A DNA stretch of 64,000 nucleotides, taken from the NCBI RefSeq assembly GCF_017876545.1, contig NZ_JAGIOD010000001.1, positions 3,076,406 to 3,140,405 of the forward strand, given 5' to 3'. This DNA comes from Brachybacterium sacelli. Lineage in GTDB: Bacteria; Actinomycetota; Actinomycetes; Actinomycetales; Dermabacteraceae. Below are positions 1 through 64,000 of this stretch, in pieces (within the stretch, counting starts at the first letter, position 1; every line of letters starts with the position of its first letter). The notes under the pieces are model-generated. The model was given only the letters and a program-made list of their open reading frames with translations. It was not told the origin of the DNA and made no database searches. Made by a program: the position numbers and the translations under genes.

Positions 1-506
1 CCGAACGGGCGCACCTGGGCCTCTCGGCAGACATGCGCTACCAGGGGCAGGCCTACGAGCTGACCGTGGCACTCGCTACTCGACCCCTGGACCGGGCCGA
101 TGAGCTGGTCCCGGATCTCAGCACCCTCCGTGAGGCCTTCCATGCAGAACACGAGAGGGTGCACGGCTTCCGGGACGAGAACGCCGCGGTCGAACTCGGC
201 ACGTTGCGCCTCGCAACTCTCTCCCCCGCGACCGAGGCACCGCACGCCGCCGCGGTCCCCACCACCGGCACCGAATCGCCCCCGCCAACGGCGCACCGAG
301 ATCTTCGCGAGAGAGGCCGCTGGGTGAGGGCGTCCATATACGCGGCCGCAGCGCTGCCCGGTCACGCAACGGTGACCGGCCCGGCCGTGATCGACGTGTC
401 GGACAGCACCGTCCTAGTCCCGACCGGCTGGACGGCGGCATCCGGCATTGACGGCACCATCCACCTGACCAGACAGCACCACCCAACGCAGGAGGACCGA
501 GCATGA
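1..506 (+). CDS. hyuA: Hydantoinase/oxoprolinase subunit A, C-terminal part (5' end outside window)
   Basis: The reading frame is open from base 3, so the gene begins before the window. The visible part starts ERAHLGLSADMRYQGQAYEL, which matches the C-terminal region of HyuA / N-methylhydantoinase A / acetone carboxylase beta-type proteins (typical LSADMRYxGQxYELxV). These cytosolic subunits work with HyuB in ATP-dependent opening of hydantoin, oxoproline or related rings. The stop overlaps the hyuB start by 4 bp (ATGA), so the two are translationally coupled, as usual for this enzyme family. The substrate cannot be told from this fragment. The family call is from motif recognition only. Confidence 0.85.
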   Translation, partial: ERAHLGLSADMRYQGQAYELTVALATRPLDRADELVPDLSTLREAFHAEHERVHGFRDENAAVELGTLRLATLSPATEAPHAAAVPTTGTESPPPTAHRDLRERGRWVRASIYAAAALPGHATVTGPAVIDVSDSTVLVPTGWTAASGIDGTIHLTRQHHPTQEDRA

Positions 507-2488
507 GCGCGGACATCGGTCGTGACATCGTCGCCCTAAAACTGCGCGCGGCCTCGGAGGAGATGTGCAAGACACTGCAACGCACCAGCCGTAGCCTGTA
601 CGTCAAGGAGACCGCCGACTTCTGCTGCGCGATCGCCGACGTCGACGGCCGGTTCGTGGCCTACCCGCGCAACATCGGGGTCTCCGGCTTCGTGGGTCTG
701 AACGTCAAGACAACCGTGGAGGCCGCGACGCAGAGCGGACCGCTGCGACCCGGCGACGTGATCATCGCCAACGACCCGTACTCGACACGGGGGCTGGCCA
801 CTCACCTGCCGGACATCCAGATGATCCGCCCGTACTTCGACGGCGAGCAGATCGTCGGCTACGGATGGTGCTTCATCCACTGCTCGGACATCGGCGGACG
901 CGTGCCCTCGTCGATCAGCCCCACCAACGACTCGATCTTCGCAGAGGGACTGCAGATCCCGCCCGTGAGGATAGTTCGCGAAGGCCGCGTCGACCCCGAT
1001 GTCGAGCGTCTGGTGCTGCGCAACTCCCGAACGCCCGAAGCCAACCGCGGCGACTTCCAGGCGATGTTCGCGGCGCTCGAGACGGGCAGCAGACGTCTCC
1101 AGGAGATCCTAAACCGCTACGGGCGACCGACATTGCTCTCCGCGCACGAGGCGATGGTCGAGGAAACCGCAGTGCGCGCCCGCGCTGCGCTGAGGGTGCT
1201 CAAGGACGGCCGCTATCGCTTTGTCGACTTTCTCGACCACGACGGCGTCTCCAGGTTGCCGGTCCGAATCAGCGTGCTGATCACGATGCGCGACGGCACG
1301 ATGGACATCGACTTCACCGGCACTGACCCCCAGGTGCGCTCCGCCTTCAACGTCGCCAGCCAGGGCACGGTTCACGCTTGGCTGGTCACCCGAGTGCTCG
1401 CGCTCGTCGGCACCCTCGATCCGGAGATCCACCTCAATGCCGGCCTCACTCGAGATGTGAGCGTTACCGTTCCCCCGGGATCGTTGGTCAACGCGCAACG
1501 GCCAGCCGCGGTCGGAGTGCGCCACGCCAGCTCCTCACGTGTCAACGATGCACTCTCGGGGGCCCTCATCCAGGCGGCTCCGCAGGTGGTGCCGGCTGCC
1601 AGCAGCGGACTGGTAGTGCCCGTCGTGCTCGCCGAGCAGCACCCCGACGGCGATGTGGTGCAGGTGCTCGAACCGATGGTCGGTGGCATGGGAGCTCGGT
1701 ACGGGGCCGACGGTGTCGACGGACGTGACTCGGGCATCTCTAACCTTTCGAACAATCCGGTTGAGACCGTCGAGGCCGAGCTGTCTACGACGATCCATCG
1801 CTACTCCCTTCGCCCGGATTCGGGTGGCCCGGGCCGCTGGCGCGGCGGTACCGGCCTGGAGTTGGTGTTCGAGGTCCATGCGCCCGCCTCGTTACTGACC
1901 CGCGGCCTGGAGCGACGGGTCTTCCGGCCCTGGGGGTTCGAGGGTGGGCTTCCGGGTGCTCAAAGCGAGCTCGTGATCAACGAGGGCACAGAACACGAGC
2001 AGCGACCGTCGGCTCCGGATGTCATCTCGGTCGGACCCGGGGACGTGGTCACTCTGCGCACCGCAGGTGCCGGGGGCTTTGGAGACCCGTTCGCTCGCGA
2101 TGCTCTCGCCGTACTGGATGACGTCTCGGCAGGTCTGGTCGGAATCACGTCGGCCGAGAGGGACTACGGAGTCGTGATCGTGGACGGAGCGGTAGACGAG
2201 GAGGCCACCGCCCAGCGGCGCTCCGGACGGCCCACCAACGGCGCAGATCACGGGCGAGGAGCCGAGATCTCTCGCTGGGAGTCGGTGTTCGACACCGAGA
2301 CCTACGACCGCTTCGTCAGCGCGCTCATGGTGCGACCGCTGGTCGAACGGTCCGGCATTCGCGAGCGATTGCTATTGGCAGTCCTCGCCGAGCTTCCAGG
2401 CTCCTTCCCGACCGTCGCGGCCGACGACAACGAGATCACCCTTGCCCGAGCCAGGTTCGCGGCCGAAGTCACGCAGCTGGAGGCCTGA
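503..2488 (+). CDS. hyuB: Hydantoinase/oxoprolinase subunit B
   Basis: A 661-aa protein, full length for HyuB (about 500-700 aa). It opens with DIVALKLRAASEEMCKTLQR and SLYVKETADFCCAIAD, followed by PGDVIIANDPYSTRGLATHL, the diagnostic block of hydantoinase B / 5-oxoprolinase B. Later blocks such as YSLRPDSGGPGRWRGGTGLE and TAGAGGFGDPFARD (about residues 430-535) also fit. It should form the second subunit of an ATP-dependent hydantoin or oxoproline type hydrolase in the cytosol with the upstream gene. The ATG at 503 overlaps the hyuA stop. The last 100 residues or so after GFGDP look like an added C-terminal extension. Substrate unknown. Confidence 0.9.
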   Translation: MSADIGRDIVALKLRAASEEMCKTLQRTSRSLYVKETADFCCAIADVDGRFVAYPRNIGVSGFVGLNVKTTVEAATQSGPLRPGDVIIANDPYSTRGLATHLPDIQMIRPYFDGEQIVGYGWCFIHCSDIGGRVPSSISPTNDSIFAEGLQIPPVRIVREGRVDPDVERLVLRNSRTPEANRGDFQAMFAALETGSRRLQEILNRYGRPTLLSAHEAMVEETAVRARAALRVLKDGRYRFVDFLDHDGVSRLPVRISVLITMRDGTMDIDFTGTDPQVRSAFNVASQGTVHAWLVTRVLALVGTLDPEIHLNAGLTRDVSVTVPPGSLVNAQRPAAVGVRHASSSRVNDALSGALIQAAPQVVPAASSGLVVPVVLAEQHPDGDVVQVLEPMVGGMGARYGADGVDGRDSGISNLSNNPVETVEAELSTTIHRYSLRPDSGGPGRWRGGTGLELVFEVHAPASLLTRGLERRVFRPWGFEGGLPGAQSELVINEGTEHEQRPSAPDVISVGPGDVVTLRTAGAGGFGDPFARDALAVLDDVSAGLVGITSAERDYGVVIVDGAVDEEATAQRRSGRPTNGADHGRGAEISRWESVFDTETYDRFVSALMVRPLVERSGIRERLLLAVLAELPGSFPTVAADDNEITLARARFAAEVTQLEA

Positions 2489-3785
2489 ACTCGATCCGTC
2501 GCTACTGTCGGCGACGGTGGGAGACCCCGCGCCCCACCCCGCCGAGCCGCAGCGAGGCGATCGGGCGTGGGCGACAGCCCGAACCACTACCCTCACACCG
2601 CCGAACCAACACGTAGCGCCGAGCCGGCCCCAGAGCCTTAACAAGGGGTCGCTCACTCCCTCCCCGGCCGACTCGCTCCGGCGGTTGTCCTCGCTGGCGC
2701 TCGTCCGTCCTTGGTGCTCACTGTCCGGTCTGGTCGGTTCGCTCCCTGCCGGGGCTTCGCCCCTTGGTGGTGGTCGTGGCGTGGATCGGTGCGATGTCGG
2801 TGCGCTGCGCGCGCATGACGCAGCCGTGGCGCCCACTGGTCGCTGCTCTCGGTGCGAAACCGGTGCGCTGACTGGGCGGGTCCCTCGGTACGCGTCCTCT
2901 CAGCCGTCGCAACGCTGCCCTCGTGACGTTCACGGTTCGTCAGCTGTGCGCTGCGCACAGCGCTGCTCGTGCATGGTCTCCCCGCGCACTTCTTGGATTC
3001 TCGGTACCCGCGTTCAGTACTGCGGGCGTCGACGCTGGCCGGGGCCTGCGTCTGCTCGTACTTCGTACTTTGCAATGCTTCGCGTTTCGTGGTCGTCGCG
3101 GTGTCGGTGCGTTCCCGCCCACTTCACGAAGTGTCGATCTAGTCGGCGTGTTCCATGGATCGGAGATCCCCGGATGCACTCAAGGAGTGGTCGGATTCCC
3201 GCTGCGCGGCGCATGCGCTACGCGCCCGATACGTTGCGCGTGACGCTAAGTGTGGCGAGAACTCGTGCACACCGACGTGAACGGTTCCCTCGCGGAGCGG
3301 TGCGTTGCGCATCGCGCCGCGTGTTGTTGCGCGCAGCGCATGCGTTCCGCCCGCGGAGCGTGTTCGGGCGGAGCCCGTGGCGAAGTACGAAGTACGAGCA
3401 GACGGACGCAGTCCGTGACGCAACGCGTAGCGCGAGTTGTCGGACGCCGTCCGATGCGCAGCGCGAAGCGCAAGCAGTCCCCGCCGGATCGGATGACCTC
3501 ACAAGGAACGCTGAATCGACCATCCCGATAGGCGAAGCCGGAGGAACACAGGGGTCGATACACGGACGAGGTCATACGACTGGACGCACCACGATTCCCG
3601 CGGCGAAGCCGCATCGTGGACACAGCGCGTTCAGGGCGGGGACTCGTCCTGGGCGGCGCGAATGATTCTTCAAGGTCAGGTGGCATCTAAAACCTGAAAT
3701 CCGAGGATCGATGCGTGAGATTCTTCGTTGCCCGTCAACATCGGTAGGCGCGTGCCCTGACCTGGTCGAGCACTCAGCTTAAGCA
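2489..3785. other. Palindrome-dense region without a convincing gene
   Basis: About 1.3 kb between hyuB and the GIY-YIG gene. Open frames here are arginine/serine-rich and compositionally artificial. What is visible is a dense set of short perfect palindromes: GGGGCTTCGCCCC near 2754, CTGTGCGCTGCGCACAG near 2944, CACTTCACGAAGTG near 3120, CGGACGCCGTCCG near 3441. There is also a 20-bp perfect inverted repeat (3051-3070 against 3383-3402). It contains two CGCCCACT boxes (2830 and 3116) like those in the leaders of the mobile element's genes. Structured RNA, an origin or an end of the element are all possible; I cannot choose between them. Confidence 0.6.
3051..3402. repeat. 20-bp perfect inverted repeat, arms 3051-3070 and 3383-3402
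   Basis: The left arm TCTGCTCGTACTTCGTACTT is the exact reverse complement of the right arm AAGTACGAAGTACGAGCAGA. Each arm itself contains the doubled unit GTACGAAGTACGA. The arms enclose about 310 bp of palindrome-rich sequence. The repeat is seen directly; its function is unknown. Confidence 0.85.
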
Positions 3786-4103
3786 TCAGGGCACATTCTT
3801 CAGAGGGTGACCCTGGGCTCGTAGCCTCCGTATCCAATACGTTTCGCGCTCGTACGCCTGTTGGCGGTAACCAGTAAACTCCTCGAGTAGGACGATCTGC
3901 GGGGCGTCGCCGGATTCGCGCACAGCCCTAATCCAATCAGCCTTCTTACTGTGACCTGGACGTCGGAGATGGTCCTCAAGTCGTCGATGTAACGCGTCTG
4001 CAGTCTGGCCAACATAATGGGCCGTAAGGCGGTCAGGTGTGAGGAGTGCGTAGATCCGGAATAGTTTTCTGGCTGCTGATCCGAGTCCTGGGCTGCCTGG
4101 CAT
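3786..4103 (-). CDS. Small GIY-YIG nuclease-domain protein
   Basis: A 105-aa protein made almost entirely of a GIY-YIG fold. IYALLT (GIY strand) and HYVGQT (YIG strand) are separated by about 10 residues, LHRRLEDHLRR supplies the arginine helix, and ERETYWI carries the likely catalytic glutamate near residue 86. Single-domain GIY-YIG proteins cut DNA or are carried as small endonucleases by phages and mobile elements. GGAAG lies about 9 nt upstream of the ATG at 4103. It sits between the palindrome-rich region and the divergent VirD4-like gene, so it probably belongs to the mobile element. The target is unknown; a homing or repair-type nuclease is possible. Confidence 0.8.
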   Translation of the reverse strand: MPGSPGLGSAARKLFRIYALLTPDRLTAHYVGQTADALHRRLEDHLRRPGHSKKADWIRAVRESGDAPQIVLLEEFTGYRQQAYERETYWIRRLRAQGHPLKNVP

Positions 4104-4295
4104 TTGATCACTTCCAAGAGTCTGGGAATCTGCGTATCCTGCTACGTGCCGTTCGAAGTTCAGGGATCGGCTGAAGGCATCGCCCTCTCGACCAGGCTAG
4201 CTATGGCTGGCGACAATCGCCGAGTCGCGACGGTGAGTCCGTCGTCCTGAGGGGCTGCGGATCGACCGTAAGCCTTGGGGAAGCATCCCCCGGGA

Positions 4296-4309
4296 CTCCT
4301 TCGCATATG
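4296..4309 (+). promoter_or_regulatory. Shared promoter-like box CTCCTTCGCATATG (copy 1)
   Basis: The 14 bp CTCCTTCGCATATG lies 8 nt before the ATG at 4317 and is repeated identically at 30444-30457 in front of the second plus-strand transfer operon. CATATGT is placed so that transcription could begin close to the ATG. Position and identity are seen; promoter function is inferred. Confidence 0.5.
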
Positions 4310-4316
4310 TAGGGGC

Positions 4317-6866
4317 ATGAGTACATCCGCCGTGATCCGCCGGGTGGCCCGAGCATCCGGTGGCCAGAACAGTCCCGAGCTCGTCGCCACCCGAATGCGT
4401 TCCTTCGCGTCCTCGCTCAGCCCTCGCACCGCAGCGACGTTCCTTGCCGTCATGACCAGCGACGGGCTAGAGAATTACCTGATCACCCCGGACACCGACA
4501 GCATGAACAAGGCCGCCCTGTCCGCGGCGCATGCGGTCACGGGCAGGCTCTCCTACGTAGACGAGTTGCCGGATCTGCGCGCCGCCGACCAGGTCGGGCA
4601 TCTGTTCTTCCGTCCGGGTGGGACGCGTGCGTCGACGACGCAGTCCGGTAGGGATCCGTTCTCGATGGCGGCGTCGCTGGCGGACATGCCGGTTGGGTCC
4701 TGGGTGGCGATCACGATGCGGGCCCCGCACCGCGGTCTGCTACTGCACGAGGACCGACTGTGGGATCGGTGGATCAAGGGACGCATCGTCGGCGGGACCC
4801 ACCACTCCCTCGAACCGAACGGCGTGATCGCGCATGTCGCCGCGGCATCCACGTCCCGCTCGAGCGTCGACTCTTTGCTGCGTCAGGTGGCCGGCGACAT
4901 GCACGGCTTCGACCTCGAGACGCGGACCGTCCGCTTCCCCCGCACCTGGGTGCTCGCGCAACTGCTCGCTGCAACTCTCACGTTCGTCGCTGCGGGGATC
5001 GGCGTGCAGCTCATCGCTCCGAGTATCGCGACAGTGATCCCCGCCGAGGTCGCCTCGATGATCACCACCGCCCTGTTCACTGCCGCGGTCCTGCCGCTAC
5101 TCGCGATGGCGGGGTACGTGGTGTGGGGTCGGCGGTACGAGAAGCGGTTCCGTACCGGCCGATTCCCGCTGCCGCCGCGGCGATGGGCGTTGCGCACCCG
5201 TCCCCCGACGCAAGGCAATGATCAGGGCCGGGCCGAGTCCACGCAGGACTTCCAGAGCGGATCCTCGAAGCGTTCCGGTGACCCAGGTGACTACCCGCTG
5301 AACCGGGGAGCGTTCAAGCTCGGGGCGATCCTCCCAGTCGGTGCTCTCGCCCCCGCATCCGGTTCGGCATCGGGCACTTCCGAGACGGGTGACCGCAGTG
5401 CGCCGGCGTCTCTGCTGCGCCGCATCGGACCGGTCATCGGCTTGGACGCTATCGGCCGGATGGTGCGTCTGTCGGCCCTGGATCTGTGGGCCGGGATCGC
5501 TGTGTTCGGCAAGCCCCGTTCCGGCAAGTCGTATCTTCTGCGGTCCTTGTTCGCGTTCTTGCTGATGGACCAGCAGCCACTCCCCCGCGACACCGCCACG
5601 GCACCGGAGCAGTCGGCGTCCATGCTCGGCGAGGAGGGTGTGATCGTGGCGTTTGAGTCGAAGTCCGGGCAGGACACTGCCGAGTACCAGGCATGGGCCA
5701 CGTCGCTCGGTAGACGCAAGGTGCACGTGTTCGATCTGGCCGACCCTGACGGTGCCCGCATCAACATGTTCACCGGCGGCGACGGGATCCTCGACAGTGC
5801 CGCGAAGTTCGTGGAGAAGATGATCTACCACTGGGGCAGCGACTCCATCGGCGCCGCATCCGCGAAGACACTCCGCGGAGTGTTCACCACCGCCCTTGGT
5901 GTCCCGACCGACGTCCTGGACGAAGCGATCGGGACGCATCCGGAGGCGCCGACCCCGGCTCCGGTCGCGACGCCGATGTCGATCGCGCACGCGCTGCTCG
6001 GCGGATACGGCGACGAGTTCGGCGTGCACCTGGCCGAGACGATCCGCCGCCGACTCGCCGATGTAAAAACGCACCGCGCAGACGATGACCAGAACGCACT
6101 CGAGATCGCAGTCAGTGGACTGTCCGAGCTCTACGGCGCCACGGTGAAGCCGGCCAGTCGCGCCGCCCTACAGAAGGCACCCTCTTCAAAGGTCGAAGTG
6201 CTGATGCTCGCCCCGCACTGGTGGCGACCAGAGGGCCGCGTCACCACCATCGAAGAGATCCTGCGCCGGCACCTTCGCGTAGTGATCAACTCGGGCGCGA
6301 CCTCCACCCGCACCGGCGCCAGCCGCGACAACCTCCGCCTCCCAGCCGCCGTCGGCAACGCGCTCAGCGGCATGCTCCTGTACTCGCTGAAGGAAGCCAT
6401 CCAGGACGTGTGCGCCGGATGGGAAGAGCAGGGCCGGTACGTCGCGATCATCTGCGACGAGCTCGCCCGTGTTGCGACGAACTCCCCCGAAGTCATCGAG
6501 TGGACCCGCATGCAGGGCCGCTCCTTCGGCGTCATCCCGATCTACGCCACCCAGGAACCCGACCAGCTACCCGACGCAGTTCGGCGCACCATGTTCTCGC
6601 TGTCGACGGTCATCTCCTACGCCCAGGAGAACTCAGACGTCGCCACCCAGATCGCGAAGGACTTCACCGGCGGCGCGAGCGAAGGTTTCGAAGTCGTCCA
6701 CCCCAAGGAAGTGATGGACCTGCCGCGGTACATGACCCTCGTCCGCACCGTGCTCGAGCAGCAACGCCAGAACGTATTCACCGCGAAAGTCCACCCCTTC
6801 GAAGACGACCGCGACGCGTTCCGCGACATCGTCTACCCGGCCGAGACAGAGGACCGGTCCCGATGA
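4317..6866 (+). CDS. VirD4/TraG-like type IV coupling ATPase
   Basis: 849 aa from the ATG at 4317, preferred over the TTG at 4275 because a promoter-like box and AGGGG lie just upstream. Two membrane segments (about residues 211-235 and 246-270) precede a cytosolic motor: Walker A FGKPRSGKSYLLRSL near 397-411 and Walker B IICDELARVA near 711, with TQEPDQLP after it, as in VirD4/TraG/TraD coupling proteins. Such proteins bring the relaxase-DNA complex to the conjugation channel. The stop overlaps the next gene's ATG by 4 bp (ATGA), tying it to the replication-relaxation-like protein, its presumed partner. The N-terminal 200 residues before the membrane segments are unlike VirD4 and unassigned. 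Confidence 0.82.
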   Translation: MSTSAVIRRVARASGGQNSPELVATRMRSFASSLSPRTAATFLAVMTSDGLENYLITPDTDSMNKAALSAAHAVTGRLSYVDELPDLRAADQVGHLFFRPGGTRASTTQSGRDPFSMAASLADMPVGSWVAITMRAPHRGLLLHEDRLWDRWIKGRIVGGTHHSLEPNGVIAHVAAASTSRSSVDSLLRQVAGDMHGFDLETRTVRFPRTWVLAQLLAATLTFVAAGIGVQLIAPSIATVIPAEVASMITTALFTAAVLPLLAMAGYVVWGRRYEKRFRTGRFPLPPRRWALRTRPPTQGNDQGRAESTQDFQSGSSKRSGDPGDYPLNRGAFKLGAILPVGALAPASGSASGTSETGDRSAPASLLRRIGPVIGLDAIGRMVRLSALDLWAGIAVFGKPRSGKSYLLRSLFAFLLMDQQPLPRDTATAPEQSASMLGEEGVIVAFESKSGQDTAEYQAWATSLGRRKVHVFDLADPDGARINMFTGGDGILDSAAKFVEKMIYHWGSDSIGAASAKTLRGVFTTALGVPTDVLDEAIGTHPEAPTPAPVATPMSIAHALLGGYGDEFGVHLAETIRRRLADVKTHRADDDQNALEIAVSGLSELYGATVKPASRAALQKAPSSKVEVLMLAPHWWRPEGRVTTIEEILRRHLRVVINSGATSTRTGASRDNLRLPAAVGNALSGMLLYSLKEAIQDVCAGWEEQGRYVAIICDELARVATNSPEVIEWTRMQGRSFGVIPIYATQEPDQLPDAVRRTMFSLSTVISYAQENSDVATQIAKDFTGGASEGFEVVHPKEVMDLPRYMTLVRTVLEQQRQNVFTAKVHPFEDDRDAFRDIVYPAETEDRSR

Positions 6867-8305
6867 ACACTCGGCACCTCGCTGACCTGCCCAGTCCCAT
6901 CGCGTCGGTCCCGTTCCGTGCCGCAGAGCGCGTGGACCCGTACTGGGAGGGGATGTTCGCGACCGGCAGCTCCGATGGCTGGGTCTCCGCCTCCCAGCAC
7001 CGCCGCGCCCCCGCATCCCAGATGCGATGGTCCGGCATCCCGCCCCGCTACGTCACCGGCCAGGACCAGGCGCTGAAGGAGATGCGCACCAACCGTCACC
7101 GCCCCTCGATCCTCGCCGCGCTTGGCGCCGTCTCCTCCTGGCGCACCGTCACCCGCGAGCAGCTCGCCTGCATCGCCGGGTCACGCGTCATGGGAAACAC
7201 CTACCCAGCCGCGCTCTCAGCCCCGTTCAGTGCCGGCCTGCTCGCCCACGGCTACGTCTCTGCCGGCATGAACCGTCTCGCCCCCGCTGCGCAGCGGATG
7301 AGTATGTGGACCGTTGGCGACCAGATCGACGCCTACGCCCAGTACCGCAAGTCCCTCACGTTCGCCGAGCACATCGCCATCACCGGCGGACAGGACTGGA
7401 GCAGCGAACACCGCTTCGACCGCCACAACGTCCTCACCACCGAGCTCGCACTCCGCGTCGCAGAGTTCTGCGACGTCGCCACGGTGCTCGGCGAAAAGCA
7501 GATCTCCCTACCGTCCATGCTCGCCGCCTCAGGGCTACAGGTGCAGCAGGCGGATCTGGGCCGCCGGGCCGATGCCGGGATCGTGCGCCGCGACGGGCTC
7601 GTCATCGCGCTCGAGACCACGGCCTCGGTCGGGGAGGCGTTCCGACGGAAGATGGCTAAGTGGGCACAGATCCTCCAACGCCACCCCACCTACGAGCTGC
7701 CGTTGGTGGTCCTCGTCGTGGACGTGTCCACGCCGTCGCAGGCGACCAGCGCCGCCGCGAAGAACACCGCCCACGCCGAGATCCAAGCCGCGATCCGCGA
7801 AGCCGTCCGCGACTACCCCGGCACTGCACTGAACCGGACCGCCGCACGGCTCGGCGTCGTCTCGTGGACGGACTGGTTCCCCGGCCCGCACCAGATCGCT
7901 GACTCCATCAACGGACTCACCGCCTCGTTCCTCGCCCGCGGCACCAACGGTGGCGAGGACGGCTGGCGACCCGTGCAACTACTGGACGTGGCACAGCTGC
8001 CGTATCGGGAGGGCTCCACGATGGCGGGCGAGATGATCTCGACGAATGCGCGCCTGCTTGCCGGCACCCCCTATTGGCTCCGCCCCGGGACCGTCCCGCG
8101 CACCTACCAGTACCTGCTGAACCAGGTCGGCACCGGCGGCATCGACACGTTGAAGCACCCCTCGGTCCCCGACCGCATGACCGGCCCCGGATTCACACAG
8201 CAGGTCGCGGGCCGCAAATGGCGAGGGTTGGTGTCACTCGGCGAGTTCACTGCTTCGTCCACGCCCCACGATCCGCAGGCCGTTGATGCTGATCGAAGTC
8301 CCTAG
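6863..8305 (+). CDS. Replication-relaxation-like protein (relaxase candidate)
   Basis: 480 aa from the ATG at 6863, inside the stop of the VirD4-like gene; longer frames reaching upstream lie within that gene and are not used. A winged-helix-like segment (ILAALGAVSSWRTVTREQLA, about residues 80-100) is followed by NVLTTELALRVAEF (about 191-204) and the block RADAGIVRRDGLVIALETTA with a later KMAKW, about residues 235-270. This resembles the Replic_Relax family of Gram-positive plasmids and ICEs, where a D-x(n)-E-x-T/K arrangement may be a nuclease centre. Translational coupling to a coupling ATPase supports a DNA-processing role. No classical MOB histidine triad was seen. Family call moderate; activity inferred. 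Confidence 0.6.
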   Translation: MNTRHLADLPSPIASVPFRAAERVDPYWEGMFATGSSDGWVSASQHRRAPASQMRWSGIPPRYVTGQDQALKEMRTNRHRPSILAALGAVSSWRTVTREQLACIAGSRVMGNTYPAALSAPFSAGLLAHGYVSAGMNRLAPAAQRMSMWTVGDQIDAYAQYRKSLTFAEHIAITGGQDWSSEHRFDRHNVLTTELALRVAEFCDVATVLGEKQISLPSMLAASGLQVQQADLGRRADAGIVRRDGLVIALETTASVGEAFRRKMAKWAQILQRHPTYELPLVVLVVDVSTPSQATSAAAKNTAHAEIQAAIREAVRDYPGTALNRTAARLGVVSWTDWFPGPHQIADSINGLTASFLARGTNGGEDGWRPVQLLDVAQLPYREGSTMAGEMISTNARLLAGTPYWLRPGTVPRTYQYLLNQVGTGGIDTLKHPSVPDRMTGPGFTQQVAGRKWRGLVSLGEFTASSTPHDPQAVDADRSP

Positions 8306-8327
8306 CACTGGTCGTCCCTCGCCGGGT

Positions 8328-9338
8328 CTAGATGTAGTTGGTCATGACGTTGTCGACGCCGGTGTGAAGTCGTGAGGCCGGGGGCTGGTCGCCGCAGGCG
8401 GTGTGGGGTCGGTGGAAATTGTAGTGATGGACCCAGATCGCGATCGCTTCGCGCCGCTCGGTCTCGGAGCCGTAGGGGCGGGCGTAGAGGCACTCCTCGG
8501 CCAGGATCCGCTGGTAGCGCTCGATCTTGCCGTTGTGGCGAGGTGTGTAGATCCTCGTACGCTGGTGCCGGGAGATGAAAGCGCAGGTCGATCGCCGAAA
8601 CGCTGAGGCGGTGTAGTTGCTGCCGTTGTCGGTGACCAGCCGCGTGATCCAGGTGATGCCGTGCGCGGCGAAGAACACGCGGGCGCGATGGAAGAACCCG
8701 ATGGTCGTGATCGCTTTCTCGTCCTCGAGCGACTCGGTGTAGGACAGGCGGGAGAAGCCGTCCTCCATGGAGTGGAGGTAGGTGTAGCCGACCTTTTGCT
8801 TGTGGGCGCGCTTGCCGGCGAGGGCCAGTTCGCTGCCACGACCATGGGCCCGCCAGCCGCCGCCGTCGGGAATCTGACCGACCTTCTTGACGTCCATGTG
8901 GACTATGTGGCCGGGGTAGCGGGCGGTGATCTTCCCTGGTGAACGCAGGTTCTCACCGTCTGGGGTGATATCGCGGATCCGGTTCAAGCCGAGGCGGTCC
9001 AGCCACCTCGTCACCGTCCTCACGCAGCACGCGAACCCGTGGCCGTCGGCGAGCTCGCGGGCGATCCGGCGCGCGGACCACTTCCTCTTCCGCCGCCAGG
9101 ACTCGATCAGCTCGAGCACCCAGATCGGGAGGCGGGTGGGGCGGTTCGCCGGCGCGCTGGAGTGGTCTTGCAGGCCTGGGTCGCCGTGCTCGCGGTAGCG
9201 GCCGACCCATTTCGAGAGCGTGGTGCGAGCGATGTGAAACTCGGCCGCGACGTGGGCGATCGGGCGACCGGAGTCGATGACCTGCGCGACAGCTCGCTGC
9301 CTTCCAACGACGGTCAGCGGCGCATTACGGTGGTGCAT
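8328..9338 (-). CDS. IS481-family transposase
   Basis: 336 aa, normal length. The N-terminal helix-turn-helix contains FHIARTTLSKWVGRYREHGD and the catalytic core is an rve/DDE domain: HMDVKKV (first Asp), VTDNGSNY (second Asp) and HNGKIERYQR (Glu). It catalyses cut-and-paste or copy-paste movement of the element. The last IS base is followed by target DNA: the final codon ATC uses two bases of the TCTAGA duplication and the TAG stop lies wholly within it, so the reading frame ends only because of the target sequence. The ATG is at 9338. Confidence 0.93.
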   Translation of the reverse strand: MHHRNAPLTVVGRQRAVAQVIDSGRPIAHVAAEFHIARTTLSKWVGRYREHGDPGLQDHSSAPANRPTRLPIWVLELIESWRRKRKWSARRIARELADGHGFACCVRTVTRWLDRLGLNRIRDITPDGENLRSPGKITARYPGHIVHMDVKKVGQIPDGGGWRAHGRGSELALAGKRAHKQKVGYTYLHSMEDGFSRLSYTESLEDEKAITTIGFFHRARVFFAAHGITWITRLVTDNGSNYTASAFRRSTCAFISRHQRTRIYTPRHNGKIERYQRILAEECLYARPYGSETERREAIAIWVHHYNFHRPHTACGDQPPASRLHTGVDNVMTNYI

Positions 9339-9448
9339 GGAACGGGCCTCTTCCTGCGAGACGGTTGCTTAGACACCACCCATCGTGCAGTCCAGGGGCC
9401 CGTTCCTTCATCCCATACGCCGTGACCACAACGTCATGACCCGCAACA
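8333..9448 (-). mobile_element. IS481-family insertion sequence, complete (1116 bp)
   Basis: The ends are TGTAGTTGGTCATGACGTTGT at the left and the reverse complement of TGTTGCGGGTCATGACGTTGT at the right: 21-bp inverted repeats with three mismatches. A single transposase gene fills the element, and TCTAGA is duplicated at both ends. The element lies downstream of the replication-relaxation gene and does not disrupt a recognisable coding frame. Confidence 0.92.
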
Positions 9449-9499
9449 TCTAGATCCATAAGCGGACCTACCTGATCAGCAGCAGGGATGTAAAAGGGC

Positions 9500-10441
9500 T
9501 CACGCCTCGCCTGACTCCACTTCCTTCAGCCGCTGCCTGATCTGATCGAGCTGACGAAAGTACCGAGGGGCGGCCATGTAGAGAACCGCGCAGCCTGCCT
9601 CAGTGAACGCGGGCTCGAGATCATCGTCGGCTGCTCCTGTGGGGTGAAGTCCGTAGTTCCGCAAATCGCGGAGATGTGCCGCTTGCGATCGCAGATCACT
9701 AAGCCCGCGTTTGTTCCACACGTTCCGGCGTGCCACCCCCTCGGCGGAGCGGTCAATGACCTCGGCAGCATTGTCGCCTGCAGCCACCAAACGCTGGAGC
9801 TTCAGATCGTCCTTGAGCCAGGCGCCGAGACCGAACCAGGCGGCTTCACTCGCAGCGCCGAGCAGGTCCACCCCAGCAATGAACAGTCCACGCTGAAAGG
9901 CACCGATGCCCTCCCGGAGAACCTGCGAGCCACGGCCTCCCAAGAGCTCGATGTACTGCTCAGGCAGATCTTCCCGCGCCAGTTCAGCACGGATAGACGG
10001 AACTCCGGCCAACTTCCACCTGCCGAACTGAGGAGCAGGCGTGTGGTGATGCTGGAACTGGGTACTTCCGCCCCAGGAGGGCCCGCGAACGGGGATCGAG
10101 TCGTTGCTCGCGCTGTAGTGATCCCCGGACGCCGGGGAGATGACGCCCCCGGTGTACAACTCGTGAAGCACGTGATCTGTCGCGAACCGAAGGCGCCGAG
10201 ATTGTACGGCCGGGTGCGAAGGATCAACGTCATCAACTGGACGACCGTGCGGAGTGTCGACTTTAAGCGGCTCGTTCGCGCTTTCACTGGTCAATCCGTG
10301 CGCACTCAACACGGCCGCGTAGAGGTCAACCTTCGAGCTCGACGGTGTATCCGCGAGCACATTCAAAATGATTGTGCGTGCCTCGGCGAGGTCGCGTCCC
10401 TCTGGAGCGACGGCGTCCGCAGCAGCTTGTGAGTACATCAT
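9500..10441 (-). CDS. Unknown protein with C-terminal HEPN-like RNxxxH motif
   Basis: 313 aa, not assigned to a named family. The N-terminal 60 residues may bind DNA or another protein (ILNVLADTPSSSKVDLYAAV). The middle is rich in Gly/Ala helices (RGLFIAGVDLLGAASEAAWF), and near the C terminus LRDLRNYGLHP places Arg261 and His266 in the R-N-x3-H pattern typical of HEPN RNase or HEPN-like helical domains, followed by a helix ending LDQIRQRLKEVE. HEPN proteins often act as RNases in toxin or phage-defence systems. Two ATGs are adjacent (10441 and 10438). It stands alone between the IS481 copy and the divergent hexapeptide gene, so it has no operon partner. Role inferred weakly. Confidence 0.5.
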   Translation of the reverse strand: MMYSQAAADAVAPEGRDLAEARTIILNVLADTPSSSKVDLYAAVLSAHGLTSESANEPLKVDTPHGRPVDDVDPSHPAVQSRRLRFATDHVLHELYTGGVISPASGDHYSASNDSIPVRGPSWGGSTQFQHHHTPAPQFGRWKLAGVPSIRAELAREDLPEQYIELLGGRGSQVLREGIGAFQRGLFIAGVDLLGAASEAAWFGLGAWLKDDLKLQRLVAAGDNAAEVIDRSAEGVARRNVWNKRGLSDLRSQAAHLRDLRNYGLHPTGAADDDLEPAFTEAGCAVLYMAAPRYFRQLDQIRQRLKEVESGEA

Positions 10442-10495
10442 CCCCGCAGAGTAACGACGGAGGCGGACATCGTGGAAACGGCGTCCGGGGTGGAT

Positions 10496-10528
10496 CCGCC
10501 CACTTCACGGCATGACCGCGTCACGATC
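10496..10528 (+). promoter_or_regulatory. CGCCCACT leader element of the hexapeptide gene
   Basis: CCGCCCACTTC at 10496-10506 is followed by a weak hairpin (ACGGCATGACCGCGT), about 45 nt before the ATG at 10549. It is one of a set of similar leaders in this window. Function unknown. Confidence 0.5.
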
Positions 10529-10548
10529 GAGATGAAGGGCTGGGCGCC

Positions 10549-11247
10549 ATGGAAATCAGGCGAAAGAAGAGCACGGGCGAGCAGGGCAATCGAGGCGAGT
10601 TCGGGTCAGTTTCCCGGAGCGACGCCGTGGTCGATGTATCCCCGGCCAGCGGGAGCATCGACCGTTCCGCGAAGATCCACGACTCTGCGGCGATTAGCTC
10701 GTCGGCGACGATCCGGAACATGGTGCGGATCCAGGAAGACGTGACGATCGGCGACGGCGTGAAGCTGGGACACCATTCCTTCGTCGGCGCTGCAGCACGA
10801 CTCGACACAGGCGTTCAGGTGGGCTCGAGCGCGAAGGTCGGCGGCGGCTCTCACATCGGCGAAGACGTCCGCATCGGACCGAGCGCCTCGATCTCCACAC
10901 GGGCGCGGATCGGAGCGCGCACGAAGATCTCTGCGGGAGCGAACATCGGCCCTGACACCGAGATCAGGCCCGACGTGTACATCGGTCGGCACACCCACGT
11001 CACCGGCCGCTCCACCATCGGGCAAGGGACTGTCTTGAAGGCCTGGTCCTCGGTCGGTCACGCGACCACTCTCGGCGGCGACGTCGAGCTCGGCGAGGGC
11101 ACGCTGATCGGCTACCGCTGCACCCTCGGCGACAAGGTCCGAGTCGACCCCGGAATCATGGTCCTTCCTGACTCCCGCATCGCCGACGGTGAGCACGTCA
11201 CCATCGACCACCCGCGCGCGGCGCCGAAGCCGACCCCCGAGGACTGA
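10549..11247 (+). CDS. Left-handed beta-helix (hexapeptide-repeat) protein with mobile-element N-terminal motif
   Basis: 232 aa. Residues about 45-215 are a run of hexapeptide repeats (IGDGVKLGHHSFVG, VRIGPSASISTRARIGARTK, IRPDVYIGRHTHVTG) typical of left-handed beta-helix acyltransferases or gamma-carbonic-anhydrase-like folds. No acyltransferase active-site block is recognisable, so it may be structural or binding. The N terminus KKSTGEQGNRGEFGSVSR matches that of the 83-aa protein at 46820 (KRDTGEQGNQGEFASVSR), linking both to the mobile element. ATG 10549 follows AAGGGCTGGGCGCC. A degraded copy of its C-terminal half lies at 12185-12465. Catalytic function not shown. Confidence 0.7.
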   Translation: MEIRRKKSTGEQGNRGEFGSVSRSDAVVDVSPASGSIDRSAKIHDSAAISSSATIRNMVRIQEDVTIGDGVKLGHHSFVGAAARLDTGVQVGSSAKVGGGSHIGEDVRIGPSASISTRARIGARTKISAGANIGPDTEIRPDVYIGRHTHVTGRSTIGQGTVLKAWSSVGHATTLGGDVELGEGTLIGYRCTLGDKVRVDPGIMVLPDSRIADGEHVTIDHPRAAPKPTPED

Positions 11248-11404
11248 CAACACGAACCACTTCGTGCAGACCGACCTCGACCTCCCGGCCGCACCTGCAC
11301 TCCGACCCCGAGCTGCCGAAGGGGCCGAGATCGCCGAGCCGGAGCCGCGAGACCGCTTCCGTTTCGGTGATTTCACTGGCCGTGGACGCTCGGCAGAACG
11401 CATC

Positions 11405-12136
11405 TCACGTGAGCTGCTCGGCCAGCTGGATCAGAGACCGTGCCCGCAGATCCGGGAACTTGAAGTACGCAGGGTAGACGCCGCCGTCCCGGTTGATCCA
11501 GGCGGCGCCGAGACCCGCACGCGCCGCGCCGTCGATGTCCCAGGGATGCACGGCGACGAGCATGGCGTCCATCGGGTCGACCTCGCACCGCTCGAGGGCG
11601 TAGGCGTACGCGCCTGCGCCGGGCTCCCAGATGCTCGCCTGTTCGACGGAGAGGAGCGCCTCGAAGTGGCCGCGGATCCCGGCCCGGTCGAGCAGCGACT
11701 CGGCGACGGATGCAGACCCGTTGCTCAGCGTCACCAACCGGACTCCCAGGCGGCTCAAGGCCTCGATGCCCTCTGGGACGTCTGCATGGACCGGCAGAGC
11801 GGTGAACCCGGCCATGATGTGTTCGACGGCGTCTTCGGTCCCGCGGTTCAGCGGGAGCCCGTGGAGGTTGGCGCGCAGTCCCTCCGCCGCGATGCTGGCA
11901 AAGGGCTCACTGACACCGACAGCGGTCAAGGCGAAGCCGTCGCGGAGAAGTCCCGCGAACCAGGTCTTCGCCAGGTGAGCTGGCGCGCCGACGCCCTGGA
12001 ACCGCTGGCCCATCGACGACATGTCCGAGAGCGTTTCGTTGACGTCGAAGATCAGCAGGGACGGTCGCCGGGGCCCGTCCGGACTCACGGGGTGGTCCGC
12101 ACTCGCGAGAGCGTGGTCGGTGTGTGCGCTCGTCAT
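11405..12136 (-). CDS. HAD-superfamily hydrolase, L-2-haloacid dehalogenase-like
   Basis: 243 aa from the ATG at 12136 (GTG at 12145 is possible). Motif I is LLIFDVNETLSDM with the nucleophilic Asp and Thr; motif II is VTLSNGSAS; motif IV is AVHPWDIDGAARAGL with the acidic residue, all in the order of type II haloacid dehalogenases. Motif III, normally W-K-P, reads SIWEPGAGAY: the conserved Lys is Glu, which may impair catalysis. Soluble and cytosolic; the substrate may be a haloacid or a phosphate ester. It converges on the hexapeptide gene, and nothing ties it functionally to its neighbours. Family confident, activity uncertain because of the Lys replacement. Confidence 0.8.
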   Translation of the reverse strand: MTSAHTDHALASADHPVSPDGPRRPSLLIFDVNETLSDMSSMGQRFQGVGAPAHLAKTWFAGLLRDGFALTAVGVSEPFASIAAEGLRANLHGLPLNRGTEDAVEHIMAGFTALPVHADVPEGIEALSRLGVRLVTLSNGSASVAESLLDRAGIRGHFEALLSVEQASIWEPGAGAYAYALERCEVDPMDAMLVAVHPWDIDGAARAGLGAAWINRDGGVYPAYFKFPDLRARSLIQLAEQLT

Positions 12137-12184
12137 GAGCCTCACCGTAGCCCGGGCCTTCTCTGAGTGCGACGCCTCCCCCGC

Positions 12185-12465
12185 GATGATGCGTACCGGA
12201 GCTCGCGTGGCACTGGCCGAGAAGCCTGTTGTCGGTCAAATCGCGAGCCTCGGTAACGATGTTGCTGGGGGCGAGGGTGCCGTTGTGGGCAGGGGGGTGT
12301 CCGTCAGTGACAGAGTCACTGCCCACATGGTGCTCCACGACGGCAGCGCCATCGGCGGCGCCGTGCGGATCGAACACGACCGTCTCCGTGAGTCCGGCTC
12401 GCACGTCGTCGACCGAGAGAACGTCACCCTCGACCACGCGCCCCGCAGCACCGAAGTCGGCCTCC
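12185..12465 (+). pseudogene. Decayed copy of the hexapeptide gene's 3' half
   Basis: The plus frame reads LGNDVAGGEGAVVGRGVS and later ENVTLDHAPRST, matching LGGDVELGEGTLIGYRCT and EHVTIDHPRAAP of the intact gene at 10549; the nucleotide GTCGGTCA start of the block is also shared. No start codon or upstream half is present and the repeat register is damaged. It occupies most of the stretch 12137-12567, where I see no other gene. Confidence 0.55.
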
Positions 12466-12520
12466 GACGTCTGACTGCACGCCCGCACCAGATCCTGCGG
12501 GTCCCGCGAGGTCGCGTTCC

Positions 12521-12540
12521 CGCCCACTGGCCGGGTCGAC
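12521..12540 (+). promoter_or_regulatory. CGCCCACTGG leader element of the conjugation operon
   Basis: CGCCCACTGG at 12521-12530, followed by CCGGGTCGAC, lies 38 nt before the ATG at 12568, the first gene of the operon. Same box as in other leaders of the element. Confidence 0.5.
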
Positions 12541-12567
12541 AGGAACTCTCTGGCGAAGGTGGGCGAC

Positions 12568-12708
12568 ATGGAGCTGGGACGTGGACCGCGTTACGAGAAG
12601 GACTCCGACGACCTCGCGAACTCCCTCAGCCGCGGCGCAGTTAAGGCCGGGCTGTTCGTGCTGGTCGCGATCTTCATTCTGTCCCTGCTGGTCGGGGTGT
12701 TCTCGTGA
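12568..12708 (+). CDS. 46-aa single-span membrane peptide, first gene of the conjugation operon
   Basis: The ATG at 12568 opens a 46-codon frame: a charged N-terminal half (MELGRGPRYEKDSDDLANSL) and one hydrophobic segment (residues about 27-45, GLFVLVAIFILSLLVGVF) running to the stop. AAGGTGGGCGAC provides a Shine-Dalgarno-like stretch. The stop overlaps the GTG of the NERD gene (GTGA). The layout suggests a small inner-membrane subunit of the transfer apparatus with its N terminus in the cytosol. No family assigned. Confidence 0.65.
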   Translation: MELGRGPRYEKDSDDLANSLSRGAVKAGLFVLVAIFILSLLVGVFS

Positions 12709-13256
12709 GCGGCTCCGTGTATGGGATCGCCGGCGGGTCTGTCGAAGAACTCGGTACTGATGCGGCGAAGGTTGGGCGCGCGGGTGAGGAGAGCACTGGC
12801 CGGGTGCTGGACATGCTCGCGGTGGAATCCCGCCGGGATGTTTGGCATGACCTGGATGTTCCCGCCCGCGGGATCGCCGCGAACATCGACCACATCATCA
12901 CCGGCGGCACGGTCTTGCTGATCGTCGATTCGAAGCGGTGGCGGCCCGGCTTCTACTGGACGCTCGAGGACACCTCGTACCGGTGGTTGTCGAAGGTGGA
13001 GCATGCCGACCGTCGCACGATGGCGATGATCCAGCATCGCATCAGCGCCCACATCCCCCGCGCCCTGGTCCGTCGGCCGCTGGTGTCGATCGAGGCCTCC
13101 CGGCCCGGGACCATGAGCGTGACGTTCCTGCACGTCCCTGGCGCCGATGCGATCCGGGCCAGTGCTCTCCCCCGGCGTGTCCGTGCGTTGGTGCCTGATG
13201 AGCCGACCGATCCGGATCTCGTCACGGCCCTATACCCCCTGCTCCGCACCCGCTGA
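12705..13256 (+). CDS. NERD (nuclease-related) domain protein
   Basis: 183 aa with GTG start at 12705 overlapping the preceding stop. After an N-terminal helix (GRAGEESTGRVLDMLAVE) comes VWHDLDVPARGIAANIDHII with TVLLIVDSKRW, that is the D...NIDH...DxK order of the NERD domain, a PD-(D/E)xK-like nuclease relative. NERD proteins are common beside mobile-element and DNA-processing genes, and catalysis is rarely proven. About residues 45-85 hold the core; the C-terminal half (LPRRVRALVPDEPTDPDLV) is unassigned. It is followed after 9 nt by the FtsK-type gene with GAGGAGG as ribosome site, so it is probably part of the transfer operon. Confidence 0.68.
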   Translation: MSGSVYGIAGGSVEELGTDAAKVGRAGEESTGRVLDMLAVESRRDVWHDLDVPARGIAANIDHIITGGTVLLIVDSKRWRPGFYWTLEDTSYRWLSKVEHADRRTMAMIQHRISAHIPRALVRRPLVSIEASRPGTMSVTFLHVPGADAIRASALPRRVRALVPDEPTDPDLVTALYPLLRTR

Positions 13257-13265
13257 GGAGGATCC

Positions 13266-16200
13266 ATGGCTCAGAAGTACGACAAGCCCGCCCTGAACCT
13301 CACCATCCCCTTGATGGTGCTGACTCTGCTGCTCGCTGCCGCCGCGGTGCTCGTCGGCCTGCCCGGAGGATGGGTGATGTTCGTCGGGGTGCTGGCCGTG
13401 GCGTGCCTGCATCCGGCGCCGATGCTCACGGGACCGAAGGAGACACCCGCGAATCCGCGGGAAGAGCACCTGGTCCGGCGGCACCGGTCGTGGCTGGATA
13501 CCCGCACGTCCCTGCTGCTCGGGAACGTGTGGGGCTGGGAGACGGTGTGGCCGGGGATCCCGCCGCGTCTCTCGTTCATCGCTTCGGCCACGACCGGCGC
13601 TCTCGTGGCGGCGTTCCCGCTGTCCGGTCAGCTCCCGACCGCGGTGCTCGAGCGCGTCGGGGCACTGTTCGGCACGGATGCGCCAGTCGTGGCGATGCCG
13701 TGGTGGGTGGCAGTGGCGTCGGGGCTGCTGACCCATCACGTGATCACGTCGCTGCTCGCCCGCCGACGCAGAATCCGAGAACAGCCCGTCGTCACCATCG
13801 GCCCCACGGTGCTCCGGCAGCTATGGAGCTCACGGGCGCGTCCGCTTTTGCTCGCCACGCCTATTGCCGCGGTGCTCGGTGGTTGGGCTGCCGTGACCGG
13901 GCTGGAGATGGTGGGGCAGGACTCGCCGATTTGGCAGACGGTCGGGATGGTCGCTGCGGCGGTGCTCGCCGTCGTCGCGATCCTCGGCGGGCCGATCTCG
14001 CGGGTCTGCCTGGAGCGTTGGCGCCGTCTGCAGGCGGCTACGGGGGAGTGGGCGCCGCGGTTCGCCGAGCTGTTCACCGAGAAGGAAGGCCGGCCGCGGC
14101 TCGTGGAACGCACCCTCGCGCCGTGCGCGGCCATCGTCGACGTGATGGACGCTCCGCCGAAGCTCATGGCCGCCGGACTGCAACAGCGCGCCGACGCGAT
14201 CTCGGCGTTCTACGGGGATCCGTCCACGCGGATCGACATCCTGTCCAGCCCGAACCTGGACGCATCGGGACAGCCAATCCCCGGCACCGCGCACCAGCTC
14301 CGGGTACGGGTCGTCCAGTGGCCGGAAGGATCCTTCCCGAACCTGCTCGACCCTGACCTCGACCCTGTTTCCCGCGACCTCGCCCTGGAGTCGGCCCTCG
14401 CCCGGGCGTTCGACGGGATCGGCGTGAACCGCATGTCGCTGATCGAGGCCGTGCAGGTCGCCGACCTGCCCGCGAAGACCGATCCGCACCTGGCCGAGAT
14501 CGCGGAGAAGCGTCACCGTGGCGTTCGCCAGCAGATCGAGAAGCTCGGAGACGAGCACCCCGACGAGGTCGCACGCCTGAAGCAGTCCCTGACCGAACCG
14601 GTCGAACCTCCGACGTCCTCCCGTGCCGCAGCAGCGTGGCGGTGGCTACGTGGTGTGCCGGCCCCGGCACCAATGACCCCGGAGGAATCTCCGCTCGCGA
14701 TCTGGAAGACGACCTGGGCGATGCCCGGCATTCCCACTCCCCCGTGGCACACCATCCAGTCCGAATACGAGACCATCGCCGCAGAGTGCTCCGCCGTGAT
14801 CGAGGACGAACCAGTCGACGTCGATGCCGTGGTCGATCGACGCAGCGGCTACCTCCTCGTCGGCGACCCCCTCGCCGACGGGGCGAGGTACGCAGAGGAC
14901 TCGGGACTCACCGTGGAACAGGTCCGCAACGTGCAGGCAGAGATCGAGTGGGAGAAGCGCTGGGAGCAGACTCTCCCCCAGGGCGCCCAGCCGCCGACGA
15001 CCCGATTCGAGATCACGCGAGACGCCGAACTCCCCCAGCGCTTCACTCGCGAAGGTCTCGTGCTGCATGAGCAGCTGTTCGCCACCAAGACCGGCCTCGA
15101 TGCGGGCGAGACGTACATCGACCCGCGCGGCAAGGACTTCGAGAAGGGGATGCGCACCTCGATCACCGGGGCGCAAATGGTCTCGATCGTCGGCTGGCCC
15201 AGCGAGAAAGAAGGCCCAGGCTCCCGCCACCCACACCTGTTCCTGGTCCGCTGGACCACCGACCCAGTACCGACCACCCCACAAGACGTCGCACCACCCG
15301 AGCAGACGACCCCCGTGGCCACCAGCGGCTCCGCATGGATCCTCGCGCACCTGATCAACAGCGCCTTCCAAGCCGCCGCCGTAAAGCTGCCCAAACCCGA
15401 GCTCGTCGAGACCGAGCCACTCACCCTGCCGGCCAGTTCGAAGCACGCCTGGAAGGTGACGCTCCGCCTGCACGGCGGGACGACGCTGGTCGATGTGCGC
15501 AAGAAGGCCGACGCTCTCCGTTCCCAGCTCGCCTGCCCGTGGATGCGCCTGTCCAGTCCATGCGACGGTGAAGTCACCCTGTATATCGGGGACCCGGGGC
15601 CGGGGGCGAAGCTGCGTCGCGGCGCCGAGGTCGAGGTGCGGCGGGTCGACTTCGACCAGGCGTTCGTCGACTCGAACATCACGAACCTCTCCGGCACCGT
15701 CCCGACCCTGACGAAGCTCGAGACACTCGCGTCGAACGACCAGGTGGAGGTGCTGGACTTCGACCTGCCCGCCGGCGTGGATATCAACAAGGTCAAGGGC
15801 AACCGGGAGAAGCTGCGCTCGAACCTGAACGTGGAGTTCCTCGACGTGCGCCGCCACGGAGCCTCCGGGATCCAGTTGTTCATGGCAGAGCACGACCCCC
15901 TGCCCGAACGCGTCGGGATCCCTTTCGACCGGCTCGGCGACACCCCGGCTGCCTTCGGCGTCACGGCGCTCGGTGAGCCGACCATCTACGACCCGCTCGA
16001 GAACCCCCACCTCCTCGTACTGGGAGGAACCGGCGCCGGCAAGTCGGCGGCGATCAGCACCATGCTGTTCGACCTGATTCGCTGCGGCTACCTCCCCGTG
16101 ATCATCGATCCGACCAAGGGCGGGTACGACTTCCTGTTCTCCAAGGACTGGGCGATCGCCCCATTCGCCGCAGACGTCTTCCAGGCCGCCTCGACCATGA

Positions 16201-17333
16201 AGGCCCTCTACGGAGAGCTCGAGCGGCGCAAAGCCCTGAACGGACAGTACGGCGCGGTGAACATCGACAAGCTGCCTGACGATGCGCGCCCGCCGCATCT
16301 GATCGTGGTGGTCGATGAGTTCACGTCCCTGATCGGGAAGTCCTCGGTGCCTCCGAAATCTGATGATCCGGCGGCCGATCATGCCCGGCTCGAGGCCGAG
16401 GCCGAGAACAATGCCCGGGCGATCATCGGGAACATTGTCGGCAAACTCGGACGAGAAGCACGCTCCGTCGGGATCCACCTGCTGCTGGGCACCCAGAAGC
16501 TGACGTCGAAGACCCTCGACACCATGCCGGGCGGGGCAGACATAAAAACCAATCTGGCCCGGATGGGGCTGGGGAACATGACCCAGGGTGACCGGATGAG
16601 CGCGTTCCGGAACCCCATGGAAGCCGACACCATCGCTGCACCGCGTGTGGGTCGTGGCCTGTTTGAGCCGCTGACTGCCCCGCACCCGTGCCTCATGCAG
16701 GTCTGGTACGAGGAAAACGCCACCCTCCAGGCGAAGCTGCAAGAGCACGACATCCCGCAGCCCCGCCCCGAGCAGTTACTGGACCCGTCGGATCCGCGCT
16801 ACGTGGTCGCGCCGCTGGAGGACTTCGTCGACGTGGTCGAAGAGAAGATCACGGAGCAGGAAGCGCTGGCGGTGGAGGAGCTCGATCTGAATATCAGCTT
16901 CGACCTCGGCTCCCTGCTCGGAGACACCACTCACGATCCCGAAGGCGAGGCATCCTCTGCTGAGCGGAGCGTAGCTCTGTCCGAGCTCGAGGCCAACAGC
17001 CTCTTCGAAATTCTCGAAGCCCTGCAAGACGCGACCGAGCGAGAGAAGGTCACGGAGATCGTCGTCGACGTCGAGGGTCTGGACGCAGAGTCGGAGGTCG
17101 GCGCGACCTACCGGGAGCTGATCACCGAGCTCGCCGTCGACGTTGGCGCTGAGCTATGTGCGACCGCCACCCCCGGCACCGATACCCCAGCCGAAGACTT
17201 GCCCGAGGTCGCGCCGGCCCCGGCCGACTCCCCCGCTGCGCCACCAGCACCGGAGACCAAAGAGTCGCTCGATGAGGACGACGGCTTCGACTTCACCTTC
17301 GAGGCCCCTCCGATGGTCCGCGGCGGACTCTGA
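13266..17333 (+). CDS. Large membrane FtsK/SpoIIIE-type ATPase of the conjugation operon
   Basis: 1355 aa. Membrane segments fall at about residues 13-50, 98-118, 140-165, 190-212 and 220-243. A long middle region follows, then a motor domain with Walker A VLGGTGAGKSAAIS (about 918-931) and Walker B LIVVVDEFTSLI (about 1013). KTNLARMGLGNMTQGDRMS lies near the sensor region. The tail (about 1200-1355) is acidic and Pro/Ala-rich, ending near DDGFDF. It probably drives DNA or substrate transport for the element, as FtsK-like ATPases do in actinobacterial conjugation; with five membrane segments and this size it could instead fill a VirB4-like role. GAGGAGG precedes the ATG. It lies downstream of the NERD gene and upstream of the wall hydrolase. 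Confidence 0.8.
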   Translation: MAQKYDKPALNLTIPLMVLTLLLAAAAVLVGLPGGWVMFVGVLAVACLHPAPMLTGPKETPANPREEHLVRRHRSWLDTRTSLLLGNVWGWETVWPGIPPRLSFIASATTGALVAAFPLSGQLPTAVLERVGALFGTDAPVVAMPWWVAVASGLLTHHVITSLLARRRRIREQPVVTIGPTVLRQLWSSRARPLLLATPIAAVLGGWAAVTGLEMVGQDSPIWQTVGMVAAAVLAVVAILGGPISRVCLERWRRLQAATGEWAPRFAELFTEKEGRPRLVERTLAPCAAIVDVMDAPPKLMAAGLQQRADAISAFYGDPSTRIDILSSPNLDASGQPIPGTAHQLRVRVVQWPEGSFPNLLDPDLDPVSRDLALESALARAFDGIGVNRMSLIEAVQVADLPAKTDPHLAEIAEKRHRGVRQQIEKLGDEHPDEVARLKQSLTEPVEPPTSSRAAAAWRWLRGVPAPAPMTPEESPLAIWKTTWAMPGIPTPPWHTIQSEYETIAAECSAVIEDEPVDVDAVVDRRSGYLLVGDPLADGARYAEDSGLTVEQVRNVQAEIEWEKRWEQTLPQGAQPPTTRFEITRDAELPQRFTREGLVLHEQLFATKTGLDAGETYIDPRGKDFEKGMRTSITGAQMVSIVGWPSEKEGPGSRHPHLFLVRWTTDPVPTTPQDVAPPEQTTPVATSGSAWILAHLINSAFQAAAVKLPKPELVETEPLTLPASSKHAWKVTLRLHGGTTLVDVRKKADALRSQLACPWMRLSSPCDGEVTLYIGDPGPGAKLRRGAEVEVRRVDFDQAFVDSNITNLSGTVPTLTKLETLASNDQVEVLDFDLPAGVDINKVKGNREKLRSNLNVEFLDVRRHGASGIQLFMAEHDPLPERVGIPFDRLGDTPAAFGVTALGEPTIYDPLENPHLLVLGGTGAGKSAAISTMLFDLIRCGYLPVIIDPTKGGYDFLFSKDWAIAPFAADVFQAASTMKALYGELERRKALNGQYGAVNIDKLPDDARPPHLIVVVDEFTSLIGKSSVPPKSDDPAADHARLEAEAENNARAIIGNIVGKLGREARSVGIHLLLGTQKLTSKTLDTMPGGADIKTNLARMGLGNMTQGDRMSAFRNPMEADTIAAPRVGRGLFEPLTAPHPCLMQVWYEENATLQAKLQEHDIPQPRPEQLLDPSDPRYVVAPLEDFVDVVEEKITEQEALAVEELDLNISFDLGSLLGDTTHDPEGEASSAERSVALSELEANSLFEILEALQDATEREKVTEIVVDVEGLDAESEVGATYRELITELAVDVGAELCATATPGTDTPAEDLPEVAPAPADSPAAPPAPETKESLDEDDGFDFTFEAPPMVRGGL

Positions 17334-17353
17334 CCGCGCCCGCTTCGACCTCC

Positions 17354-17363
17354 CGCCCACTGG
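17354..17363 (+). promoter_or_regulatory. CGCCCACTGG leader element of the wall-hydrolase gene
   Basis: CGCCCACTGG, then GCGCAGCCGAGGAGGT with the ribosome site, lies 21 nt before ATG 17384. It sits inside the operon, only 20 nt after the FtsK stop, so it may act on translation or as an internal promoter. Confidence 0.5.
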
Positions 17364-17383
17364 CGCAGCCGAGGAGGTCACCC

Positions 17384-19192
17384 ATGGCGGATCACGCCGA
17401 CACCCACGGTCCCAACACCGGGGACACTCCCCTGCCCGAAGACACCTCGCTGGACGCACCGGGAAGCGGTGACCTCGGATCCGGCACCGACGGCGGTGCG
17501 GCCGCGACAGCCACCTCGGCGGGCAAGGCGCTCGCTCAGCGTGGCGTCGAGGCGGGGGTGAAGAAGGCGACCGGGTCCGACGTTGCCGTCAGCGCCCTGC
17601 GGGGAGCGCAGAAGGCCCGTAGTGGCGACATGATCGGCGGTGCCCAAGACGTCGCTGCCTCCGGAGCCGGAGCACTCACCACCGCAGCCATCGCAGGCAC
17701 CGGAGCCGGAGCGCCCGTCGCGGGACTCGCCGGATCGGCCGTCACCACCATCTTCCAGACCAAGGCCTTCCGCTACCTCTTCGCCGGCATCGCAGCGCTC
17801 GTCGTCGTCACCTTGGTGCTGCAGACCGTGCTCATCTCCGGGGTCACTGCCGCGATCGTCAGCGCCGTCCTACCTTCCGTCAGCCAAGCAGCCATGCAGT
17901 CCGACACCTGCAACGACACGGGCAATCACGGTGGAGCGATCCCGGGTGACGTGGCCGGTGGGGACATCGAGGAGAAGGTGTGGAACTACCTCCGCGGCGC
18001 CGGGTACAGCGAAGAGCAGACCGCCGGGGTCATGGGGAACATCGAACGCGAGAGCAGCTTCAACCCGTTCATCGCCCAAGGCGAAGCGAGCACCCCGTCG
18101 ATCGGTTCCGGCTGGGGACTTGTGCAGTGGACTGGCAGCCGCCACGCCGAGATCCGCGACGCCGTGATCGACGAGCTCGGCACCGAGTACTACATCGCCG
18201 CACCCACCATGCAGCAGTTGCCCGCCACGATGTCCGAGGAGGACGTCGATGCGATGGTGCTGTTCCAACTGCGGTACATCATTGGAGAGCTCGAGGGCGT
18301 CGAGAAAGCGGCAGGTGACCATCTCGCCTCGACATTCACGGTCGAGGAGGCCACGCGATCGTTCGAAGCGAAGTACGAACGCTCCGGTGTCATGGCGATC
18401 GACGAACGCATCGCCAACGCCCAGACGTTCTACGACCAGTACTCCGGCACGGCTGCGCCTGACCCCGGCGGCACTGCGCACGTTCCGGCCTCAGACGAGT
18501 CCGCTGGCACCGTTCCAGCCGATGTCGCGGACGCCTCGAGGTCCGACTGCACCGGCTCGTCGATCACCCCGGGATCCGAGACCGGCTCCGTCACTCCATG
18601 CCCCAGCGGCACCCCCGGCTGCGTGAACATCGCCGCCCTGATCCAGCCATCCGCTTCTCTGTCCTGTCCGGACGGGACCGCAGACAACGGCACCACCACC
18701 GCCTACTACCAGGGGCAGGGCAAGCCGATCCGGCTGTGCGCCCTCGACGACGTCACCGACCTCAACGGCCGCCCGATCGTCATGAACGCGACCATCGCGC
18801 CTGAGTTCGTAGAGTTCTGGACCGATGCAGAAGCACAGGGGCTCGAGCTGACGATCACCTCCTCCTACCGGTCCCACGCCACGCAGCAGTCTCTGTACGC
18901 GAACTCTCCCGGCGGCGCTGCCCGCCCCGGATGGTCGAACCACGAGTTCGGGATGGCCTTCGACATCGGCAACTTCCCCGCCTCCTACTCGCGGCACAAC
19001 TGCGGACCCACCCAGACCCCCGAGGCTGCCTGCTCCTACCCAGGCACCGGCGCCGACCTGGAGCGATGGAAGAAACTCCGCGAGCTCGGCCTGAAGCACG
19101 GCATGTACATCCACGACGAAGAGTTCTGGCACATCGAGTTCATTCCCTCCGGGCTGCACCGCGACCGCAATATCGACGTCTACGAAGGATGA
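17384..19192 (+). CDS. Conjugation wall hydrolase: phage-tail lysozyme domain plus M15 (VanY-like) peptidase
   Basis: 602 aa. A Gly/Ala-rich N terminus leads to a membrane segment (about 128-165), so the rest faces outward. Residues about 188-330 match the phage-tail lysozyme family: EEKVWNYLRGAGYSEEQTAG, GNIERESSFNPF with the catalytic Glu, and GWGLVQWTG. After a linker with Ser/Thr and paired Cys, residues about 470-595 form an M15B D-Ala-D-Ala peptidase: SYRSHATQQ, SNHEFGMAFDIG (HxxxxxxD zinc site) and EFWHIEF. Such two-domain hydrolases open peptidoglycan for the transfer channel (VirB1-like). GAGGAGGT precedes the ATG. The stop overlaps the next gene's ATG (ATGA). Confidence 0.88.
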   Translation: MADHADTHGPNTGDTPLPEDTSLDAPGSGDLGSGTDGGAAATATSAGKALAQRGVEAGVKKATGSDVAVSALRGAQKARSGDMIGGAQDVAASGAGALTTAAIAGTGAGAPVAGLAGSAVTTIFQTKAFRYLFAGIAALVVVTLVLQTVLISGVTAAIVSAVLPSVSQAAMQSDTCNDTGNHGGAIPGDVAGGDIEEKVWNYLRGAGYSEEQTAGVMGNIERESSFNPFIAQGEASTPSIGSGWGLVQWTGSRHAEIRDAVIDELGTEYYIAAPTMQQLPATMSEEDVDAMVLFQLRYIIGELEGVEKAAGDHLASTFTVEEATRSFEAKYERSGVMAIDERIANAQTFYDQYSGTAAPDPGGTAHVPASDESAGTVPADVADASRSDCTGSSITPGSETGSVTPCPSGTPGCVNIAALIQPSASLSCPDGTADNGTTTAYYQGQGKPIRLCALDDVTDLNGRPIVMNATIAPEFVEFWTDAEAQGLELTITSSYRSHATQQSLYANSPGGAARPGWSNHEFGMAFDIGNFPASYSRHNCGPTQTPEAACSYPGTGADLERWKKLRELGLKHGMYIHDEEFWHIEFIPSGLHRDRNIDVYEG

Positions 19193-20187
19193 CCAGCATG
19201 GGCTCGAAGATGATCCAGGGATTCGTGATCGGGACGATCGTGCTGCTCGTCCTCACCGCAGCGTTCTGGCTAATCCCCAGGCCGGACCCGGAGACCGGAG
19301 AACCGTCGCAGGACGGGAGCACCGATGTCGCTGTGCTGCCCTCCGATGGCGGGTCAGATCAGCCGGTGGAGAGCGACGCACCGTCCCCGCCGACAGTCGA
19401 GGACACCTCAGAATCGGTGGGCGATCGGACCGAACCCGAACAGGTCGCACGCGCCTTCGTGATCACGTACCCGGGCGACATCCAGTCCCTCGCCGATCCG
19501 ACATTCCTCGCCTCCCTCGACAGGGTCGACGCGCCACTGCTTGAACAGGTCACCGACCTGAGCGTCGAGCAGGTCGATCACGCCTCTGGTGACATCTACG
19601 AGCGGTACGCCTTCACCGTCTCCGGCACCTACGAAGGGGTCGAGATGCAGGTTTATTCAATCGTCGTCGCACGCCCTACCGAGCCCGCCGAGGGTGGCGG
19701 CGCCGCGGACAACACCTTCGAGTACAAGGTCCACTCCTTCGACTGGTCCCCGGACATGCTGGGCGACGATGAGGATCCAGGGCCGGCCGCGAACCTGGTC
19801 TCCCCGCTCACGGCCCAGCAGCGCGGCGATCTGATGAGCGAGACCCGCACGAACGTGATCGCACAGGTACTGACCGTCGACCCCGAAGAGAGCGATGAGC
19901 AGCGCCAGGCACGACTGGACAAGATCATCGTCGAGCCCACGAGCGCGACCCCACCGATGTCACGAAGCGGCCGGTACGCCATGAGGACCGAGATCCACTC
20001 CCAGGTCTACGCCACTGAGCCCGGAGGCGCGATCATAATCAGCTACAACGGCTCCTGGGTGGACCCCTACGATGCTGAGTACCACGGCACCTGGGCGCTG
20101 ACGGCCACCATCGTGCGTGACGACAACGCCGAGCTCGTCGTCCAGAGCGTCGAGGAGACGCCCACAAGCGATGGCAACGACGAGTAG
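19189..20187 (+). CDS. TcpC/VirB8-like membrane-anchored transfer protein
   Basis: 332 aa from ATG 19189, which overlaps the hydrolase stop; the frame extends upstream to 18931 only inside that gene. A short cytosolic start (MTSMGSKM) precedes one membrane span (about residues 8-28, GFVIGTIVLLVLTAAFWLIP), an acidic Ser/Pro linker (about 30-80), and an extracellular part with an alpha+beta segment (RAFVITYPGD, IYERYAFTVSGTYEGVEM, MQVYSIVVARP). The single span followed by NTF2-like domains is the plan of TcpC/VirB8-type channel components in Gram-positive conjugation. The motif evidence is topology and context rather than residues, so the name is tentative. Last gene of the operon. Confidence 0.55.
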   Translation: MTSMGSKMIQGFVIGTIVLLVLTAAFWLIPRPDPETGEPSQDGSTDVAVLPSDGGSDQPVESDAPSPPTVEDTSESVGDRTEPEQVARAFVITYPGDIQSLADPTFLASLDRVDAPLLEQVTDLSVEQVDHASGDIYERYAFTVSGTYEGVEMQVYSIVVARPTEPAEGGGAADNTFEYKVHSFDWSPDMLGDDEDPGPAANLVSPLTAQQRGDLMSETRTNVIAQVLTVDPEESDEQRQARLDKIIVEPTSATPPMSRSGRYAMRTEIHSQVYATEPGGAIIISYNGSWVDPYDAEYHGTWALTATIVRDDNAELVVQSVEETPTSDGNDE

Positions 20188-20361
20188 CTGTCGTGTTCGA
20201 GACGGTGTTGCCGGGGCACAGCAAGCAAGTCAGGATCTCCCAACACTCGGGGTCAATCTCGGCAGGAGGTTCTTGAGCCCGAGAGCGGGCAGCCAAAGGG
20301 TCGCGGCATTGATGCCTGCCGGCGCTCGCTAGGACGCGGACGTCGCTGGCCCTCTACGCAC

Positions 20362-21450
20362 TCACGCCAACGCTACGGCCCCCTCGATGAAGGCGCGGCG
20401 TATGCCTTCCCTACCGCTTCCCCGCAGCCCCAGGGCGTCGATGTTGCGACCCTCGGCCATGAAGTCCCGATCACACAGGGCCGAGGCCAGCACGGTCAGG
20501 GAACGGTTGATCGGGGCGTCCACGCCGACCTCGTCGGCCAGAGCCAGCCACGGGACCATACCGAAGGGGACGTCCTCGGTGAAGTAGCGGTGGGTCAGCG
20601 AGTCGGGCTCGGGGAAGGCTTGCCGACCGTACGCCTGGATGATGCGCTCCTGGGTGGTGCCCTCGGTGACGCCGTAGGCGGTCTCCAAGGTTTGCCAGAA
20701 GGTCTTGGACTCCACGCCCAGCGCGTGGCTGATCGCCATCCGCTCGGCTTCCATCTTGTCGATGACCGCAGCGATGCGGGGAGTGACCAGGCTGTGCAGC
20801 GGATGCTGGGCCTGGTCCTCCACGGTCTTGATGTTCAGGACCGACGGGGGCAGGTGGTAGATCGGGTTGTGGTTACTCAGTCCAACGGTGAGCGCATCGG
20901 GGCCGGGTACGTAGCGTCCCCCGAAGTAGGTGTTCAAGTGCTCCACGCACCGATCAGTGAAGGAGGCGGGCACCGAGGCGATCTCCACGGAGTGCTTGAT
21001 CGCTCCGATGTAGACCGTCGTCTCCCCGCTCTTCCGGCAGGTGTACAAGCTGGTGGGCGTCTCCGCGACGTAGCTCGGAGAGCGGCTCTGCTCGGCGAAC
21101 TGGTGCAGCAGCCGCACCCCGCTGCCCAGCGCGCCGGGCTGGAAGAGGATCATCTGCTCGGGGTGGGCGACCGCAGCAAGTTGCTGGCCGATGTATTCGT
21201 GGGCGAAAGCTGGGGCGACGATGACGATCGTGTCCGCTCCATCGACAGCCTCGGCGATGTCGGAGGTGAGCAGGCGCGGGGTGCCTTTGCCCTCGACCTC
21301 GCCGGTGAGCTCGATCCCGCCGCTCTTCTCGACGTCGACCAGTGGGTCGCCGAAGCGGTCGTAGAGCCTGACGTCATGGCCGCTGAGCGACATATGGCCG
21401 GCGATGGCGAGTCCGACGTTGCCGGCTCCGAGAACTGCGATTTTTCCCAT
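20362..21450 (-). CDS. NAD/NADP octopine/nopaline dehydrogenase family protein
   Basis: 362 aa from ATG 21450 with AAAGGAA as ribosome site; frames beginning further up lack homology. The N terminus KIAVLGAGNVGLAIAGHMSL is a Rossmann GxGxxG dinucleotide site, followed by DVRLYDRF. The C-terminal half begins with the family block GLSNHNPIYHLPPSVLN (about residues 190-206) containing the catalytic His of opine dehydrogenases. These enzymes reversibly condense an amino acid with a 2-oxo acid, or oxidise the resulting opine. The AbgT transporter lies 80 nt upstream on the same strand and a GntR regulator diverges from it, so uptake and breakdown of an opine-like or N-substituted amino acid is plausible. 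Confidence 0.87.
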   Translation of the reverse strand: MGKIAVLGAGNVGLAIAGHMSLSGHDVRLYDRFGDPLVDVEKSGGIELTGEVEGKGTPRLLTSDIAEAVDGADTIVIVAPAFAHEYIGQQLAAVAHPEQMILFQPGALGSGVRLLHQFAEQSRSPSYVAETPTSLYTCRKSGETTVYIGAIKHSVEIASVPASFTDRCVEHLNTYFGGRYVPGPDALTVGLSNHNPIYHLPPSVLNIKTVEDQAQHPLHSLVTPRIAAVIDKMEAERMAISHALGVESKTFWQTLETAYGVTEGTTQERIIQAYGRQAFPEPDSLTHRYFTEDVPFGMVPWLALADEVGVDAPINRSLTVLASALCDRDFMAEGRNIDALGLRGSGREGIRRAFIEGAVALA

Positions 21451-21530
21451 GGGGGGGTTCCTTTCGATGCAGGTGAGCGAGCAGGTGCCGTCGGCTCTGA
21501 GCTCGCAGGGAATTGGGGTCGGTGCGGCGC

Positions 21531-23084
21531 TCAAATGCCCAGCGGGATGCCGAGCACGATCCATGCCACGAAGAACACGATCCACACGGCTCCAGCGCCC
21601 AGCGCGAGCGGCACGGTCATCGAGGCGAGCGTCCCGATGCCTGCCGAGGGGATGTACTTCTTGAGCAGCGAGAGCACCCACAGGAAGTACGGATTGAGCG
21701 GGTTAATGGGGTTGGTAATGCAGTCGCCGATGCGCACCGCGGTCTGAGTGACCTCTGGGATGACGCCGACGCTGAACAGCATCGGGACCAGGATCAGACC
21801 GGTCAGCGAGTACATCGCGATCCCGCCGAGGGTGAATACGTTCATGATCGCGACGATGACCACCAGCAGAGCCAGCAGCAGCGGGATGGGGAGGTTGATC
21901 GCCTGGAGCAGGGTCGCGCCCCACACGGCGAGGATCCCGGCGATGTTGGTCCACTGGAAGTAGGCGACGAACTGAGAGATGAAGAAGAACAGAGCGATCA
22001 CCGGACCCAGCTCCTTGACGCCATGGGCCATGAGGTTGCCGGTCTCGTTCTGGACAGACCCGACCGATCCCGACAGCTTTCCGTACACCAGGCCCGCTGC
22101 CAGGAACGCGAAAGCGGTGATGAGGGCAATCCCGGACATCACGGGGGAGCCCTCGAGGCCGCCGTCCTCCGCTCGCAGCGGTGAGTTCGAGGGGATCATC
22201 GCCAGCAGCACCACGACGACTATGCCCACCAGCGTGGTGGTCGCCCAGCGGCTGGCCCGCTTCTTCCGAGCGCTTTCCTCGGCCGAGGTCTCCCCGAAGG
22301 TCTTGACGTCGTCGGGCACCTCGGTCACCGGGCCCAGGATCGCGACCCGCTTCTCCAGGACCGTCTCGCACAGGATCGTGAACACCAGCGCCATCACGAC
22401 CGAGGAGGCCGCGGTGAAGAAGATGGTCGAGACCGGGGTGACCGTGTAGCCGGCCTGGACGGTCTGGGCGGCGGCGGTGGTCACGCCGGCGAACATGGCA
22501 TCCGAGGGGGTGATGAAGGGTGCCGCGTTGTAGGCGGCACCGGCGGAGACGAAGGCGAGCACCATGCCGGTGACCGGGTTGCGGCCGATCAGGTAGAAGG
22601 CGGTCGCTCCAATGGGGGCCATCACCACGTACGCGGCGTCGGAGGCCACGTGCGCGACCATGGCGGAAAAGGAGACCGCGAAGGTGACCATCTTCTTCGG
22701 GACGCGCTGGACGATACCGACCAGCAGGTTCTGCAGATACCCGGTCTGGGTGGCGACCGAGACGCCCATCATGATCACGAGCACCGTGCCGAAGGGCCCG
22801 AAGAGCATGAAGTTCTCGAGGCCGTCGTCGAGGGCCATCCGCACGCCTTCGGCCGACAGCAGGTTCTGCACCGATAACGACTCGCCGGAGTTCGTGTTGA
22901 CCGAGACGCCCAGGGCGGACATCACCGCACTTGCCACCGTCAACACCACGATCAGGCAGACGAACAGCGCCACCGGGTGCGGGATCTTGTTGCCCACGAC
23001 CTCGATGGCGCGCAGGAAGCTCTGCAGTGCCCGGTCGAAGCCGTTGGAGGTCAGCGACGGCGTCGTCGCCTTCGTGCTTGTCAT
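21531..23084 (-). CDS. AbgT-family transporter
   Basis: 517 aa with about a dozen hydrophobic segments. It begins RAIEVVGNKIPHPVALFVCL and continues with GPFGTVLVIMMGVSVATQTG, AHVASDAAYVVMAPIGATAF and GAAYNAAPFITPSDAMFAGV, blocks typical of AbgT (p-aminobenzoyl-glutamate / antimetabolite) transporters. The C-terminal IGDCITNPINPLNPYFLWVL is also characteristic. It acts in the cytoplasmic membrane, probably driven by the proton gradient. AGGAG lies about 9 nt upstream of ATG 23084. It is the first gene of a two-gene unit with the opine dehydrogenase and faces the GntR gene, so the substrate may be an acylated or conjugated amino acid rather than p-aminobenzoyl-glutamate itself. Confidence 0.9.
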   Translation of the reverse strand: MTSTKATTPSLTSNGFDRALQSFLRAIEVVGNKIPHPVALFVCLIVVLTVASAVMSALGVSVNTNSGESLSVQNLLSAEGVRMALDDGLENFMLFGPFGTVLVIMMGVSVATQTGYLQNLLVGIVQRVPKKMVTFAVSFSAMVAHVASDAAYVVMAPIGATAFYLIGRNPVTGMVLAFVSAGAAYNAAPFITPSDAMFAGVTTAAAQTVQAGYTVTPVSTIFFTAASSVVMALVFTILCETVLEKRVAILGPVTEVPDDVKTFGETSAEESARKKRASRWATTTLVGIVVVVLLAMIPSNSPLRAEDGGLEGSPVMSGIALITAFAFLAAGLVYGKLSGSVGSVQNETGNLMAHGVKELGPVIALFFFISQFVAYFQWTNIAGILAVWGATLLQAINLPIPLLLALLVVIVAIMNVFTLGGIAMYSLTGLILVPMLFSVGVIPEVTQTAVRIGDCITNPINPLNPYFLWVLSLLKKYIPSAGIGTLASMTVPLALGAGAVWIVFFVAWIVLGIPLGI

Positions 23085-23199
23085 GGGGAGGTCTCCTCAG
23101 GGCCGTACCAGCACTGCTTCGTGCGGCGCAGGACCAATTGGGGTGGCACCGAGCTCGTCAGCTCTCCGGGAAGCTGAGATCACAGGCATCACGCGAGAT

Positions 23200-23236
23200 A
23201 TTTCTGAGAAATCTACTGTGGATCTGTGAGGTACAG
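23200..23236. promoter_or_regulatory. Candidate operators between abgT-like and gntR-like genes
   Basis: ATTTCTGAGAAAT (23200-23212) is a perfect 13-bp palindrome, and CTGTGAGGTACAG (23224-23236) has perfect 4-bp CTGT/ACAG arms, immediately followed by TACAG. Both lie in the 225-bp divergent promoter region, the expected place for GntR binding. Seen as palindromes; binding is inferred. Confidence 0.5.
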
Positions 23237-23309
23237 TACAGTCGGCGCTCGAGATGTCAAGCCCGGCTGAGCGCAGAGTAGCCTCCATTAGCTGCCTGAA
23301 AGGGGAATC

Positions 23310-23966
23310 GTGAATCAGGCAAACAGGTCACTCGCCTCACAGGCGTACGCCGCGCTCAAGCGCGACATCATCCGGTGCGAGATCCCGCCCGGAGAGCTGA
23401 TCCTCGAGGCTTGGCTAGCCGAGCGTTACGGGATGAGCAAAACCCCGATCCGCCAGGCGATCGGCCGGTTGGAGACGGAGGGGCTGGTCTCCGTCGTCCC
23501 CCGCAAAGGAACGTTCGTCAAGGCAGTCAGCGATGCCGACGTGCGGGACAACTTCAACCTGAGACTCCTGCTCGAGCCCGAGGCCGCGGCCATCGCATCG
23601 AAGCGAGCCACGGGAGAGGACATCATCCGACTCGAGGAGCTGGCGAACCTGACCATGCACGGCCTGGAGGACCCGCGGGAGAAACACGAGGTCAATCGGA
23701 TTTTCCACACAGCCATCGCTGAGGCCGCGCATGTGCGGCTCCTCGAGGTCATGGTGGGCACGCTGCATGAAGAGAACGAGCGGTATCTCAACTACAAGAT
23801 GTTCGTCGGGCAGAAGTCCGAGAAGATTACCAACCACCTGAACATCGTCGAGCTGATCAAGAACGGCTCCGAGGAAGAGATCCGAGAGAACGTCGCCTCC
23901 GGTATCACCAAGGCCAGACAGTGGATCCTCGACGCGATGACCGAGGAATTACGCGGAGGCTACTGA
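23310..23966 (+). CDS. GntR-family regulator, FCD (FadR) subgroup
   Basis: 218 aa with GTG start at 23310 preceded by AAAGGGG. The N-terminal winged helix (about residues 8-70) reads AYAALKRDIIRCEIPPGELI, YGMSKTPIRQAIGRLETEGL and VSVVPRKGTFV, the standard GntR layout. The C-terminal all-helical FCD domain (about 80-210) has NFNLRLLLEPEAAA, NRIFHTAIAEAAH and NHLNIVELIKNGSEEEI, whose Asp/His residues usually bind a metal and a carboxylate effector. It diverges from the AbgT-opine dehydrogenase unit and very likely controls it in response to an organic acid or amino-acid derivative. Confidence 0.9.
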   Translation: MNQANRSLASQAYAALKRDIIRCEIPPGELILEAWLAERYGMSKTPIRQAIGRLETEGLVSVVPRKGTFVKAVSDADVRDNFNLRLLLEPEAAAIASKRATGEDIIRLEELANLTMHGLEDPREKHEVNRIFHTAIAEAAHVRLLEVMVGTLHEENERYLNYKMFVGQKSEKITNHLNIVELIKNGSEEEIRENVASGITKARQWILDAMTEELRGGY

Positions 23967-24164
23967 CGAGGATCCTGGCGAGATCCTCCCTGCTACGCGC
24001 GCTCGCCCTCCCCGGACGTGCACTTGTATCGCTCTGTCTTCACGCGAGTCCCCGACGTGCGGACACTCCGTCTGGACACCATCCTGTGACGCCCCGCCTC
24101 ATTTCCGAAGCACCCGATACTTTCACGTAGCACTCACGGGCCTCTCAACGATGCACACCCACGA

Positions 24165-24635
24165 TCAGAGCCCAGCTCCGGGCCGCCATTCGATTCGTGG
24201 CGACTCTCCTTCGGGGAAATAGCGGCGGCGTCGCCACTGCAGTCGCAGGATGTATATCCGCGTCGGTACCGCTCCGGACTTGCGGCTGTTGTGGAACGGA
24301 CAAAGCGCCTGCTGGTTGCTCCTCGCCGTCCAGCCGCCGCGCGACCAGGGGAAGATGTGGTCACCCTGCGTGGGGGTGTTCGTACAACGGTGCCAAAGGA
24401 TCGACTTGTGCTCGCACCTGAGCCCTGCGCGCTCGAACGCGGCCCGACGCTCGGCCACGGTGAAGCCACGGCGGGGATCCCTTGAGGTGCAGGCTCCGCC
24501 GGCCGGGGACGCCAGCACCACACAAACGAGCAGCGAGACGGCGATAGGCGCCAGCAGCCAGGGGTGCTGGCCGATCACGCCGAGGACGGCCTCGAGCACC
24601 TGCAGGGCGCCGCTGAGCACCGATGCCTCCGTCAT
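24165..24635 (-). CDS. Membrane-anchored HNH endonuclease-domain protein
   Basis: 156 aa from ATG 24635 (AGAGGA 10 nt upstream); a start at 24683 is possible. A hydrophobic segment (about residues 14-43, VLGVIGQHPWLLAPIAVSLL) is followed by an HNH domain: RCEHKSILWHRC, QGDHIFPWSRGG with the metal-binding Asp-His, NQQALCPFHNSRK with Asn and C-x2-H. The zinc Cys and HNH residues look complete. The membrane anchor is unusual for an HNH nuclease and could place it at the transfer channel. It is the third minus-strand gene after dnaE and ssb, 90 nt beyond ssb, so it is probably co-expressed with the replication genes. Confidence 0.75.
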   Translation of the reverse strand: MTEASVLSGALQVLEAVLGVIGQHPWLLAPIAVSLLVCVVLASPAGGACTSRDPRRGFTVAERRAAFERAGLRCEHKSILWHRCTNTPTQGDHIFPWSRGGWTARSNQQALCPFHNSRKSGAVPTRIYILRLQWRRRRYFPEGESPRIEWRPGAGL

Positions 24636-24725
24636 GACGTCCAATCCTCTTCTCGCTCGACGTGAGGCGGGCCGTCGACTCATCCGCGATGGGATGCGTC
24701 GACGGCCCGCCGTAACCGCGTAGGG

Positions 24726-25190
24726 TCAGAAGTCGAAGTCGTCGTCCGAGCCTGCGTCGTCGGCGCCGGCCTTGACGGAGGCGCTGGCCTTCGCCTTTGG
24801 CTTCGAGGAGGAGCGGTTGCCGTTGCCCTTGCGGCGGGTGGCCGTGGTCGTGGCGAACTTGTTCGAGGGCCCGGCCTCCTCGACGATCAGCTCGAGGGTC
24901 GAGCGCTCGTTGCCCTCCTTGTCGGTGAAGTCGTTCTGCTTGAGCTTGCCGACGAGGATCACGCGATCGCCCTTCGAGTGGGACTCGGCGAAATTCTCGC
25001 CGGACTCACGCCAGTAGGAAGCCCGCACGAACGTCGGCTCCCCATCCACCCACTCCTCGGACTCTCTGTCGAAGATCCGGTCGTTGTGCGCGACGGAGAA
25101 CGAGGCGACCGGGATGTTCTTCTTGGTGTGGCGCAGCTCGGGGTCGGCCGTCAGCTGACCGACGACCGTGACGATGTTGTCCAGAGCCAT
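24726..25190 (-). CDS. ssb: Single-stranded DNA-binding protein
   Basis: 154 aa from ATG 25190, chosen because the OB fold starts there (ALDNIVTVVGQLTADPELRH) and GAGGAGAG lies upstream. Residues 1-110 form the SSB fold (VASFSVAHNDR, VRASYWRESGENFAE, GDRVILVGKLKQ). The linker is Lys/Ser-rich and the tail ends in DDAGSDDDFDF, an acidic tip like the protein-docking tip of SSB although it lacks the usual Pro-Phe ending. It should coat single-stranded element DNA during transfer or replication. Downstream of the element-borne polymerase gene; a CGCCCACTGG box lies 97 nt upstream. Confidence 0.93.
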   Translation of the reverse strand: MALDNIVTVVGQLTADPELRHTKKNIPVASFSVAHNDRIFDRESEEWVDGEPTFVRASYWRESGENFAESHSKGDRVILVGKLKQNDFTDKEGNERSTLELIVEEAGPSNKFATTTATRRKGNGNRSSSKPKAKASASVKAGADDAGSDDDFDF

Positions 25191-25286
25191 GTGAACTCTC
25201 CTCTTTGGTATGCGTGACATCGCTGATGCTCTGCCACATGGCTGCAACCCCTCGGGGGCCGCGGCGGGACGATCCCGCACACCGCA

Positions 25287-25296
25287 CCAGTGGGCG
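25287..25296 (-). promoter_or_regulatory. CGCCCACTGG leader element of ssb
   Basis: On the minus strand CGCCCACTGG is followed by TGCGGTGTGCGGGATCGTCC, where GCGGGATCGTCCCGC forms a hairpin, about 97 nt before the ssb ATG. Same box and orientation relative to the gene as the other leaders. Confidence 0.55.
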
Positions 25297-25334
25297 AAGC
25301 CAACACCTCACAGGACGTGCCAGGGCGACGCCCT

Positions 25335-28300
25335 TCAGCCGGAGCGTGCAGCAACAGACGGGCTCAATCCGTCGACCGAGACCGTTGCCGGGTCGATCGC
25401 GCCAGAGTTGATCGCATCGGACATCGCCCGCAGCTGGCCGCGCCAATGCCCGGGCTCGATCACGACGCAGCACAGCGCCGGCGTCGACACGAGGGCCGGA
25501 AGTCTGCCCGCAGCAAGGAGCTCAGTCAGCCGGCGCTGCGCGGTCGCAGGGACGCGCACGGACCCGTTCTCAGTCTCAAGCCGCAGATGCACCCCGGTGC
25601 CTCGCCCTGCGCGGGGCGTGGCGAGCTCGAACCCTTCCCCACTGACCTCACTCAGCGCCTCCTGCAGCTGCCGCCACTCAACGGTCCTGACGATGTCCTG
25701 GATCCCGAAGTCCTTCTCAGCATCTCCGGGCTCCGAAACCTGCGGAGCTGGCCCATGCTCCGGGGCCTCCAGCGGGGTCTCCCCCGGCGTGGACGGGTCG
25801 GACTCGGACGCGACCTCGGAGACCGCCAGGCGGTCCACGCCCGGGATGACCTCCCCGTCGTCGTCACTCGAGATGCCCGGGTCCGAGCTCGAGTCCGACC
25901 TACGCGGCTCCGGGGTGCCGTCAGCCAGCATCCACCCCACGGCCAGGACCGGGTCGCCCTCAGCGTCACGATCAGGGTCCTCCACCGCCATGAACTCGAC
26001 GTTCGACAACACGATCGAATGCTCGAGCGTGGTCTCCGTGCTGGACTCCCCCGTCACCTCGTCTGTGACTTCCCGCTCGACCTCCCGGATGCGAACCGTG
26101 CCGCGGATCTCAACCAGATCCCCGAGCTCCGGCATCCCGATCTCCTTCAGGTCGGAGTGGACGTCCGCGAATCCGACTGTCTGGATCGAGGTGTGTGCGT
26201 TCTCCAACTCCATCGTCACCATCCACGTGCCCTTGCGGGTCAGCCGCTCCGTGAACGCAGAGACGACTCCGCCGGTGCGGACCCTGGCACCGTCCGTGCC
26301 GGGCAGCTTGTGCAGCCCCACGGGTGGCTTAGGCGCTGCGTCGTCGCCCGCATCGACCCGGTACAGGTCGGCGATCTGGCGAGCGAGGGCCTTCGTGGGA
26401 TGGGTGCCGGTGATCGCGAGGATGCTGGCCCGCTGCCGTGACGCCTTCTCCAGCACCGAGTACTCCATCTGCGGGAGGCGAACGCCGGGATCCTTCGCGA
26501 CGGCGCGGGAAGCGATCACGTGCCCCAGGCGGTATCCATGGCCGACGTGGTCGAACGCGCCGGCCTGAGCGAGAGCCGTCAGCTGGGCGCTGGTGACGGA
26601 CTTCTTCTTCCCGCCGTCGTCGCTGGCGGGCACGATCACGCGGGTGGCGACCTCAGCCATCGAGGCGAACTTCCCGCCCCGGTCACGTTCGGCGACGATC
26701 TCGGCTGCGATCGCTCCGACGCCCTTGATCTCGCCCAGTCCGAGCCAGACTGCACCGTCGCGCGCGATGGTGTGCTCGTCGGAAGTGTTGATGTCGGGGG
26801 CCTGGACGGTGACGCCCTCGGCGCGCAGCGAGCGGATCGTCGCAACGCGCAGGTGGGCCTTGTCCTTGCCGGAACCGGTGAACCGCAACACGGCAGCCCC
26901 GAACTCGGCCGGCCAGTTCGCCTTCAGGTACGCGGTCTGGAAGGCCAGGGCCCCGTAGGCCGCAGTGTGCGAGCGGTTGAACGAGTAGCGTCCCGAGCCC
27001 TCGAACGCGGTCCACAACCGTTCCGCGGTCTGCGCGGAGATCCCCGGGACAGGGGACTGTCCGTCCTCGGCAACGCCCGTTCGCTGAGCGCCGGCAATGA
27101 AGTCGGGTTTGAGGGAGTCGATCAGGTCTTGCTTCTTTTTCGAGATCGCACGGCGGAGGTTGTTCGCCCTTGCCGCGTCGAACTTCCCGACGATCTTCCC
27201 CAGGCGCATCATCTGCTCCTGGAACAGGATCACGCCCTGAGACTGCCCCAATACGGACGCAATCACGTCCTGCTCGGCGGGATCGGTGGTCAGGGAGTCG
27301 TAGGAGACGGGTGCCTTGCCACCTGTGCGCTCTGCCCATTCGGTGTGCATGCCGGCGCTCATCGGACCCGGCCGGTAGGCAGCGATCAGCGCCGCGAGGT
27401 CATCGAGCGTGTGAGGGAGCGCGGTAGTCAGCAGATCGCGCATCCCGGCGGATTCGAGCTGGAAGACGCCGGTGGAGTCGCCGCGGCCCAGCAGCTCCCA
27501 GGCCGCCTCGCCGCGCGGGCCGTCGGTGCGCAGCTCGAGCAGGTCGAAGTCGATCTCGCCCTGGGTGGCGATGACGTTCTGTTCGGTGGCCTTCACGATG
27601 TCGAGGTTCCGCAGTCCGAGGACATCCATCTTCAGCAGCCCGAAGTCGGCGATGTCCCCGCCGTCCCATTCGGTGACCCACTCCCCCTCGACCAGACGCA
27701 TCGGCACCAGCGGGGTGAGGTTCTCGTCAGAGACGACGACCCCGCAGGGATGCGTGCCGGGGCTAACGACGACTCCTTCGAGGACGGCGGCGTACTCCAT
27801 CATCGTGGCCACGCCGTAGCGGGCCCGGCGCCGCGTCCCCGGGCTGGGTAGGTCATCGCCGTCCTGGGCCGCGAGGTGGTCGCGAAGGGTCTGGCCGGCC
27901 TCGTAGCGGTCCCGCAATGCGGCGGCTTCTTTCGCGCTCATGCCGGTGGTGTCCGGTGGTTCCGCACGTAGGAGCATCGCCAGGCCCGCGCAGTCGGTAG
28001 GGAGCTGCTTCTTGACGTCGGCGACGGTGCTGACGGGGATCTCGAGGTAGCGGCCGGCGGAGTCGATGGCGCGCTTGGCCTTGTTGGTGCCGTGCATGCC
28101 GAGGCGGCACACGTTGTCGTGGCCGTAGCGGACGGATAGGTAGTCGATCACCTCACCGCGACGTTCCTTCTCGAAGTCGACGTCGATGTCGGGCATCTCG
28201 GTCCGCTCGAGATCCAGGAACCGCTCGAACAGCAGTCCGCCTTCGATCGGGTCGATTCCGACGATCTGCAGGCTGTACGAGACTGCCGAGCCGGGTGCTG

Positions 28301-29648
28301 ACCCGCGGCCGGGACCAACATGGATCGGATCCTTGAGCTCCCTGTCGGGGTGCTCGGTGTCATGGTCGTGGCGGGTGGTCCAGTCGTGGGCGGTCCAGTC
28401 GGAGCGGGCCCACGTGATGAGGTCTTCGACGAGCAGGAAGTAGTCCATGACGCCGAGGCGGCAGATCACCGACAGCTCGAACTTCAGCCGCGCGGACACT
28501 TCGGTGGGTAGGTCTTCGCCCCAGCGTTGTACAGCGCCGGCGTGGACGCGATGCATGAAGTAGCTGAACGTGACAGGATCCGTGCCGTCAGCGGCCGAAG
28601 ACGGCACCGTGTAGCGCTTGAACGTGCCGTCCTCGAGGCCGGTGGTGAACCAAGCCGGGATCGGGAAGCTCGGCACCCGCAGCCGGGTCTCGGGGAAGAC
28701 GTCGGCCTCGATCCGAGCGGCGATGCGCACGGTCTCGTCGCAGCCCCGCTGCCAGATCTCATCACCCGGTCGCAGCGCGCGCATCTGAGCCTCGGTGCGG
28801 AAGAACTGACCGGAGCCACTGAACCGGTACCGGTCAGGATCATTGATGGTGCGGCCGGACTGACCCAACGCGATATGGGCCTCGTGGACGGGCTGCTCGT
28901 CTTCGGCGATGTAGTGGGAATCGTTGGTGACCACGACCGGCAGATCGTTGCGGGCCGCGATCTCGTACAGACCGGTAAGGGCGCGTTCCTGGGCTGCCTG
29001 ACCATGGTCGGCGAGCTCGACGTACACGTTCTCGCGACCGACAGCTTCGATGAGCCTCTCAAGATTCGCCTGTGCCCGCTCAGCTTCTGCGGCGTCGGCT
29101 GCGGGGTCGGCGTCGGTGATGCGGGAAAGGGGTCCGGCGATAGGACCGCCGACGCAGCCGGTCAGTACGATCAGACCCTCGGCGTGCTCAGCGAGAAGCT
29201 CGTAGTCGATCAGCGGATACTTCCCCGCCTTGGACTCCTGCGAGCGGTTCGACATCTCGATGAGGTTCTGCAGGCCGGCCTGGGTGGAGGCGAGGATCGT
29301 CAAGTGTTCGTAGCGCTTCGTCTTCGTCGCCGCCCGAGTGCTCGAGGCCGAGGAGCCGCCCGGGTCGAGATCGTCGGAGTCCGCGGCGACCTGGATCGTG
29401 CCCGGGTCATGCCGGGTGCCGGAGACGACGACGTAGGCCTCGATGCCCGGAATCGGCGTGACGGTGCCGGACTTCGCACAGGCGGTGCGGAGAGCCCAGA
29501 GGGAAGCGAGTCGTCCATGGTCGGTGATCGCCAGAGCGGTCTGACCATCGGCTGCGGCAGCGTCCACGAGGCGGGCCACGGAGGACAGACCGTCGAAGTC
29601 GGAGTACTCCGAGTGGGTGTGGAGGTGGACGAAACCAGCAGTGCTCAC
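25335..29648 (-). CDS. Element-borne DNA polymerase III alpha subunit (DnaE type)
   Basis: 1437 aa from GTG 29648, chosen for AAAGGGA 6 nt upstream (ATG 29669 possible). The N terminus is a PHP domain: FVHLHTHSEYSDFDGL and ALAITDHGRL. The polymerase core has GPGRGSAPGSAVSYSLQIVG (about 449-468), the Asp pair in MPDIDVDFE (about 485) and the third Asp in LLKMDVLGLRN (about 673). FNRSHTAAYGALAFQTAYLK follows. Near residues 1110-1180 there is an OB-like fold (GTWMVTMELEN, LGDLVEIRGTVRI), then an acidic low-complexity tail and a final globular part. All catalytic acids are present, so activity is likely. With ssb downstream this suggests the element replicates with its own polymerase. It might be DnaE2-like and mutagenic; not separable here. 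Confidence 0.92.
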   Translation of the reverse strand: MSTAGFVHLHTHSEYSDFDGLSSVARLVDAAAADGQTALAITDHGRLASLWALRTACAKSGTVTPIPGIEAYVVVSGTRHDPGTIQVAADSDDLDPGGSSASSTRAATKTKRYEHLTILASTQAGLQNLIEMSNRSQESKAGKYPLIDYELLAEHAEGLIVLTGCVGGPIAGPLSRITDADPAADAAEAERAQANLERLIEAVGRENVYVELADHGQAAQERALTGLYEIAARNDLPVVVTNDSHYIAEDEQPVHEAHIALGQSGRTINDPDRYRFSGSGQFFRTEAQMRALRPGDEIWQRGCDETVRIAARIEADVFPETRLRVPSFPIPAWFTTGLEDGTFKRYTVPSSAADGTDPVTFSYFMHRVHAGAVQRWGEDLPTEVSARLKFELSVICRLGVMDYFLLVEDLITWARSDWTAHDWTTRHDHDTEHPDRELKDPIHVGPGRGSAPGSAVSYSLQIVGIDPIEGGLLFERFLDLERTEMPDIDVDFEKERRGEVIDYLSVRYGHDNVCRLGMHGTNKAKRAIDSAGRYLEIPVSTVADVKKQLPTDCAGLAMLLRAEPPDTTGMSAKEAAALRDRYEAGQTLRDHLAAQDGDDLPSPGTRRRARYGVATMMEYAAVLEGVVVSPGTHPCGVVVSDENLTPLVPMRLVEGEWVTEWDGGDIADFGLLKMDVLGLRNLDIVKATEQNVIATQGEIDFDLLELRTDGPRGEAAWELLGRGDSTGVFQLESAGMRDLLTTALPHTLDDLAALIAAYRPGPMSAGMHTEWAERTGGKAPVSYDSLTTDPAEQDVIASVLGQSQGVILFQEQMMRLGKIVGKFDAARANNLRRAISKKKQDLIDSLKPDFIAGAQRTGVAEDGQSPVPGISAQTAERLWTAFEGSGRYSFNRSHTAAYGALAFQTAYLKANWPAEFGAAVLRFTGSGKDKAHLRVATIRSLRAEGVTVQAPDINTSDEHTIARDGAVWLGLGEIKGVGAIAAEIVAERDRGGKFASMAEVATRVIVPASDDGGKKKSVTSAQLTALAQAGAFDHVGHGYRLGHVIASRAVAKDPGVRLPQMEYSVLEKASRQRASILAITGTHPTKALARQIADLYRVDAGDDAAPKPPVGLHKLPGTDGARVRTGGVVSAFTERLTRKGTWMVTMELENAHTSIQTVGFADVHSDLKEIGMPELGDLVEIRGTVRIREVEREVTDEVTGESSTETTLEHSIVLSNVEFMAVEDPDRDAEGDPVLAVGWMLADGTPEPRRSDSSSDPGISSDDDGEVIPGVDRLAVSEVASESDPSTPGETPLEAPEHGPAPQVSEPGDAEKDFGIQDIVRTVEWRQLQEALSEVSGEGFELATPRAGRGTGVHLRLETENGSVRVPATAQRRLTELLAAGRLPALVSTPALCCVVIEPGHWRGQLRAMSDAINSGAIDPATVSVDGLSPSVAARSG

Positions 29649-29807
29649 CGAGATCCCTTTCGACGCCATTCCCGTGCAAGTGCGCAGTGGGCGCGGCGGC
29701 CCCCTCGCGGGACGAGCCCGGCAAGTCGCTCGTTCGCAGTTTCGGCGCCGTCGCACTCCCCCGGTCCGGAACCGATAGAGAATTCCCTTATAAGGTCATA
29801 CCGGGGA

Positions 29808-30380
29808 ACGTGGGATATGTACGCAAACCCGGGCTGACCTGCACATTATGCGTTGGCACCACGGTGGCACTGACCTCGTGCGCAGAGCGCCGGAAATGTG
29901 TTCCGACCTGCTGCAACAGGCGAATCTCCCAGAAATGGTGAATGGTGGCACCTCGTTGGCGAACCCGGGGTGACCTGCACGGATGCTTGACAATCCTGAG
30001 GCGGCTCAACCCGCTCATTGGGCGGGGATCCTTCCTGTCGAGGCGTGCACGTTGGCGCAGCGCCGACGAACCCCCCTGCAAAACTGCAGGTCAGACTGGG
30101 TTTGCCAACAGCGCCAACGGGGCGCCAACGCCTGAGAGTCGGTATTTGTGCAGGTCAGACCCCGTTTGACACCAAATCCCACATTGCGCGCCGGAAACTG
30201 CATACGTATAGGGGATCTGGTTTCATATCTCCTCTTACTACTACTACCTACTTCTCTATAAAGGTTATAGTGGGAGATGTGGGATATGGGGGTAAACGCG
30301 AACTGACCTGCACGTTTGATGGGTGGAGCGCGTTGGCGTTGGGGTGGAGCAAATCGCCGAAAGCGTAGATGACCTGCGTG
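29808..30380. repeat. Iteron-like repeats around TGACCTGCAC between divergent operons
   Basis: Copies: direct 29808-29844, 29955-29980 and 30275-30313; inverted 30084-30110 and 30148-30186; a weaker one at 30367-30380. The core is AAACnnG followed by nCTGACCTGCAC, and three copies extend to GTGGGATAT or GTGGGATTT about 25 bp before the core. Two copies are preceded by a similar AT-rich block (TATAAGGTCATA / TATAAAGGTTATA). TTGGCG boxes alternate with them. Sited between the dnaE promoter and the second transfer operon, this looks like an origin or a regulator-binding array. The stretch 29649-30495 holds no gene. Confidence 0.75.
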
Positions 30381-30443
30381 AATGCTCCGTTGGCGCATGT
30401 TGGCGCTACCCCTTCAGCGTCGGCACACCGGGGTCGCTGGAGC

Positions 30444-30457
30444 CTCCTTCGCATATG
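30444..30457 (+). promoter_or_regulatory. Shared promoter-like box CTCCTTCGCATATG (copy 2)
   Basis: Identical to 4296-4309. Here the ATG of the following gene is 39 nt downstream and has its own GGAGG ribosome site, so the box is more likely a promoter or operator than a translation signal. Confidence 0.5.
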
Positions 30458-30495
30458 GGTTGGGTGAGAGCACCTTTCGACCCTGGAGGCCCACG

Positions 30496-31413
30496 ATGCA
30501 CACCCGACGAGCGCGGTACCTGCTGCAACCCGGCGAGCCACTCACCCTGCCCGAGCGGACCGTCCCGCAAGTGCTGCGGCTCGGCCTCGCCCGCACCATC
30601 CTCGGTCTCGACGACGCACGGATCCTCACCTCCCCCGCCGTCGCGATCCCGCTGCCGCGCTACACCGACGGGCTCCCCCTGCGCGGCACCCCCGGCATCC
30701 GACCCGAGGCGCTGCGGTTTCCGTTCATGTGGCTCCCGGCGCCGCTGCGAGAGCGGTTCGAGATCGACACCGGCGACACGATCACGCTCGAGTCCGACGA
30801 CGCCTGGGCACTCAGGGTCGTGTTCGAGATGTGGGGGTCCGGCCTGTACGACATCGAGACCGCCGGCTGGCTCGATGTGCTCGCCCTGTACGACCTCGAC
30901 CCCGACGACCCCGCGACCCAGCAGCGCATCCAGGCGTGGTGGGCCGGCGCCGAGGACGAGACCCTCGACGCGATCGACCTCTCCGGCGCACTGGTCCCAG
31001 AGACCGCCGAGGACTCCGACTGGGCCTCCATCGCGTCCCTCGCGCTCGTCAAGTCCTTCGACAAGGCGTCCATGGCGCTGTCGGCCGTGGACATCGTCGC
31101 GCTGTGCGAGCTCGTTACCGAAGGGGACCTGACCCCGCTCGGGACCAGCGATCCCGCCCGAGCCGTCAGCTCCCTGGTGCGAATCGCCCGCACCCGCTTC
31201 GCCTCCAACGGCGACGTGTCCGCGCTGCTGGCCCACCTCCAGGCCCAGGCCGACTCCCCCGGCGCCGACGGACCGATACTGGTCGACGAGATCATCTCGC
31301 AGCTGTCCGAGATCGCGCAGGGCCTGTGGACCGCCTACGAACCCGTGCTCGTCGAAGTCCTCGCGAGCTTCACCGAGGACAGCCTCGCCGGCGCCGGGAC
31401 GGAGGACCGATGA
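30496..31413 (+). CDS. Unknown 305-aa protein coupled to the FtsK/TraB-like gene
   Basis: The ATG at 30496 has GGAGG 6 nt upstream and follows the shared CTCCTTCGCATATG box. The protein is soluble and acidic, without a signal or membrane segment: QPGEPLTLPERTVPQVLRLG near the N terminus, FPFMWLPAPLRERFEIDTGD, and a helical C-terminal half (LVRIARTRFASNGDVSALLA, VDEIISQLSEIAQGLWTAYE). I do not recognise a family. Its stop overlaps the ATG of the FtsK-type ATPase, so it is probably an accessory factor of that motor, in the way small spread or regulatory genes accompany TraB in actinobacterial plasmids. Confidence 0.65.
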   Translation: MHTRRARYLLQPGEPLTLPERTVPQVLRLGLARTILGLDDARILTSPAVAIPLPRYTDGLPLRGTPGIRPEALRFPFMWLPAPLRERFEIDTGDTITLESDDAWALRVVFEMWGSGLYDIETAGWLDVLALYDLDPDDPATQQRIQAWWAGAEDETLDAIDLSGALVPETAEDSDWASIASLALVKSFDKASMALSAVDIVALCELVTEGDLTPLGTSDPARAVSSLVRIARTRFASNGDVSALLAHLQAQADSPGADGPILVDEIISQLSEIAQGLWTAYEPVLVEVLASFTEDSLAGAGTEDR

Positions 31414-33140
31414 CCACCGCCAGTGCCCACGTGCAGCGGACTCGTCACCGGGTGCCCGGGTTCGACCCGCACAACGACGCCCACGTCGCAGCGGTCGAAG
31501 CGAAGCTCAGCGACGAGGCCGGAACCGGCTTCCGCGTCGTCGGCTTCGACCCCGAGACGCAGACCGTCACCTTCGAACGCACGAGAGCCGTGACCGAGGT
31601 CGCCGCCGAGAAGGGCACCACCCGGCTGATCGCGAGCCTCCGCACCGGCGCGAAGCCCTCCGACGGGGAGCGAGAGGCGATCCGGCTAGAGAACCAGAAC
31701 CCCGGCTACACGATGACCCGATTCGAACCGCACCTCAGCCATGCCGTGCTCGAGAAGCTCCCCGAGGACGCGATCCGCTGCCGCGGAGCCGTCGCCGTCA
31801 GCCTCGCGGTCAAGCCCTGGCAGGTCCAAGTCGCCCGCCGCCGCGGTGGTGGCTTCGTCCTCGACCTCCCGACCAGCTATGTTCCCTCCCGGCATGACGG
31901 GAAGCTCACCGAGGTCGCGGAGAACGTGATCGGCCGGCCCGGCTGGTACGTCGATATCGACGCGAAGGCCCTGACAGCGCAGATCATCCCCGCCAGGCCA
32001 CCGACGTTCCCGGCGATGATCCCCTACCCCTTCGACCGCGACATCCCCACGTTCACCTCCCCCGCCGACACCGCATGGACGCAGGCACCGCTCGGCTGCG
32101 CGCTAGGGCATCCAGGAGACACGACCGGGCCCGAGTTCCGCCTCGACCTCGCCAGCGCCTCCCACACGCTGCTGCAGGGCCTGCCGATGTCCGGCAAGAG
32201 CGTGAACATCAACGCGTTCGCGTACTGGATGCTCCAAGTCGGTGCCGAGCTCGCCATCGTCGACACCCCCGACAAGGCCGTCGACTTCGAATGGATCAAG
32301 CCCTACGTCCGCGACGGCGGCTGGGGATGCGAGAGCTACGAGGCGATGGTCGCCACCTGCGGCATGGTCTACGCCGAGGGGAAGCGCCGCGCCGCTGTGC
32401 TGAAGCGCCGCGGGATCAACAACTGGTTCTCGATCGGGGATGATCCCACGTTCCTGCCGATCGTCCTGATCGCCGACGAGTACACCGGCCTCATGACCCC
32501 CGAACGCGTCCCGAAGGCCCTCCCGAAGGACCACCCGATGCGGGTCGAGGCCGAGGCGACCAACGGGTTCAAGGACATGGTCGCCACGTTCATCCAGAAG
32601 ATCGCGCTCGAGATGCGGTTCGTGGGCGTGCACGTGTTCGTCTCCACCCAGCTGGGCAACACCAAGACCGGCGTGTCCACGGCGCTGAAGGCCGCCTGCG
32701 GCAACAGGTTCCTCATGGGCCCCAACGCCTCGGACAACCAGCGCGCAAACGCGTTCTCAGCCCCGGACTCCGTTGCCGAGGTCCCCGAGAACGTGAAGAC
32801 CACCGCCGGGGTGTCCAAGGGCGTCGGCGTCACCGAGACCGAGGGGCAGCCCTCGCGAGTGTTCAAGGGCTACTTCGCCCCGACCGCCACGTTCGCCGAG
32901 CACCTCGCCGCCTCCAGCACCGTCCGCCGCACCGCGCGTCCGGAGCCGACCCAAGCCGAGATCGCCGAGCACACCGGCATGGACGACCTCGACAACGGCG
33001 CCGGCCAGCTCGGAGACGACGACCCCTGGAACGGCCGCCGAGTACCGAAAGCCGAGTCCGATCGGGCCTACAACGAGGACGGGACCGAGCTGCGGGGGGC
33101 CGCCGCAGCTGCGCACGCGGCGAAGGCCGCAGGCGCCTGA
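31410..33140 (+). CDS. FtsK/SpoIIIE-type DNA translocase, TraB/TraSA-like
   Basis: 576 aa from ATG 31410 inside the preceding stop. An N-terminal region without membrane segments (about 1-230) is followed by a RecA-like motor: Walker A LLQGLPMSGKSVNINAF (about 253-269), Walker B IVLIADEYTGLM (about 350-361), then FVGVHVFVSTQLGNTKTGVS and KAACGNRFLMGPNASDNQRA. This layout matches the translocases that move double-stranded DNA in actinobacterial ICEs and plasmids. The tail IAEHTGMDDLDNGAGQL and DGTELRGAAAAAHAAKAAGA is echoed by a decayed copy at 42553-42782. It is the second FtsK-like ATPase in the window besides a VirD4-like one, so the division of labour is unclear. Confidence 0.82.
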   Translation: MTTASAHVQRTRHRVPGFDPHNDAHVAAVEAKLSDEAGTGFRVVGFDPETQTVTFERTRAVTEVAAEKGTTRLIASLRTGAKPSDGEREAIRLENQNPGYTMTRFEPHLSHAVLEKLPEDAIRCRGAVAVSLAVKPWQVQVARRRGGGFVLDLPTSYVPSRHDGKLTEVAENVIGRPGWYVDIDAKALTAQIIPARPPTFPAMIPYPFDRDIPTFTSPADTAWTQAPLGCALGHPGDTTGPEFRLDLASASHTLLQGLPMSGKSVNINAFAYWMLQVGAELAIVDTPDKAVDFEWIKPYVRDGGWGCESYEAMVATCGMVYAEGKRRAAVLKRRGINNWFSIGDDPTFLPIVLIADEYTGLMTPERVPKALPKDHPMRVEAEATNGFKDMVATFIQKIALEMRFVGVHVFVSTQLGNTKTGVSTALKAACGNRFLMGPNASDNQRANAFSAPDSVAEVPENVKTTAGVSKGVGVTETEGQPSRVFKGYFAPTATFAEHLAASSTVRRTARPEPTQAEIAEHTGMDDLDNGAGQLGDDDPWNGRRVPKAESDRAYNEDGTELRGAAAAAHAAKAAGA

Positions 33141-33160
33141 GAACTGTCGGAGCCAGGTCG

Positions 33161-33907
33161 TCAGATGCGGTCAGTTCTTCGATCCGGTACAGCAGCGCCC
33201 TGGTTCGCGAGTCGGTATGCCTGGCGCAGAGCTTCGAGCTGTGCCGCGTTGTACAGATCGAGGACGGCCTGGTTCAACGCTTCTATCGCCTCGCTTCCCC
33301 GGTAGCCGGCCGCGACGGGCGGGGTGATGGTGCCGGGGTACTGCTCGTGGATGGTGCGGAGCACGGGCGCCAGCTGTGCGGCGATAGCTCGCACGGTGTT
33401 GTCATCGGCGTCGGCCGGCAGGGTGTTGAAGCCTTCGTCGGCTTCCTGATGGTCAGTGGTGATGCCGTGCAGGTCCCGCATGCCTTGCTCGTCGAAGAGG
33501 ACGCCGCTGATCGTGATCATCGCGCGGTCCGCCTCGGTGAGGCTGTCGGCGACGGATTCGAAGCCGGGTGGGACGTCGGGCCCGGCGGGGTGGGCCATCA
33601 GGGCTGCGAGCTCAGCGCGGACGGCCTGTTGGCGTGCGATGGATTCGGCGAGCTGGGCGTCGAGCCCACGCATCACCTCGAGGTAGCTCTCATCGGACCT
33701 CCCTGCCTGCGCGATCTCGGCAAGGGACATCCCCAAGTCTCGCAGTCGGGTGATCTGCAGCAGGCGCACCAGATGTTCGGTGCCGTACTGCTTGTACCCG
33801 TTTGCTGCCCTGCCGGGCACCTCGAGCAGCCCCACCGAGTGATAGTGCCGCACGCTCTTCACAGTGGTGCCTGCCAGGTCGGCGAGCCGGCGCGTGCTCC
33901 AGGCCAT
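33161..33907 (-). CDS. MerR-family transcriptional regulator
   Basis: 248 aa. The N-terminal winged helix (residues 1-70) reads WSTRRLADLAGTTVKSVRHY, HSVGLLEVPGRAANGYKQYG and LLQITRLRDLGMSLAEIAQA, the MerR signature. A dimerising coiled coil follows (LDAQLAESIARQQAVRAELA). The C-terminal 130 residues contain no Cys pair for metal binding and may bind an organic ligand. It diverges from the S9 peptidase-penicillin acylase pair and probably controls it. No strong ribosome site is visible before ATG 33907. It begins the second cargo block, 20 nt beyond the FtsK stop. Confidence 0.88.
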   Translation of the reverse strand: MAWSTRRLADLAGTTVKSVRHYHSVGLLEVPGRAANGYKQYGTEHLVRLLQITRLRDLGMSLAEIAQAGRSDESYLEVMRGLDAQLAESIARQQAVRAELAALMAHPAGPDVPPGFESVADSLTEADRAMITISGVLFDEQGMRDLHGITTDHQEADEGFNTLPADADDNTVRAIAAQLAPVLRTIHEQYPGTITPPVAAGYRGSEAIEALNQAVLDLYNAAQLEALRQAYRLANQGAAVPDRRTDRI

Positions 33908-34045
33908 CAGCGGTTACTTCGCGGCGTGTACATGCCCCCATCCTTGCGGAACCCACGGCGGTTGGGAAGCGAACTCTTGACCGTGCCCCCGGGGCACCGT
34001 TTCGGATGGGGTCATCCGTGATCGACCCATCGAGGAGCACACCAC

Positions 34046-35938
34046 ATGACCAGCACCGAGCACCGCCCACGCCGACTCGAGGCTGAGGAGCTCTTCGCCG
34101 ACCCCGCCTTCGCCAGCCCGCTGATCTCCCCCGACGGGAACCGGCTCGCCTACCTCGCTCCAGCCCACGGTCGGCGCAACGTCTGGGTGCGCAGCATCGA
34201 CGAGGAGCACGAGGACGCCCGCTGCGTCACCCACGACGAGCGGCGCGGCATCTCCACGTTCTTCTTCTGCGATGACCCTCGCTGGTTGTTGTATCTCCAG
34301 GACACCGACGGGAACGAGGACTGGCACCTGTTCCGGGTGGATCTGCGCTCCCCGGACGCCCCAGCCTTCGACCTCACGCCGCTGGCCCCGGGATCCCGGG
34401 TCTTCGCCGCGGAGCCGCTGCGCTCTCGGCCCGCGACCGTGCTCACGACGATGAACCGTCGACCGGCCGCCCTGGACACGTTCCTCATCGACGTCCCGAC
34501 CGGCGAGATCACCCTCCACCACGAGCAGCCTGGCCCGGGGCAGGACCTGCTCCTGGACGGCGACGGCGAACCTGCTTTCCTCGCCCGCGTCACCGACGAC
34601 GGAGACACGGAGTTCTCCGCGATCGATCCGGCGTCCGGTCAGCACCAGGTGCTGTTGCGGGTCGGGGGTGCGGATCACCCGATGGGGGTGGAGATCCAGC
34701 AGGCGGCTCCCGACGGTTCGGGCCTCGTGCTCGGCAGCTATCTCGACGGCGACGACATGAAGCTGGTACGCGTGGACCGCATCACCGGGGAGATCCGCGT
34801 GCTCGCCGCCGTGGAGGGCTGGAGCCTCGACATCCTCAGCGTGCTCGCCCCGGGCGTGCTGCCGCCGACCCTGTACACAGACCGCCACAGCGGAGAGATC
34901 CTCGCCGCCCGGTTCACCGGACCCAGGCCGCACATCGAAGTGATCGATCCCGCCTTCGCCGAGGTGCACGCCGCATTGTCCGAGCTGTCCGATGGCGTGC
35001 TGGGATCCCTGTCCTCGGACCTCTCCGGACAGCGCTGGATCGCGACCTTCCTCCACGACCGCGACCCGCACGTGGCCTGGTTCCACGACCGCACCACCGG
35101 GGTGAGCCGGCGACTGTTCCCGCCGTCCCCGCACCGGGCTCCAGAAGATCTCGCCCCCATGGAGCCCATCTCGCTCACCGCCCGGGACGGCCTGCCCCTG
35201 CAGGGCTTCCTCACCCTCCCCCGTGGACACCCACCGCGGGACCTGCCGCTCGTACTCGAGGTGCACGGCGGGCCGTGGGTGCATGACAGCTGGGGCTTCA
35301 ACCCGCAGGCCCAGTTCCTGGCGAGCCGCGGGTATGCCGTGCTGCAGGTGAACTACCGCGGCTCCTCCGGGTACGGGCGGCGCCACACCCTCGCCGCGGT
35401 CGGGGAATTCGCCGGGGCGATGCACGATGACCTGCTGGACGCGGTGGACTGGGCGGTCGCGCAGGGGATCGCTGATCCGGAGCGGGTGGCTATCCTCGGT
35501 GCCTCCTACGGCGGGTACGCCGCGCTGGTCGGCGCCGCTTTCACTCCCGAGCGCTTCGCCGCGGCCGTGGACATCGTCGGCATCGCCGACCTGACGAGCT
35601 TCCTGAGGAACCTGCCACCGGTGAGCCGCCCTTACCTGCGCAGCAACTGGCTGACCTACGTCGGCGATCCAGAGGACCCGGCGCAGGAGGCGGACATGCG
35701 GGCCCGCTCCCCGCTCACCCACGTTGACCGGATCACCACTCCCCTGCTGATCGCCCACGGCGCGAACGACGCCCGGGTCCAGCGCACGGAGTCCGACACC
35801 CTCGTCGCCTCGCTGCGCGAACGCGGCGTCGCCGTCCGCTACCTGCTGGCAGACGACGAGGGGCACGGCTTCGGCAACCCGGAGAACCAGATCCGACTCC
35901 AGCAAGCGATCGCGGAGCACTTCGCGACCCACCTGTGA
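34046..35938 (+). CDS. S9-family serine peptidase (prolyl oligopeptidase type)
   Basis: 630 aa, full length. A beta-propeller (about residues 20-360, with repeats such as LAYLAPAHGRRNVWVRSIDE) precedes an alpha/beta-hydrolase domain. The catalytic triad is visible: Ser in GASYGGYAAL (about 487), Asp in HGANDARVQ (about 574) and His in DEGHGFGNPE (about 606). LVLEVHGGPWVHDSWGF supplies the oxyanion region. It cleaves short peptides, often after Pro or as an acylaminoacyl-peptidase, in the cytosol; no signal peptide is seen. GAGGAG lies 9 nt before ATG 34046. It is followed after 43 nt by the penicillin acylase gene, so they form one unit for peptide or amide breakdown. Confidence 0.92.
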   Translation: MTSTEHRPRRLEAEELFADPAFASPLISPDGNRLAYLAPAHGRRNVWVRSIDEEHEDARCVTHDERRGISTFFFCDDPRWLLYLQDTDGNEDWHLFRVDLRSPDAPAFDLTPLAPGSRVFAAEPLRSRPATVLTTMNRRPAALDTFLIDVPTGEITLHHEQPGPGQDLLLDGDGEPAFLARVTDDGDTEFSAIDPASGQHQVLLRVGGADHPMGVEIQQAAPDGSGLVLGSYLDGDDMKLVRVDRITGEIRVLAAVEGWSLDILSVLAPGVLPPTLYTDRHSGEILAARFTGPRPHIEVIDPAFAEVHAALSELSDGVLGSLSSDLSGQRWIATFLHDRDPHVAWFHDRTTGVSRRLFPPSPHRAPEDLAPMEPISLTARDGLPLQGFLTLPRGHPPRDLPLVLEVHGGPWVHDSWGFNPQAQFLASRGYAVLQVNYRGSSGYGRRHTLAAVGEFAGAMHDDLLDAVDWAVAQGIADPERVAILGASYGGYAALVGAAFTPERFAAAVDIVGIADLTSFLRNLPPVSRPYLRSNWLTYVGDPEDPAQEADMRARSPLTHVDRITTPLLIAHGANDARVQRTESDTLVASLRERGVAVRYLLADDEGHGFGNPENQIRLQQAIAEHFATHL

Positions 35939-35981
35939 TGACGCCCCCGCAGATCCGCATAACCAACCAGGAGGAGAGAGC

Positions 35982-37940
35982 ATGGATATCATTTGGGACG
36001 AGCACGGGACCCCGACCATCACCGCCGAGGACGAGCTAGAGGCCTGCCGAGGATTCGGCCGCGCGCAGGCCCTCACCCACGCCACCGCGGTGCTCGAGCT
36101 CTACGGGGTCTCCCGGGGAAACGCTGCGGCCCTGTGGGACGAGGAGTTCCTCGAGGGCGACGTTCAACATGCGAGGCTCGGCCTCGAGGCCGCCATGGAG
36201 ACTTGGTGGCAGGCACAGGGCGCCGCCACCCGCACGAGATTGCAAGCCTTCTGCGACGGAATCAACGAGGCCTGCGCGGAGAACCCCGCTCTAGGCGGGG
36301 ACCGTCGCGAAGTGCTGCCCGTCGGCCCCCGCGATGTCGTAGCCCGCACCTTCTCGATGTTCTTCGAGTTCTCACGCTTCTGGGACCAGGGACTAGCCTT
36401 CCCACCCGTCGGCGGTCCTGGCCTCCTGGGCGGCGGCTCGAGCGCCTGGGCTGTCAGGGCGGAGAAGTCCTCGACGGGTGAGGCGATGCTGCTGATCAAC
36501 CCGCATATCCCGTGGATCGCCCCCTACCGGATGTTCGAGGCGCGGACCTTGTCCCCGGAGCGCAGCTGCCACGGCGCGACACCGATCGGGCTCCCCTGGC
36601 AATCCTTCGCCTACACGCGGAAGATCGGGTGGACCCACACGGTGAACCCGCTCCCGCAGCTATGGGTTTACGAGCTTGAGGTCACAGGCGACCGGTACCT
36701 CCACGACGGCGCGCTCGTCCCATTCGAGACGCAGGAACACCTCGTGACCGTCCGCGGCGCCGAACCGGTGCGCGTGATGGCTCGGCGAAGCATTCACGGC
36801 CCGGTCATCGAAGCACCCGACGGCACCTTAGTCGCGATCTGGGTCGCCGGGGTGTTGCACCAGCCGGTGACGACCGCGCTCGAGTGCTGGTGGCAGATGT
36901 CCCTCGCTGAGACCGTCGACGAGCTCTTCGATACGCAGGAGCAGTGGCCGCTGCCGATGTTCAACGTCCTCGCCGCCGACTCGAGCGGATCGGTCGGTGC
37001 CGCCTTCTGCGGTGCCACCCCGGCCCGGCCCGGTGGCACCTTCGATGACTCGCGACGACGGCTGCCCGGCGACGACCCCACGCAGATCTGGACCCGTCTG
37101 AACCCTCCCCACAGCCTGCCCCGAGTAGTCGATCCGGAGTGTGGCTGGGTTCAGAACGTCAACGAGACGCCCTGGTGGTTCTGCGACCCACCGCTGAACC
37201 CGGGCGACTACCCCGACGGGATCGCGCCCGGCCCCGATCAGCTTCGCGATATCCGGTCCCCGCTCTCCCGGACGGCCCTGGGCCGACCCGGCCCGATCTC
37301 GCCGCAGGATCTGCTGGCTCTGAAGTGGGACAGCCGGGTGCACCTGGCCGATCTGGTCCTCGACGACCTCCTCGCCGCCTGCTCCGGGATCGCGAAACTC
37401 TCCGAGGCCGCGAGCATCTTGCACGCGTGGGACCGTCGCGCCGACGAGGGCAGCCGCGGCTATCTGCTGTTCCACCTGTGGGCGCACGATCACTTCCCGG
37501 TCGGCGACGTCGTCATGGACAACAGCCGGCTCACGCCATCCCTCGAAGCCGGTGGGCTCCCGACGGGCCTGCGCGACCCGGATGCGGCCGTCGAGGCCCT
37601 GCGTCGCGCGGCACACCGACTCGCAGAGCTGGGAAGGTCGCTGGATGCTGCGTACGGAGAGGTCGCCCGGATCGGCACCGGGTCCGACGAGGTCCCGGCC
37701 AGCGGCGGACCCACCTACTTCGGCCTGTTCAAGTGCCTCGAGATCGTTCCCACCGAAGGTGCCTGGCCTGCCATCGGCGGAGACACCTGGATCTCCTTGA
37801 TTTGTCTCGGGTCCTCTGCACCGACCGCCTCGGGCCTACTGGTGCCCGGGCCGGCCTCGGAGGCAAAGGCCCCCACATCTCGTGCACAGACCGCCTTCTT
37901 CGCTGCCGAGGAGCTCGTCCCCCACCCTCTGCTGCCCTGA
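35982..37940 (+). CDS. Penicillin acylase-family Ntn hydrolase
   Basis: 652 aa, the size of a precursor that cleaves itself into two subunits. The start is MDIIWDEHGTPTITAEDELE and FGRAQALTHATAVLEL, as in the alpha part of the family. The autocatalytic site is GGGSSAWAV with Ser153 as the new N-terminal nucleophile; the residue after it is Ser instead of the usual Asn. Beta-part markers include LINPHIPW, WTHTVNPLPQLWVYEL and RRSIHGPVIEAPDGT. It hydrolyses N-acyl amides such as penicillins, acyl-homoserine lactones or acyl amino acids. No signal peptide is visible. AGGAGGAGAG precedes the ATG; in operon with the S9 peptidase. Confidence 0.9.
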   Translation: MDIIWDEHGTPTITAEDELEACRGFGRAQALTHATAVLELYGVSRGNAAALWDEEFLEGDVQHARLGLEAAMETWWQAQGAATRTRLQAFCDGINEACAENPALGGDRREVLPVGPRDVVARTFSMFFEFSRFWDQGLAFPPVGGPGLLGGGSSAWAVRAEKSSTGEAMLLINPHIPWIAPYRMFEARTLSPERSCHGATPIGLPWQSFAYTRKIGWTHTVNPLPQLWVYELEVTGDRYLHDGALVPFETQEHLVTVRGAEPVRVMARRSIHGPVIEAPDGTLVAIWVAGVLHQPVTTALECWWQMSLAETVDELFDTQEQWPLPMFNVLAADSSGSVGAAFCGATPARPGGTFDDSRRRLPGDDPTQIWTRLNPPHSLPRVVDPECGWVQNVNETPWWFCDPPLNPGDYPDGIAPGPDQLRDIRSPLSRTALGRPGPISPQDLLALKWDSRVHLADLVLDDLLAACSGIAKLSEAASILHAWDRRADEGSRGYLLFHLWAHDHFPVGDVVMDNSRLTPSLEAGGLPTGLRDPDAAVEALRRAAHRLAELGRSLDAAYGEVARIGTGSDEVPASGGPTYFGLFKCLEIVPTEGAWPAIGGDTWISLICLGSSAPTASGLLVPGPASEAKAPTSRAQTAFFAAEELVPHPLLP

Positions 37941-37986
37941 TCCGGGCGCCCCGCCCGCAATCCACCGACACCCCCATGGGAGTGCT

Positions 37987-38048
37987 ATGAGCACGACACC
38001 CGGTTCACAGACCGAATCCTCCACGACGCCCGCCCCCTGCGTCGATCG
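37987..38048 (+). pseudogene. 5' fragment of a CPBP protease gene cut by an IS3 element
   Basis: The ATG at 37987 opens MSTTPGSQTESSTTPAPCVD and then enters the insertion sequence. If the IS and one copy of the ATC target are removed, the frame continues PARPFGAHLTMRWSP, which resembles the ARRRYGTHLSLTWWKP start region of the intact CPBP gene at 41483. So this is the broken start of the gene whose remainder is at 39319-39951. Confidence 0.6.
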
Positions 38049-38081
38049 GGGCTGCCGCACGAACAGGTGACAGTTGTGGTG

Positions 38082-38942
38082 TCAGGCCGCGAGGCTCACG
38101 GCCGGGTTCATGATGGTCTCGTATTCGATGGGGGTCAATCGGCCCAGGCGAGCCTGTCGGCGACGGCGGTGATAGGTCCTCTCGATCCAGGTGATGATCG
38201 CGATCCGCAACTCCTCTCGAGTCCGCCAGCGCTTGCGGTCCAGGACGTTCTTCTGAAGTAGCGAGAAGAACGATTCCATCGCGGCGTTGTCGCCGGCAGC
38301 ACCGACTTGGCCCATCGATCCGATGAGGTGATGACGGTTCAGGGCGTGCACGAACTTCCGGGACCTGAACTGGGATCCCCTGTCCGAATGCACGATGCAA
38401 CCGGCGGTGTCACGACGCCTGGATACTGCGTTGTCCAGGGCGTTCGCCGCGAGACGGGCCTTCATCCGGTCGCTGATCGAGTAGCCCACGATCCGGCCGG
38501 AGAACACGTCCTTGATGGCGCAGAGGTAGAGCTTGCCCTCGTCGGTCCAGTGCTCGGTGATGTCGGTGAGCCACAGTTCGTTGGCGTCATCGGCGGAGAA
38601 GTCCCGCTTCACAAGGTCGTCATGGACCGGCGGACCGGGGCGCTTTCCGTTCTTGCCGCGCTTCTTCCCGAACACGGACCACCACTGGTTGTCGCGGCAG
38701 ATCTTCCACGCGGTCCGCTCACACATCACCTCTCCGGCCTCGGCGGCTTCTCCGACGAGGAACCGGTAGCCGAACTCAGGATCGTCGCGGTGGGCGTCCA
38801 ACAGGGCGTTGGCTCGGTAGGCCTCGACGAGCTCGGCCCTGGTGATCTGCTGCTTCCGCCAGCGGTAGTAGGGCTGGCGGGAGAGCTTCAGGACCCGCAG
38901 GGACACCGCGACGGGGATGCCGTCAGCGGCGAGCTCGCTCAC
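38082..38942 (-). CDS. IS3-family transposase OrfB (DDE integrase)
   Basis: 286 aa carrying an HTH_21-like region (YRANALLDAHRDDPEFGYRF) and the rve catalytic core: LTDITEHW (Asp), VHSDRGSQF (Asp), AAMESFFSLLQ (Glu). It overlaps OrfA by 4 bp, so it is made by coupled translation or by frameshifting from OrfA, as in other IS3 elements. All catalytic residues are present, so the element may still be active. Confidence 0.93.
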   Translation of the reverse strand: MSELAADGIPVAVSLRVLKLSRQPYYRWRKQQITRAELVEAYRANALLDAHRDDPEFGYRFLVGEAAEAGEVMCERTAWKICRDNQWWSVFGKKRGKNGKRPGPPVHDDLVKRDFSADDANELWLTDITEHWTDEGKLYLCAIKDVFSGRIVGYSISDRMKARLAANALDNAVSRRRDTAGCIVHSDRGSQFRSRKFVHALNRHHLIGSMGQVGAAGDNAAMESFFSLLQKNVLDRKRWRTREELRIAIITWIERTYHRRRRQARLGRLTPIEYETIMNPAVSLAA

Positions 38943-39256
38943 GAGCGGGTAGAACCTTTTCCCGGCAGGTTCGCCTGGGACAGGTAGGCGGCTGCGCGGC
39001 GCAGGACCTCTTTCTCCTGCTCCAGCAACCGGTTCCGGCGGCGGAGCTCGCGCAGTTCCGTCGAGTCCTCACGAGTCTTGCCGGGACGGTTGCCGTCGTC
39101 GATGTCGGCTTGGCGGATCCATTTGTGGAGCGTCATCTCGTGGACGCCGAAGTCCTTCGCGATCTGCGCGAGGGTGACGCCGTCTTCGCGGGACCGGGCC
39201 ACACGCACGACGTCCTCGCGGAACTCCTGGGGGTAGGGAGCGGGCATGGTGCACAT
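38939..39256 (-). CDS. IS3-family transposase OrfA
   Basis: 105 aa. A helix-turn-helix (TLAQIAKDFGVHEMTLHKWI) binds the IS ends, and the leucine-zipper-like region ELRELRRRNRLLEQEKEVLR follows. It starts MCTMPAPYPQEFREDVVRVA; the GTG at 39256 or the downstream ATG could serve. Confidence 0.92.
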   Translation of the reverse strand: MCTMPAPYPQEFREDVVRVARSREDGVTLAQIAKDFGVHEMTLHKWIRQADIDDGNRPGKTREDSTELRELRRRNRLLEQEKEVLRRAAAYLSQANLPGKGSTRS

Positions 39257-39318
39257 CCTTCCAGGCCGCCTACGGGCAAGCCAGATCAGATGTCACCTAT
39301 CGACGCGGCAGTCCCATC

Positions 39319-39951
39319 CGGCCCGACCTTTCGGGGCGCATCTGACGATGCGCTGGTCTCCGAGTCACAGGTAGCTTCAGGTGGCGCCGCCTCGGTGCCT
39401 ATCTCGGAGTGTTCGCCGTCCTCATGGTGGCAACAAACCTCGTACTGCAGCTGATCCACCCCTCCCCGCTCTCGCTGTTCGCCGTCTCCGGCACGACGGT
39501 GACGTTGCTGGCGATGGTGCTGCTGACTACTCCTCTGCAGGCTGCCGCCGAGGAGATCATGTTCCGCGGCGTGCTGACCGCGTCGTATGCCTCCTGGGTG
39601 CGGTCGGCCCGCCCCGCGGTGATCGTCGGGATCATTGGCTCGAGCACTCTGTTCACGGTCCTGCATACGAGCGCTGACCTGTGGATGATCGTGAACTACC
39701 TCGGCCTCAGGGTGAGCTGTGCGCTCATGGCCCTGCTCGGGCGGGACCTCGAGGCTCCCATCGCCTTCCATGTCATGAACAACGTCTTCGCGATGGGGAT
39801 CGGCGCACTGTTCGCGGACGGTGGCGGCATCGGCCAGGAACGCGGCGCCGGGTCCGCCGGGCCCTACCTGCTCCTGTTCCTCCTCGCCGAGGCCGTCGCG
39901 GTGCTGATCGTGTGGCACGCCGAGAAGAGACGTTTTCACGCCCAGCGCTGA
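39319..39951 (+). pseudogene. 3' part of the broken CPBP intramembrane protease gene
   Basis: The frame is open from 39346 and reads FRWRRLGAYLGVFAVLMV, aligning with FDRRRLASYLLWALG of the intact paralogue at 41483. Active-site blocks are present: EEIMFRG (Glu-Glu-x3-Arg), TVLHTSAD and FHVMNN. Compared with the paralogue, about 90-100 residues of the N-terminal membrane part are missing just after the IS, so an internal deletion and frame change occurred in addition to the IS insertion. A shortened protein could still start at GTG 39409 (180 aa), but function is doubtful. Confidence 0.7.
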
Positions 39952-40033
39952 CCACTCCGCGTCTCAACGGCAGGGGACGTCGGCGCGAACGCTTTGCGGT
40001 CCGGCGTGCTGGGTGACGGCGGCGCGGTGCCGC

Positions 40034-40681
40034 TCACTTCGTGTCCGAACCTGTCACGCCATCTACGCCTGGCATCCACTGGGGAGCGAGAGCCATGTCT
40101 GCTGCGGCGTACAGCGCCTCGGACTCCCTCTGTGCCAGGGAATCCTCGGCGGGCAGCGCGCGTTCAAGCGCCAGGCCGTTGAGGACGGTCCCCAGGTGGC
40201 GCGCTCGACGCGGTATGTCGGCGACCGGCAATGTGCCCACCTCCTCGGCGAGCGTCCCCAGCCACCCCTCCATCCGGCGCTGACCATCGCGCTGCATCGC
40301 GAGATAGGCCTCGCGCATCGCCTCTGTCTGCTCGACCGTTACGAAATTCTCCATGAGCAGGACCATCGAGTGGCGTGCCTCGGAGCCGGTCCCGGACATG
40401 TCGAGCACCTGGCGCAGGCAGTGCACGAGCCGGTCGCGGGGAGGGACGGCGGTGTCGTCAATGCTGATGTCCGGGAGCATCCAGTCGTAGACACGGCTCA
40501 TGACCTCGTCCCGCAGCACCTGCTGGGTCGGGAAATGATGGCGCAGGGACCCCGTGCTCACCTCGGCGCGCGCAGCGACCGCGCGCACGCTGAGCCGGGC
40601 GGTCACGCCGTCCTCGCCGATGATCCCGGCCGCAGCGGCAAGGATCCGTTCGCGCGTGGTCAGCTCTGATCGCTCACCCAT
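40034..40681 (-). CDS. TetR-family transcriptional repressor
   Basis: 215 aa from ATG 40681 (AAAGGTGGG upstream). The DNA-binding domain (residues 1-60) reads TTRERILAAAAGIIGEDGVT, LSVRAVAARAEVSTGSLRHH and FPTQQVLRDEV. The C-terminal ligand domain resembles TetR_C-type helices (RLVHCLRQVLDMSGTGSEAR). Two near-identical operators lie upstream (40699 and 40745), covering both its own promoter and that of the divergent membrane protein gene at 40792. It therefore most likely represses itself and the 40792-42391 pair. Effector unknown. Confidence 0.92.
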   Translation of the reverse strand: MGERSELTTRERILAAAAGIIGEDGVTARLSVRAVAARAEVSTGSLRHHFPTQQVLRDEVMSRVYDWMLPDISIDDTAVPPRDRLVHCLRQVLDMSGTGSEARHSMVLLMENFVTVEQTEAMREAYLAMQRDGQRRMEGWLGTLAEEVGTLPVADIPRRARHLGTVLNGLALERALPAEDSLAQRESEALYAAADMALAPQWMPGVDGVTGSDTK

Positions 40682-40698
40682 GCACACCCACCTTTCGT

Positions 40699-40761
40699 CT
40701 AGTACATCGTACTAGAACGGCGTGCTAGCGTGCCGGGAACCCGACTAGCACAGCGTGTTAG
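40699..40761. promoter_or_regulatory. Two TetR-type operators
   Basis: CTAGTACATCGTACTAG (40699-40715) is a perfect palindrome with 7-bp arms and a 3-bp centre. CTAGCACAGCGTGTTAG (40745-40761) has the same length and spacing with one arm mismatch. Their centres are 46 bp apart, between the divergent tetR-like gene and the 216-aa membrane protein gene. The repeats are seen; binding is inferred. Confidence 0.82.
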
Positions 40762-40791
40762 TCCCACGTCGAGCACCAAGGAGTCCCTCTG

Positions 40792-41442
40792 ATGTTCCAG
40801 CAATGGAGACGCCGTCGGGCGATCGCGCGCATTGCGTCCGGTGACGGCAGTGCGTTGCGCCCTTTCCGGATCTGGCAGCTCCTGAGCCGATCCCTGATGC
40901 ACCTGGACCTGGCCACCACTGAGGGCACGGCGCGGTACAGCGTCGATGTGCGGCAGTGGAAGACGGATGAGAACGGCTACGTCATGGTGCACCTCTACCG
41001 CAACGGCCTGCACCACGCGGCATCGAGGACACCCGCGTTGTTCCCGGTCGATGGTGGGACGATCGAAGTCGCTACCAGTGCCTTCGGCCTCAAGCGCTGC
41101 CACTACGTCGCTGACGACGGCATCACGCACCAGCTCTCGCCAGATCCTCGCTCCGCCGAGGGACGCCGCGCCCGCTTCGAGCATCGCAGTCCCGGGCTGA
41201 GCCGAGCCGTTGGTGCCCTCTCGATCATGGCGCTACTCGTGGGCGTGGCGCTGCTGCTGCAGCAGATCGCCATCCCGATCTTGCAGATCCCGCCGATCGC
41301 CGAACAGATCGGCCCCGTCGAGCCGCTGGTCCGCCTGCCGCTGTGGCTCACCATCACGCTCGGGATCGCGGCCGCAGCCGGCAGCACAGAACGGGCCCTA
41401 CGACTTCGCTACCACTGGCTGCTCGACGCAGCCGGAAACTAA
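40792..41442 (+). CDS. Unknown membrane protein under TetR-type operators
   Basis: 216 aa. A basic N terminus (MFQQWRRRRAIARIA) and a soluble, beta-rich first half (RYSVDVRQWKTDENGYVMVH, TIEVATSAFGLKRCHYVADD) precede two hydrophobic segments (about residues 138-160, ALSIMALLVGVALLLQQIAI, and 178-198, LPLWLTITLGIAAAAG). No family recognised. GGAGT lies upstream of ATG 40792. The CPBP protease gene follows after 41 nt, so the two are probably co-regulated by the divergent TetR repressor and act together at the membrane. Confidence 0.75.
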   Translation: MFQQWRRRRAIARIASGDGSALRPFRIWQLLSRSLMHLDLATTEGTARYSVDVRQWKTDENGYVMVHLYRNGLHHAASRTPALFPVDGGTIEVATSAFGLKRCHYVADDGITHQLSPDPRSAEGRRARFEHRSPGLSRAVGALSIMALLVGVALLLQQIAIPILQIPPIAEQIGPVEPLVRLPLWLTITLGIAAAAGSTERALRLRYHWLLDAAGN

Positions 41443-41482
41443 CCCTCACGACATCCCCGGCACGCACGCCAGGAAGGCGCCC

Positions 41483-42391
41483 ATGAACTCGCACCCCTCT
41501 CGCACAGCTCGCCGACGCTACGGCACACATCTCTCCCTAACCTGGTGGAAACCAATCGTCCTCATCGTGGTGCCCCCGGTGGCGATGATCATCCTCCAGA
41601 TCATCCTGTTCACCATCGTGGGTCTCATCGATCACGGCAGCGCCCAGGAGGAAGCTGTCGGCCCCCTGCAGCTGCTCGCAGTAAACCTGAGCATGGGGAT
41701 CACCGGCGTGCTCACCGTCCCGCTGATATCCCGGTGGGCGAAGGTCCCCTGGCGCACCATCCTCAGCTTCCCTCGGGCATTCGACAGGCGCCGCCTCGCT
41801 AGCTATCTCCTGTGGGCCCTCGGGGCCACAGCGCTCGCCAACGGGTCACTGGCACTTTTCGCCCCCGGTCAGACCCCATGGGTTGGCTTCGGGGTCACCG
41901 GGACAACGGCGGCGCTCCTCGTGGTCATCATGCTGACGACCCCTCTAGCGGCAGTCTCGGAGGAACTGATGTTCAGAGGGGCGATGATGCCTGCCGTCGC
42001 GTCCTGGGTGCGTCCGGAACGGATCGCCCTGGCTCTCGGAGCAGTCGTCTCGAGCCTCGCCTTCGCGGTCACGCACCTCGCGACCGACCCGTGGCTTTTC
42101 GGGTACCACGTCTTCCTCGGACTGGCTACCGCAGTGATGGCGATCCGCAGCCGGGGCCTTGAGGCACCGATCGGATTCCACGTCGCGAACAACACCTTCA
42201 CCGCTGCCCTCAACACCCTTCTCGCAGGAGGAGGCGACTTCAGCGTCGCCCGGACAGCCGGATCGGGTGGACCTCACCTTCTCATCCCCGCCTTCTTCGT
42301 CCTCACCCTCGTTCTCGTCGTGTGGAGACGGGAGGGGCGTGCCGCGGAGCTTCCGATGGTGAGGACGCGCGACGCTAAGACGGCGCGCTAA
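41483..42391 (+). CDS. CPBP-family intramembrane metalloprotease (intact paralogue)
   Basis: 302 aa from ATG 41483 (AGGAAGG upstream). About seven membrane segments, for example PIVLIVVPPVAMIILQIILF. The Abi/CPBP active-site motifs are complete: EELMFRG (EExxxR), FAVTHLATD with His, and FHVANN with His-x2-Asn. Such proteases cut within the membrane; in bacteria they are linked to bacteriocin self-immunity or processing of membrane proteins. Paralogue of the broken gene at 39319, suggesting a former tandem pair. Probably co-transcribed with the upstream membrane protein under TetR control. Confidence 0.88.
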   Translation: MNSHPSRTARRRYGTHLSLTWWKPIVLIVVPPVAMIILQIILFTIVGLIDHGSAQEEAVGPLQLLAVNLSMGITGVLTVPLISRWAKVPWRTILSFPRAFDRRRLASYLLWALGATALANGSLALFAPGQTPWVGFGVTGTTAALLVVIMLTTPLAAVSEELMFRGAMMPAVASWVRPERIALALGAVVSSLAFAVTHLATDPWLFGYHVFLGLATAVMAIRSRGLEAPIGFHVANNTFTAALNTLLAGGGDFSVARTAGSGGPHLLIPAFFVLTLVLVVWRREGRAAELPMVRTRDAKTAR

Positions 42392-42552
42392 TGGACGGTC
42401 TTGTGCTTGCAGTACATCTATTCAGGCACTCTGGCCACTATGCCTGCCTTTGACCAGGCTCAGTAGGCGGTGCCGAGGTCTCCCTCGATTCACTATGCGA
42501 TTCCCGTCTCGCTGAAGTGCACCGCGGTGCTTGCTTTGTCGAGCACGTAGGC

Positions 42553-42782
42553 GCCCCCACCACGGTCCGCCGCACCAGTCGACCAGAGCCGACCCGGGCA
42601 GAAATCGCCGAGCATATCGGAATGGACTACCTCGACCACGGTGCCGGCCTATTCGGCGACACGACCCCTGAAACGGACGCCGCGCACCGAATGCTGACTT
42701 GGGTCAGATCTACAGCCAGGACGGGACGGAGCTGCGGGACGCAAATGCTGCGGCGCGGGCCGCGCGAAAAATTGGAGCATGA
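42553..42782 (+). pseudogene. Decayed copy of the FtsK/TraB-like gene's 3' end
   Basis: The frame gives PTTVRRTSRPEPTRAEIAEH, IGMDYLDHGAGLFGD and, after a frame change, DGTELRDANAAARAARKIGA before a stop. This matches the last 70 residues of the intact gene ending at 33140 (TVRRTARPEPTQAEIAEHTG; DGTELRGAAAAAHAAKAAGA) but the DNA is diverged, so it comes from a related element rather than a fresh duplication. The remainder of 42392-42865 shows only a leader element. Confidence 0.75.
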
Positions 42783-42812
42783 ATCGGGATCGGAGCGGGA
42801 ACCTGGATCTGC

Positions 42813-42844
42813 CGCCCACTGGTGCGGGGTGACTATCCCGCACC
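42813..42844 (+). promoter_or_regulatory. CGCCCACTGG leader element with 8-bp hairpin
   Basis: CGCCCACTGG (42813-42822) runs into the hairpin GGTGCGGG, loop GTGACTAT, CCCGCACC (42821-42844), 21 nt before GTG 42866; GAGGAAG lies between. This is the clearest member of the repeated leader family in this window. Confidence 0.6.
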
Positions 42845-42865
42845 CAAGGAACTGAGGAAGCACCC

Positions 42866-43366
42866 GTGAGCACCTCCAGCACCCACACCTCCAGCGTTCC
42901 CGAGGAAGGCGCCGGCAGGTTCTGCCTCCGCATCGGGGAACGCACCGTACGGGCGGACCGCAACGACGAGCTGCTCGCCGCGGTCATCGGCCCCGAGTAC
43001 CTCGAGGAGTCCGATCCCGAGGTGCTGTTCCTGATGCGTCTCGAGCAGGCGATCGTGATCGCGACCGCGGTGCAGGAGTCGATCGTGGCCGCCGCCGTGC
43101 AACGCCGCGACCTGGACGAGACCACCGACGAGGAAGTGTGGACCGCGCTGCTGGCGGAGCGGGAGACCGTCGACCCCGGGGTGCGGTGGGAACACCAGAT
43201 CCCGCTCGTGCTCGTGTCGAGCCTGTTCGCTCCGTACACGGACCGGGACCAGCCGATCGGGAACATCGCCTGGGTCGACCCCACCGACGACGTCACCATG
43301 CTGGAGACGCTGCAGGGCCTGGGGGTCATTGAGCTGCTCGAGCACGGCGACCTGGCGGTTGCCTGA
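42866..43366 (+). CDS. Unknown 166-aa acidic protein preceding the RbpA homologue
   Basis: GTG start at 42866 with GAGGAAG 5 nt upstream, directly after a hairpin leader. Acidic and soluble; helix-rich middle (LMRLEQAIVIATAVQESIVA) and the end segment VTMLETLQGLGVIELLEHGD. No family recognised, no membrane segment, no Cys pairs. Its stop shares one base with the next ATG (TGATG), so it is translationally coupled to the RbpA-like protein and may be its partner. In the parent element it may have followed an FtsK-type gene, since a decayed FtsK tail lies just upstream. Confidence 0.65.
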   Translation: MSTSSTHTSSVPEEGAGRFCLRIGERTVRADRNDELLAAVIGPEYLEESDPEVLFLMRLEQAIVIATAVQESIVAAAVQRRDLDETTDEEVWTALLAERETVDPGVRWEHQIPLVLVSSLFAPYTDRDQPIGNIAWVDPTDDVTMLETLQGLGVIELLEHGDLAVA

Positions 43367-43752
43367 TGCCCCCAGCCATGGTGACCGCCACGGTGCCCCA
43401 CCGGACGAGAACGGCCGAGAACCCTGATCGGGTGGTGCCGCTCGTGCCGCAGATCGTGGCGTACCTGTGCGGGCAGTGCGAGGTCACCACCGAGGCCCGG
43501 CTGCACCCGCGCGCACCGATTCCCGTGCTCTGGCCGTGCCGGATCTGCCGCGAGGGTGCCGAGTGCACAGTGGAGGCCGACGACGGCATCGAGCTGATCG
43601 GTATGCCGGCTTCCCTGAAGCGGTACCAGCGCAAGGACCACTGGACCCACCTGTCGGAGCGCCGCACCGAGGCCGAGCTCGAACGGCTGCTGGCGGCCCG
43701 GCTGGAGCTGCTTCGCGCCGGGAAGCTGCACGCCGGCCCATCGCACATGTAA
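43366..43752 (+). CDS. RbpA-like RNA polymerase-binding protein on the mobile element
   Basis: 128 aa. The C-terminal half, PASLKRYQRKDHWTHLSERR and TEAELERLLAARLELLRAGK (about 81-120), matches the actinobacterial RbpA sigma-interaction region (KxxRTHWDMLLERR, then EELEELLxERLELLR). The middle has C35-x2-C38 and C58-x2-C61, a zinc-ribbon pattern like the RbpA core domain. RbpA binds RNA polymerase with group 1 sigma factors and stabilises open complexes; it is normally a single housekeeping gene. A copy beside element genes suggests transcriptional takeover or rewiring. Coupled to the 166-aa gene. Recognition is by motif; sigma specificity unknown. Confidence 0.78.
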   Translation: MPPAMVTATVPHRTRTAENPDRVVPLVPQIVAYLCGQCEVTTEARLHPRAPIPVLWPCRICREGAECTVEADDGIELIGMPASLKRYQRKDHWTHLSERRTEAELERLLAARLELLRAGKLHAGPSHM

Positions 43753-43870
43753 CCAAGTCTTCGGTCCCTCCCGAGCGCTTGGAGGGCCGGTTCCTGCATT
43801 TGCCTTCTCCCATCGCAGCTTCCTTGTGATCGTCGGCTCGGGTGTCCGGGGTACGTCGTAGGTTCGAGTC

Positions 43871-44275
43871 ATGACTACTTGTGGGGCGTGCAATCAGACG
43901 GTCGACCTCAAGAGCGGGCCTCATGTGCACGATTCGAAGATCTGCCGCGCCTGCCAGCGGTCTCTGCCCGCAGCGTCGTTCGCTCCTCATGCAAGCTCCG
44001 GCGATGGGCGCCGACACCAGTGCCGGGAGTGCGTCGCTGCGGAACGACCCGCGCCGTTGAGCGCCGGGCAGCGAGAAGTGCGACGGATAAGGGAGGGTGC
44101 AGCGGTGAAGGCGGATCGGAACCAGCGTTTGCGGGACAGCGGCTATCGATGGGTGATCCAAGCCCCGGACGGCCGGATCTTGTCCATCCAGCAGGCCGAG
44201 AATGAGCTTGACGCAATCGACGCCGAGGACAGCCGGTCGTACTGGGACGAGCTGCCTCCAGGCTCAGACCTCTGA
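43871..44275 (+). CDS. Unknown small zinc-binding protein
   Basis: 134 aa. Two zinc-like knuckles: TCGACNQTVD (C-x2-C) with HVHDSKICRACQRSLP (C-x2-C), and RRHQCRECVAAER (C-x2-C); the fourth pair completes a treble-clef-like or HNH-associated arrangement without an obvious nuclease His-Asn-His. A basic linker (REVRRIREGAAVKADRNQRL) follows, then YRWVIQAPDGRILSIQQAEN and SRSYWDELPPGSDL. The last 45 codons are duplicated at 45222-45350. Possibly a DNA-binding accessory factor. The start ATG 43871 has GTCGTAGG upstream. Confidence 0.6.
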   Translation: MTTCGACNQTVDLKSGPHVHDSKICRACQRSLPAASFAPHASSGDGRRHQCRECVAAERPAPLSAGQREVRRIREGAAVKADRNQRLRDSGYRWVIQAPDGRILSIQQAENELDAIDAEDSRSYWDELPPGSDL

Positions 44276-44300
44276 TCCTCCGTCCCGCGGCGGCGACTAT

Positions 44301-44325
44301 TCGCCCACTTCTCCGGGGACATGCA
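44301..44325 (+). promoter_or_regulatory. CGCCCACT leader element (repeat copy 1)
   Basis: TCGCCCACTTCTCCGGGGAC at 44301-44320, matching the leader in front of the 45417 gene. Here the next gene is 80 nt away and unrelated, so the element was separated from its original gene by the insertion. Confidence 0.5.
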
Positions 44326-44402
44326 CCGTCGTTCGACAATGCGTCCCTGCTTCCCTGTCGCTTGAACGCCCAGTTGAGGCTACGTGATGAGAGAATCGTG
44401 TC

Positions 44403-45173
44403 ATGACTAGCGAGTCCTCGACGGCACTCTCACGGACCCCTGCATTCGAGTGGGGAAACCACGTCGGCCCGGTCATTGGTGTGGCCGCCTCAGCGCTCAT
44501 CTGCCTTAAGCTTTTAGCAGTCGCCGGCTGGGACAGCAACACCGCGTTCGGAATCCTCGCAGCAAACGGGACAGCTAATGTCCTGACAGGTGCACTCCTG
44601 GCCGTTCTGCCAACCCTTTACGGAGCATTCGCATTCGCGATAATTCCTCGAATTGAACGTGACCTCAGGCTTCGTACGCCGGTTGAGAGAGCCGCTGCAC
44701 GACTCTTGGCGACATGGCCCACGATCCTACTGGTATTTATTGTCCCGCTTGGGATATTGATATTCTTTGCAGTGTTCATATTGCTGGCGACCGCACTGTC
44801 GATCTATCGATCGATCAAGGATATTCGGATGCGCGCTAGCCGCGAGAACGTCCCCGTACCGACCTCAGAGCCGCCAAGCAGGTTTGAAGCGACGAGCGCC
44901 GGCCTTGCCGGGCTTGCGATCCTAATGTTCAGCTCTCTGCCGATTCCTTGGATACCGCCGGAAACCGTCGTTACACCAAATGGAGAGCAGACCGCGTACG
45001 TCCTGAGCCGTGACGAAGAAGATGCAACAGTGCTCTTTCAGGAACACCGGAGCCTGGCCCGCATAAAAAGTGATGAACTATCGGGTTCGTACTGCCGGTT
45101 AGACTTGGGATGGTGGAGCGAGCCTCTTCCGCGTCTTTTCGCGGATGTCAAGTACCCATCATGCCCAAGCTGA
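44403..45173 (+). CDS. Unknown four-span membrane protein, lower GC than its surroundings
   Basis: 256 aa with four hydrophobic segments: about 18-40 (VGPVIGVAASALICLKLLAV), 55-80 (TGALLAVLPTLYGAFAFAII), 103-128 (ILLVFIVPLGILIFFAVFIL) and 165-185 (GLAGLAILMFSSLPIPWIPP). The tail after the last span carries VTPNGEQTAYVLSRDEEDAT and lies outside or inside depending on topology. No family recognised. Codon use includes TTA, ATA and AAT far more than neighbours, and the gene sits exactly between the two 180-bp direct repeats, so it looks like a late insertion. Possibly an immunity or abortive-infection type membrane protein; not supported by motif. Confidence 0.7.
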   Translation: MTSESSTALSRTPAFEWGNHVGPVIGVAASALICLKLLAVAGWDSNTAFGILAANGTANVLTGALLAVLPTLYGAFAFAIIPRIERDLRLRTPVERAAARLLATWPTILLVFIVPLGILIFFAVFILLATALSIYRSIKDIRMRASRENVPVPTSEPPSRFEATSAGLAGLAILMFSSLPIPWIPPETVVTPNGEQTAYVLSRDEEDATVLFQEHRSLARIKSDELSGSYCRLDLGWWSEPLPRLFADVKYPSCPS

Positions 45174-45374
45174 GCGATCCTATTAACTCGCTAACCTGCG
45201 CGAGAGGACGAGCGGACCCTCGTGGTTGATCCAGGCGCCGGATGGCCGGATGTTGTCCATCCAGCAGGCCGAGGAAGAGCTTGACGCAATCGACGCCGCG
45301 GACAGCCGGTCGTACTGGGACGAGCTGCCACCGGGCTCTGACCTCTGACCCTCCGTCCCGCGGAACCTCGCCTT

Positions 45375-45400
45375 CGCCCACTGGTGCGGGGACATGCCCC
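45375..45400 (+). promoter_or_regulatory. CGCCCACTGG leader element with GGGG/CCCC hairpin
   Basis: CGCCCACTGG (45375-45384), then TGCGGGGACATGCCCCAC, a hairpin with GGGG/CCCC stem, then GTGGAGGAGGATCC with the ribosome site and ATG 45417. Confidence 0.58.
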
Positions 45401-45416
45401 ACGTGGAGGAGGATCC

Positions 45417-45926
45417 ATGGCCTCGCTGATCGAGTCCGTCCGCAAGCTGCACGGCCCGACACTCGTCGAGCACGACAACGGCTACGACGTCGACGTCATC
45501 TGTCCCGAATGCACCCGCCTGCGCACCGAAGCCCTCGAGAAGGCGAGTGCCGACGGCGAAGACTGGGTCTACACGGCGGAACTCGCGCATGTGCCATATC
45601 CCTGCGCCACGCGGGTCGTCGCCGGCACCACCGAGGCCGAGGGCAAAGACGAGTCCGCACGCTTGCGCCTGGAGCACCTGGTGGTGCAGCGGGAGGAGCT
45701 CGAGGAGCGCATGGAGCGGCTCGATGCCGTCATCGGCCTGATCCGTCGCGATCTCGGCGAGGACGCCGACGAGTCCCCCGAGCCCGACCAGAGACCCGTC
45801 GACAAGCCCGCCAACCCGTCGAGCGCGCTTGTGAAGAGCCCCGAGGTGAACACGGTCACCGATGACGAGGCCAGCACAACTGCACCTGGCTCGGCGCCGG
45901 AAGAGCGCGACGACTACGACTTCTGA
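45417..45926 (+). CDS. Unknown coiled-coil protein with SSB-like acidic tip
   Basis: 169 aa from ATG 45417 (GGAGGAGG upstream). The first half has VICPECTRL and PCATRV, a possible single zinc pair. The middle is a coiled coil (LRLEHLVVQREELEERMERL, about residues 82-112). The Pro/Ser-rich tail ends EERDDYDF, very like the SSB end SDDDFDF here, so it might dock to the same partners. It follows a hairpin leader. No family recognised; role in the mobile element inferred from context. Confidence 0.6.
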   Translation: MASLIESVRKLHGPTLVEHDNGYDVDVICPECTRLRTEALEKASADGEDWVYTAELAHVPYPCATRVVAGTTEAEGKDESARLRLEHLVVQREELEERMERLDAVIGLIRRDLGEDADESPEPDQRPVDKPANPSSALVKSPEVNTVTDDEASTTAPGSAPEERDDYDF

Positions 45927-46006
45927 GCATCGTTCGATCACGCGAGCGTTCGTCCTGACCTGAACGATCGAGCCCGCGCGGTAACTGACGATCTACCCTC
46001 GTCAGC

Positions 46007-46744
46007 ATGACCGACAACACTGGGCAGCGCGACGCTGCGGACCGCTTCATCAACGCGACGGAGCAAGCCAAGAAGGCCCTCGAGGGGAAGTACCAGAGGA
46101 AGTTCTCCGGGCTCGGTGCCGCGGTGAGGCATGCGGAGGAGCAGCGCGACCATGTCGTGCGACAGAATGCAGCCGCCCTCCATGTGCTTGTCGACCTACG
46201 CAACGTCATTCAGCACAGTCGCGTGAACAAGGGGCTGCCTATCGCTATCCCGAGAGATGACGCCGTCGAGGCGATGGAGCGGATCGGGGCCCACATCGAA
46301 CACCATCCGCTGATCAAGGACTTCATGGTCAAAAACCCGGCAGTGCTCGCTCCGAACAGTGCGATCGAAGAGGCCTCCGAGCACGTCGTACGACTCGACC
46401 TGTCGCAGTTGCCGGTCTATCACGAGGGCTCATACGTCGGGTTGTTCACGACGAATGCCATGGCCAGGTGGCTCGGCAACGCGGTCCGCAGCGAAAACGG
46501 GACCCTAATCATCGAGAACGTGAAGGTCGCGGAGATCCTGGAGCATGTTGAGCAACACGAGATGCCGAAGTTCGTGGGTCCGAATAAGTCGGCTCTGAAG
46601 GTGTGCGAGACGCTCTCAAAGGAGACCGCTCCCCCAGCAATCCTCGTGACGACCGATGGGACAGCCGCCGGGCAACTGCAGGGGATCGTGACCCGCTTCG
46701 ACGTGGCCCGCATCCTGCGCGAAGCGACCGTGAGCTACCCCTGA
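46007..46744 (+). CDS. HEPN-like domain fused to a CBS-domain pair
   Basis: 245 aa. The N-terminal helical part (about 1-80) contains VLVDLRNVIQHSR with Arg65 and His70, the R-N-x3-H motif of HEPN domains. From about residue 85 the protein carries two CBS motifs: VVRLDLSQLPVYHEGSYVGL with FTTNAMARWL, and PAILVTTDG with LQGIVTRFDVARIL. CBS pairs bind adenine nucleotides and act as sensors. HEPN domains often cut RNA or bind a partner. The combination suggests a nucleotide-gated RNase or defence protein, but catalysis is unproven. ATG 46007; single gene between accessory genes of the element. Confidence 0.7.
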   Translation: MTDNTGQRDAADRFINATEQAKKALEGKYQRKFSGLGAAVRHAEEQRDHVVRQNAAALHVLVDLRNVIQHSRVNKGLPIAIPRDDAVEAMERIGAHIEHHPLIKDFMVKNPAVLAPNSAIEEASEHVVRLDLSQLPVYHEGSYVGLFTTNAMARWLGNAVRSENGTLIIENVKVAEILEHVEQHEMPKFVGPNKSALKVCETLSKETAPPAILVTTDGTAAGQLQGIVTRFDVARILREATVSYP

Positions 46745-46778
46745 CCGACGCCCTCGTCGTCCCGCGACGCAGAGCCCT

Positions 46779-46810
46779 CGCCCACTTCCTCGACAGCGAC
46801 GGCATCGAGG
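46779..46810 (+). promoter_or_regulatory. CGCCCACTTCC leader element with CCTCG/CGAGG hairpin
   Basis: CGCCCACTTCC (46779-46789) overlaps the stem CCTCG (46788-46792), pairing with CGAGG (46806-46810), just before GGGAG and ATG 46820. Confidence 0.55.
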
Positions 46811-46819
46811 GAGATGGAC

Positions 46820-47071
46820 ATGACCACGACGAAGGTCCGCAAACGCGACACTGGCGAGCAGGGCAACCAGGGTGAGTTCGCCAGTGTGAGCCGCGCCGAG
46901 GCCGCCGTGGCGATCACCGAGCCGTCCTCCGTGGTGAAACTGGAGACGGAGGAGTCGTCGACCGGTACGACCATGCGGATCCCGACCTGGTCGCTAGATC
47001 GCATCGAGCACAAGGTGGAGCTCGCCAACCGGCGCCTGGAGCGGGAAGGTATCGCCGAGCGCTTCGAGTGA
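46820..47071 (+). CDS. Small protein with the TGEQGNxGEF mobile-element motif
   Basis: 83 aa from ATG 46820, preferred over 46814 because GAGGGAG is then 6 nt upstream. The N terminus KRDTGEQGNQGEFASVSR matches KKSTGEQGNRGEFGSVSR of the hexapeptide protein at 10549. The remainder, RIPTWSLDRIEHKVELAN and RRLEREGIAERFE, is a basic amphipathic helix. Many actinobacterial mobile elements have proteins with a similar N-terminal TGExGNGGxF tag, of unknown purpose. The IS21 copy begins 10 bp after the stop. Confidence 0.6.
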   Translation: MTTTKVRKRDTGEQGNQGEFASVSRAEAAVAITEPSSVVKLETEESSTGTTMRIPTWSLDRIEHKVELANRRLEREGIAERFE

Positions 47072-47233
47072 ATATTCGGCGTGTTGAGCACCGGTGGTGG
47101 TCCCGTTCGGCGCCACCTTGTCGGGGGCGTGATCGTGGTGCTCAGCGCCGTTGAGTAGTGGGCGTCAGCGCCACCATATTTCTAGGCTCCTTCTGCCACG
47201 TGGCGTCTCACGTGGCAGAAGGAGTAATCGGAA

Positions 47234-48817
47234 ATGGTACGGAAGATCAGGGCGAAGCTGGTGCTTCGCCTCCGCAGCGAGGGTCTCTCACGCCGGCAGA
47301 TCGCCGCGCAGGGCATGTCGAGGCACTCGGTGGACGCGGTCATCGCTGCCGCGGACGCGATAGGGATCAGCTACGACGATGTCGTCGCGGTGCCGGATGC
47401 GGAGGTGTATGCGCGGCTCTTCCCCGGGCGGGGAGAGCACCACAGCGTCTATGCCCAGCCGGACTGGGACGAGGTCCACCGTGAGCTCGCGAAGGGCGGG
47501 GTCACGCTGAAGCTGTTGCACGGCGAGTACCGCGACGCGGCAGCCTCGGCCGGCACCCCGGCGATGGGGTATGACAGGTTCTGCAAGACCTATCAGCGTC
47601 ATGTCCTGGTCGCGGGGCTCGCCTCGCGCGTGGGCCACAAGGCCGGGCAGAGCATCGAGGTCGACTGGTCGGGCAAGACCATGTCCTTGACAGATCCGGT
47701 CACGGGGAAGACGACGAAGGTGTTCTTGTTCGTCGCCTGCTTGCCGTTCTCGCGGTATGCGTTTGTCGAGCCGACGCTGGATATGAAGCAGGAGGCCTGG
47801 CTGCGGGCACATACGGCGATGTTCGAGTGGTTCGGCGGGAGCGTTCCGCGGATCGTCCCGGACAACCTCAAGACGGGAGTGCTCGCGCACCCTGCCGAGG
47901 GAGAAGTCGTGCTCAACGACGCCTACCGGGAACTGGCCGCGCACTACAGCGCGGCGGTGCTGCCGGGCCGGGTCAGGAAGCCGAAGGACAAGGCGAGCGT
48001 GGAGAACACGGTCGGGAACATTGCCACGCAGGTCATCGCCGCGCTGCGCCATCGATCTTTCACGACGCTGCCGCAGCTGCGGGAGGCGATCTATGAGCGG
48101 ATGGAGGCATACAACGCCGAGCCGTTCCAGAAGCGGGCCGGGTCCCGGTCCTCGGTGTTCGAGGCCGAGGAGAAGCCTCTGCTGCGGCCCCTGCCGGCGG
48201 TCCGTTACGAGATCAGCCACTGGGTGCATGGGCGGCGAGTCCGCCGGGATGGTCACGTGGTGTTCGAGAAGAACTTCTACTCCGTCCCCTACGCTCTCAT
48301 CGGTCAGGGCGTGGATCTGCGGGTGACCTCCTCGATTCTGGAAGTGTTCGACGGTGACCGGCGCGTGACCAGCCACGCTCTGGCTCCAGCTGGGGTGGTC
48401 AACGAGCATCGAACCCATGATGCGGACTTGCCCGACGGCCCTCGCTACCGGGAATGGACGGCCGATCGCGCCCGCGAATGGGCAGGCCGCATCGGCGAGA
48501 ACACCCTCACCGTGGTCAACCGGATCTTCGAGTCCGTGGCGGTTGCCGAGCAGGGGCTGGACCCCGCGCTGGCGGTGCTGCGCCTGACGCGCCGGTTCTC
48601 CGCGGCGCGGGTCGAGGCCGCGGCCGGCATCGCGCTCTCTTCCCGGGTCCGGTCACCGCGCTATGCGCATCTGCGGCCGATCCTCGACAGCAGACAGGAC
48701 GCCCCACCCGCCCAGCGAGATGCCCGCCCCCAGATCGATCGAGCCCCTCAGGCGCCGGCCGGGGTGGCAGCAGGGTTCGTGCGCGGTGCGGAGTACTACG
48801 CAGGAGGCAAGAAGTGA
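47234..48817 (+). CDS. istA: IS21-family transposase IstA
   Basis: 527 aa. The N-terminal helix-turn-helix contains KLVLRLRSEGLSRRQIAAQG. The DDE core has EVDWSGKTMSL, IVPDNLKTGVLA and PKDKASVENTVG with Asp, Asp and Glu. The C-terminal part binds IS DNA (HEPN-unrelated VHGRRVRRDGHVVFEKNFYS, family typical). It overlaps istB (GTGA). All catalytic residues present. Confidence 0.95.
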   Translation: MVRKIRAKLVLRLRSEGLSRRQIAAQGMSRHSVDAVIAAADAIGISYDDVVAVPDAEVYARLFPGRGEHHSVYAQPDWDEVHRELAKGGVTLKLLHGEYRDAAASAGTPAMGYDRFCKTYQRHVLVAGLASRVGHKAGQSIEVDWSGKTMSLTDPVTGKTTKVFLFVACLPFSRYAFVEPTLDMKQEAWLRAHTAMFEWFGGSVPRIVPDNLKTGVLAHPAEGEVVLNDAYRELAAHYSAAVLPGRVRKPKDKASVENTVGNIATQVIAALRHRSFTTLPQLREAIYERMEAYNAEPFQKRAGSRSSVFEAEEKPLLRPLPAVRYEISHWVHGRRVRRDGHVVFEKNFYSVPYALIGQGVDLRVTSSILEVFDGDRRVTSHALAPAGVVNEHRTHDADLPDGPRYREWTADRAREWAGRIGENTLTVVNRIFESVAVAEQGLDPALAVLRLTRRFSAARVEAAAGIALSSRVRSPRYAHLRPILDSRQDAPPAQRDARPQIDRAPQAPAGVAAGFVRGAEYYAGGKK

Positions 48818-49563
48818 CGCAGCTGGATGCACAGACCAAGCACAAGCTCCGCGAGATGGGCGCTTCGAGCCTGCTGGAGGCGTTCGAAGGACAAGACCCC
48901 ACCCTCGCCCTGGGGATGGCGTTCGAAGAGCGTATCCAGCTCGCCGTCGATGATGCGCATGCCACGTTCACGAACGCGAAGGTCGACGGGCTCATCCGTC
49001 GTGCTGGGCTGCGTTACCCCGACGCGGACCTGCGCTTCGTGGACCTCGTCGAGGAAAGGGGCCTGGATCGCGGCGTCCTCGCTCAGCTGCGGAGCTGCTC
49101 GTTCGTCCAGATGCGGCAGAACGTCGTCTTCCAAGGCTTCACGGGGTCGGGGAAGTCGTATCTCGGCTCCGCGCTGGCCAAGAGCGCCTGCCAGCACCGC
49201 TACCGCGCTCACTACATCCGGATGCCAGATCTCGAGGAGTCCTGGGCCACGGCCCAGGACAAACCCGGTGGCCGGGAGAAGTGGCTGCGGAAGTACTCCA
49301 CGTTCGCAGTCCTGGTCATCGATGAATGGCTGCTGGACGAGCCCAGCGACGAGATCCGCTCCATGCTGCTCGAGCTGCTCGAACGGCGCTACGACACGGT
49401 CTCGACGGTGTTCTGCACCCAGTACGCGAAGAAGGACTGGCACGCCCGCCTCGGCGGAGGAGTCCACGCCGACGCGATCATGGATCGCATCGTGCACAAC
49501 ACCCTCTGGATCACCACCGGTGAGATGAACATGCGCGAGCACATCGCGCACGCCACGACCTGA
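48814..49563 (+). CDS. istB: IS21-family helper ATPase IstB
   Basis: 249 aa with GTG start inside the istA stop; GGAGGCAAGAA is the ribosome site. AAA+ motifs: Walker A VFQGFTGSGKSYLGSALA and Walker B FAVLVIDEWLL (about 160-170). It selects and prepares target DNA for IstA. Complete length for the family. Confidence 0.94.
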   Translation: MTQLDAQTKHKLREMGASSLLEAFEGQDPTLALGMAFEERIQLAVDDAHATFTNAKVDGLIRRAGLRYPDADLRFVDLVEERGLDRGVLAQLRSCSFVQMRQNVVFQGFTGSGKSYLGSALAKSACQHRYRAHYIRMPDLEESWATAQDKPGGREKWLRKYSTFAVLVIDEWLLDEPSDEIRSMLLELLERRYDTVSTVFCTQYAKKDWHARLGGGVHADAIMDRIVHNTLWITTGEMNMREHIAHATT

Positions 49564-49752
49564 CCACGGCATCGGTGAGCGTCGGCCCCGAGGGCTGGCG
49601 CTCACCGACGCGATCCACCGGCGCCCGACCGCGATATCGAGTGGCGCTCAGAGGCAATACCGACTGGCGCTCAACAGGCCGAATACTCATTCGAGCTCGA
49701 GCGGGACGACGAGGAGGTCTCCTACCGCCGGCCCACGGGCGACGAGGTCGAC

Positions 49753-51129
49753 ATGTACGGCTACGCGCCGTGGCAGCAGTACGCCTTTCAATACTCGACC
49801 CTCACCCTGAACCGGCCGTCGATCTCTCACGAGGGCTGGCGGTTCGATGCCGCACTGGACCGCGTTCCCGGCACGGACGAGTTCATGATGCGCACGGTGC
49901 CGGGCCGCGACTTCGCTGGATGGCGACCTGAACCGGGACGCTGCGATCACTGTGGCAAGTTTCGCGACCGGAACACCACCTACCTGGTCACGAACGAGGA
50001 GACCGGCGAGACGCTGCAGGTCGGTGCGTCGTGCATGGAGGTGTTCCTCGGTGTGCGGCCTAAGGGACTGTGGAGCCTCGGCACGTCGATCGAGCCCGAT
50101 GAGGATCGGAATACGGCGCCGCTGTCCACCCAGTCCGTCGAGGACAACCGGGAGCTGATCGCGAAAGCGCTGGTCGCCTCAGACATGGGCAAGCGCTACG
50201 TCTCGAAGTCCCGCGCCGGCGAATGGGGCAGCGCCTCCACCGCCGACCGCATCGATGCACTCTTCGGCTCGACCACGTTCCGTCGACTCACCGAAGAGGA
50301 CAGGCTCGAACGTGAGGAGGCCCGGCAAGAGCTCGCGGAGGTCCTGAGCTCCGGCCTGGTCGATGACGTGGTGAAGGCCGCGCGTGAGGTGGGGACGGAC
50401 TCCGACTACGGCCGCAATCTCAACACCGCGCTGGACGCCGGATTCTCCACCGTGGCGATGTCCGGAACCGTCATCAGTGCCGTGGCCGCTTACGGCCGGA
50501 AGAACCGCGAGGTTGCGCAGGTCAAGGTGCGTGAGGATCGGATCACGGAAGCCACCCCGGGATTCGTTGCGCCGGTCAAGACGCGTCTGCGCGATGTCCC
50601 GGTGACGATCACAAATGTCTTCGAGGGCACGCGTGCCGCCTATGCGTGGCCCCACGGGGACGAGCCGTTCCAGATCATCACCATGCGCGGCGCGGACGGC
50701 CACGAGATCGTGTGGAAGACCAGCACCGTCCAGCCCATCGCCGTCGGTGATGAGGTCACGATGACCGGCACCGTGAAGGAGCACGGCGAGTTCCGCGGCG
50801 TCGACCAGACCCAGATCTCCCGGGCGAAGCTCGAGATCCCTGTAACGCTCGGCGCCGATGGATTCCCCGCCCCCAACACGGCCTACTCCCCCAACGCTCT
50901 CGGCCGCGCCGGCAAAAAGCTCACGGCGGAGCGGATCCGCGTCGAGCGGACAACGCGTCGGCCGGGAGCCGACGGCGAATGGAACGTCGAGGGACGGACG
51001 ACGAGCAACCACCGCGTCACGTGGGAAACGACCGACGCACCGCCCGAAGGCTCGGCCACCGAGCTCACCGGCACGATCGACTATGTCGACGATTCCGGCG
51101 TGAAGACCGCCATCATCGTCCAGTCCTGA
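49753..51129 (+). CDS. Unknown zinc-ribbon protein with possible OB-fold tail, 5' end near IS21
   Basis: 458 aa from ATG 49753. The frame is open upstream to the IS end (FELERDDEEVSYRRPTGDEV), so the true start may have been lost or replaced by IS21. PGRCDHCGKFRDRNTTYLVT with VGASCMEVFLG gives C-x2-C and a later Cys, a zinc-ribbon. The middle is helical. Residues about 270-350 and 380-455 look like two OB-like beta barrels (VQPIAVGDEVTMTGTVKEHG; SATELTGTIDYVDDSGVKTA). Such proteins occur in actinobacterial phages and ICEs next to replication genes; a single-strand DNA role is a guess. It converges with the truncated SRAP gene. Confidence 0.6.
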   Translation: MYGYAPWQQYAFQYSTLTLNRPSISHEGWRFDAALDRVPGTDEFMMRTVPGRDFAGWRPEPGRCDHCGKFRDRNTTYLVTNEETGETLQVGASCMEVFLGVRPKGLWSLGTSIEPDEDRNTAPLSTQSVEDNRELIAKALVASDMGKRYVSKSRAGEWGSASTADRIDALFGSTTFRRLTEEDRLEREEARQELAEVLSSGLVDDVVKAAREVGTDSDYGRNLNTALDAGFSTVAMSGTVISAVAAYGRKNREVAQVKVREDRITEATPGFVAPVKTRLRDVPVTITNVFEGTRAAYAWPHGDEPFQIITMRGADGHEIVWKTSTVQPIAVGDEVTMTGTVKEHGEFRGVDQTQISRAKLEIPVTLGADGFPAPNTAYSPNALGRAGKKLTAERIRVERTTRRPGADGEWNVEGRTTSNHRVTWETTDAPPEGSATELTGTIDYVDDSGVKTAIIVQS

Positions 51130-51141
51130 TTCCCTGGCGCC

Positions 51142-51852
51142 TCAGGACGCTGGCAACGGCTCGACCAGGGACGGGTCGGTGCGGTCGAGGGTTCGGACGT
51201 TGTTGACTTTCCGATCCACCGCGTAGGTCTCAAGCTCACGGGCCACGGTCGTCGACACGTCGTCGATCATCGCGAGCAGTGGGTTCTTCTGCTCAGGTTC
51301 GAGCTTCCCCGGGACGAGCCACTCCCCCACGGCCTCGTCGGTGAGGAACACGGGCATGCGGTCGTGGACCTCGCCGCCGGCGTCCCGGGCTTCCCGGGTG
51401 ACGATCGTGAACGTGATGTCCCAGCTTTCCCCGTCCTCGGCCTTCCGGGCGGCGGTGAGCCCGGCGGCGTGCAGCAACTTCCCGTCCGGGTGGTGGATGA
51501 CGAACGGATCCTTGCCACCGTCCTCGGCTTCGACCCATTCGTAGTAGCTGGTCATCGGTACGACCGCACGGCCGCTGGAGAACGGGCCGCGGAACATCCC
51601 GTTCGTCGCAATGGTCTCCATGCGAGCGTTGATCGGACGAGGTCCCTTGTCCTTGGCCCACGAGGGATGCAGTCCCCACCGCGCGAGCTCAAGACGACGC
51701 TGCAACTCGCCGTCGTCATCGACGAACTCCCGCACCACTGGCGCCTTCGTGCGTGGAGCGATCGAGTAGATCGCCTCCCACTCCCCCGCGCGGTCGTCGC
51801 TGGTCGCGACATAGGCATGCAGGAGCCCGGCACCGTTACCGGGGACCAGCAT
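51142..51852 (-). pseudogene. SRAP (YedK/HMCES-like) gene lacking its catalytic N terminus
   Basis: 236 aa remain, containing SIAPRTKAPVV, ARWGLHPSWAKD, PINARMETIA, SYYEWVEAE and EVHDRMPVFL, all SRAP blocks. The family must begin with Met-Cys-Gly-Arg, whose Cys2 crosslinks abasic sites in single-stranded DNA. Here the frame begins MLVPGNGAGLLHAYVATSDD and the IS3 element starts 17 bp upstream, so the first 15-20 residues including Cys2 are gone. The protein may fold but should not act on abasic sites. A shorter remnant of another SRAP lies at 54506-54680. Confidence 0.8.
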
Positions 51853-51917
51853 CGTTCGATCGAGAATTATGAAGCGCCCTGGGTTCCGTTCCGAGTCTCA
51901 GCAAGGAGAATCGGAGT

Positions 51918-52232
51918 ATGCCCAAGAAGTTCAGTCCGGAGCTGCGTGACCGTGCCGTGCGCATGGTCTACGACCGCCAGGCACTCGAAGGTGGCCCACG
52001 ATCGGAGTCGATCCGTGCTGTCGCGCCCCAACTCGGCGTTGGCATGGAGACGCTGAGGATCTGGTGCAACCGCTACGGGCCAGCCGAGCCCTCGGCCGGC
52101 CCCGCGGAGTCTCTCGAGGAGGAGAACCGCAGACTGCGTCGAGAGCTCGCCGAGTCCCGGCGGGCCAACGAGATCCTCAAGGCCGCCTCCGTGTTTTTCG
52201 CCAGGGAACTCGACCACCCCACGACGAAATGA
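51918..52232 (+). CDS. IS3-family transposase OrfA
   Basis: 104 aa: helix-turn-helix (SIRAVAPQLGVGMETLRIWC) and a leucine-zipper-like end (EEENRRLRRELAESRRANEI). GGAGAATCGGAGT lies upstream. The stop overlaps the OrfB ATG. Confidence 0.93.
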   Translation: MPKKFSPELRDRAVRMVYDRQALEGGPRSESIRAVAPQLGVGMETLRIWCNRYGPAEPSAGPAESLEEENRRLRRELAESRRANEILKAASVFFARELDHPTTK

Positions 52233-53143
52233 TCGCCTTCATCGATAGGCATCGCGATCACTTCGGGGTCGAGGCCATCTGCCGCGTCCTGGGCGCGACG
52301 GAACGTGGGTTCCTCACCTCTCGCGGATACCGTGCCGCGAAGCAGCGCCCGGCATCGGCCAGAGCGGTCCGTGACGAGGTGCTCGTCGAAGAGATCCGTC
52401 GGATTCATGCCGAGAACTACGGCGTCTACGGGTATCGGAAGATGCATCACGCGATGCGCCGTGCCGGATGGGAAGTCGGCCGCGACCAGACCGCTCGGCT
52501 GATGAAAGCTGCTGGTCTGTGCGGGATACGCCGTGGTCGAAAGGTGTTCACGACGAGCCCTGCTGGTGGCCTGGACCGTCGTCCTGATCTGGTCGAGCGG
52601 AACTTCACGGCTGCCGGACCGAATCAGCTCTGGGTCGCTGACATCACCTACGTCCGGATCCCGTCCGGGTTCTGCTACACCGCGTTCATCACGGACGTTT
52701 TCACGCGAAGGATCGTCGGCTGGGCAGTGGCCACCAGCCTCCGCACTGAGGCACTGCCACTGCAGGCTCTCGAGCAGGCCCTCCAGACCTCCCCGGCAGA
52801 AGCGTCTCGGACTGGGCTGATCCATCACAGCGATAGGGGCAGCAACTACGTCTCGCTGGCCTACTCCGATGCGCTGATCACCGCCGGAGTCCAGGCCTCG
52901 GTCGGATCCGTCGGAGACAGCTACGACAACGCCCTGGCTGAGACCGTCAACGGCCTCTACAAAGCCGAGCTCATCCACCGACGCCGCACCTGGCCCTCAG
53001 CGACCGCCGTCGAGATCGCCACTCTGGACTGGGTCACCTGGTGGAACACGAAGCGCCTGCACGAAGCACTCGACTATCGCACCCCGGCCGAAGTCGAAGC
53101 GTCCTACACTCACCCCACGACGACCGCGCCCGCGACCGTCTAA
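52229..53143 (+). CDS. IS3-family transposase OrfB
   Basis: 304 aa from ATG 52229 in the OrfA stop (the frame extends up to 52064, fitting a frameshift fusion). HTH_21 region (EEIRRIHAENYGVYGYRKMH) and DDE core VADITYVRIPSG, HHSDRGSNYVS, NALAETVNGLYKAEL. All three acidic residues are present. Confidence 0.94.
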   Translation: MIAFIDRHRDHFGVEAICRVLGATERGFLTSRGYRAAKQRPASARAVRDEVLVEEIRRIHAENYGVYGYRKMHHAMRRAGWEVGRDQTARLMKAAGLCGIRRGRKVFTTSPAGGLDRRPDLVERNFTAAGPNQLWVADITYVRIPSGFCYTAFITDVFTRRIVGWAVATSLRTEALPLQALEQALQTSPAEASRTGLIHHSDRGSNYVSLAYSDALITAGVQASVGSVGDSYDNALAETVNGLYKAELIHRRRTWPSATAVEIATLDWVTWWNTKRLHEALDYRTPAEVEASYTHPTTTAPATV

Positions 53144-53277
53144 CCACGGAACGGAACCCAGGGCGCTTCAGTGTGAGTCATGGACATGTTGCGGTTCCTG
53201 TTCTGGAGCGGGTGGGCTGACTGCGGAAGTTCTGTCCTACCGCGACCGGGAAGACATTCTCCGATGGCAGGGAGGGA

Positions 53278-54420
53278 TCACGTGTCCTCGTCGACGAGGC
53301 CCTCGAGTGCATTGTGAGCGGCATGCTCGCGCAGATGGTCCGCGGTGTAGGGGATGGTGAAGCGGACTTGTCCGTGGCCGGCCGACTCGATGATGCCGTC
53401 GCGGATGAGGCGTCGGCGGTACTCGCCGGCGTACTGGGCGCTCACGCCCATCCGCTCGGCGATCTTCCCTGTGCGGGAAGGGCCGTCGTCTTGGGCCATG
53501 GCGAGCAGGTAGGTGCGGTCGACGCTCGATAGCGGACGCAGGGCGGGGGTGTGGACGTGCCGGCCGAGGCGGCGTCGTGCAGCGGCGATTCCAGTGTCGA
53601 CGTCCTCGGTAGTAATCGGGCCAGCGGTCGTGTGGGCCTTGAGGGTGTGGTAGCCCACGAGCTGGATCATGAAGGGATACCCGTCGACGGCATCGGCCGC
53701 CAGGTCGAGCCCGTGGACGTCGATCTCGTGCCCGCTGTCGGCGATCGTCCCCGCAAGTGCGGCTCGGACCTCTGCGCGGCTCACGCGGCCGATGGGGTGG
53801 TGTTCGGCGCGGCGCAGGAACGTCGCCCCTGGGTGGTCGAGCAGCTCTTCGATGGGAGTGGAGAGTCCCGCCGCTGCGAAGGCGAGCAGACGTTCCTCTC
53901 GGCGGCCGTACTGGATGATCTCGCCGAGCTTGCGGAGATCTTCGATGTCAGCGGCCTGGACCTCGTCGATGGTGATGACGAGGCCTTTCCCGTCGGCCTG
54001 GAGAGCGTCGGTGAGCTCGGTGATCTGCGATCGGAGCGTCGACTCTGCGGGGTAGCGCTCGGTCCACGAGGCGCTGCCCCCGAGGGGGCCGATCGTTCCG
54101 CTCGCGGACCCGAGCTGTGCCGGCGGCTTGCTGGAGTGCTCCTGGAGCAGGCGCGGCAGATGGTCATGAGTAAGGCGCTCCAGGAGTCCGCTGCTCGAGC
54201 TCTCGGTGATGACCAGCCATCCGGCGCCCTCGGCCGCTCGTCGGTAGGCGTCGAGCAGCACGGTCTTGCCCATCCCGCGCTGTCCGGACAGGAGGACCGT
54301 TAGGCCAGCAGGGTCTAGGATCCCGTCGAAGGTGTCCTCGAACTCGTCGATCAGCTGGTCGCGGCCGACAAGGAGGTGTGGGTAGGTGCCGAACGACGGC
54401 TTGAATAGGTTGCGTGGCAT
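53278..54420 (-). CDS. AAA ATPase with C-terminal winged helix (ORC/CDC6-like)
   Basis: 380 aa from ATG 54420. Walker A LSGQRGMGKTVLLDAYRR (about 42-58), Walker B LVITIDEVQAADI (about 132-144), sensor LLAFAAAGLS, then a lid region and a C-terminal winged helix (AMAQDDGPSRTGKIAERMGV, RRLIRDGIIESAG). This plan is common in STAND/ORC-like ATPases that occur in toxin, defence and mobile-element contexts; no effector domain is fused. No Shine-Dalgarno is seen; TATACT lies 7-12 nt before the ATG, so the mRNA is probably leaderless. It is an isolated gene between an IS3 copy and a SRAP remnant. Confidence 0.72.
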   Translation of the reverse strand: MPRNLFKPSFGTYPHLLVGRDQLIDEFEDTFDGILDPAGLTVLLSGQRGMGKTVLLDAYRRAAEGAGWLVITESSSSGLLERLTHDHLPRLLQEHSSKPPAQLGSASGTIGPLGGSASWTERYPAESTLRSQITELTDALQADGKGLVITIDEVQAADIEDLRKLGEIIQYGRREERLLAFAAAGLSTPIEELLDHPGATFLRRAEHHPIGRVSRAEVRAALAGTIADSGHEIDVHGLDLAADAVDGYPFMIQLVGYHTLKAHTTAGPITTEDVDTGIAAARRRLGRHVHTPALRPLSSVDRTYLLAMAQDDGPSRTGKIAERMGVSAQYAGEYRRRLIRDGIIESAGHGQVRFTIPYTADHLREHAAHNALEGLVDEDT

Positions 54421-54426
54421 ACAAAA

Positions 54427-54432
54427 AGTATA
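54427..54432 (-). promoter_or_regulatory. -10 box TATACT for a probably leaderless ATPase mRNA
   Basis: On the minus strand CCCTTTATACTTTTTGTATG places TATACT 7 nt before the ATG at 54420. A perfect GGATC-AAAA-GATCC palindrome lies a little further upstream (about 54455-54470). Confidence 0.5.
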
Positions 54433-54505
54433 AAGGGCAGCGCCCACATCAAAAAGGATCAAAAGATCCTCGGACTACGTTCAGGCTGACGGGGCGGGTG
54501 ACGAG

Positions 54506-54680
54506 CTATCCGGCGATCGCGGTAGAGGCCTCCTCGAGCTCCGCGGGCAGTGGCGCCTTCTGCTCAGCCCTGAGCTTGCTGGGGGAGAACCATTCCTCGA
54601 GCGTGCCCTCGGTCAGGAAGGCCAGTATCCGATTGTGAACCTCACCGCCAGCATCTCGCGCCTCACCAGCCCTCATCGGC
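54506..54680 (-). pseudogene. Decayed 3' remnant of a second SRAP gene
   Basis: The minus frame reads EARDAGGEVHNRILAFLTEG and TLEEWFSPSKLRAEQKAPLP, matching REARDAGGEVHDRMPVFLTD and AVGEWLVPGKLEPEQKNPLL of the gene at 51142. Only about 55 residues remain. It accounts for most of 54421-54763, which holds no intact gene. Confidence 0.75.
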
Positions 54681-54763
54681 CGCACAGATCCAGACATCCG
54701 AGAGGACGGCCGCCGTGGGCGAGGCTCTCGGCTGCATACCGCTCGCGCATCTCGCGATCGGAT

Positions 54764-55549
54764 TCAGGCCCCGGCGCCGCCGTCGACGGGCACGATCGCG
54801 CCAGTGACATACGAGGCGCGGTCGCTGAGTAACCAGGCGGCGACCTCGGCGATCTCACGCGGCTCGCCGAGCCGGCCCAGGGGCACGGAAGCGGCAGTAG
54901 CCGCGAGGGTTCCGGGCGCCGCCTCCTCCCATATGTCCATCATCTCGGTGGCCGTGGCGCCCGGGGTGATGGCGTTGACCCGGATGCCGCCGGCCGCCCA
55001 GCTCACGGCTGCCGTCTCGGTCAGGCTGTTCAGGGCGCGCTTCATGGCGCCGTAGGCGGGCAGTGCCGGGCTCGCTCGGCGGCTACCGATGCTCGACGTG
55101 TTGACGATGGCGCCGCCGCCGTTGCTGCGCATGAGAGCGGCTTCGGCGTTCATGGCGATCCAGTGCGCGCGGAAGTTCACGGTGAACTGCTCGTCGATGT
55201 CGTGGTCGGTCGTGGTGTCGGCCGGACCGAACTGCTGCTGAGGGGCTGCACCGTTGTTGAACGCTCCGTCGAGGCGTCCGTGCAGCTTCTCGACACTGCC
55301 GACGACGGCGCGGATGCTCGACGGGTCGGCGAGATCGAGGGCGAGGGCGTCCGCAGTGCCGCCGGTTTCGCGGATCTCATCGGCGATGCGGTCGAGGGCT
55401 TCCGTGCCACGAGCGGCGAGGACGACCGAGGCGCCCTCAGCGGCGAAGAGGCGTACTGCGGCCGCGCCGATGCCGCGGCTCGCGCCGGTGATGAGAATGA
55501 CCTTGCCGGCGAGCAGGCCGACGGGAGTGGTGTTGATGTTGTTCGTCAT
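54764..55549 (-). CDS. SDR-family oxidoreductase
   Basis: 261 aa, classical short-chain dehydrogenase: nucleotide site ILITGASRGIGAAAVRLF (TGxxxGxG), active site NTSSIGSRRASPALPAYGAM with Tyr-x3-Lys (YGAMK), and INAITPGATATEMM. Cytosolic NAD(P)H-dependent carbonyl or hydroxyl oxidoreductase. It lies convergent to nothing on its left and is followed upstream, on the same strand, by the XRE regulator. Substrate not evident; one of four SDR genes in 5 kb. Confidence 0.9.
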   Translation of the reverse strand: MTNNINTTPVGLLAGKVILITGASRGIGAAAVRLFAAEGASVVLAARGTEALDRIADEIRETGGTADALALDLADPSSIRAVVGSVEKLHGRLDGAFNNGAAPQQQFGPADTTTDHDIDEQFTVNFRAHWIAMNAEAALMRSNGGGAIVNTSSIGSRRASPALPAYGAMKRALNSLTETAAVSWAAGGIRVNAITPGATATEMMDIWEEAAPGTLAATAASVPLGRLGEPREIAEVAAWLLSDRASYVTGAIVPVDGGAGA

Positions 55550-55642
55550 GGTGACAACTCTGCGCTCGGGCGAGCGCCAGATACAGGCACAGGCTGTACC
55601 AGGCTCACACTGACCCGGTCAGCGTCTGATTCTGACGGCTCG

Positions 55643-56494
55643 TCACTGTCGCGAGGCGGAGAACCGCTGAACCCCCAGCACGCCGAGCAGCCTGATCTTC
55701 TCCTCGTCCTCGCTGTGCGGTTCGGCGGTGAGAACCAGGAGCGCCTGCGACCAGTCCTCGGTGAACAGCGCTTGGCAGTCGACCTCGATCGACCCCACCT
55801 CGGGGTGGATGATCACCTTGTGGTCGGCGAAGCGCTGGGCGACCTCGTGCTGCTCCCAGAGTTCGACGAACTCCGCACTGCTCCCGTGCAGCTCCGAGAC
55901 CAGCTCGGCGGCCCGCGATGAGGTTCCCATCGCACCGTACGCTGCGCGCAGACCGGCGACGAGGGTCCGACTGTGTCGAGCGTGATCGCTCTGCGGATAG
56001 TGCTGCCGGCCCGTTTCCGGGTGGACGAACCATCGCCACGACTCATACCTCTCCCACCCTGTCGCGCCAGCGTTATTGCCGAGCAGCGCCGCAGCGAGTC
56101 TGTTCTGCAACAGGGTCTCCCCGAGGGCGGAGATGATCAACGCAGGTGTGTCGGAGAGCCGATCGAAGACGCGGTGCAGCGCCGGTGCGACGTGCCCGGT
56201 GGCCCCCAGGCGATCGGGGACGGCGTGCCCCGCCGTGCGGTAGAGATAGTCGCGCTCGTCGGCCGTGAGCCGTAATGCCCGGGCGAGCGATGAGAGAATC
56301 TGAGTGCTCGGCTGCGGTCCGCGTTGCTGTTCGAGGCGCGTGTAGTATTCGGTCGACATGAGGGCGAGCTGCGCGACCTCTTCACGTCTCAAACCCGGCG
56401 CTCGGCGTCGCGGTCCTGATGTGAGGCCGACATCGCCGGGTTGCAGTTCACCGCGACGACGGCGGAGGAACTCGGCCAGGGCTTCACGATCCAT
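55643..56494 (-). CDS. XRE-family regulator with MmyB-like ligand domain
   Basis: 283 aa from ATG 56494, the start of homology. Helix-turn-helix: LAEFLRRRRGELQPGDVGLT, RRAPGLRREEVAQLALMSTE, YYTRLEQQRGPQPSTQILSS. The C-terminal MmyB-like region has NRLAAALLGNNAG, NxxR-type ESWRWFVHPETGR, and FVELWEQHEVAQRFADHK with HPEVGSIEVDCQ. These regulators sit next to SDR genes and repress them; this one diverges from the SDR gene at 56595 and is upstream of the one at 54764, so it may control both. Confidence 0.9.
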   Translation of the reverse strand: MDREALAEFLRRRRGELQPGDVGLTSGPRRRAPGLRREEVAQLALMSTEYYTRLEQQRGPQPSTQILSSLARALRLTADERDYLYRTAGHAVPDRLGATGHVAPALHRVFDRLSDTPALIISALGETLLQNRLAAALLGNNAGATGWERYESWRWFVHPETGRQHYPQSDHARHSRTLVAGLRAAYGAMGTSSRAAELVSELHGSSAEFVELWEQHEVAQRFADHKVIIHPEVGSIEVDCQALFTEDWSQALLVLTAEPHSEDEEKIRLLGVLGVQRFSASRQ

Positions 56495-56594
56495 GCCTCC
56501 ATGATGCACGCACTGCGAGACGGCATCCAGGGATCGACGATCCCTCGATAAGCGGTCCCTGGTAGGGCTCTCCTGCGCGGCGGAGACTCTGAAC

Positions 56595-57362
56595 ATGCGA
56601 ATCAACGGAAACACCATCTTCATCCCGGGCGCGACGAGCGGCATCGGCCTCGCTCTCGCCGAACGACTGCACGATGCGGGTAACACGGTCATCGTCGGCG
56701 GACGTCGCCGCGAGCTGCTGGCCGAGATCGCCGCCCGGCATCCGGGGATCGACACGGTCGTGATCGACACGACGGATGCCGCATCCATCGCGTCCGCAGC
56801 ATCAGAGGTCATCGAGCGTCACCCCGACCTGAACGTTCTTGTGGCGATGGCGGGCATCATGCGCATCGAGGACTGGACCCGTCCGTCCGGTTTCGTCTCG
56901 ACGGCGGAAGAGACCGTCACGACGAACCTGCTCGGCCCGATCAGACTCATCGGAGCGTTCATCGAGCACCTGCAGACTCGCGAGGATGCGACGATCATGA
57001 CGGTCTCGTCAGGGCTTGCGTTCGCACCCCTGCGGGTGACCCCGACGTACAACGCCACGAAGGCCGCGATCCACATGCTCAGCGAGTCGCTCAGACTGCA
57101 ACTCGCCCACACCTCGGTGCGGATCGTGGAGCTGGAGCCGCCGTCGGTGGCGACCGACCTGATGCCAGGTCAGAGCGAGAGCTCGTTCGCGATGCCGCTC
57201 GACGCGTTCGCCGACGAGGTCATCTCGATCCTGCGCGACGAGCCCGACGTGACCGAGGTGCAGGTCGAGCGTGTGAAGTTCCTGCGATACGGCGAGGCGC
57301 GCGGCGACTACGCCGAGGTCGTCAAGACCCTGAACGCGAGCGACCCGCACGCGGCGGAGTGA
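56595..57362 (+). CDS. SDR-family oxidoreductase (DltE-like)
   Basis: 255 aa. Nucleotide site IFIPGATSGIGLALAERL, active site MTVSSGLAFAPLRVTPTYNA with YNATK, and NVLVAMAGIM. The C-terminal part (DLMPGQSESSFAMPLDAFAD, VEVKFLRYGEAR-like VERVKFLRYGEARG) resembles DltE-type SDRs. Divergent from the XRE regulator with about 100 bp between starts; probably its main target. Cytosolic; substrate unknown. Confidence 0.88.
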   Translation: MRINGNTIFIPGATSGIGLALAERLHDAGNTVIVGGRRRELLAEIAARHPGIDTVVIDTTDAASIASAASEVIERHPDLNVLVAMAGIMRIEDWTRPSGFVSTAEETVTTNLLGPIRLIGAFIEHLQTREDATIMTVSSGLAFAPLRVTPTYNATKAAIHMLSESLRLQLAHTSVRIVELEPPSVATDLMPGQSESSFAMPLDAFADEVISILRDEPDVTEVQVERVKFLRYGEARGDYAEVVKTLNASDPHAAE

Positions 57363-57471
57363 TATGTAGTTCGTCAAGCGGGCAGGATGATGCGCCGCCA
57401 GGCCGGGTGCCGGGCGGCGCATCATCCTGCTTTCCGGGGGGCGTCCGCGCCAACCCGAGCCCCGTCCCGCG

Positions 57472-58416
57472 TCAGGACGCCGGGAACTCAACCCCGGCCA
57501 GACGCTCCGAGACATCCCAGATGCGCTTGGCATCTTCGGCTCCGCGCAGACGCGAGTACAGTCTCTGCTCGGCCGGTGCCCCTCCGAGATGGCCCGGGCC
57601 GCTCGGCCCGTACAGCGCGCCCGGCTTCGCCGCCGGATCGGTCGCCGCCGTGAGGGCGGGCATGCCCGCCGTCTCGACAGTGCCGAACAGGATGCCGCGC
57701 TCGGATAGCTTGCGGATGAGCCTGCGGCGTGGCGTCTCGCGAGAACGGCCGAGTTCCGGGCGAGCTGCCAGCAGATTGGTCGGAGCCACTCCAGGATGCG
57801 ACAGGTTGCTGCTGATGCCCCAGCCGTTGGCCCTGCTGCGTCGATCCAGCTCGAGCCCGAACAGTCCGAACGCGATCTTCGACTGGCTGTACGCACGAGC
57901 ACCGTTGTACGACCGCTCCCAGTTCAGATCGTCCCAGTTGATGGAGTTCTGATTCGCCGCGACACTGATCTGCGAGGTCACCCGTGCACGCCCCTCCTTG
58001 AGGAGCGGCAGCAGGTGCGCCACGAGCGCGAAGTGCCCGAGGTGGTTCGAGCCGAACTGCAGCTCGAGTCCGTCGGCGGTCTCCTGCCGTTCGGGCGGGG
58101 TCATCACACCGGCGTTGTTGATGAGGATGTGAATCGGCGCACCCTCATCACGCAGGGTCTCGCCGAGGGCGGCGACGGAGGCCAGTGACGAGAGATCGAG
58201 GTCGCGCAGCGACACGTCGGCCCCTGGAACGGCCTGCACGATCTTCGCCATCGCGGTGTCTCCCTTGCGGAGATTGCGGACCGGCATGATCACCTGGGCG
58301 CCGGCACGGGCCAGGCGGGTGGCGATGCCCAGGCCCATCCCGTCGCTCGCGCCGGTGACCACGGCGCGCGTACCCGACAGATCCGGGATGCTGATATCGA
58401 CCTTCTTGCGTGCCAT
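57472..58416 (-). CDS. SDR-family oxidoreductase (retinol dehydrogenase-like)
   Basis: 314 aa from ATG 58416 (AGGAGC 9 nt upstream). Nucleotide site [32 protein letters not shown], active site [20 protein letters not shown] and the extension typical of the long SDR oxidoreductases resembling retinol dehydrogenases ([13 protein letters not shown]). Same strand as the frameshifted SDR gene 45 nt upstream; the two could form a unit. Confidence 0.9.
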
Positions 58417-58460
58417 CTTCTCGCTCCTGACTCTCGACTCGACCAAGGTTCTCGCGGATG

Positions 58461-59217
58461 CTATTGGACGGCGCCGCCGCTGACGAGCAGCGCCTGTCCG
58501 CTGACCCAGGCGGCGAGGTCGCCGGCCAAGTACTCGGCGGCGTCGGCGACATCCTCCGGAGTGCCGGGTCGCCCGCCGAGCGGCCGCATCCCGGCGTTGA
58601 CCTGATGGAACTCGTCGTCCTCGGTGACCTGTGTGAACACACCCGCCCCGGCGATCACCGTCGGGAGGATCGTGTTGACCGTGATGTTCCGCGGGCCCAG
58701 TTCGAGGGCGAGCACCCGTACGAGCTGGCGCGAGGCGGTCTTGCTCGACGAGTACAGACCGGTGCCGGGTACGGGGCTCACCGTCGAACTCGAGCCGATG
58801 TTGATGAGCCGGCCGCCGTCTGTCAGCAGTTTCGCCGCCTTCTGCAGCGTGAAGAACGCGCCCTTGGAGTTGATCGCGAACAGCCGGTCGAACTGCTCCT
58901 CCGTCGCGTCGAGAACCGGTTCATCGACGATCTCGACACCGGCATTGGCCACGACGATGTCGAGGCTTCCATACGTCTCGACCGCGGTTTGCGAACAGCC
59001 TGTCGATCTCCGCCGGCGTCGCGATGTCCGCCTGCACGGCGATCGCGTCGCCCCCGGCCGCTTCGATCTCCTCGACGGTGCGGCGCGCGTTCTGCTCGTC
59101 GCTCGAGTAGTTGACGACGACGCTCGCGCCCAGGCGTGCGTACCTCTGGGCGATCGCCTTGCCGACGCCGCGGGCCGATCCTGTAACCACCGCGACCTTT
59201 CCAGCCAGATCCGACAT
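58461..59217 (-). pseudogene. SDR-family oxidoreductase with a frameshift
   Basis: The first frame starts at ATG 59217 (MSDLAGKVAVVTGSARGVGK) and runs to EIDRLFANRG; the rest continues in the next frame from SQTAVETYGSLDIVVANAGV through [20 protein letters not shown] to [18 protein letters not shown]. Joining them needs one extra base near 58990. Both halves are otherwise well conserved (TGxxxGxG, YSSSK), so this is either a recent mutation or a base-calling error. Confidence 0.8.
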
Positions 59218-59369
59218 CTTCTTCTCCTCTGCGAACTGTCTACGTGTGTGTATTGCTTACGTAGTTCAGGATCGCGCGGGCCCGCAGACCTAACCAGGGT
59301 CTGTCGATGCCTGGTATCGACGAGAAGCGAAACGAAGGGACGGCGCTGCCCGTTCCGGAGTGCGCCGCC

Positions 59370-59596
59370 TCGCAACGCGCCACAGGAGGCCGCATCAAGT
59401 CGGACTTGCGATTCTCTGCCACAGTCGTCTGGAGCAACCTGCCACTCCCGAACCCCACTGATCGTGTACGGCAGCAGATCATCGAAGCAGGCAAAGGCAT
59501 TCTCGAGGCAAGGGCCCAGTACCCGGACCGCTCCCTCGCCGACCACTACAACCCACTCGCTATGTCCCCCGCCTCATCAAGGCGCACGACGCACAG
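59370..59596 (+). pseudogene. 3' remnant of an MmeI-like restriction-methylation gene
   Basis: The frame contains KSDLRFSATVVWSNLPLPNP, EAGKGILEARAQYPDRSLAD and HYNPLAMSP, the C-terminal end of type IIL/MmeI-like fused restriction-methyltransferases (typical WNNFPLP and RSLADHYNPLAM). A one-base change then shifts ALIKAHDAQG out of frame, and the IS3 copy follows directly. Everything upstream, including the methylase motifs, is absent. It shows that a restriction system once stood here. No other gene is visible in 59218-59596. Confidence 0.75.
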
Positions 59597-60851
59597 GGGA
59601 CTGATGCGCGATCAGGTGTCAGCTGGGGTTAGGCCGCCAGACTGACGGTCGGGTTCATGATGGTCTCGTACTCGATGGGGGTCAATCGACCCAGTCGGGC
59701 CTGCCGGCGTCGGCGTGGTAGGTGCGTTCGATCCAGGTGATGATCGCGGTCCGCAGCTCTTCTCTGGTCTGCCAGCGCTTGCGGTCCAGGACGTTCTTCT
59801 GGAGCAGGGCGAAGAAGGACTCCATGGCGGCGTTGTCACCGGCGGCACCGACCTGGCCCATCGAGCCGATGAGGTGGTGGCGGTTCAGAGCATGGACGAA
59901 TTTCTTTGCTCTGAACTGCGAACCTCTGTCGGAATGCACGATGCAGCCAGCCGCATCTCGGCGCCGCGATACCGCGTTGCCCAGGGCGTTCACTGCGAGG
60001 CGAGCCTTCATTCGGGAGTCCATGGAGTAGCCCACGATCCGGCCGGAGAAGACGTCCTTGATAGCGCAGAGATAGAGCTTCCCCTCGTCGGTCCAGTGCT
60101 CGGTGATGTCGGTGAGCCAGAGTTCGTTGGCGTCGTCGGCGGTGAATTCGCGCTTCACGAGGTCATCGTGGACCGGTGGACCGGGCCGCTTTCCATTCTT
60201 GCCGCCTTCTTCCCGAATACGGACCACCATTGGTGTCCCGGCAGATCCTCCACGCCGTGCGCTCACACATCTCTACGCCTGCCTGCGGCTTCGCCGGCCA
60301 AGAAGCGTAGCCGAACTCCGGATCGTCGCGATGGGCATCCACAGGCAGTGGCTCGATAGGCCTCGGTCAGCTCAGCTGCAGTGACCTGCTGTGCAACCAG
60401 CGTAGTAGGGCTGGCGGGAGAGCTTCAGGACCCGCAGGGACACCGCGACGGGAATGCCGTCTGCGGCGAGCTCGCTCACGAGCGGGTAGAACCTTTTCCC
60501 GCAGGTTCGCTTGGGACAGGTAGGCGGCCGCGCGGCGCAGGACCTCGTCTCCTGCTCGAGCAGCCGTTCCGGCGACGCAGATCGCGCAGCTCGGTCGATT
60601 CCTCCCGAGTTTTCCCGGGCCGGGCACCGTCTTCGACGTCAGCCTGACGCATCCAGTTCGTCAGGCACGACTCGGAGATCCCGAAGTCCTTCGCGATCAC
60701 GGCGAGCTTCTGACCAGGTTCACGGTTCCTCGCGACGCGGACGACGTCGTCCCGGAACTCCTGGGGGTAGGGAGCAGGCATGGTGCACATCCTTCCCTGC
60801 AACGCTCCTCAGCGCCACAGATCACGTGACACCTACCTGCGCATCAGTCCC
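59597..60851 (-). mobile_element. Decayed IS3-family element (relative of the 38049 copy)
   Basis: The ends have the same design: GGGACTGATGCGC, 4 variable bases, then AGGTGTCA, at both sides (59597-59621 and 60827-60851). OrfB (59614-60470 area) keeps LTDITEHWTDEG, VHSDRGSQF and AAMESFFALLQ but has several frame changes (near 60215, 60300 and 60390), and OrfA (60476-60802) is frameshifted after its helix-turn-helix. No target duplication found. Not able to transpose by itself. Confidence 0.85.
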
Positions 60852-60888
60852 CCCAGATTCCCGGGGCACGGCATCGTTCGGCCCTGCA

Positions 60889-62349
60889 CTAATCCTGCGG
60901 TGGTGTTGCTCGGAGTTCCGGATAGGCACCCCAGGTCGCGTTCGTGCGAGCCGCGTGCCTGATGGCAGTGTTGATGCTGATGCCGAGGGTGTCCGCGACG
61001 ATGCTGGCCGGTACCTGTTGGACGAGTTGGTCGATCCGTGCCTGCTGGGCCTTCCGGATCTGGATCCGGTGGCGGGCGAGATGTAGGGCGACGTTGGCTT
61101 CGCTGGTGTGGTGCTGGGGCGTGGCTCCGGGGAACAGCCATTCTGGTGCATCCCCCACGAACGGTCGGTGACCGCTCAGCTCCTCGAGATGTCGGCTAAG
61201 CAGGTCCGCGATGGCTTCGGGCAGCGTGAGCGGAGTCGTACCAAAGGCGATGCGAATGGTTCCATCGTGCGCCGTGATGTCGGAGAGGTGCAAGCGGACG
61301 CAGTCGGAGAGCCGTTGGGCGAACACGAGGGCGAGCAGGCCGATGATGCGGCTGCTTAGAGGGATGCTGTCGTCCTCGATGAGGAGGTCAACCTTGCTCC
61401 AGAGGGTGTCGTCCGGAACCGTAGTCGAGGGAATGGTAGGTGTGCGACGAGGCACGGTGACTGGGCCGGTTAATCCCCGGCGCACTGCCCAGTTCAGGAA
61501 CGTTCCGACGGCAGCTTGCGAGCTATGGCCGGCGAAGTACCGATCCACCGTGGCCTGACTCAATGAGGGCAGGTCAAGACCGTGGTTGGTTATCCAGTAC
61601 AGGAAGTTCGCGATCTTGCGCAGATCGGTGGCGCGTGTGTCGTAAGCGCCGGTCGAGAGAGTCCGCTTCGAGGATCGCTGGCGGAGCTTACGGAACACTT
61701 CCCAGTTGAAGTACTGGCCGACGATGGCCGCGTGTTCGGCAGGAAGGTCAGCGATGAACGTGGCGGCGAAGTTTTCGAGGTCGTTCAGTCGAACATCGAT
61801 CGCGGGTAGCGTGCCGGCGCTGATGAGCATGCGTCGTAGGTAGCGCACTCGAGGCGAGGGGGGTAACGCGTCGAGCGTGGTGTGGCTGATCGGGGCTTGG
61901 TCTGTAGCCATTGCGCGCAGCGTCTCTCCGATGGGGTTCCGCCGTAGCCACCGTACGACCGAGCGTGGATCACGAGCCGTCAGGAGATGGTCGTACAGCG
62001 ACGTCAGGCCCCGGTGAACGCCACCGTGACCGTCCGCAAGCACGTCACGGAGGCGAGCAGTCAGCCGGCAGGTGCCGCACTGCGAACCGGTGAGCTGCTC
62101 CTCGCCCCCACAGGTAGTACATGCGAATCGTGGCGGTACGCCAGCGCAGGCCGCACAGACGATCTGCCGAGATGGATCGTAGAAGGCAAGAACCTTGATG
62201 TAGCCGCAACTCGGGCAGCGACCGGGGTGCCGACGAAGCCTGGAATAGCAGGCGTTGCAGATGCGCTGCTCGAGGATCACGTACCGGGCCGCGACTTCTC
62301 GAGCACAGCGGTCACAGCCGATCTGAACCGTGACCTTCTGCCGACTCAC
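60889..62349 (-). CDS. Zinc-finger tyrosine-recombinase-like protein (third gene of recombination module)
   Basis: 486 aa. The N terminus has several zinc pairs: IGCDRCAREV, RICNACYSRL, GRCPSCGYI, IVCAACAGVP, ACTTCGGEE and SQCGTCRLT. The middle (about 120-290) resembles a core-binding domain (SKRTLSTGAYDTRATDLRKI), and the rest (about 300-440) has the helical plan of a tyrosine recombinase catalytic domain (IGLLALVFAQRLSDCVRLHL) but with no clear R-H-R-Y set; the C terminus holds an HTH-like QQVPASIVADTLGISINTAI. It overlaps the XRE gene by 4 bp. Probably a DNA-binding partner of the recombinase, in the way TnpB/TnpC accompany TnpA in Tn554-like modules. Confidence 0.65.
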   Translation of the reverse strand: MSRQKVTVQIGCDRCAREVAARYVILEQRICNACYSRLRRHPGRCPSCGYIKVLAFYDPSRQIVCAACAGVPPRFACTTCGGEEQLTGSQCGTCRLTARLRDVLADGHGGVHRGLTSLYDHLLTARDPRSVVRWLRRNPIGETLRAMATDQAPISHTTLDALPPSPRVRYLRRMLISAGTLPAIDVRLNDLENFAATFIADLPAEHAAIVGQYFNWEVFRKLRQRSSKRTLSTGAYDTRATDLRKIANFLYWITNHGLDLPSLSQATVDRYFAGHSSQAAVGTFLNWAVRRGLTGPVTVPRRTPTIPSTTVPDDTLWSKVDLLIEDDSIPLSSRIIGLLALVFAQRLSDCVRLHLSDITAHDGTIRIAFGTTPLTLPEAIADLLSRHLEELSGHRPFVGDAPEWLFPGATPQHHTSEANVALHLARHRIQIRKAQQARIDQLVQQVPASIVADTLGISINTAIRHAARTNATWGAYPELRATPPQD

Positions 62350-62696
62350 TCGTTTGGGCGGTGCAGCCGAGGCCGGACGGGGCGCAGATCGCCTATCGTC
62401 GGCCCGGTGTGCTGCGCTGCTCCTGCTGCTCGGCGTGGTCGCTGGACCTGGACCTGGGGGATCTCGATGAGGTCGTTTGGAGTGCAGTCAAGGATTCGGC
62501 AGAGTGCGGCGAGCACTTCGACGTTCAATCGCTCGGGAGTCTTGGTCACGAGGCGGTAGATCTGTTCGCGGGAGAGCTGTACGCCTTGGTCTCGTAGGGG
62601 GTCGATCAGATCGGTGGTGTTGAACATCCCCGAGGTAGCCATGATCTGGCGCAGCTTCCAGGTGATCGGGGCGTCAGGTGTGGGAGTCGTCGGCAT
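62346..62696 (-). CDS. XRE-family DNA-binding protein of the recombination module
   Basis: 116 aa. A helix-turn-helix of the XRE type: MFNTTDLIDPLRDQGVQLSR, EQIYRLVTKTPERLNVEVLA, ALCRILDCTPNDLIEIP. The C-terminal 30 residues are basic and Pro-rich. It overlaps the recombinase end (62674-62696) and the next gene (ATGA), so all three are translated as a unit. It may act as regulator or directionality factor. Confidence 0.82.
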   Translation of the reverse strand: MPTTPTPDAPITWKLRQIMATSGMFNTTDLIDPLRDQGVQLSREQIYRLVTKTPERLNVEVLAALCRILDCTPNDLIEIPQVQVQRPRRAAGAAQHTGPTIGDLRPVRPRLHRPNE

Positions 62697-63829
62697 GGTT
62701 TCCTCCGTAGATGCGTGATAGTGCTTGGCTGATCATGCGGTTTTTGAAGTCGTCGCCGACAGAGGTGTATATCGCGGTGGTGGACGCGTAGGCGTGTCCG
62801 ACCTGGTCCTGCACGAACTTTTCGGCGTACCCCCACTCGATGAGGTTCGTGACGTAGGTGTGGCGTAGAGCGTGCACGCTGAGCTCCCCGGGTAGCCCGG
62901 CTTCGTCACGGATCTGGGCGAAGCGAAGGTCGATGTAGCGCAACGAGACCCGAGTCCCTCGTTCGGTCAGCCACAGGGGGCCCGTTGATTCGGTAGTGAA
63001 GCGGGGACGAGCCTGGTCGATCCATTGGGCCAGACCTTCCGTGATCCAGTCGAGTTCGGGAAGTGTGCACCGAGCGGCGCCTTGGGCCCGATCCGTGAGC
63101 TCCCTTCCCCCAGCGCACCTCCACGGCTCCGAAGCGTCCGAACCGCGGGGCCGCACCGTTGGGCCTCAGGTCCGCTACATCTAGCCTTACCGCCTCGGCG
63201 CGACGCAGCCCGTATGCGTAGATGGTCTTGAAGATCTGGGAATCGCGCAGCGCCGCCAGGGCCCCCTTTCGACCGCGTCGGAGGATGACTTCGACTCGCT
63301 GGTCGGCCGCGGAGAAGAACGTCTCGAGCTCGTCGTAGGTCAGAGCGCGCCGCTGTGCGCGTCCTTCATAGCCGAGCAAATGTGCGAGCGTGTTCCACTC
63401 ATGGCAGACCTGCTGCGGCGTCGTTCCGAACCGCTCCTCGCAATCCACCGACCACTGGTAGCGAGGGTCGGTGAGGTAGTCGCAGAACAGACGGATGATG
63501 GAGTGGTAGCCCCGGATCGTGGACCGAGCCGCCGGATGCGTCCGCGACATCACGCGCGTGGTGTAGTCCTCAAGATCTCCAGGAGACCACTCCCACGGGT
63601 ATCGGCCAGCGAACTCCTCGAAAGACCGGACGACTCGCTCCCTACTCCCGATGGTCCGCTCGGAGAGCCCTCGGCTGCTCTGCTGATCCGCCCAACCGGA
63701 GAGCATCGCGTCGAACACGAAGCGATGCTCGTCCAGCGCACGCACGTTGCGGAGCTCGCGAAGCGGAGATACACCAGGGCGGTTCTGATCCACGACGCCA
63801 GTATTGCATCCGTTGCAACAATGATGCAT
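62674..63829 (-). pseudogene. Tyrosine recombinase/integrase split by a frameshift
   Basis: From ATG 63829 (MHHCCNGCNTGVVDQN) the first frame covers the core-binding domain (RVVRSFEEFAGRYPWEW) and FKTIYAYGLRRAEAVRLDVA with the first catalytic Arg, up to RRRSVHT near 63065. The second frame continues LPELDWITEGL, SVHALRHTYVTNLIEWG (His-x2-Arg), DQVGHAYASTTAIYTSV (Gly-His and Tyr). Together all catalytic residues R-H-R-H-Y are present, so the gene would be active with one base corrected. Whether this is decay, base-calling error or programmed frameshifting is open. First gene of a three-gene minus-strand module. Confidence 0.82.
63806..63827. promoter_or_regulatory. Nested palindrome over the recombinase start
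   Basis: GCATC, then the perfect palindrome GTTGCAAC (63812-63819), then GATGC, ending at the recombinase ATG. It could be an operator for the XRE protein or a recombination site. From here to 64000 I see no further gene. Confidence 0.45.
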
Positions 63830-64000
63830 CAAGCCTGGCCAGACGGGGGCAGATTCTGCCTTCGTCGACGTGCGCGGGGCTGGGGCTCTGCCAGCGGCGA
63901 TGCAGCATCTGGATCTGCCCGGCGATGACGTGACTGATCGAGAGCCCCGACAGACCATTGAAAGGAACCCAGCCGAACCCTCATAGGCAGAAACAAGGTT

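Follow-up and report, generated by a model that had tools for sequence, protein, structure and literature searches.

What reads the short word CGCCCACT, which recurs ahead of many genes in the 64,000-nucleotide stretch of Brachybacterium sacelli DNA analysed here (the window)? The window holds 13 copies against 3.84 expected, a number reached in none of 100 shuffles. All ten copies named in the earlier note were found, with the ssb copy at 25289-25296 on the minus strand; three more, at 29686-29693, 14047-14054 and 47157-47164 (all minus), had escaped it. The description of the word as co-oriented with a gene and shortly before its start fits nine of the 13 copies (17–99 nt; the count takes in the copy at 44302 via ORF 44403-45173, which is on the ORF list and was not picked by the gene caller) and fails for the rest. 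GG or TC follows all ten named copies and none of the three additional ones.

Six of the 13 copies in the window are preceded, 12 bases before CGCCCACT, by another box that had been overlooked, either GTCCCGCG or GTCCTGTG. The two-box site is GTCC[C/T]GC[G/C]-N12-CGCCCACT, with CGCCCACT as its -10-like half. It occurs genome-wide in 16 exact copies, confined to related mobile elements, and the reversed pattern does not occur. A same-strand start lies within 60 nt of 56 of 82 element sites and an opposite-strand start within that distance of none of them; orthologous sites among related elements are partly non-independent, and starts from the simple custom gene caller may be off. We assigned sites with at least three of four matches to GTCC to class A. 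Class B sites are without the GTCC box, and a C nearly always stands directly before CGCCCACT, giving an extended -10-like form. The 78 of 256 sites within genes or at least 150 nt from a start were left unclassed.

Table 1. Motif sites and genes discussed in the text.
Feature	Position	Strand	Remarks
CGCCCACT, unclassed	2830..2837	+	conserved non-coding block; E2 counterpart C2:969127
CGCCCACT, unclassed	3116..3123	+	conserved non-coding block; E2 counterpart C2:968891
Class B -10-like site	10497..10504	+	45 nt before gene 10549-11247; C precedes, GTCC box absent
Class A, GTCCCGCG-N12-CGCCCACT	12501..12528	+	40 nt before gene 12568-12708
FtsK-like ATPase gene	13266-17333		farther downstream of class A site 12501..12528
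CGCCCACT	14047-14054	-	antisense, within gene 13266-17333
Class B -10-like site	17354..17361	+	23 nt before gene 17384-19192
Class A, GTCCTGTG-N12-CGCCCACT	25289..25316	-	99 nt before ssb (24726-25190)
Class A, GTCCCGCG-N12-CGCCCACT	29686..29713	-	before dnaE (called as 25335-29669, though comparison by eye with the E2 ortholog favours a start at a GTG near 29648)
Class B -10-like site	42813..42820	+	46 nt before OrfU, ahead of the OrfU-RbpA pair
OrfU	42866..43366	+	166 aa, no family; conserved partner gene
RbpA paralog (RNA polymerase-binding protein)	43378..43752	+	124 aa
Class A	44282..44309	+	94 nt before ORF 44403-45173 (no gene-caller support, no Pfam match)
Class A	45355..45382	+	35 nt before gene 45417-45926
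Class A	46759..46786	+	34 nt before gene 46820-47071 (short protein bearing the shared TGEQGN tag)
CGCCCACT	47157-47164	-	no same-strand start in 6 kb
Sigma-like gene	C1:3059628-3060611	-	16 kb left of the window
Second sigma-like paralog	C2:1652361-1653245

Class B sites are kept among relatives. Orthologs of gene 17384-19192, which encodes phage-lysozyme-like and VanY-like domains, have one in E2, G023, G013 and G037, as does OrfU in five of five relatives compared. CGCCCACT is very probably the -10-like element of promoters read by a polymerase whose sigma factor is strongly diverged and encoded by the element itself. In class A the GTCC[C/T]GC[G/C] box, starting twenty bases upstream of CGCCCACT, would serve as the -35; in class B, where no such box exists, the preceding C may act like an extended -10. 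Initiation would fall roughly 8–10 nt past the final T of CGCCCACT, so some mRNAs would be leaderless. The predicted regulon would include ssb, dnaE, a conjugation-type ATPase, a lysozyme, an excisionase-like gene and tagged proteins. With its own sigma factor and its own promoters, the element could switch on dozens of its genes separately from the host.

The candidate sigma factor is encoded outside the window, and most elements carry two paralogs. G009, G030 and G036 have a single sigma match each, which bears on whether two paralogs correspond to two promoter classes; G009 has both class B sites and GTCC-bearing sites. Sigma70 region profiles (Pfam, NCBIfam) matched none of eight Brachybacterium members, and among distant relatives Sigma70_r3 matched six of seven, every score below cut-off. 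The predicted fold nevertheless resembles sigma factors, with regions 2, 3 and 4 present. Because profiles miss the protein, we call it sigma-like; fold and context suggest that it belongs to the sigma-70 family. In a search of genome_contigs, 34 stretches fitted the pattern, of which 3, each from Brachybacterium, could be confirmed, and profile A5 gave matches in at least five of 394 genomes of the class, its own included, with six candidates scored per genome. No relatives were found in viral_contigs, nor did the distant relative P0217 have any in phage records at E 1e-3. Neither the sigma-like protein nor the CGCCCACT motif is described among the literature matches listed, from a search that left most subscription papers outside.

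Beyond the genus, distant relatives of the sigma-like protein occur on eight megaplasmids of the Arthrobacter group and Curtobacterium. A blind word search returned CCGCACACAT for two plasmids of Pseudarthrobacter and CCGCGCATAG for a single one of Curtobacterium; two plasmids lacking the protein yielded no comparable word. An initial Curtobacterium pattern, with 39 matches against 39 for its reverse, had been replaced. In three groups of genera, the sigma-like gene is found together with a two-box motif. The -10-like word thus shifts along with the sigma-like protein. A large mobile element in a Brachybacterium-like genome seems to be equipped with a disguised sigma factor of its own and the promoters to match; related plasmids in other bacteria apparently have such a system too, each in its own version.

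The RNA readings of the motif can be weighed against this promoter reading. The earlier note had left promoter, attenuator and RNA switch side by side, describing a short hairpin after the motif, with its pairing kept, and a likeness to start-associated sequences of some actinophages. Such sequences are short, conserved and placed ahead of many genes of one mobile element, a possible parallel. In the present case the motif would come before the transcription start, and its upstream box keeps a constant distance. A leader element made of motif and hairpin, whether attenuator, riboswitch or start-associated signal, would account for a site in so many leaders and for the few strong hairpins, such as that at 42813 (z -4.19), but folding is no stronger than in controls. 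At 150 sites located 12–149 nt before a start, from seven element regions, mean z was -0.42 against -0.24 in 150 motif-free leaders (Mann-Whitney p = 0.12; energies p = 0.21), so the hairpin claim was not confirmed, and an Rfam covariance-model search of the window gave no match at gathering score. Moreover, at 25 of 178 promoter-like sites the start codon follows after just 7–11 nt, too short a stretch for a leader. We therefore regard the RNA-leader explanation, attenuator and switch included, as very improbable. The promoter option is backed instead by the two-box -35/-10 geometry, strict orientation, the fixed short distance to leaderless starts, element restriction and the shift of the motif alongside the sigma-like protein.

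Two further explanations keep the motif in DNA and change its reader. The 28-bp site might be an operator at host-sigma promoters, bound by an element transcription factor; this could be a different HTH protein or the sigma-like protein itself, which would then not be a true sigma factor. The motif is near-invariant, as in operators rather than usual promoters; no sequence profile identifies the protein as a sigma factor, some of its relatives match HTH_5, and the elements hold further HTH genes. Nevertheless, the 7–11 nt distances, and those on pACHL01, where the most frequent distance from CCGCACAC is 10 nt (39/124; an ATG within CCGCACACATG is sometimes called as the start, 18/124 in W01), are too short to fit another -10 in between. 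The box spacing and the trade-off between -35 and extended -10 follow promoter logic, and the predicted fold includes sigma region 2 in addition to an HTH, so we consider an operator unlikely. Among other candidate factors, the HTH protein L010:13440-14081 was rejected as not core: it has a counterpart in E2 only among the elements compared and is missing from the list of genes common to at least three elements. Alternatively, a host-encoded alternative sigma factor could read the sites. This would agree with seven Sigma70_r2 matches in the genome and none within the elements as delimited (limits were set by hand; for E3, a contig overlap led to a cut at 1716800). However, 50 of 51 GTCC-N16-CGCCCACT sites lie inside elements, the 30 Brachybacterium genomes without the sigma-like gene have 0–5 sites each, and a host factor governing almost no host gene is implausible; this explanation has hardly any chance of being correct.

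Returning to the element-encoded sigma factor, its neighbourhood suggests how it might be controlled. In the ImmR/ImmA switch of ICEBs1-type elements, an XRE repressor and an M78 metalloprotease are encoded beside an activation gene. Here, the sigma-like gene left of the window is divergent from a putative XRE-type repressor gene, which is followed by an esterase gene and then an ImmA-like protease gene, with palindromes in between; the divergent arrangement occurs in E1, E2, G023 and G037. The likeness would lie in a repressor gene and an HExxH protease gene by an activation gene, together with palindromes that resemble operators (the operator word comes from inspection of E1 by eye, without a chance expectation). 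Unlike in that switch, the target would be a sigma factor gene, an esterase gene intervenes, and the domain matches fall below Pfam cut-offs (HTH_3 19.7 bits, cut-off 23; Peptidase_M78 19.2 bits, cut-off 22). Given the divergent repressor gene and the palindromes, the regulon is probably silent for as long as the repressor is in place. No CGCCCACT lies between the XRE/ImmA-like pair and the sigma gene.

Plasmid sigma factors are already known; the element protein would be one that profiles miss, with a near-invariant C-rich -10. SigN (ZpdN) is the sigma factor of the Bacillus subtilis plasmid pBS32, and the two systems would share a plasmid-borne sigma factor, a regulon on its own plasmid, its own promoter consensus and a repressor-controlled promoter (PMC6751061). 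SigN has a LexA-controlled and a SigN-dependent promoter (PMC6751061), while here the XRE/ImmA-like pair adjoins the sigma gene. In contrast to SigN, the putative element sigma is missed by sequence profiles, mostly present as two paralogs, accompanied by an RbpA paralog and paired with a lineage-dependent -10-like word.

The window RbpA paralog matches Pfam RbpA (PF13397) at 47.7 bits (cut-off 25; 46.6 bits in the genome search). It is an extra copy on a mobile element, additional to the chromosomal one, with 31–33% identity to two chromosomal RbpAs and an altered N-terminal tail; the C-terminal sigma-interacting segment, HW..L.ERR..-ELE.LL..RL.LLR, is kept. A conserved basic-linker arginine of RbpA (R79 of M. 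smegmatis) contacts DNA upstream of the -10. At the position that we take to be its equivalent, three residues before a conserved W, K stands in 12 of the 13 element sequences (the remaining one has a gap) and R in both chromosomal ones. The comparison system is actinobacterial RbpA (PMC5302886, PMC7403470), which is reported to bind group 1 and 2 sigma factors and not group 3 and 4 (PMC7403470). The element RbpA may help the element polymerase open a GC-rich -10. Homologs were absent among phages and plasmids at 1e-5 (at E 10, six plasmid records gave partial, chance-level matches only) and from the parts of three megaplasmids that were read (400 of 607 kb of W03, 400 kb each of W01 and W02).

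Taken together, the best explanation is that actinobacterial megaplasmids and integrated elements have a sigma/promoter system private to them, in which the sigma-like protein would recognise the promoters. We lean, with some reserve, towards a broader proposal: a profile-invisible sigma-70 branch would form the private transcription channel of a broad actinobacterial megaplasmid and element group, using lineage-specific GC-rich codes (CCGCCCACT, CCGCACACAT, CCGCGCATAG) at dozens to more than 100 promoters per element. In Brachybacterium, a captured RbpA, retuned to this sigma, would help to melt a -10 that ordinary polymerase could not open, and the genes would be insulated from host transcription until a repressor is lifted. 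If true, this would explain how many uncharacterised genes on large actinobacterial plasmids and integrated elements are controlled, through lineage-specific promoter codes and up to about 140 promoters per plasmid. It would also supply start sites, operons and a regulatory switch for replicons on which the sigma genes now carry 'hypothetical' or HTH annotations, as well as sigma/promoter pairs independent of the host's. The melting of a GC-rich -10, the evolution of sigma specificity and the role of the RbpA paralog would become testable. As for OrfU, nothing supported it as a DNA-binding factor, and its structure model was poor (pLDDT 48.5). It has distant relatives on all three megaplasmids read.

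The 64-kb window contains 13 copies of CGCCCACT, a -10-like word; the expectation from dinucleotide shuffles is 3.84, and 0 of 100 shuffles reach 13. The ten copies listed in the earlier note are present, but the list was incomplete, and three more exist (see table). A second box, GTCCCGCG or GTCCTGTG, lies 12 bases 5' of CGCCCACT at 6 of the 13 sites. Throughout the 4.87-Mb genome, GTCCCGCG-N12-CGCCCACT has 16 copies, with 0 reversed, and all 16 fall into three clusters, E1 (which holds the window), E2 and E3. The shorter GTCC-N16-CGCCCACT has 51 genome sites, 50 of them within elements. The two-box motif is a marker of mobile elements. Many genes are common to E1 and E2, mostly at 50-83% protein identity. 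At the end of contig C1, the last 12 kb carry 13 genes that are 99-100% protein-identical to the inverted end of contig C2, where the contigs overlap, and E1 and E3 are therefore probably one region. E1-like and E3-like genes occur together in a single stretch of about 190 kb in G023, another Brachybacterium genome.

Coordinates of element features (C1 and C2, contigs of the B. sacelli genome)
Feature	Location	Strand	Remark
E1	C1:3054-3123 kb		cluster of two-box sites; window inside
E2	C2:911-999 kb		cluster of two-box sites
E3	C2:1656-1709 kb		cluster of two-box sites
Further CGCCCACT	window 29686	minus	before dnaE
Further CGCCCACT	window 14047	minus	inside a gene, antisense
Further CGCCCACT	window 47157	minus	without nearby gene start
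Contig overlap	window about 52200-64000
OrfU	window 42866-43366
E2 sigma-like gene, split by an insertion sequence	C2:992507-994703
Tagged proteins, E1	window 10549-11247, 46820-47071; C1:3064493, 3067821
Tagged proteins, E2	C2:926295, 962494, 963347, 982412, 985377, 986606
Tagged proteins, E3	C2:1679357, 1684876, 1696731, 1697767, 1704842
Non-coding block	window 2489-4316
WhiB-family gene	L105 6177-6554		Curtobacterium plasmid D40

Despite about 82% of the element DNA being coding, 6 of the 82 CGCCCACT copies in E1-E3 lie within predicted genes (5 when 15 nt at gene ends are spared). A same-strand gene start lies within 60 nt of 56 of the 82 and an opposite-strand start of 0; the same counts are 49 and 2 of 78 in G013, and 53 and 0 of 96 in G023, G037 and G009 pooled. 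The spacing between CGCCCACT and the start codon has two peaks, one at 9-10 nt and the other at 30-50 nt. Among 256 sites pooled from seven regions, 122 were placed in class A, with an upstream GTCC (-35-like) box, and 56 in class B, without it; 78 were left out of both classes. C directly precedes CGCCCACT at 54/56 class B and 60/122 class A sites, a difference found in each of three genome groups separately (p=2e-5, 0.02 and 3e-5). By analogy, this pattern of -35 box versus preceding C matches the way extended -10 promoters work, with the extension bypassing the -35 (PMC7403470). GTG begins 8 nt after the final T at 17/56 class B and 7/122 class A sites. Gene starts lie 7-11 nt after the T at 25 of the 178 sites of both classes, and 23 of these 25 are class A. 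A transcription start at that position would place the GTCC box near -36 and the end of CGCCCACT near -8. A hairpin following the motif, as the earlier note had proposed, is not supported, since the 36 nt downstream fold no better than leaders from these elements that lack the motif (mean z -0.42 at 150 motif sites vs -0.24 in 150 leaders, p=0.12; folding energy, p=0.21). An Rfam search of the window gave no match. Isolated strong hairpins are present, for example at 42813; a strong hairpin is not a property of the site class.

The elements encode a protein with a predicted sigma-like fold; its putative membership of the sigma-70 family is based on fold and context rather than on a profile match or biochemistry. 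The gene is found in 8 of 38 genomes of the genus, whose GTCC-N16-CGCCCACT counts are 1, 5, 7, 9, 20, 22, 41 and 51, compared with 0-5 in the 30 genomes without it (Mann-Whitney p=6e-5). In G033, which has the single site, the gene is in two pieces. As counter-evidence, the region fetched from G009 has no CGCCCACT excess (14 vs 16 reversed), the excess in the G023 region is modest (40 vs 29 reversed), and G025 has 5 GTCC-N16-CGCCCACT sites without a sigma. The E2 copy of the gene is interrupted by an insertion sequence, and E2 promoters may depend on the copies of E1 and E3. An element RbpA paralog is present in 5 of the 38 genomes, all among the eight carriers. Its partnership with the sigma-like protein is a guess, because RbpA is reported to bind only group 1 and 2 sigmas (PMC7403470). 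OrfU, conserved and of no family, adjoins this RbpA in every element compared. Named homologs of all three proteins are mostly from Brachybacterium. SigN of pBS32 is a known case of a sigma factor that is encoded on a plasmid and has its regulon there (PMC6751061). The present system differs in sequence divergence, a GC-rich and almost invariant -10, lineage-specific promoter codes, promoter number, a paralog pair and the RbpA paralog, and no account of it was found among the literature matches listed.

P0217, a distant relative of the sigma-like protein, has matches with 29-32% identity on eight plasmids, three from Curtobacterium, two each from Arthrobacter and Pseudarthrobacter and one from Paenarthrobacter. 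These plasmids measure 375-608 kb, and the gene is annotated on them as a hypothetical or HTH protein. Its neighbourhood resembles those of E3 and G023, in Curtobacterium only partly: an AAA/ParA-type gene, a gene of about 300-360 aa, in most a gene of about 130-150 aa, the sigma-like gene, a gene of about 1000 aa and a PD-(D/E)XK-type nuclease (assigned by eye in E3). In Curtobacterium, plasmid D40 has a gene for a WhiB-family regulator that separates the AAA ATPase gene from the sigma-like cluster. Enriched words were then counted blind in upstream regions, without supplying the known motif. The count recovered CGCCCACT from the B. sacelli elements (57/210 regions, 0.5 expected) and G013 (52/122), and gave CCGCACAC for pACHL01 of Pseudarthrobacter chlorophenolicus A6 (102/329 upstream regions) and pPA-B-2242 (93/313), with 1.4 expected. 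The full site there, GGGGAG-N14-CCGCACACAT-N7-ATG, has two boxes, similar geometry and leaderless starts. Of 174 CCGCACAC copies on pACHL01, 31 are in genes and 124 before genes (reversed, 8); of 152 on pPA-B-2242, 23 and 105 (reversed, 14). A Curtobacterium plasmid (400 of 607 kb) yielded CCGCGCATAG, with CGCGCATA in 45/324 regions (0.5 expected); CCGCGCATA has 59 copies there, 48 before genes and 7 in genes (reversed, 2), and no clear -35-like box was seen upstream of it. Over whole plasmids, exact CCGCACACAT occurs 139, 97, 133, 127 and 138 times in the five of the Arthrobacter group, 19, 17 and 18 times in the three of Curtobacterium, and 0 and 0 times in two without the sigma-like gene, pACHL02 (like pACHL01, from strain A6) and plasmid 1 of Arthrobacter FB24; the reversed pattern occurs 0-1 times. 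Blind counting in these two controls gave no comparable word (best 7/102 and 8/100). OrfU relatives (35-36% identity) are present on all three megaplasmids read, without RbpA, for which no match was found on them.

In E1, the sigma-like gene and an XRE-type gene are divergently oriented, and after the XRE-type gene come genes for an esterase and an ImmA-like HExxH protein; both the XRE-type and ImmA-like domain matches are under Pfam's cut-off. Between the sigma-like and XRE-type genes there is no CGCCCACT, and GCATCTATAGATGC-like words (within 3 mismatches of the word read from E1, counted without a chance expectation) number 3 in E1 and 2 each in E2, G023 and G037. From this arrangement, we infer a repressor and anti-repressor switch that would act on the sigma. 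Expected targets of activation are ssb, dnaE and the genes for a conjugation-type ATPase and a lysozyme, together with an excisionase-like gene, whose product is 66 aa and which has a class A site upstream.

A common N-terminal tag, similar to RKRDTGEQGNxGEFAxxxRxEA, is present on many otherwise different element proteins and may be a signal for sorting or translocation. The surroundings of the promoters at 44282 and 45355, with the preceding C-terminal coding sequence (window 44200-45420), resemble a partial duplication. The non-coding block, with two CGCCCACT in one orientation, has 74-90% DNA identity over parts in E2, G013, G023 and G037, and may be an oriT, an origin of replication or a non-coding RNA.
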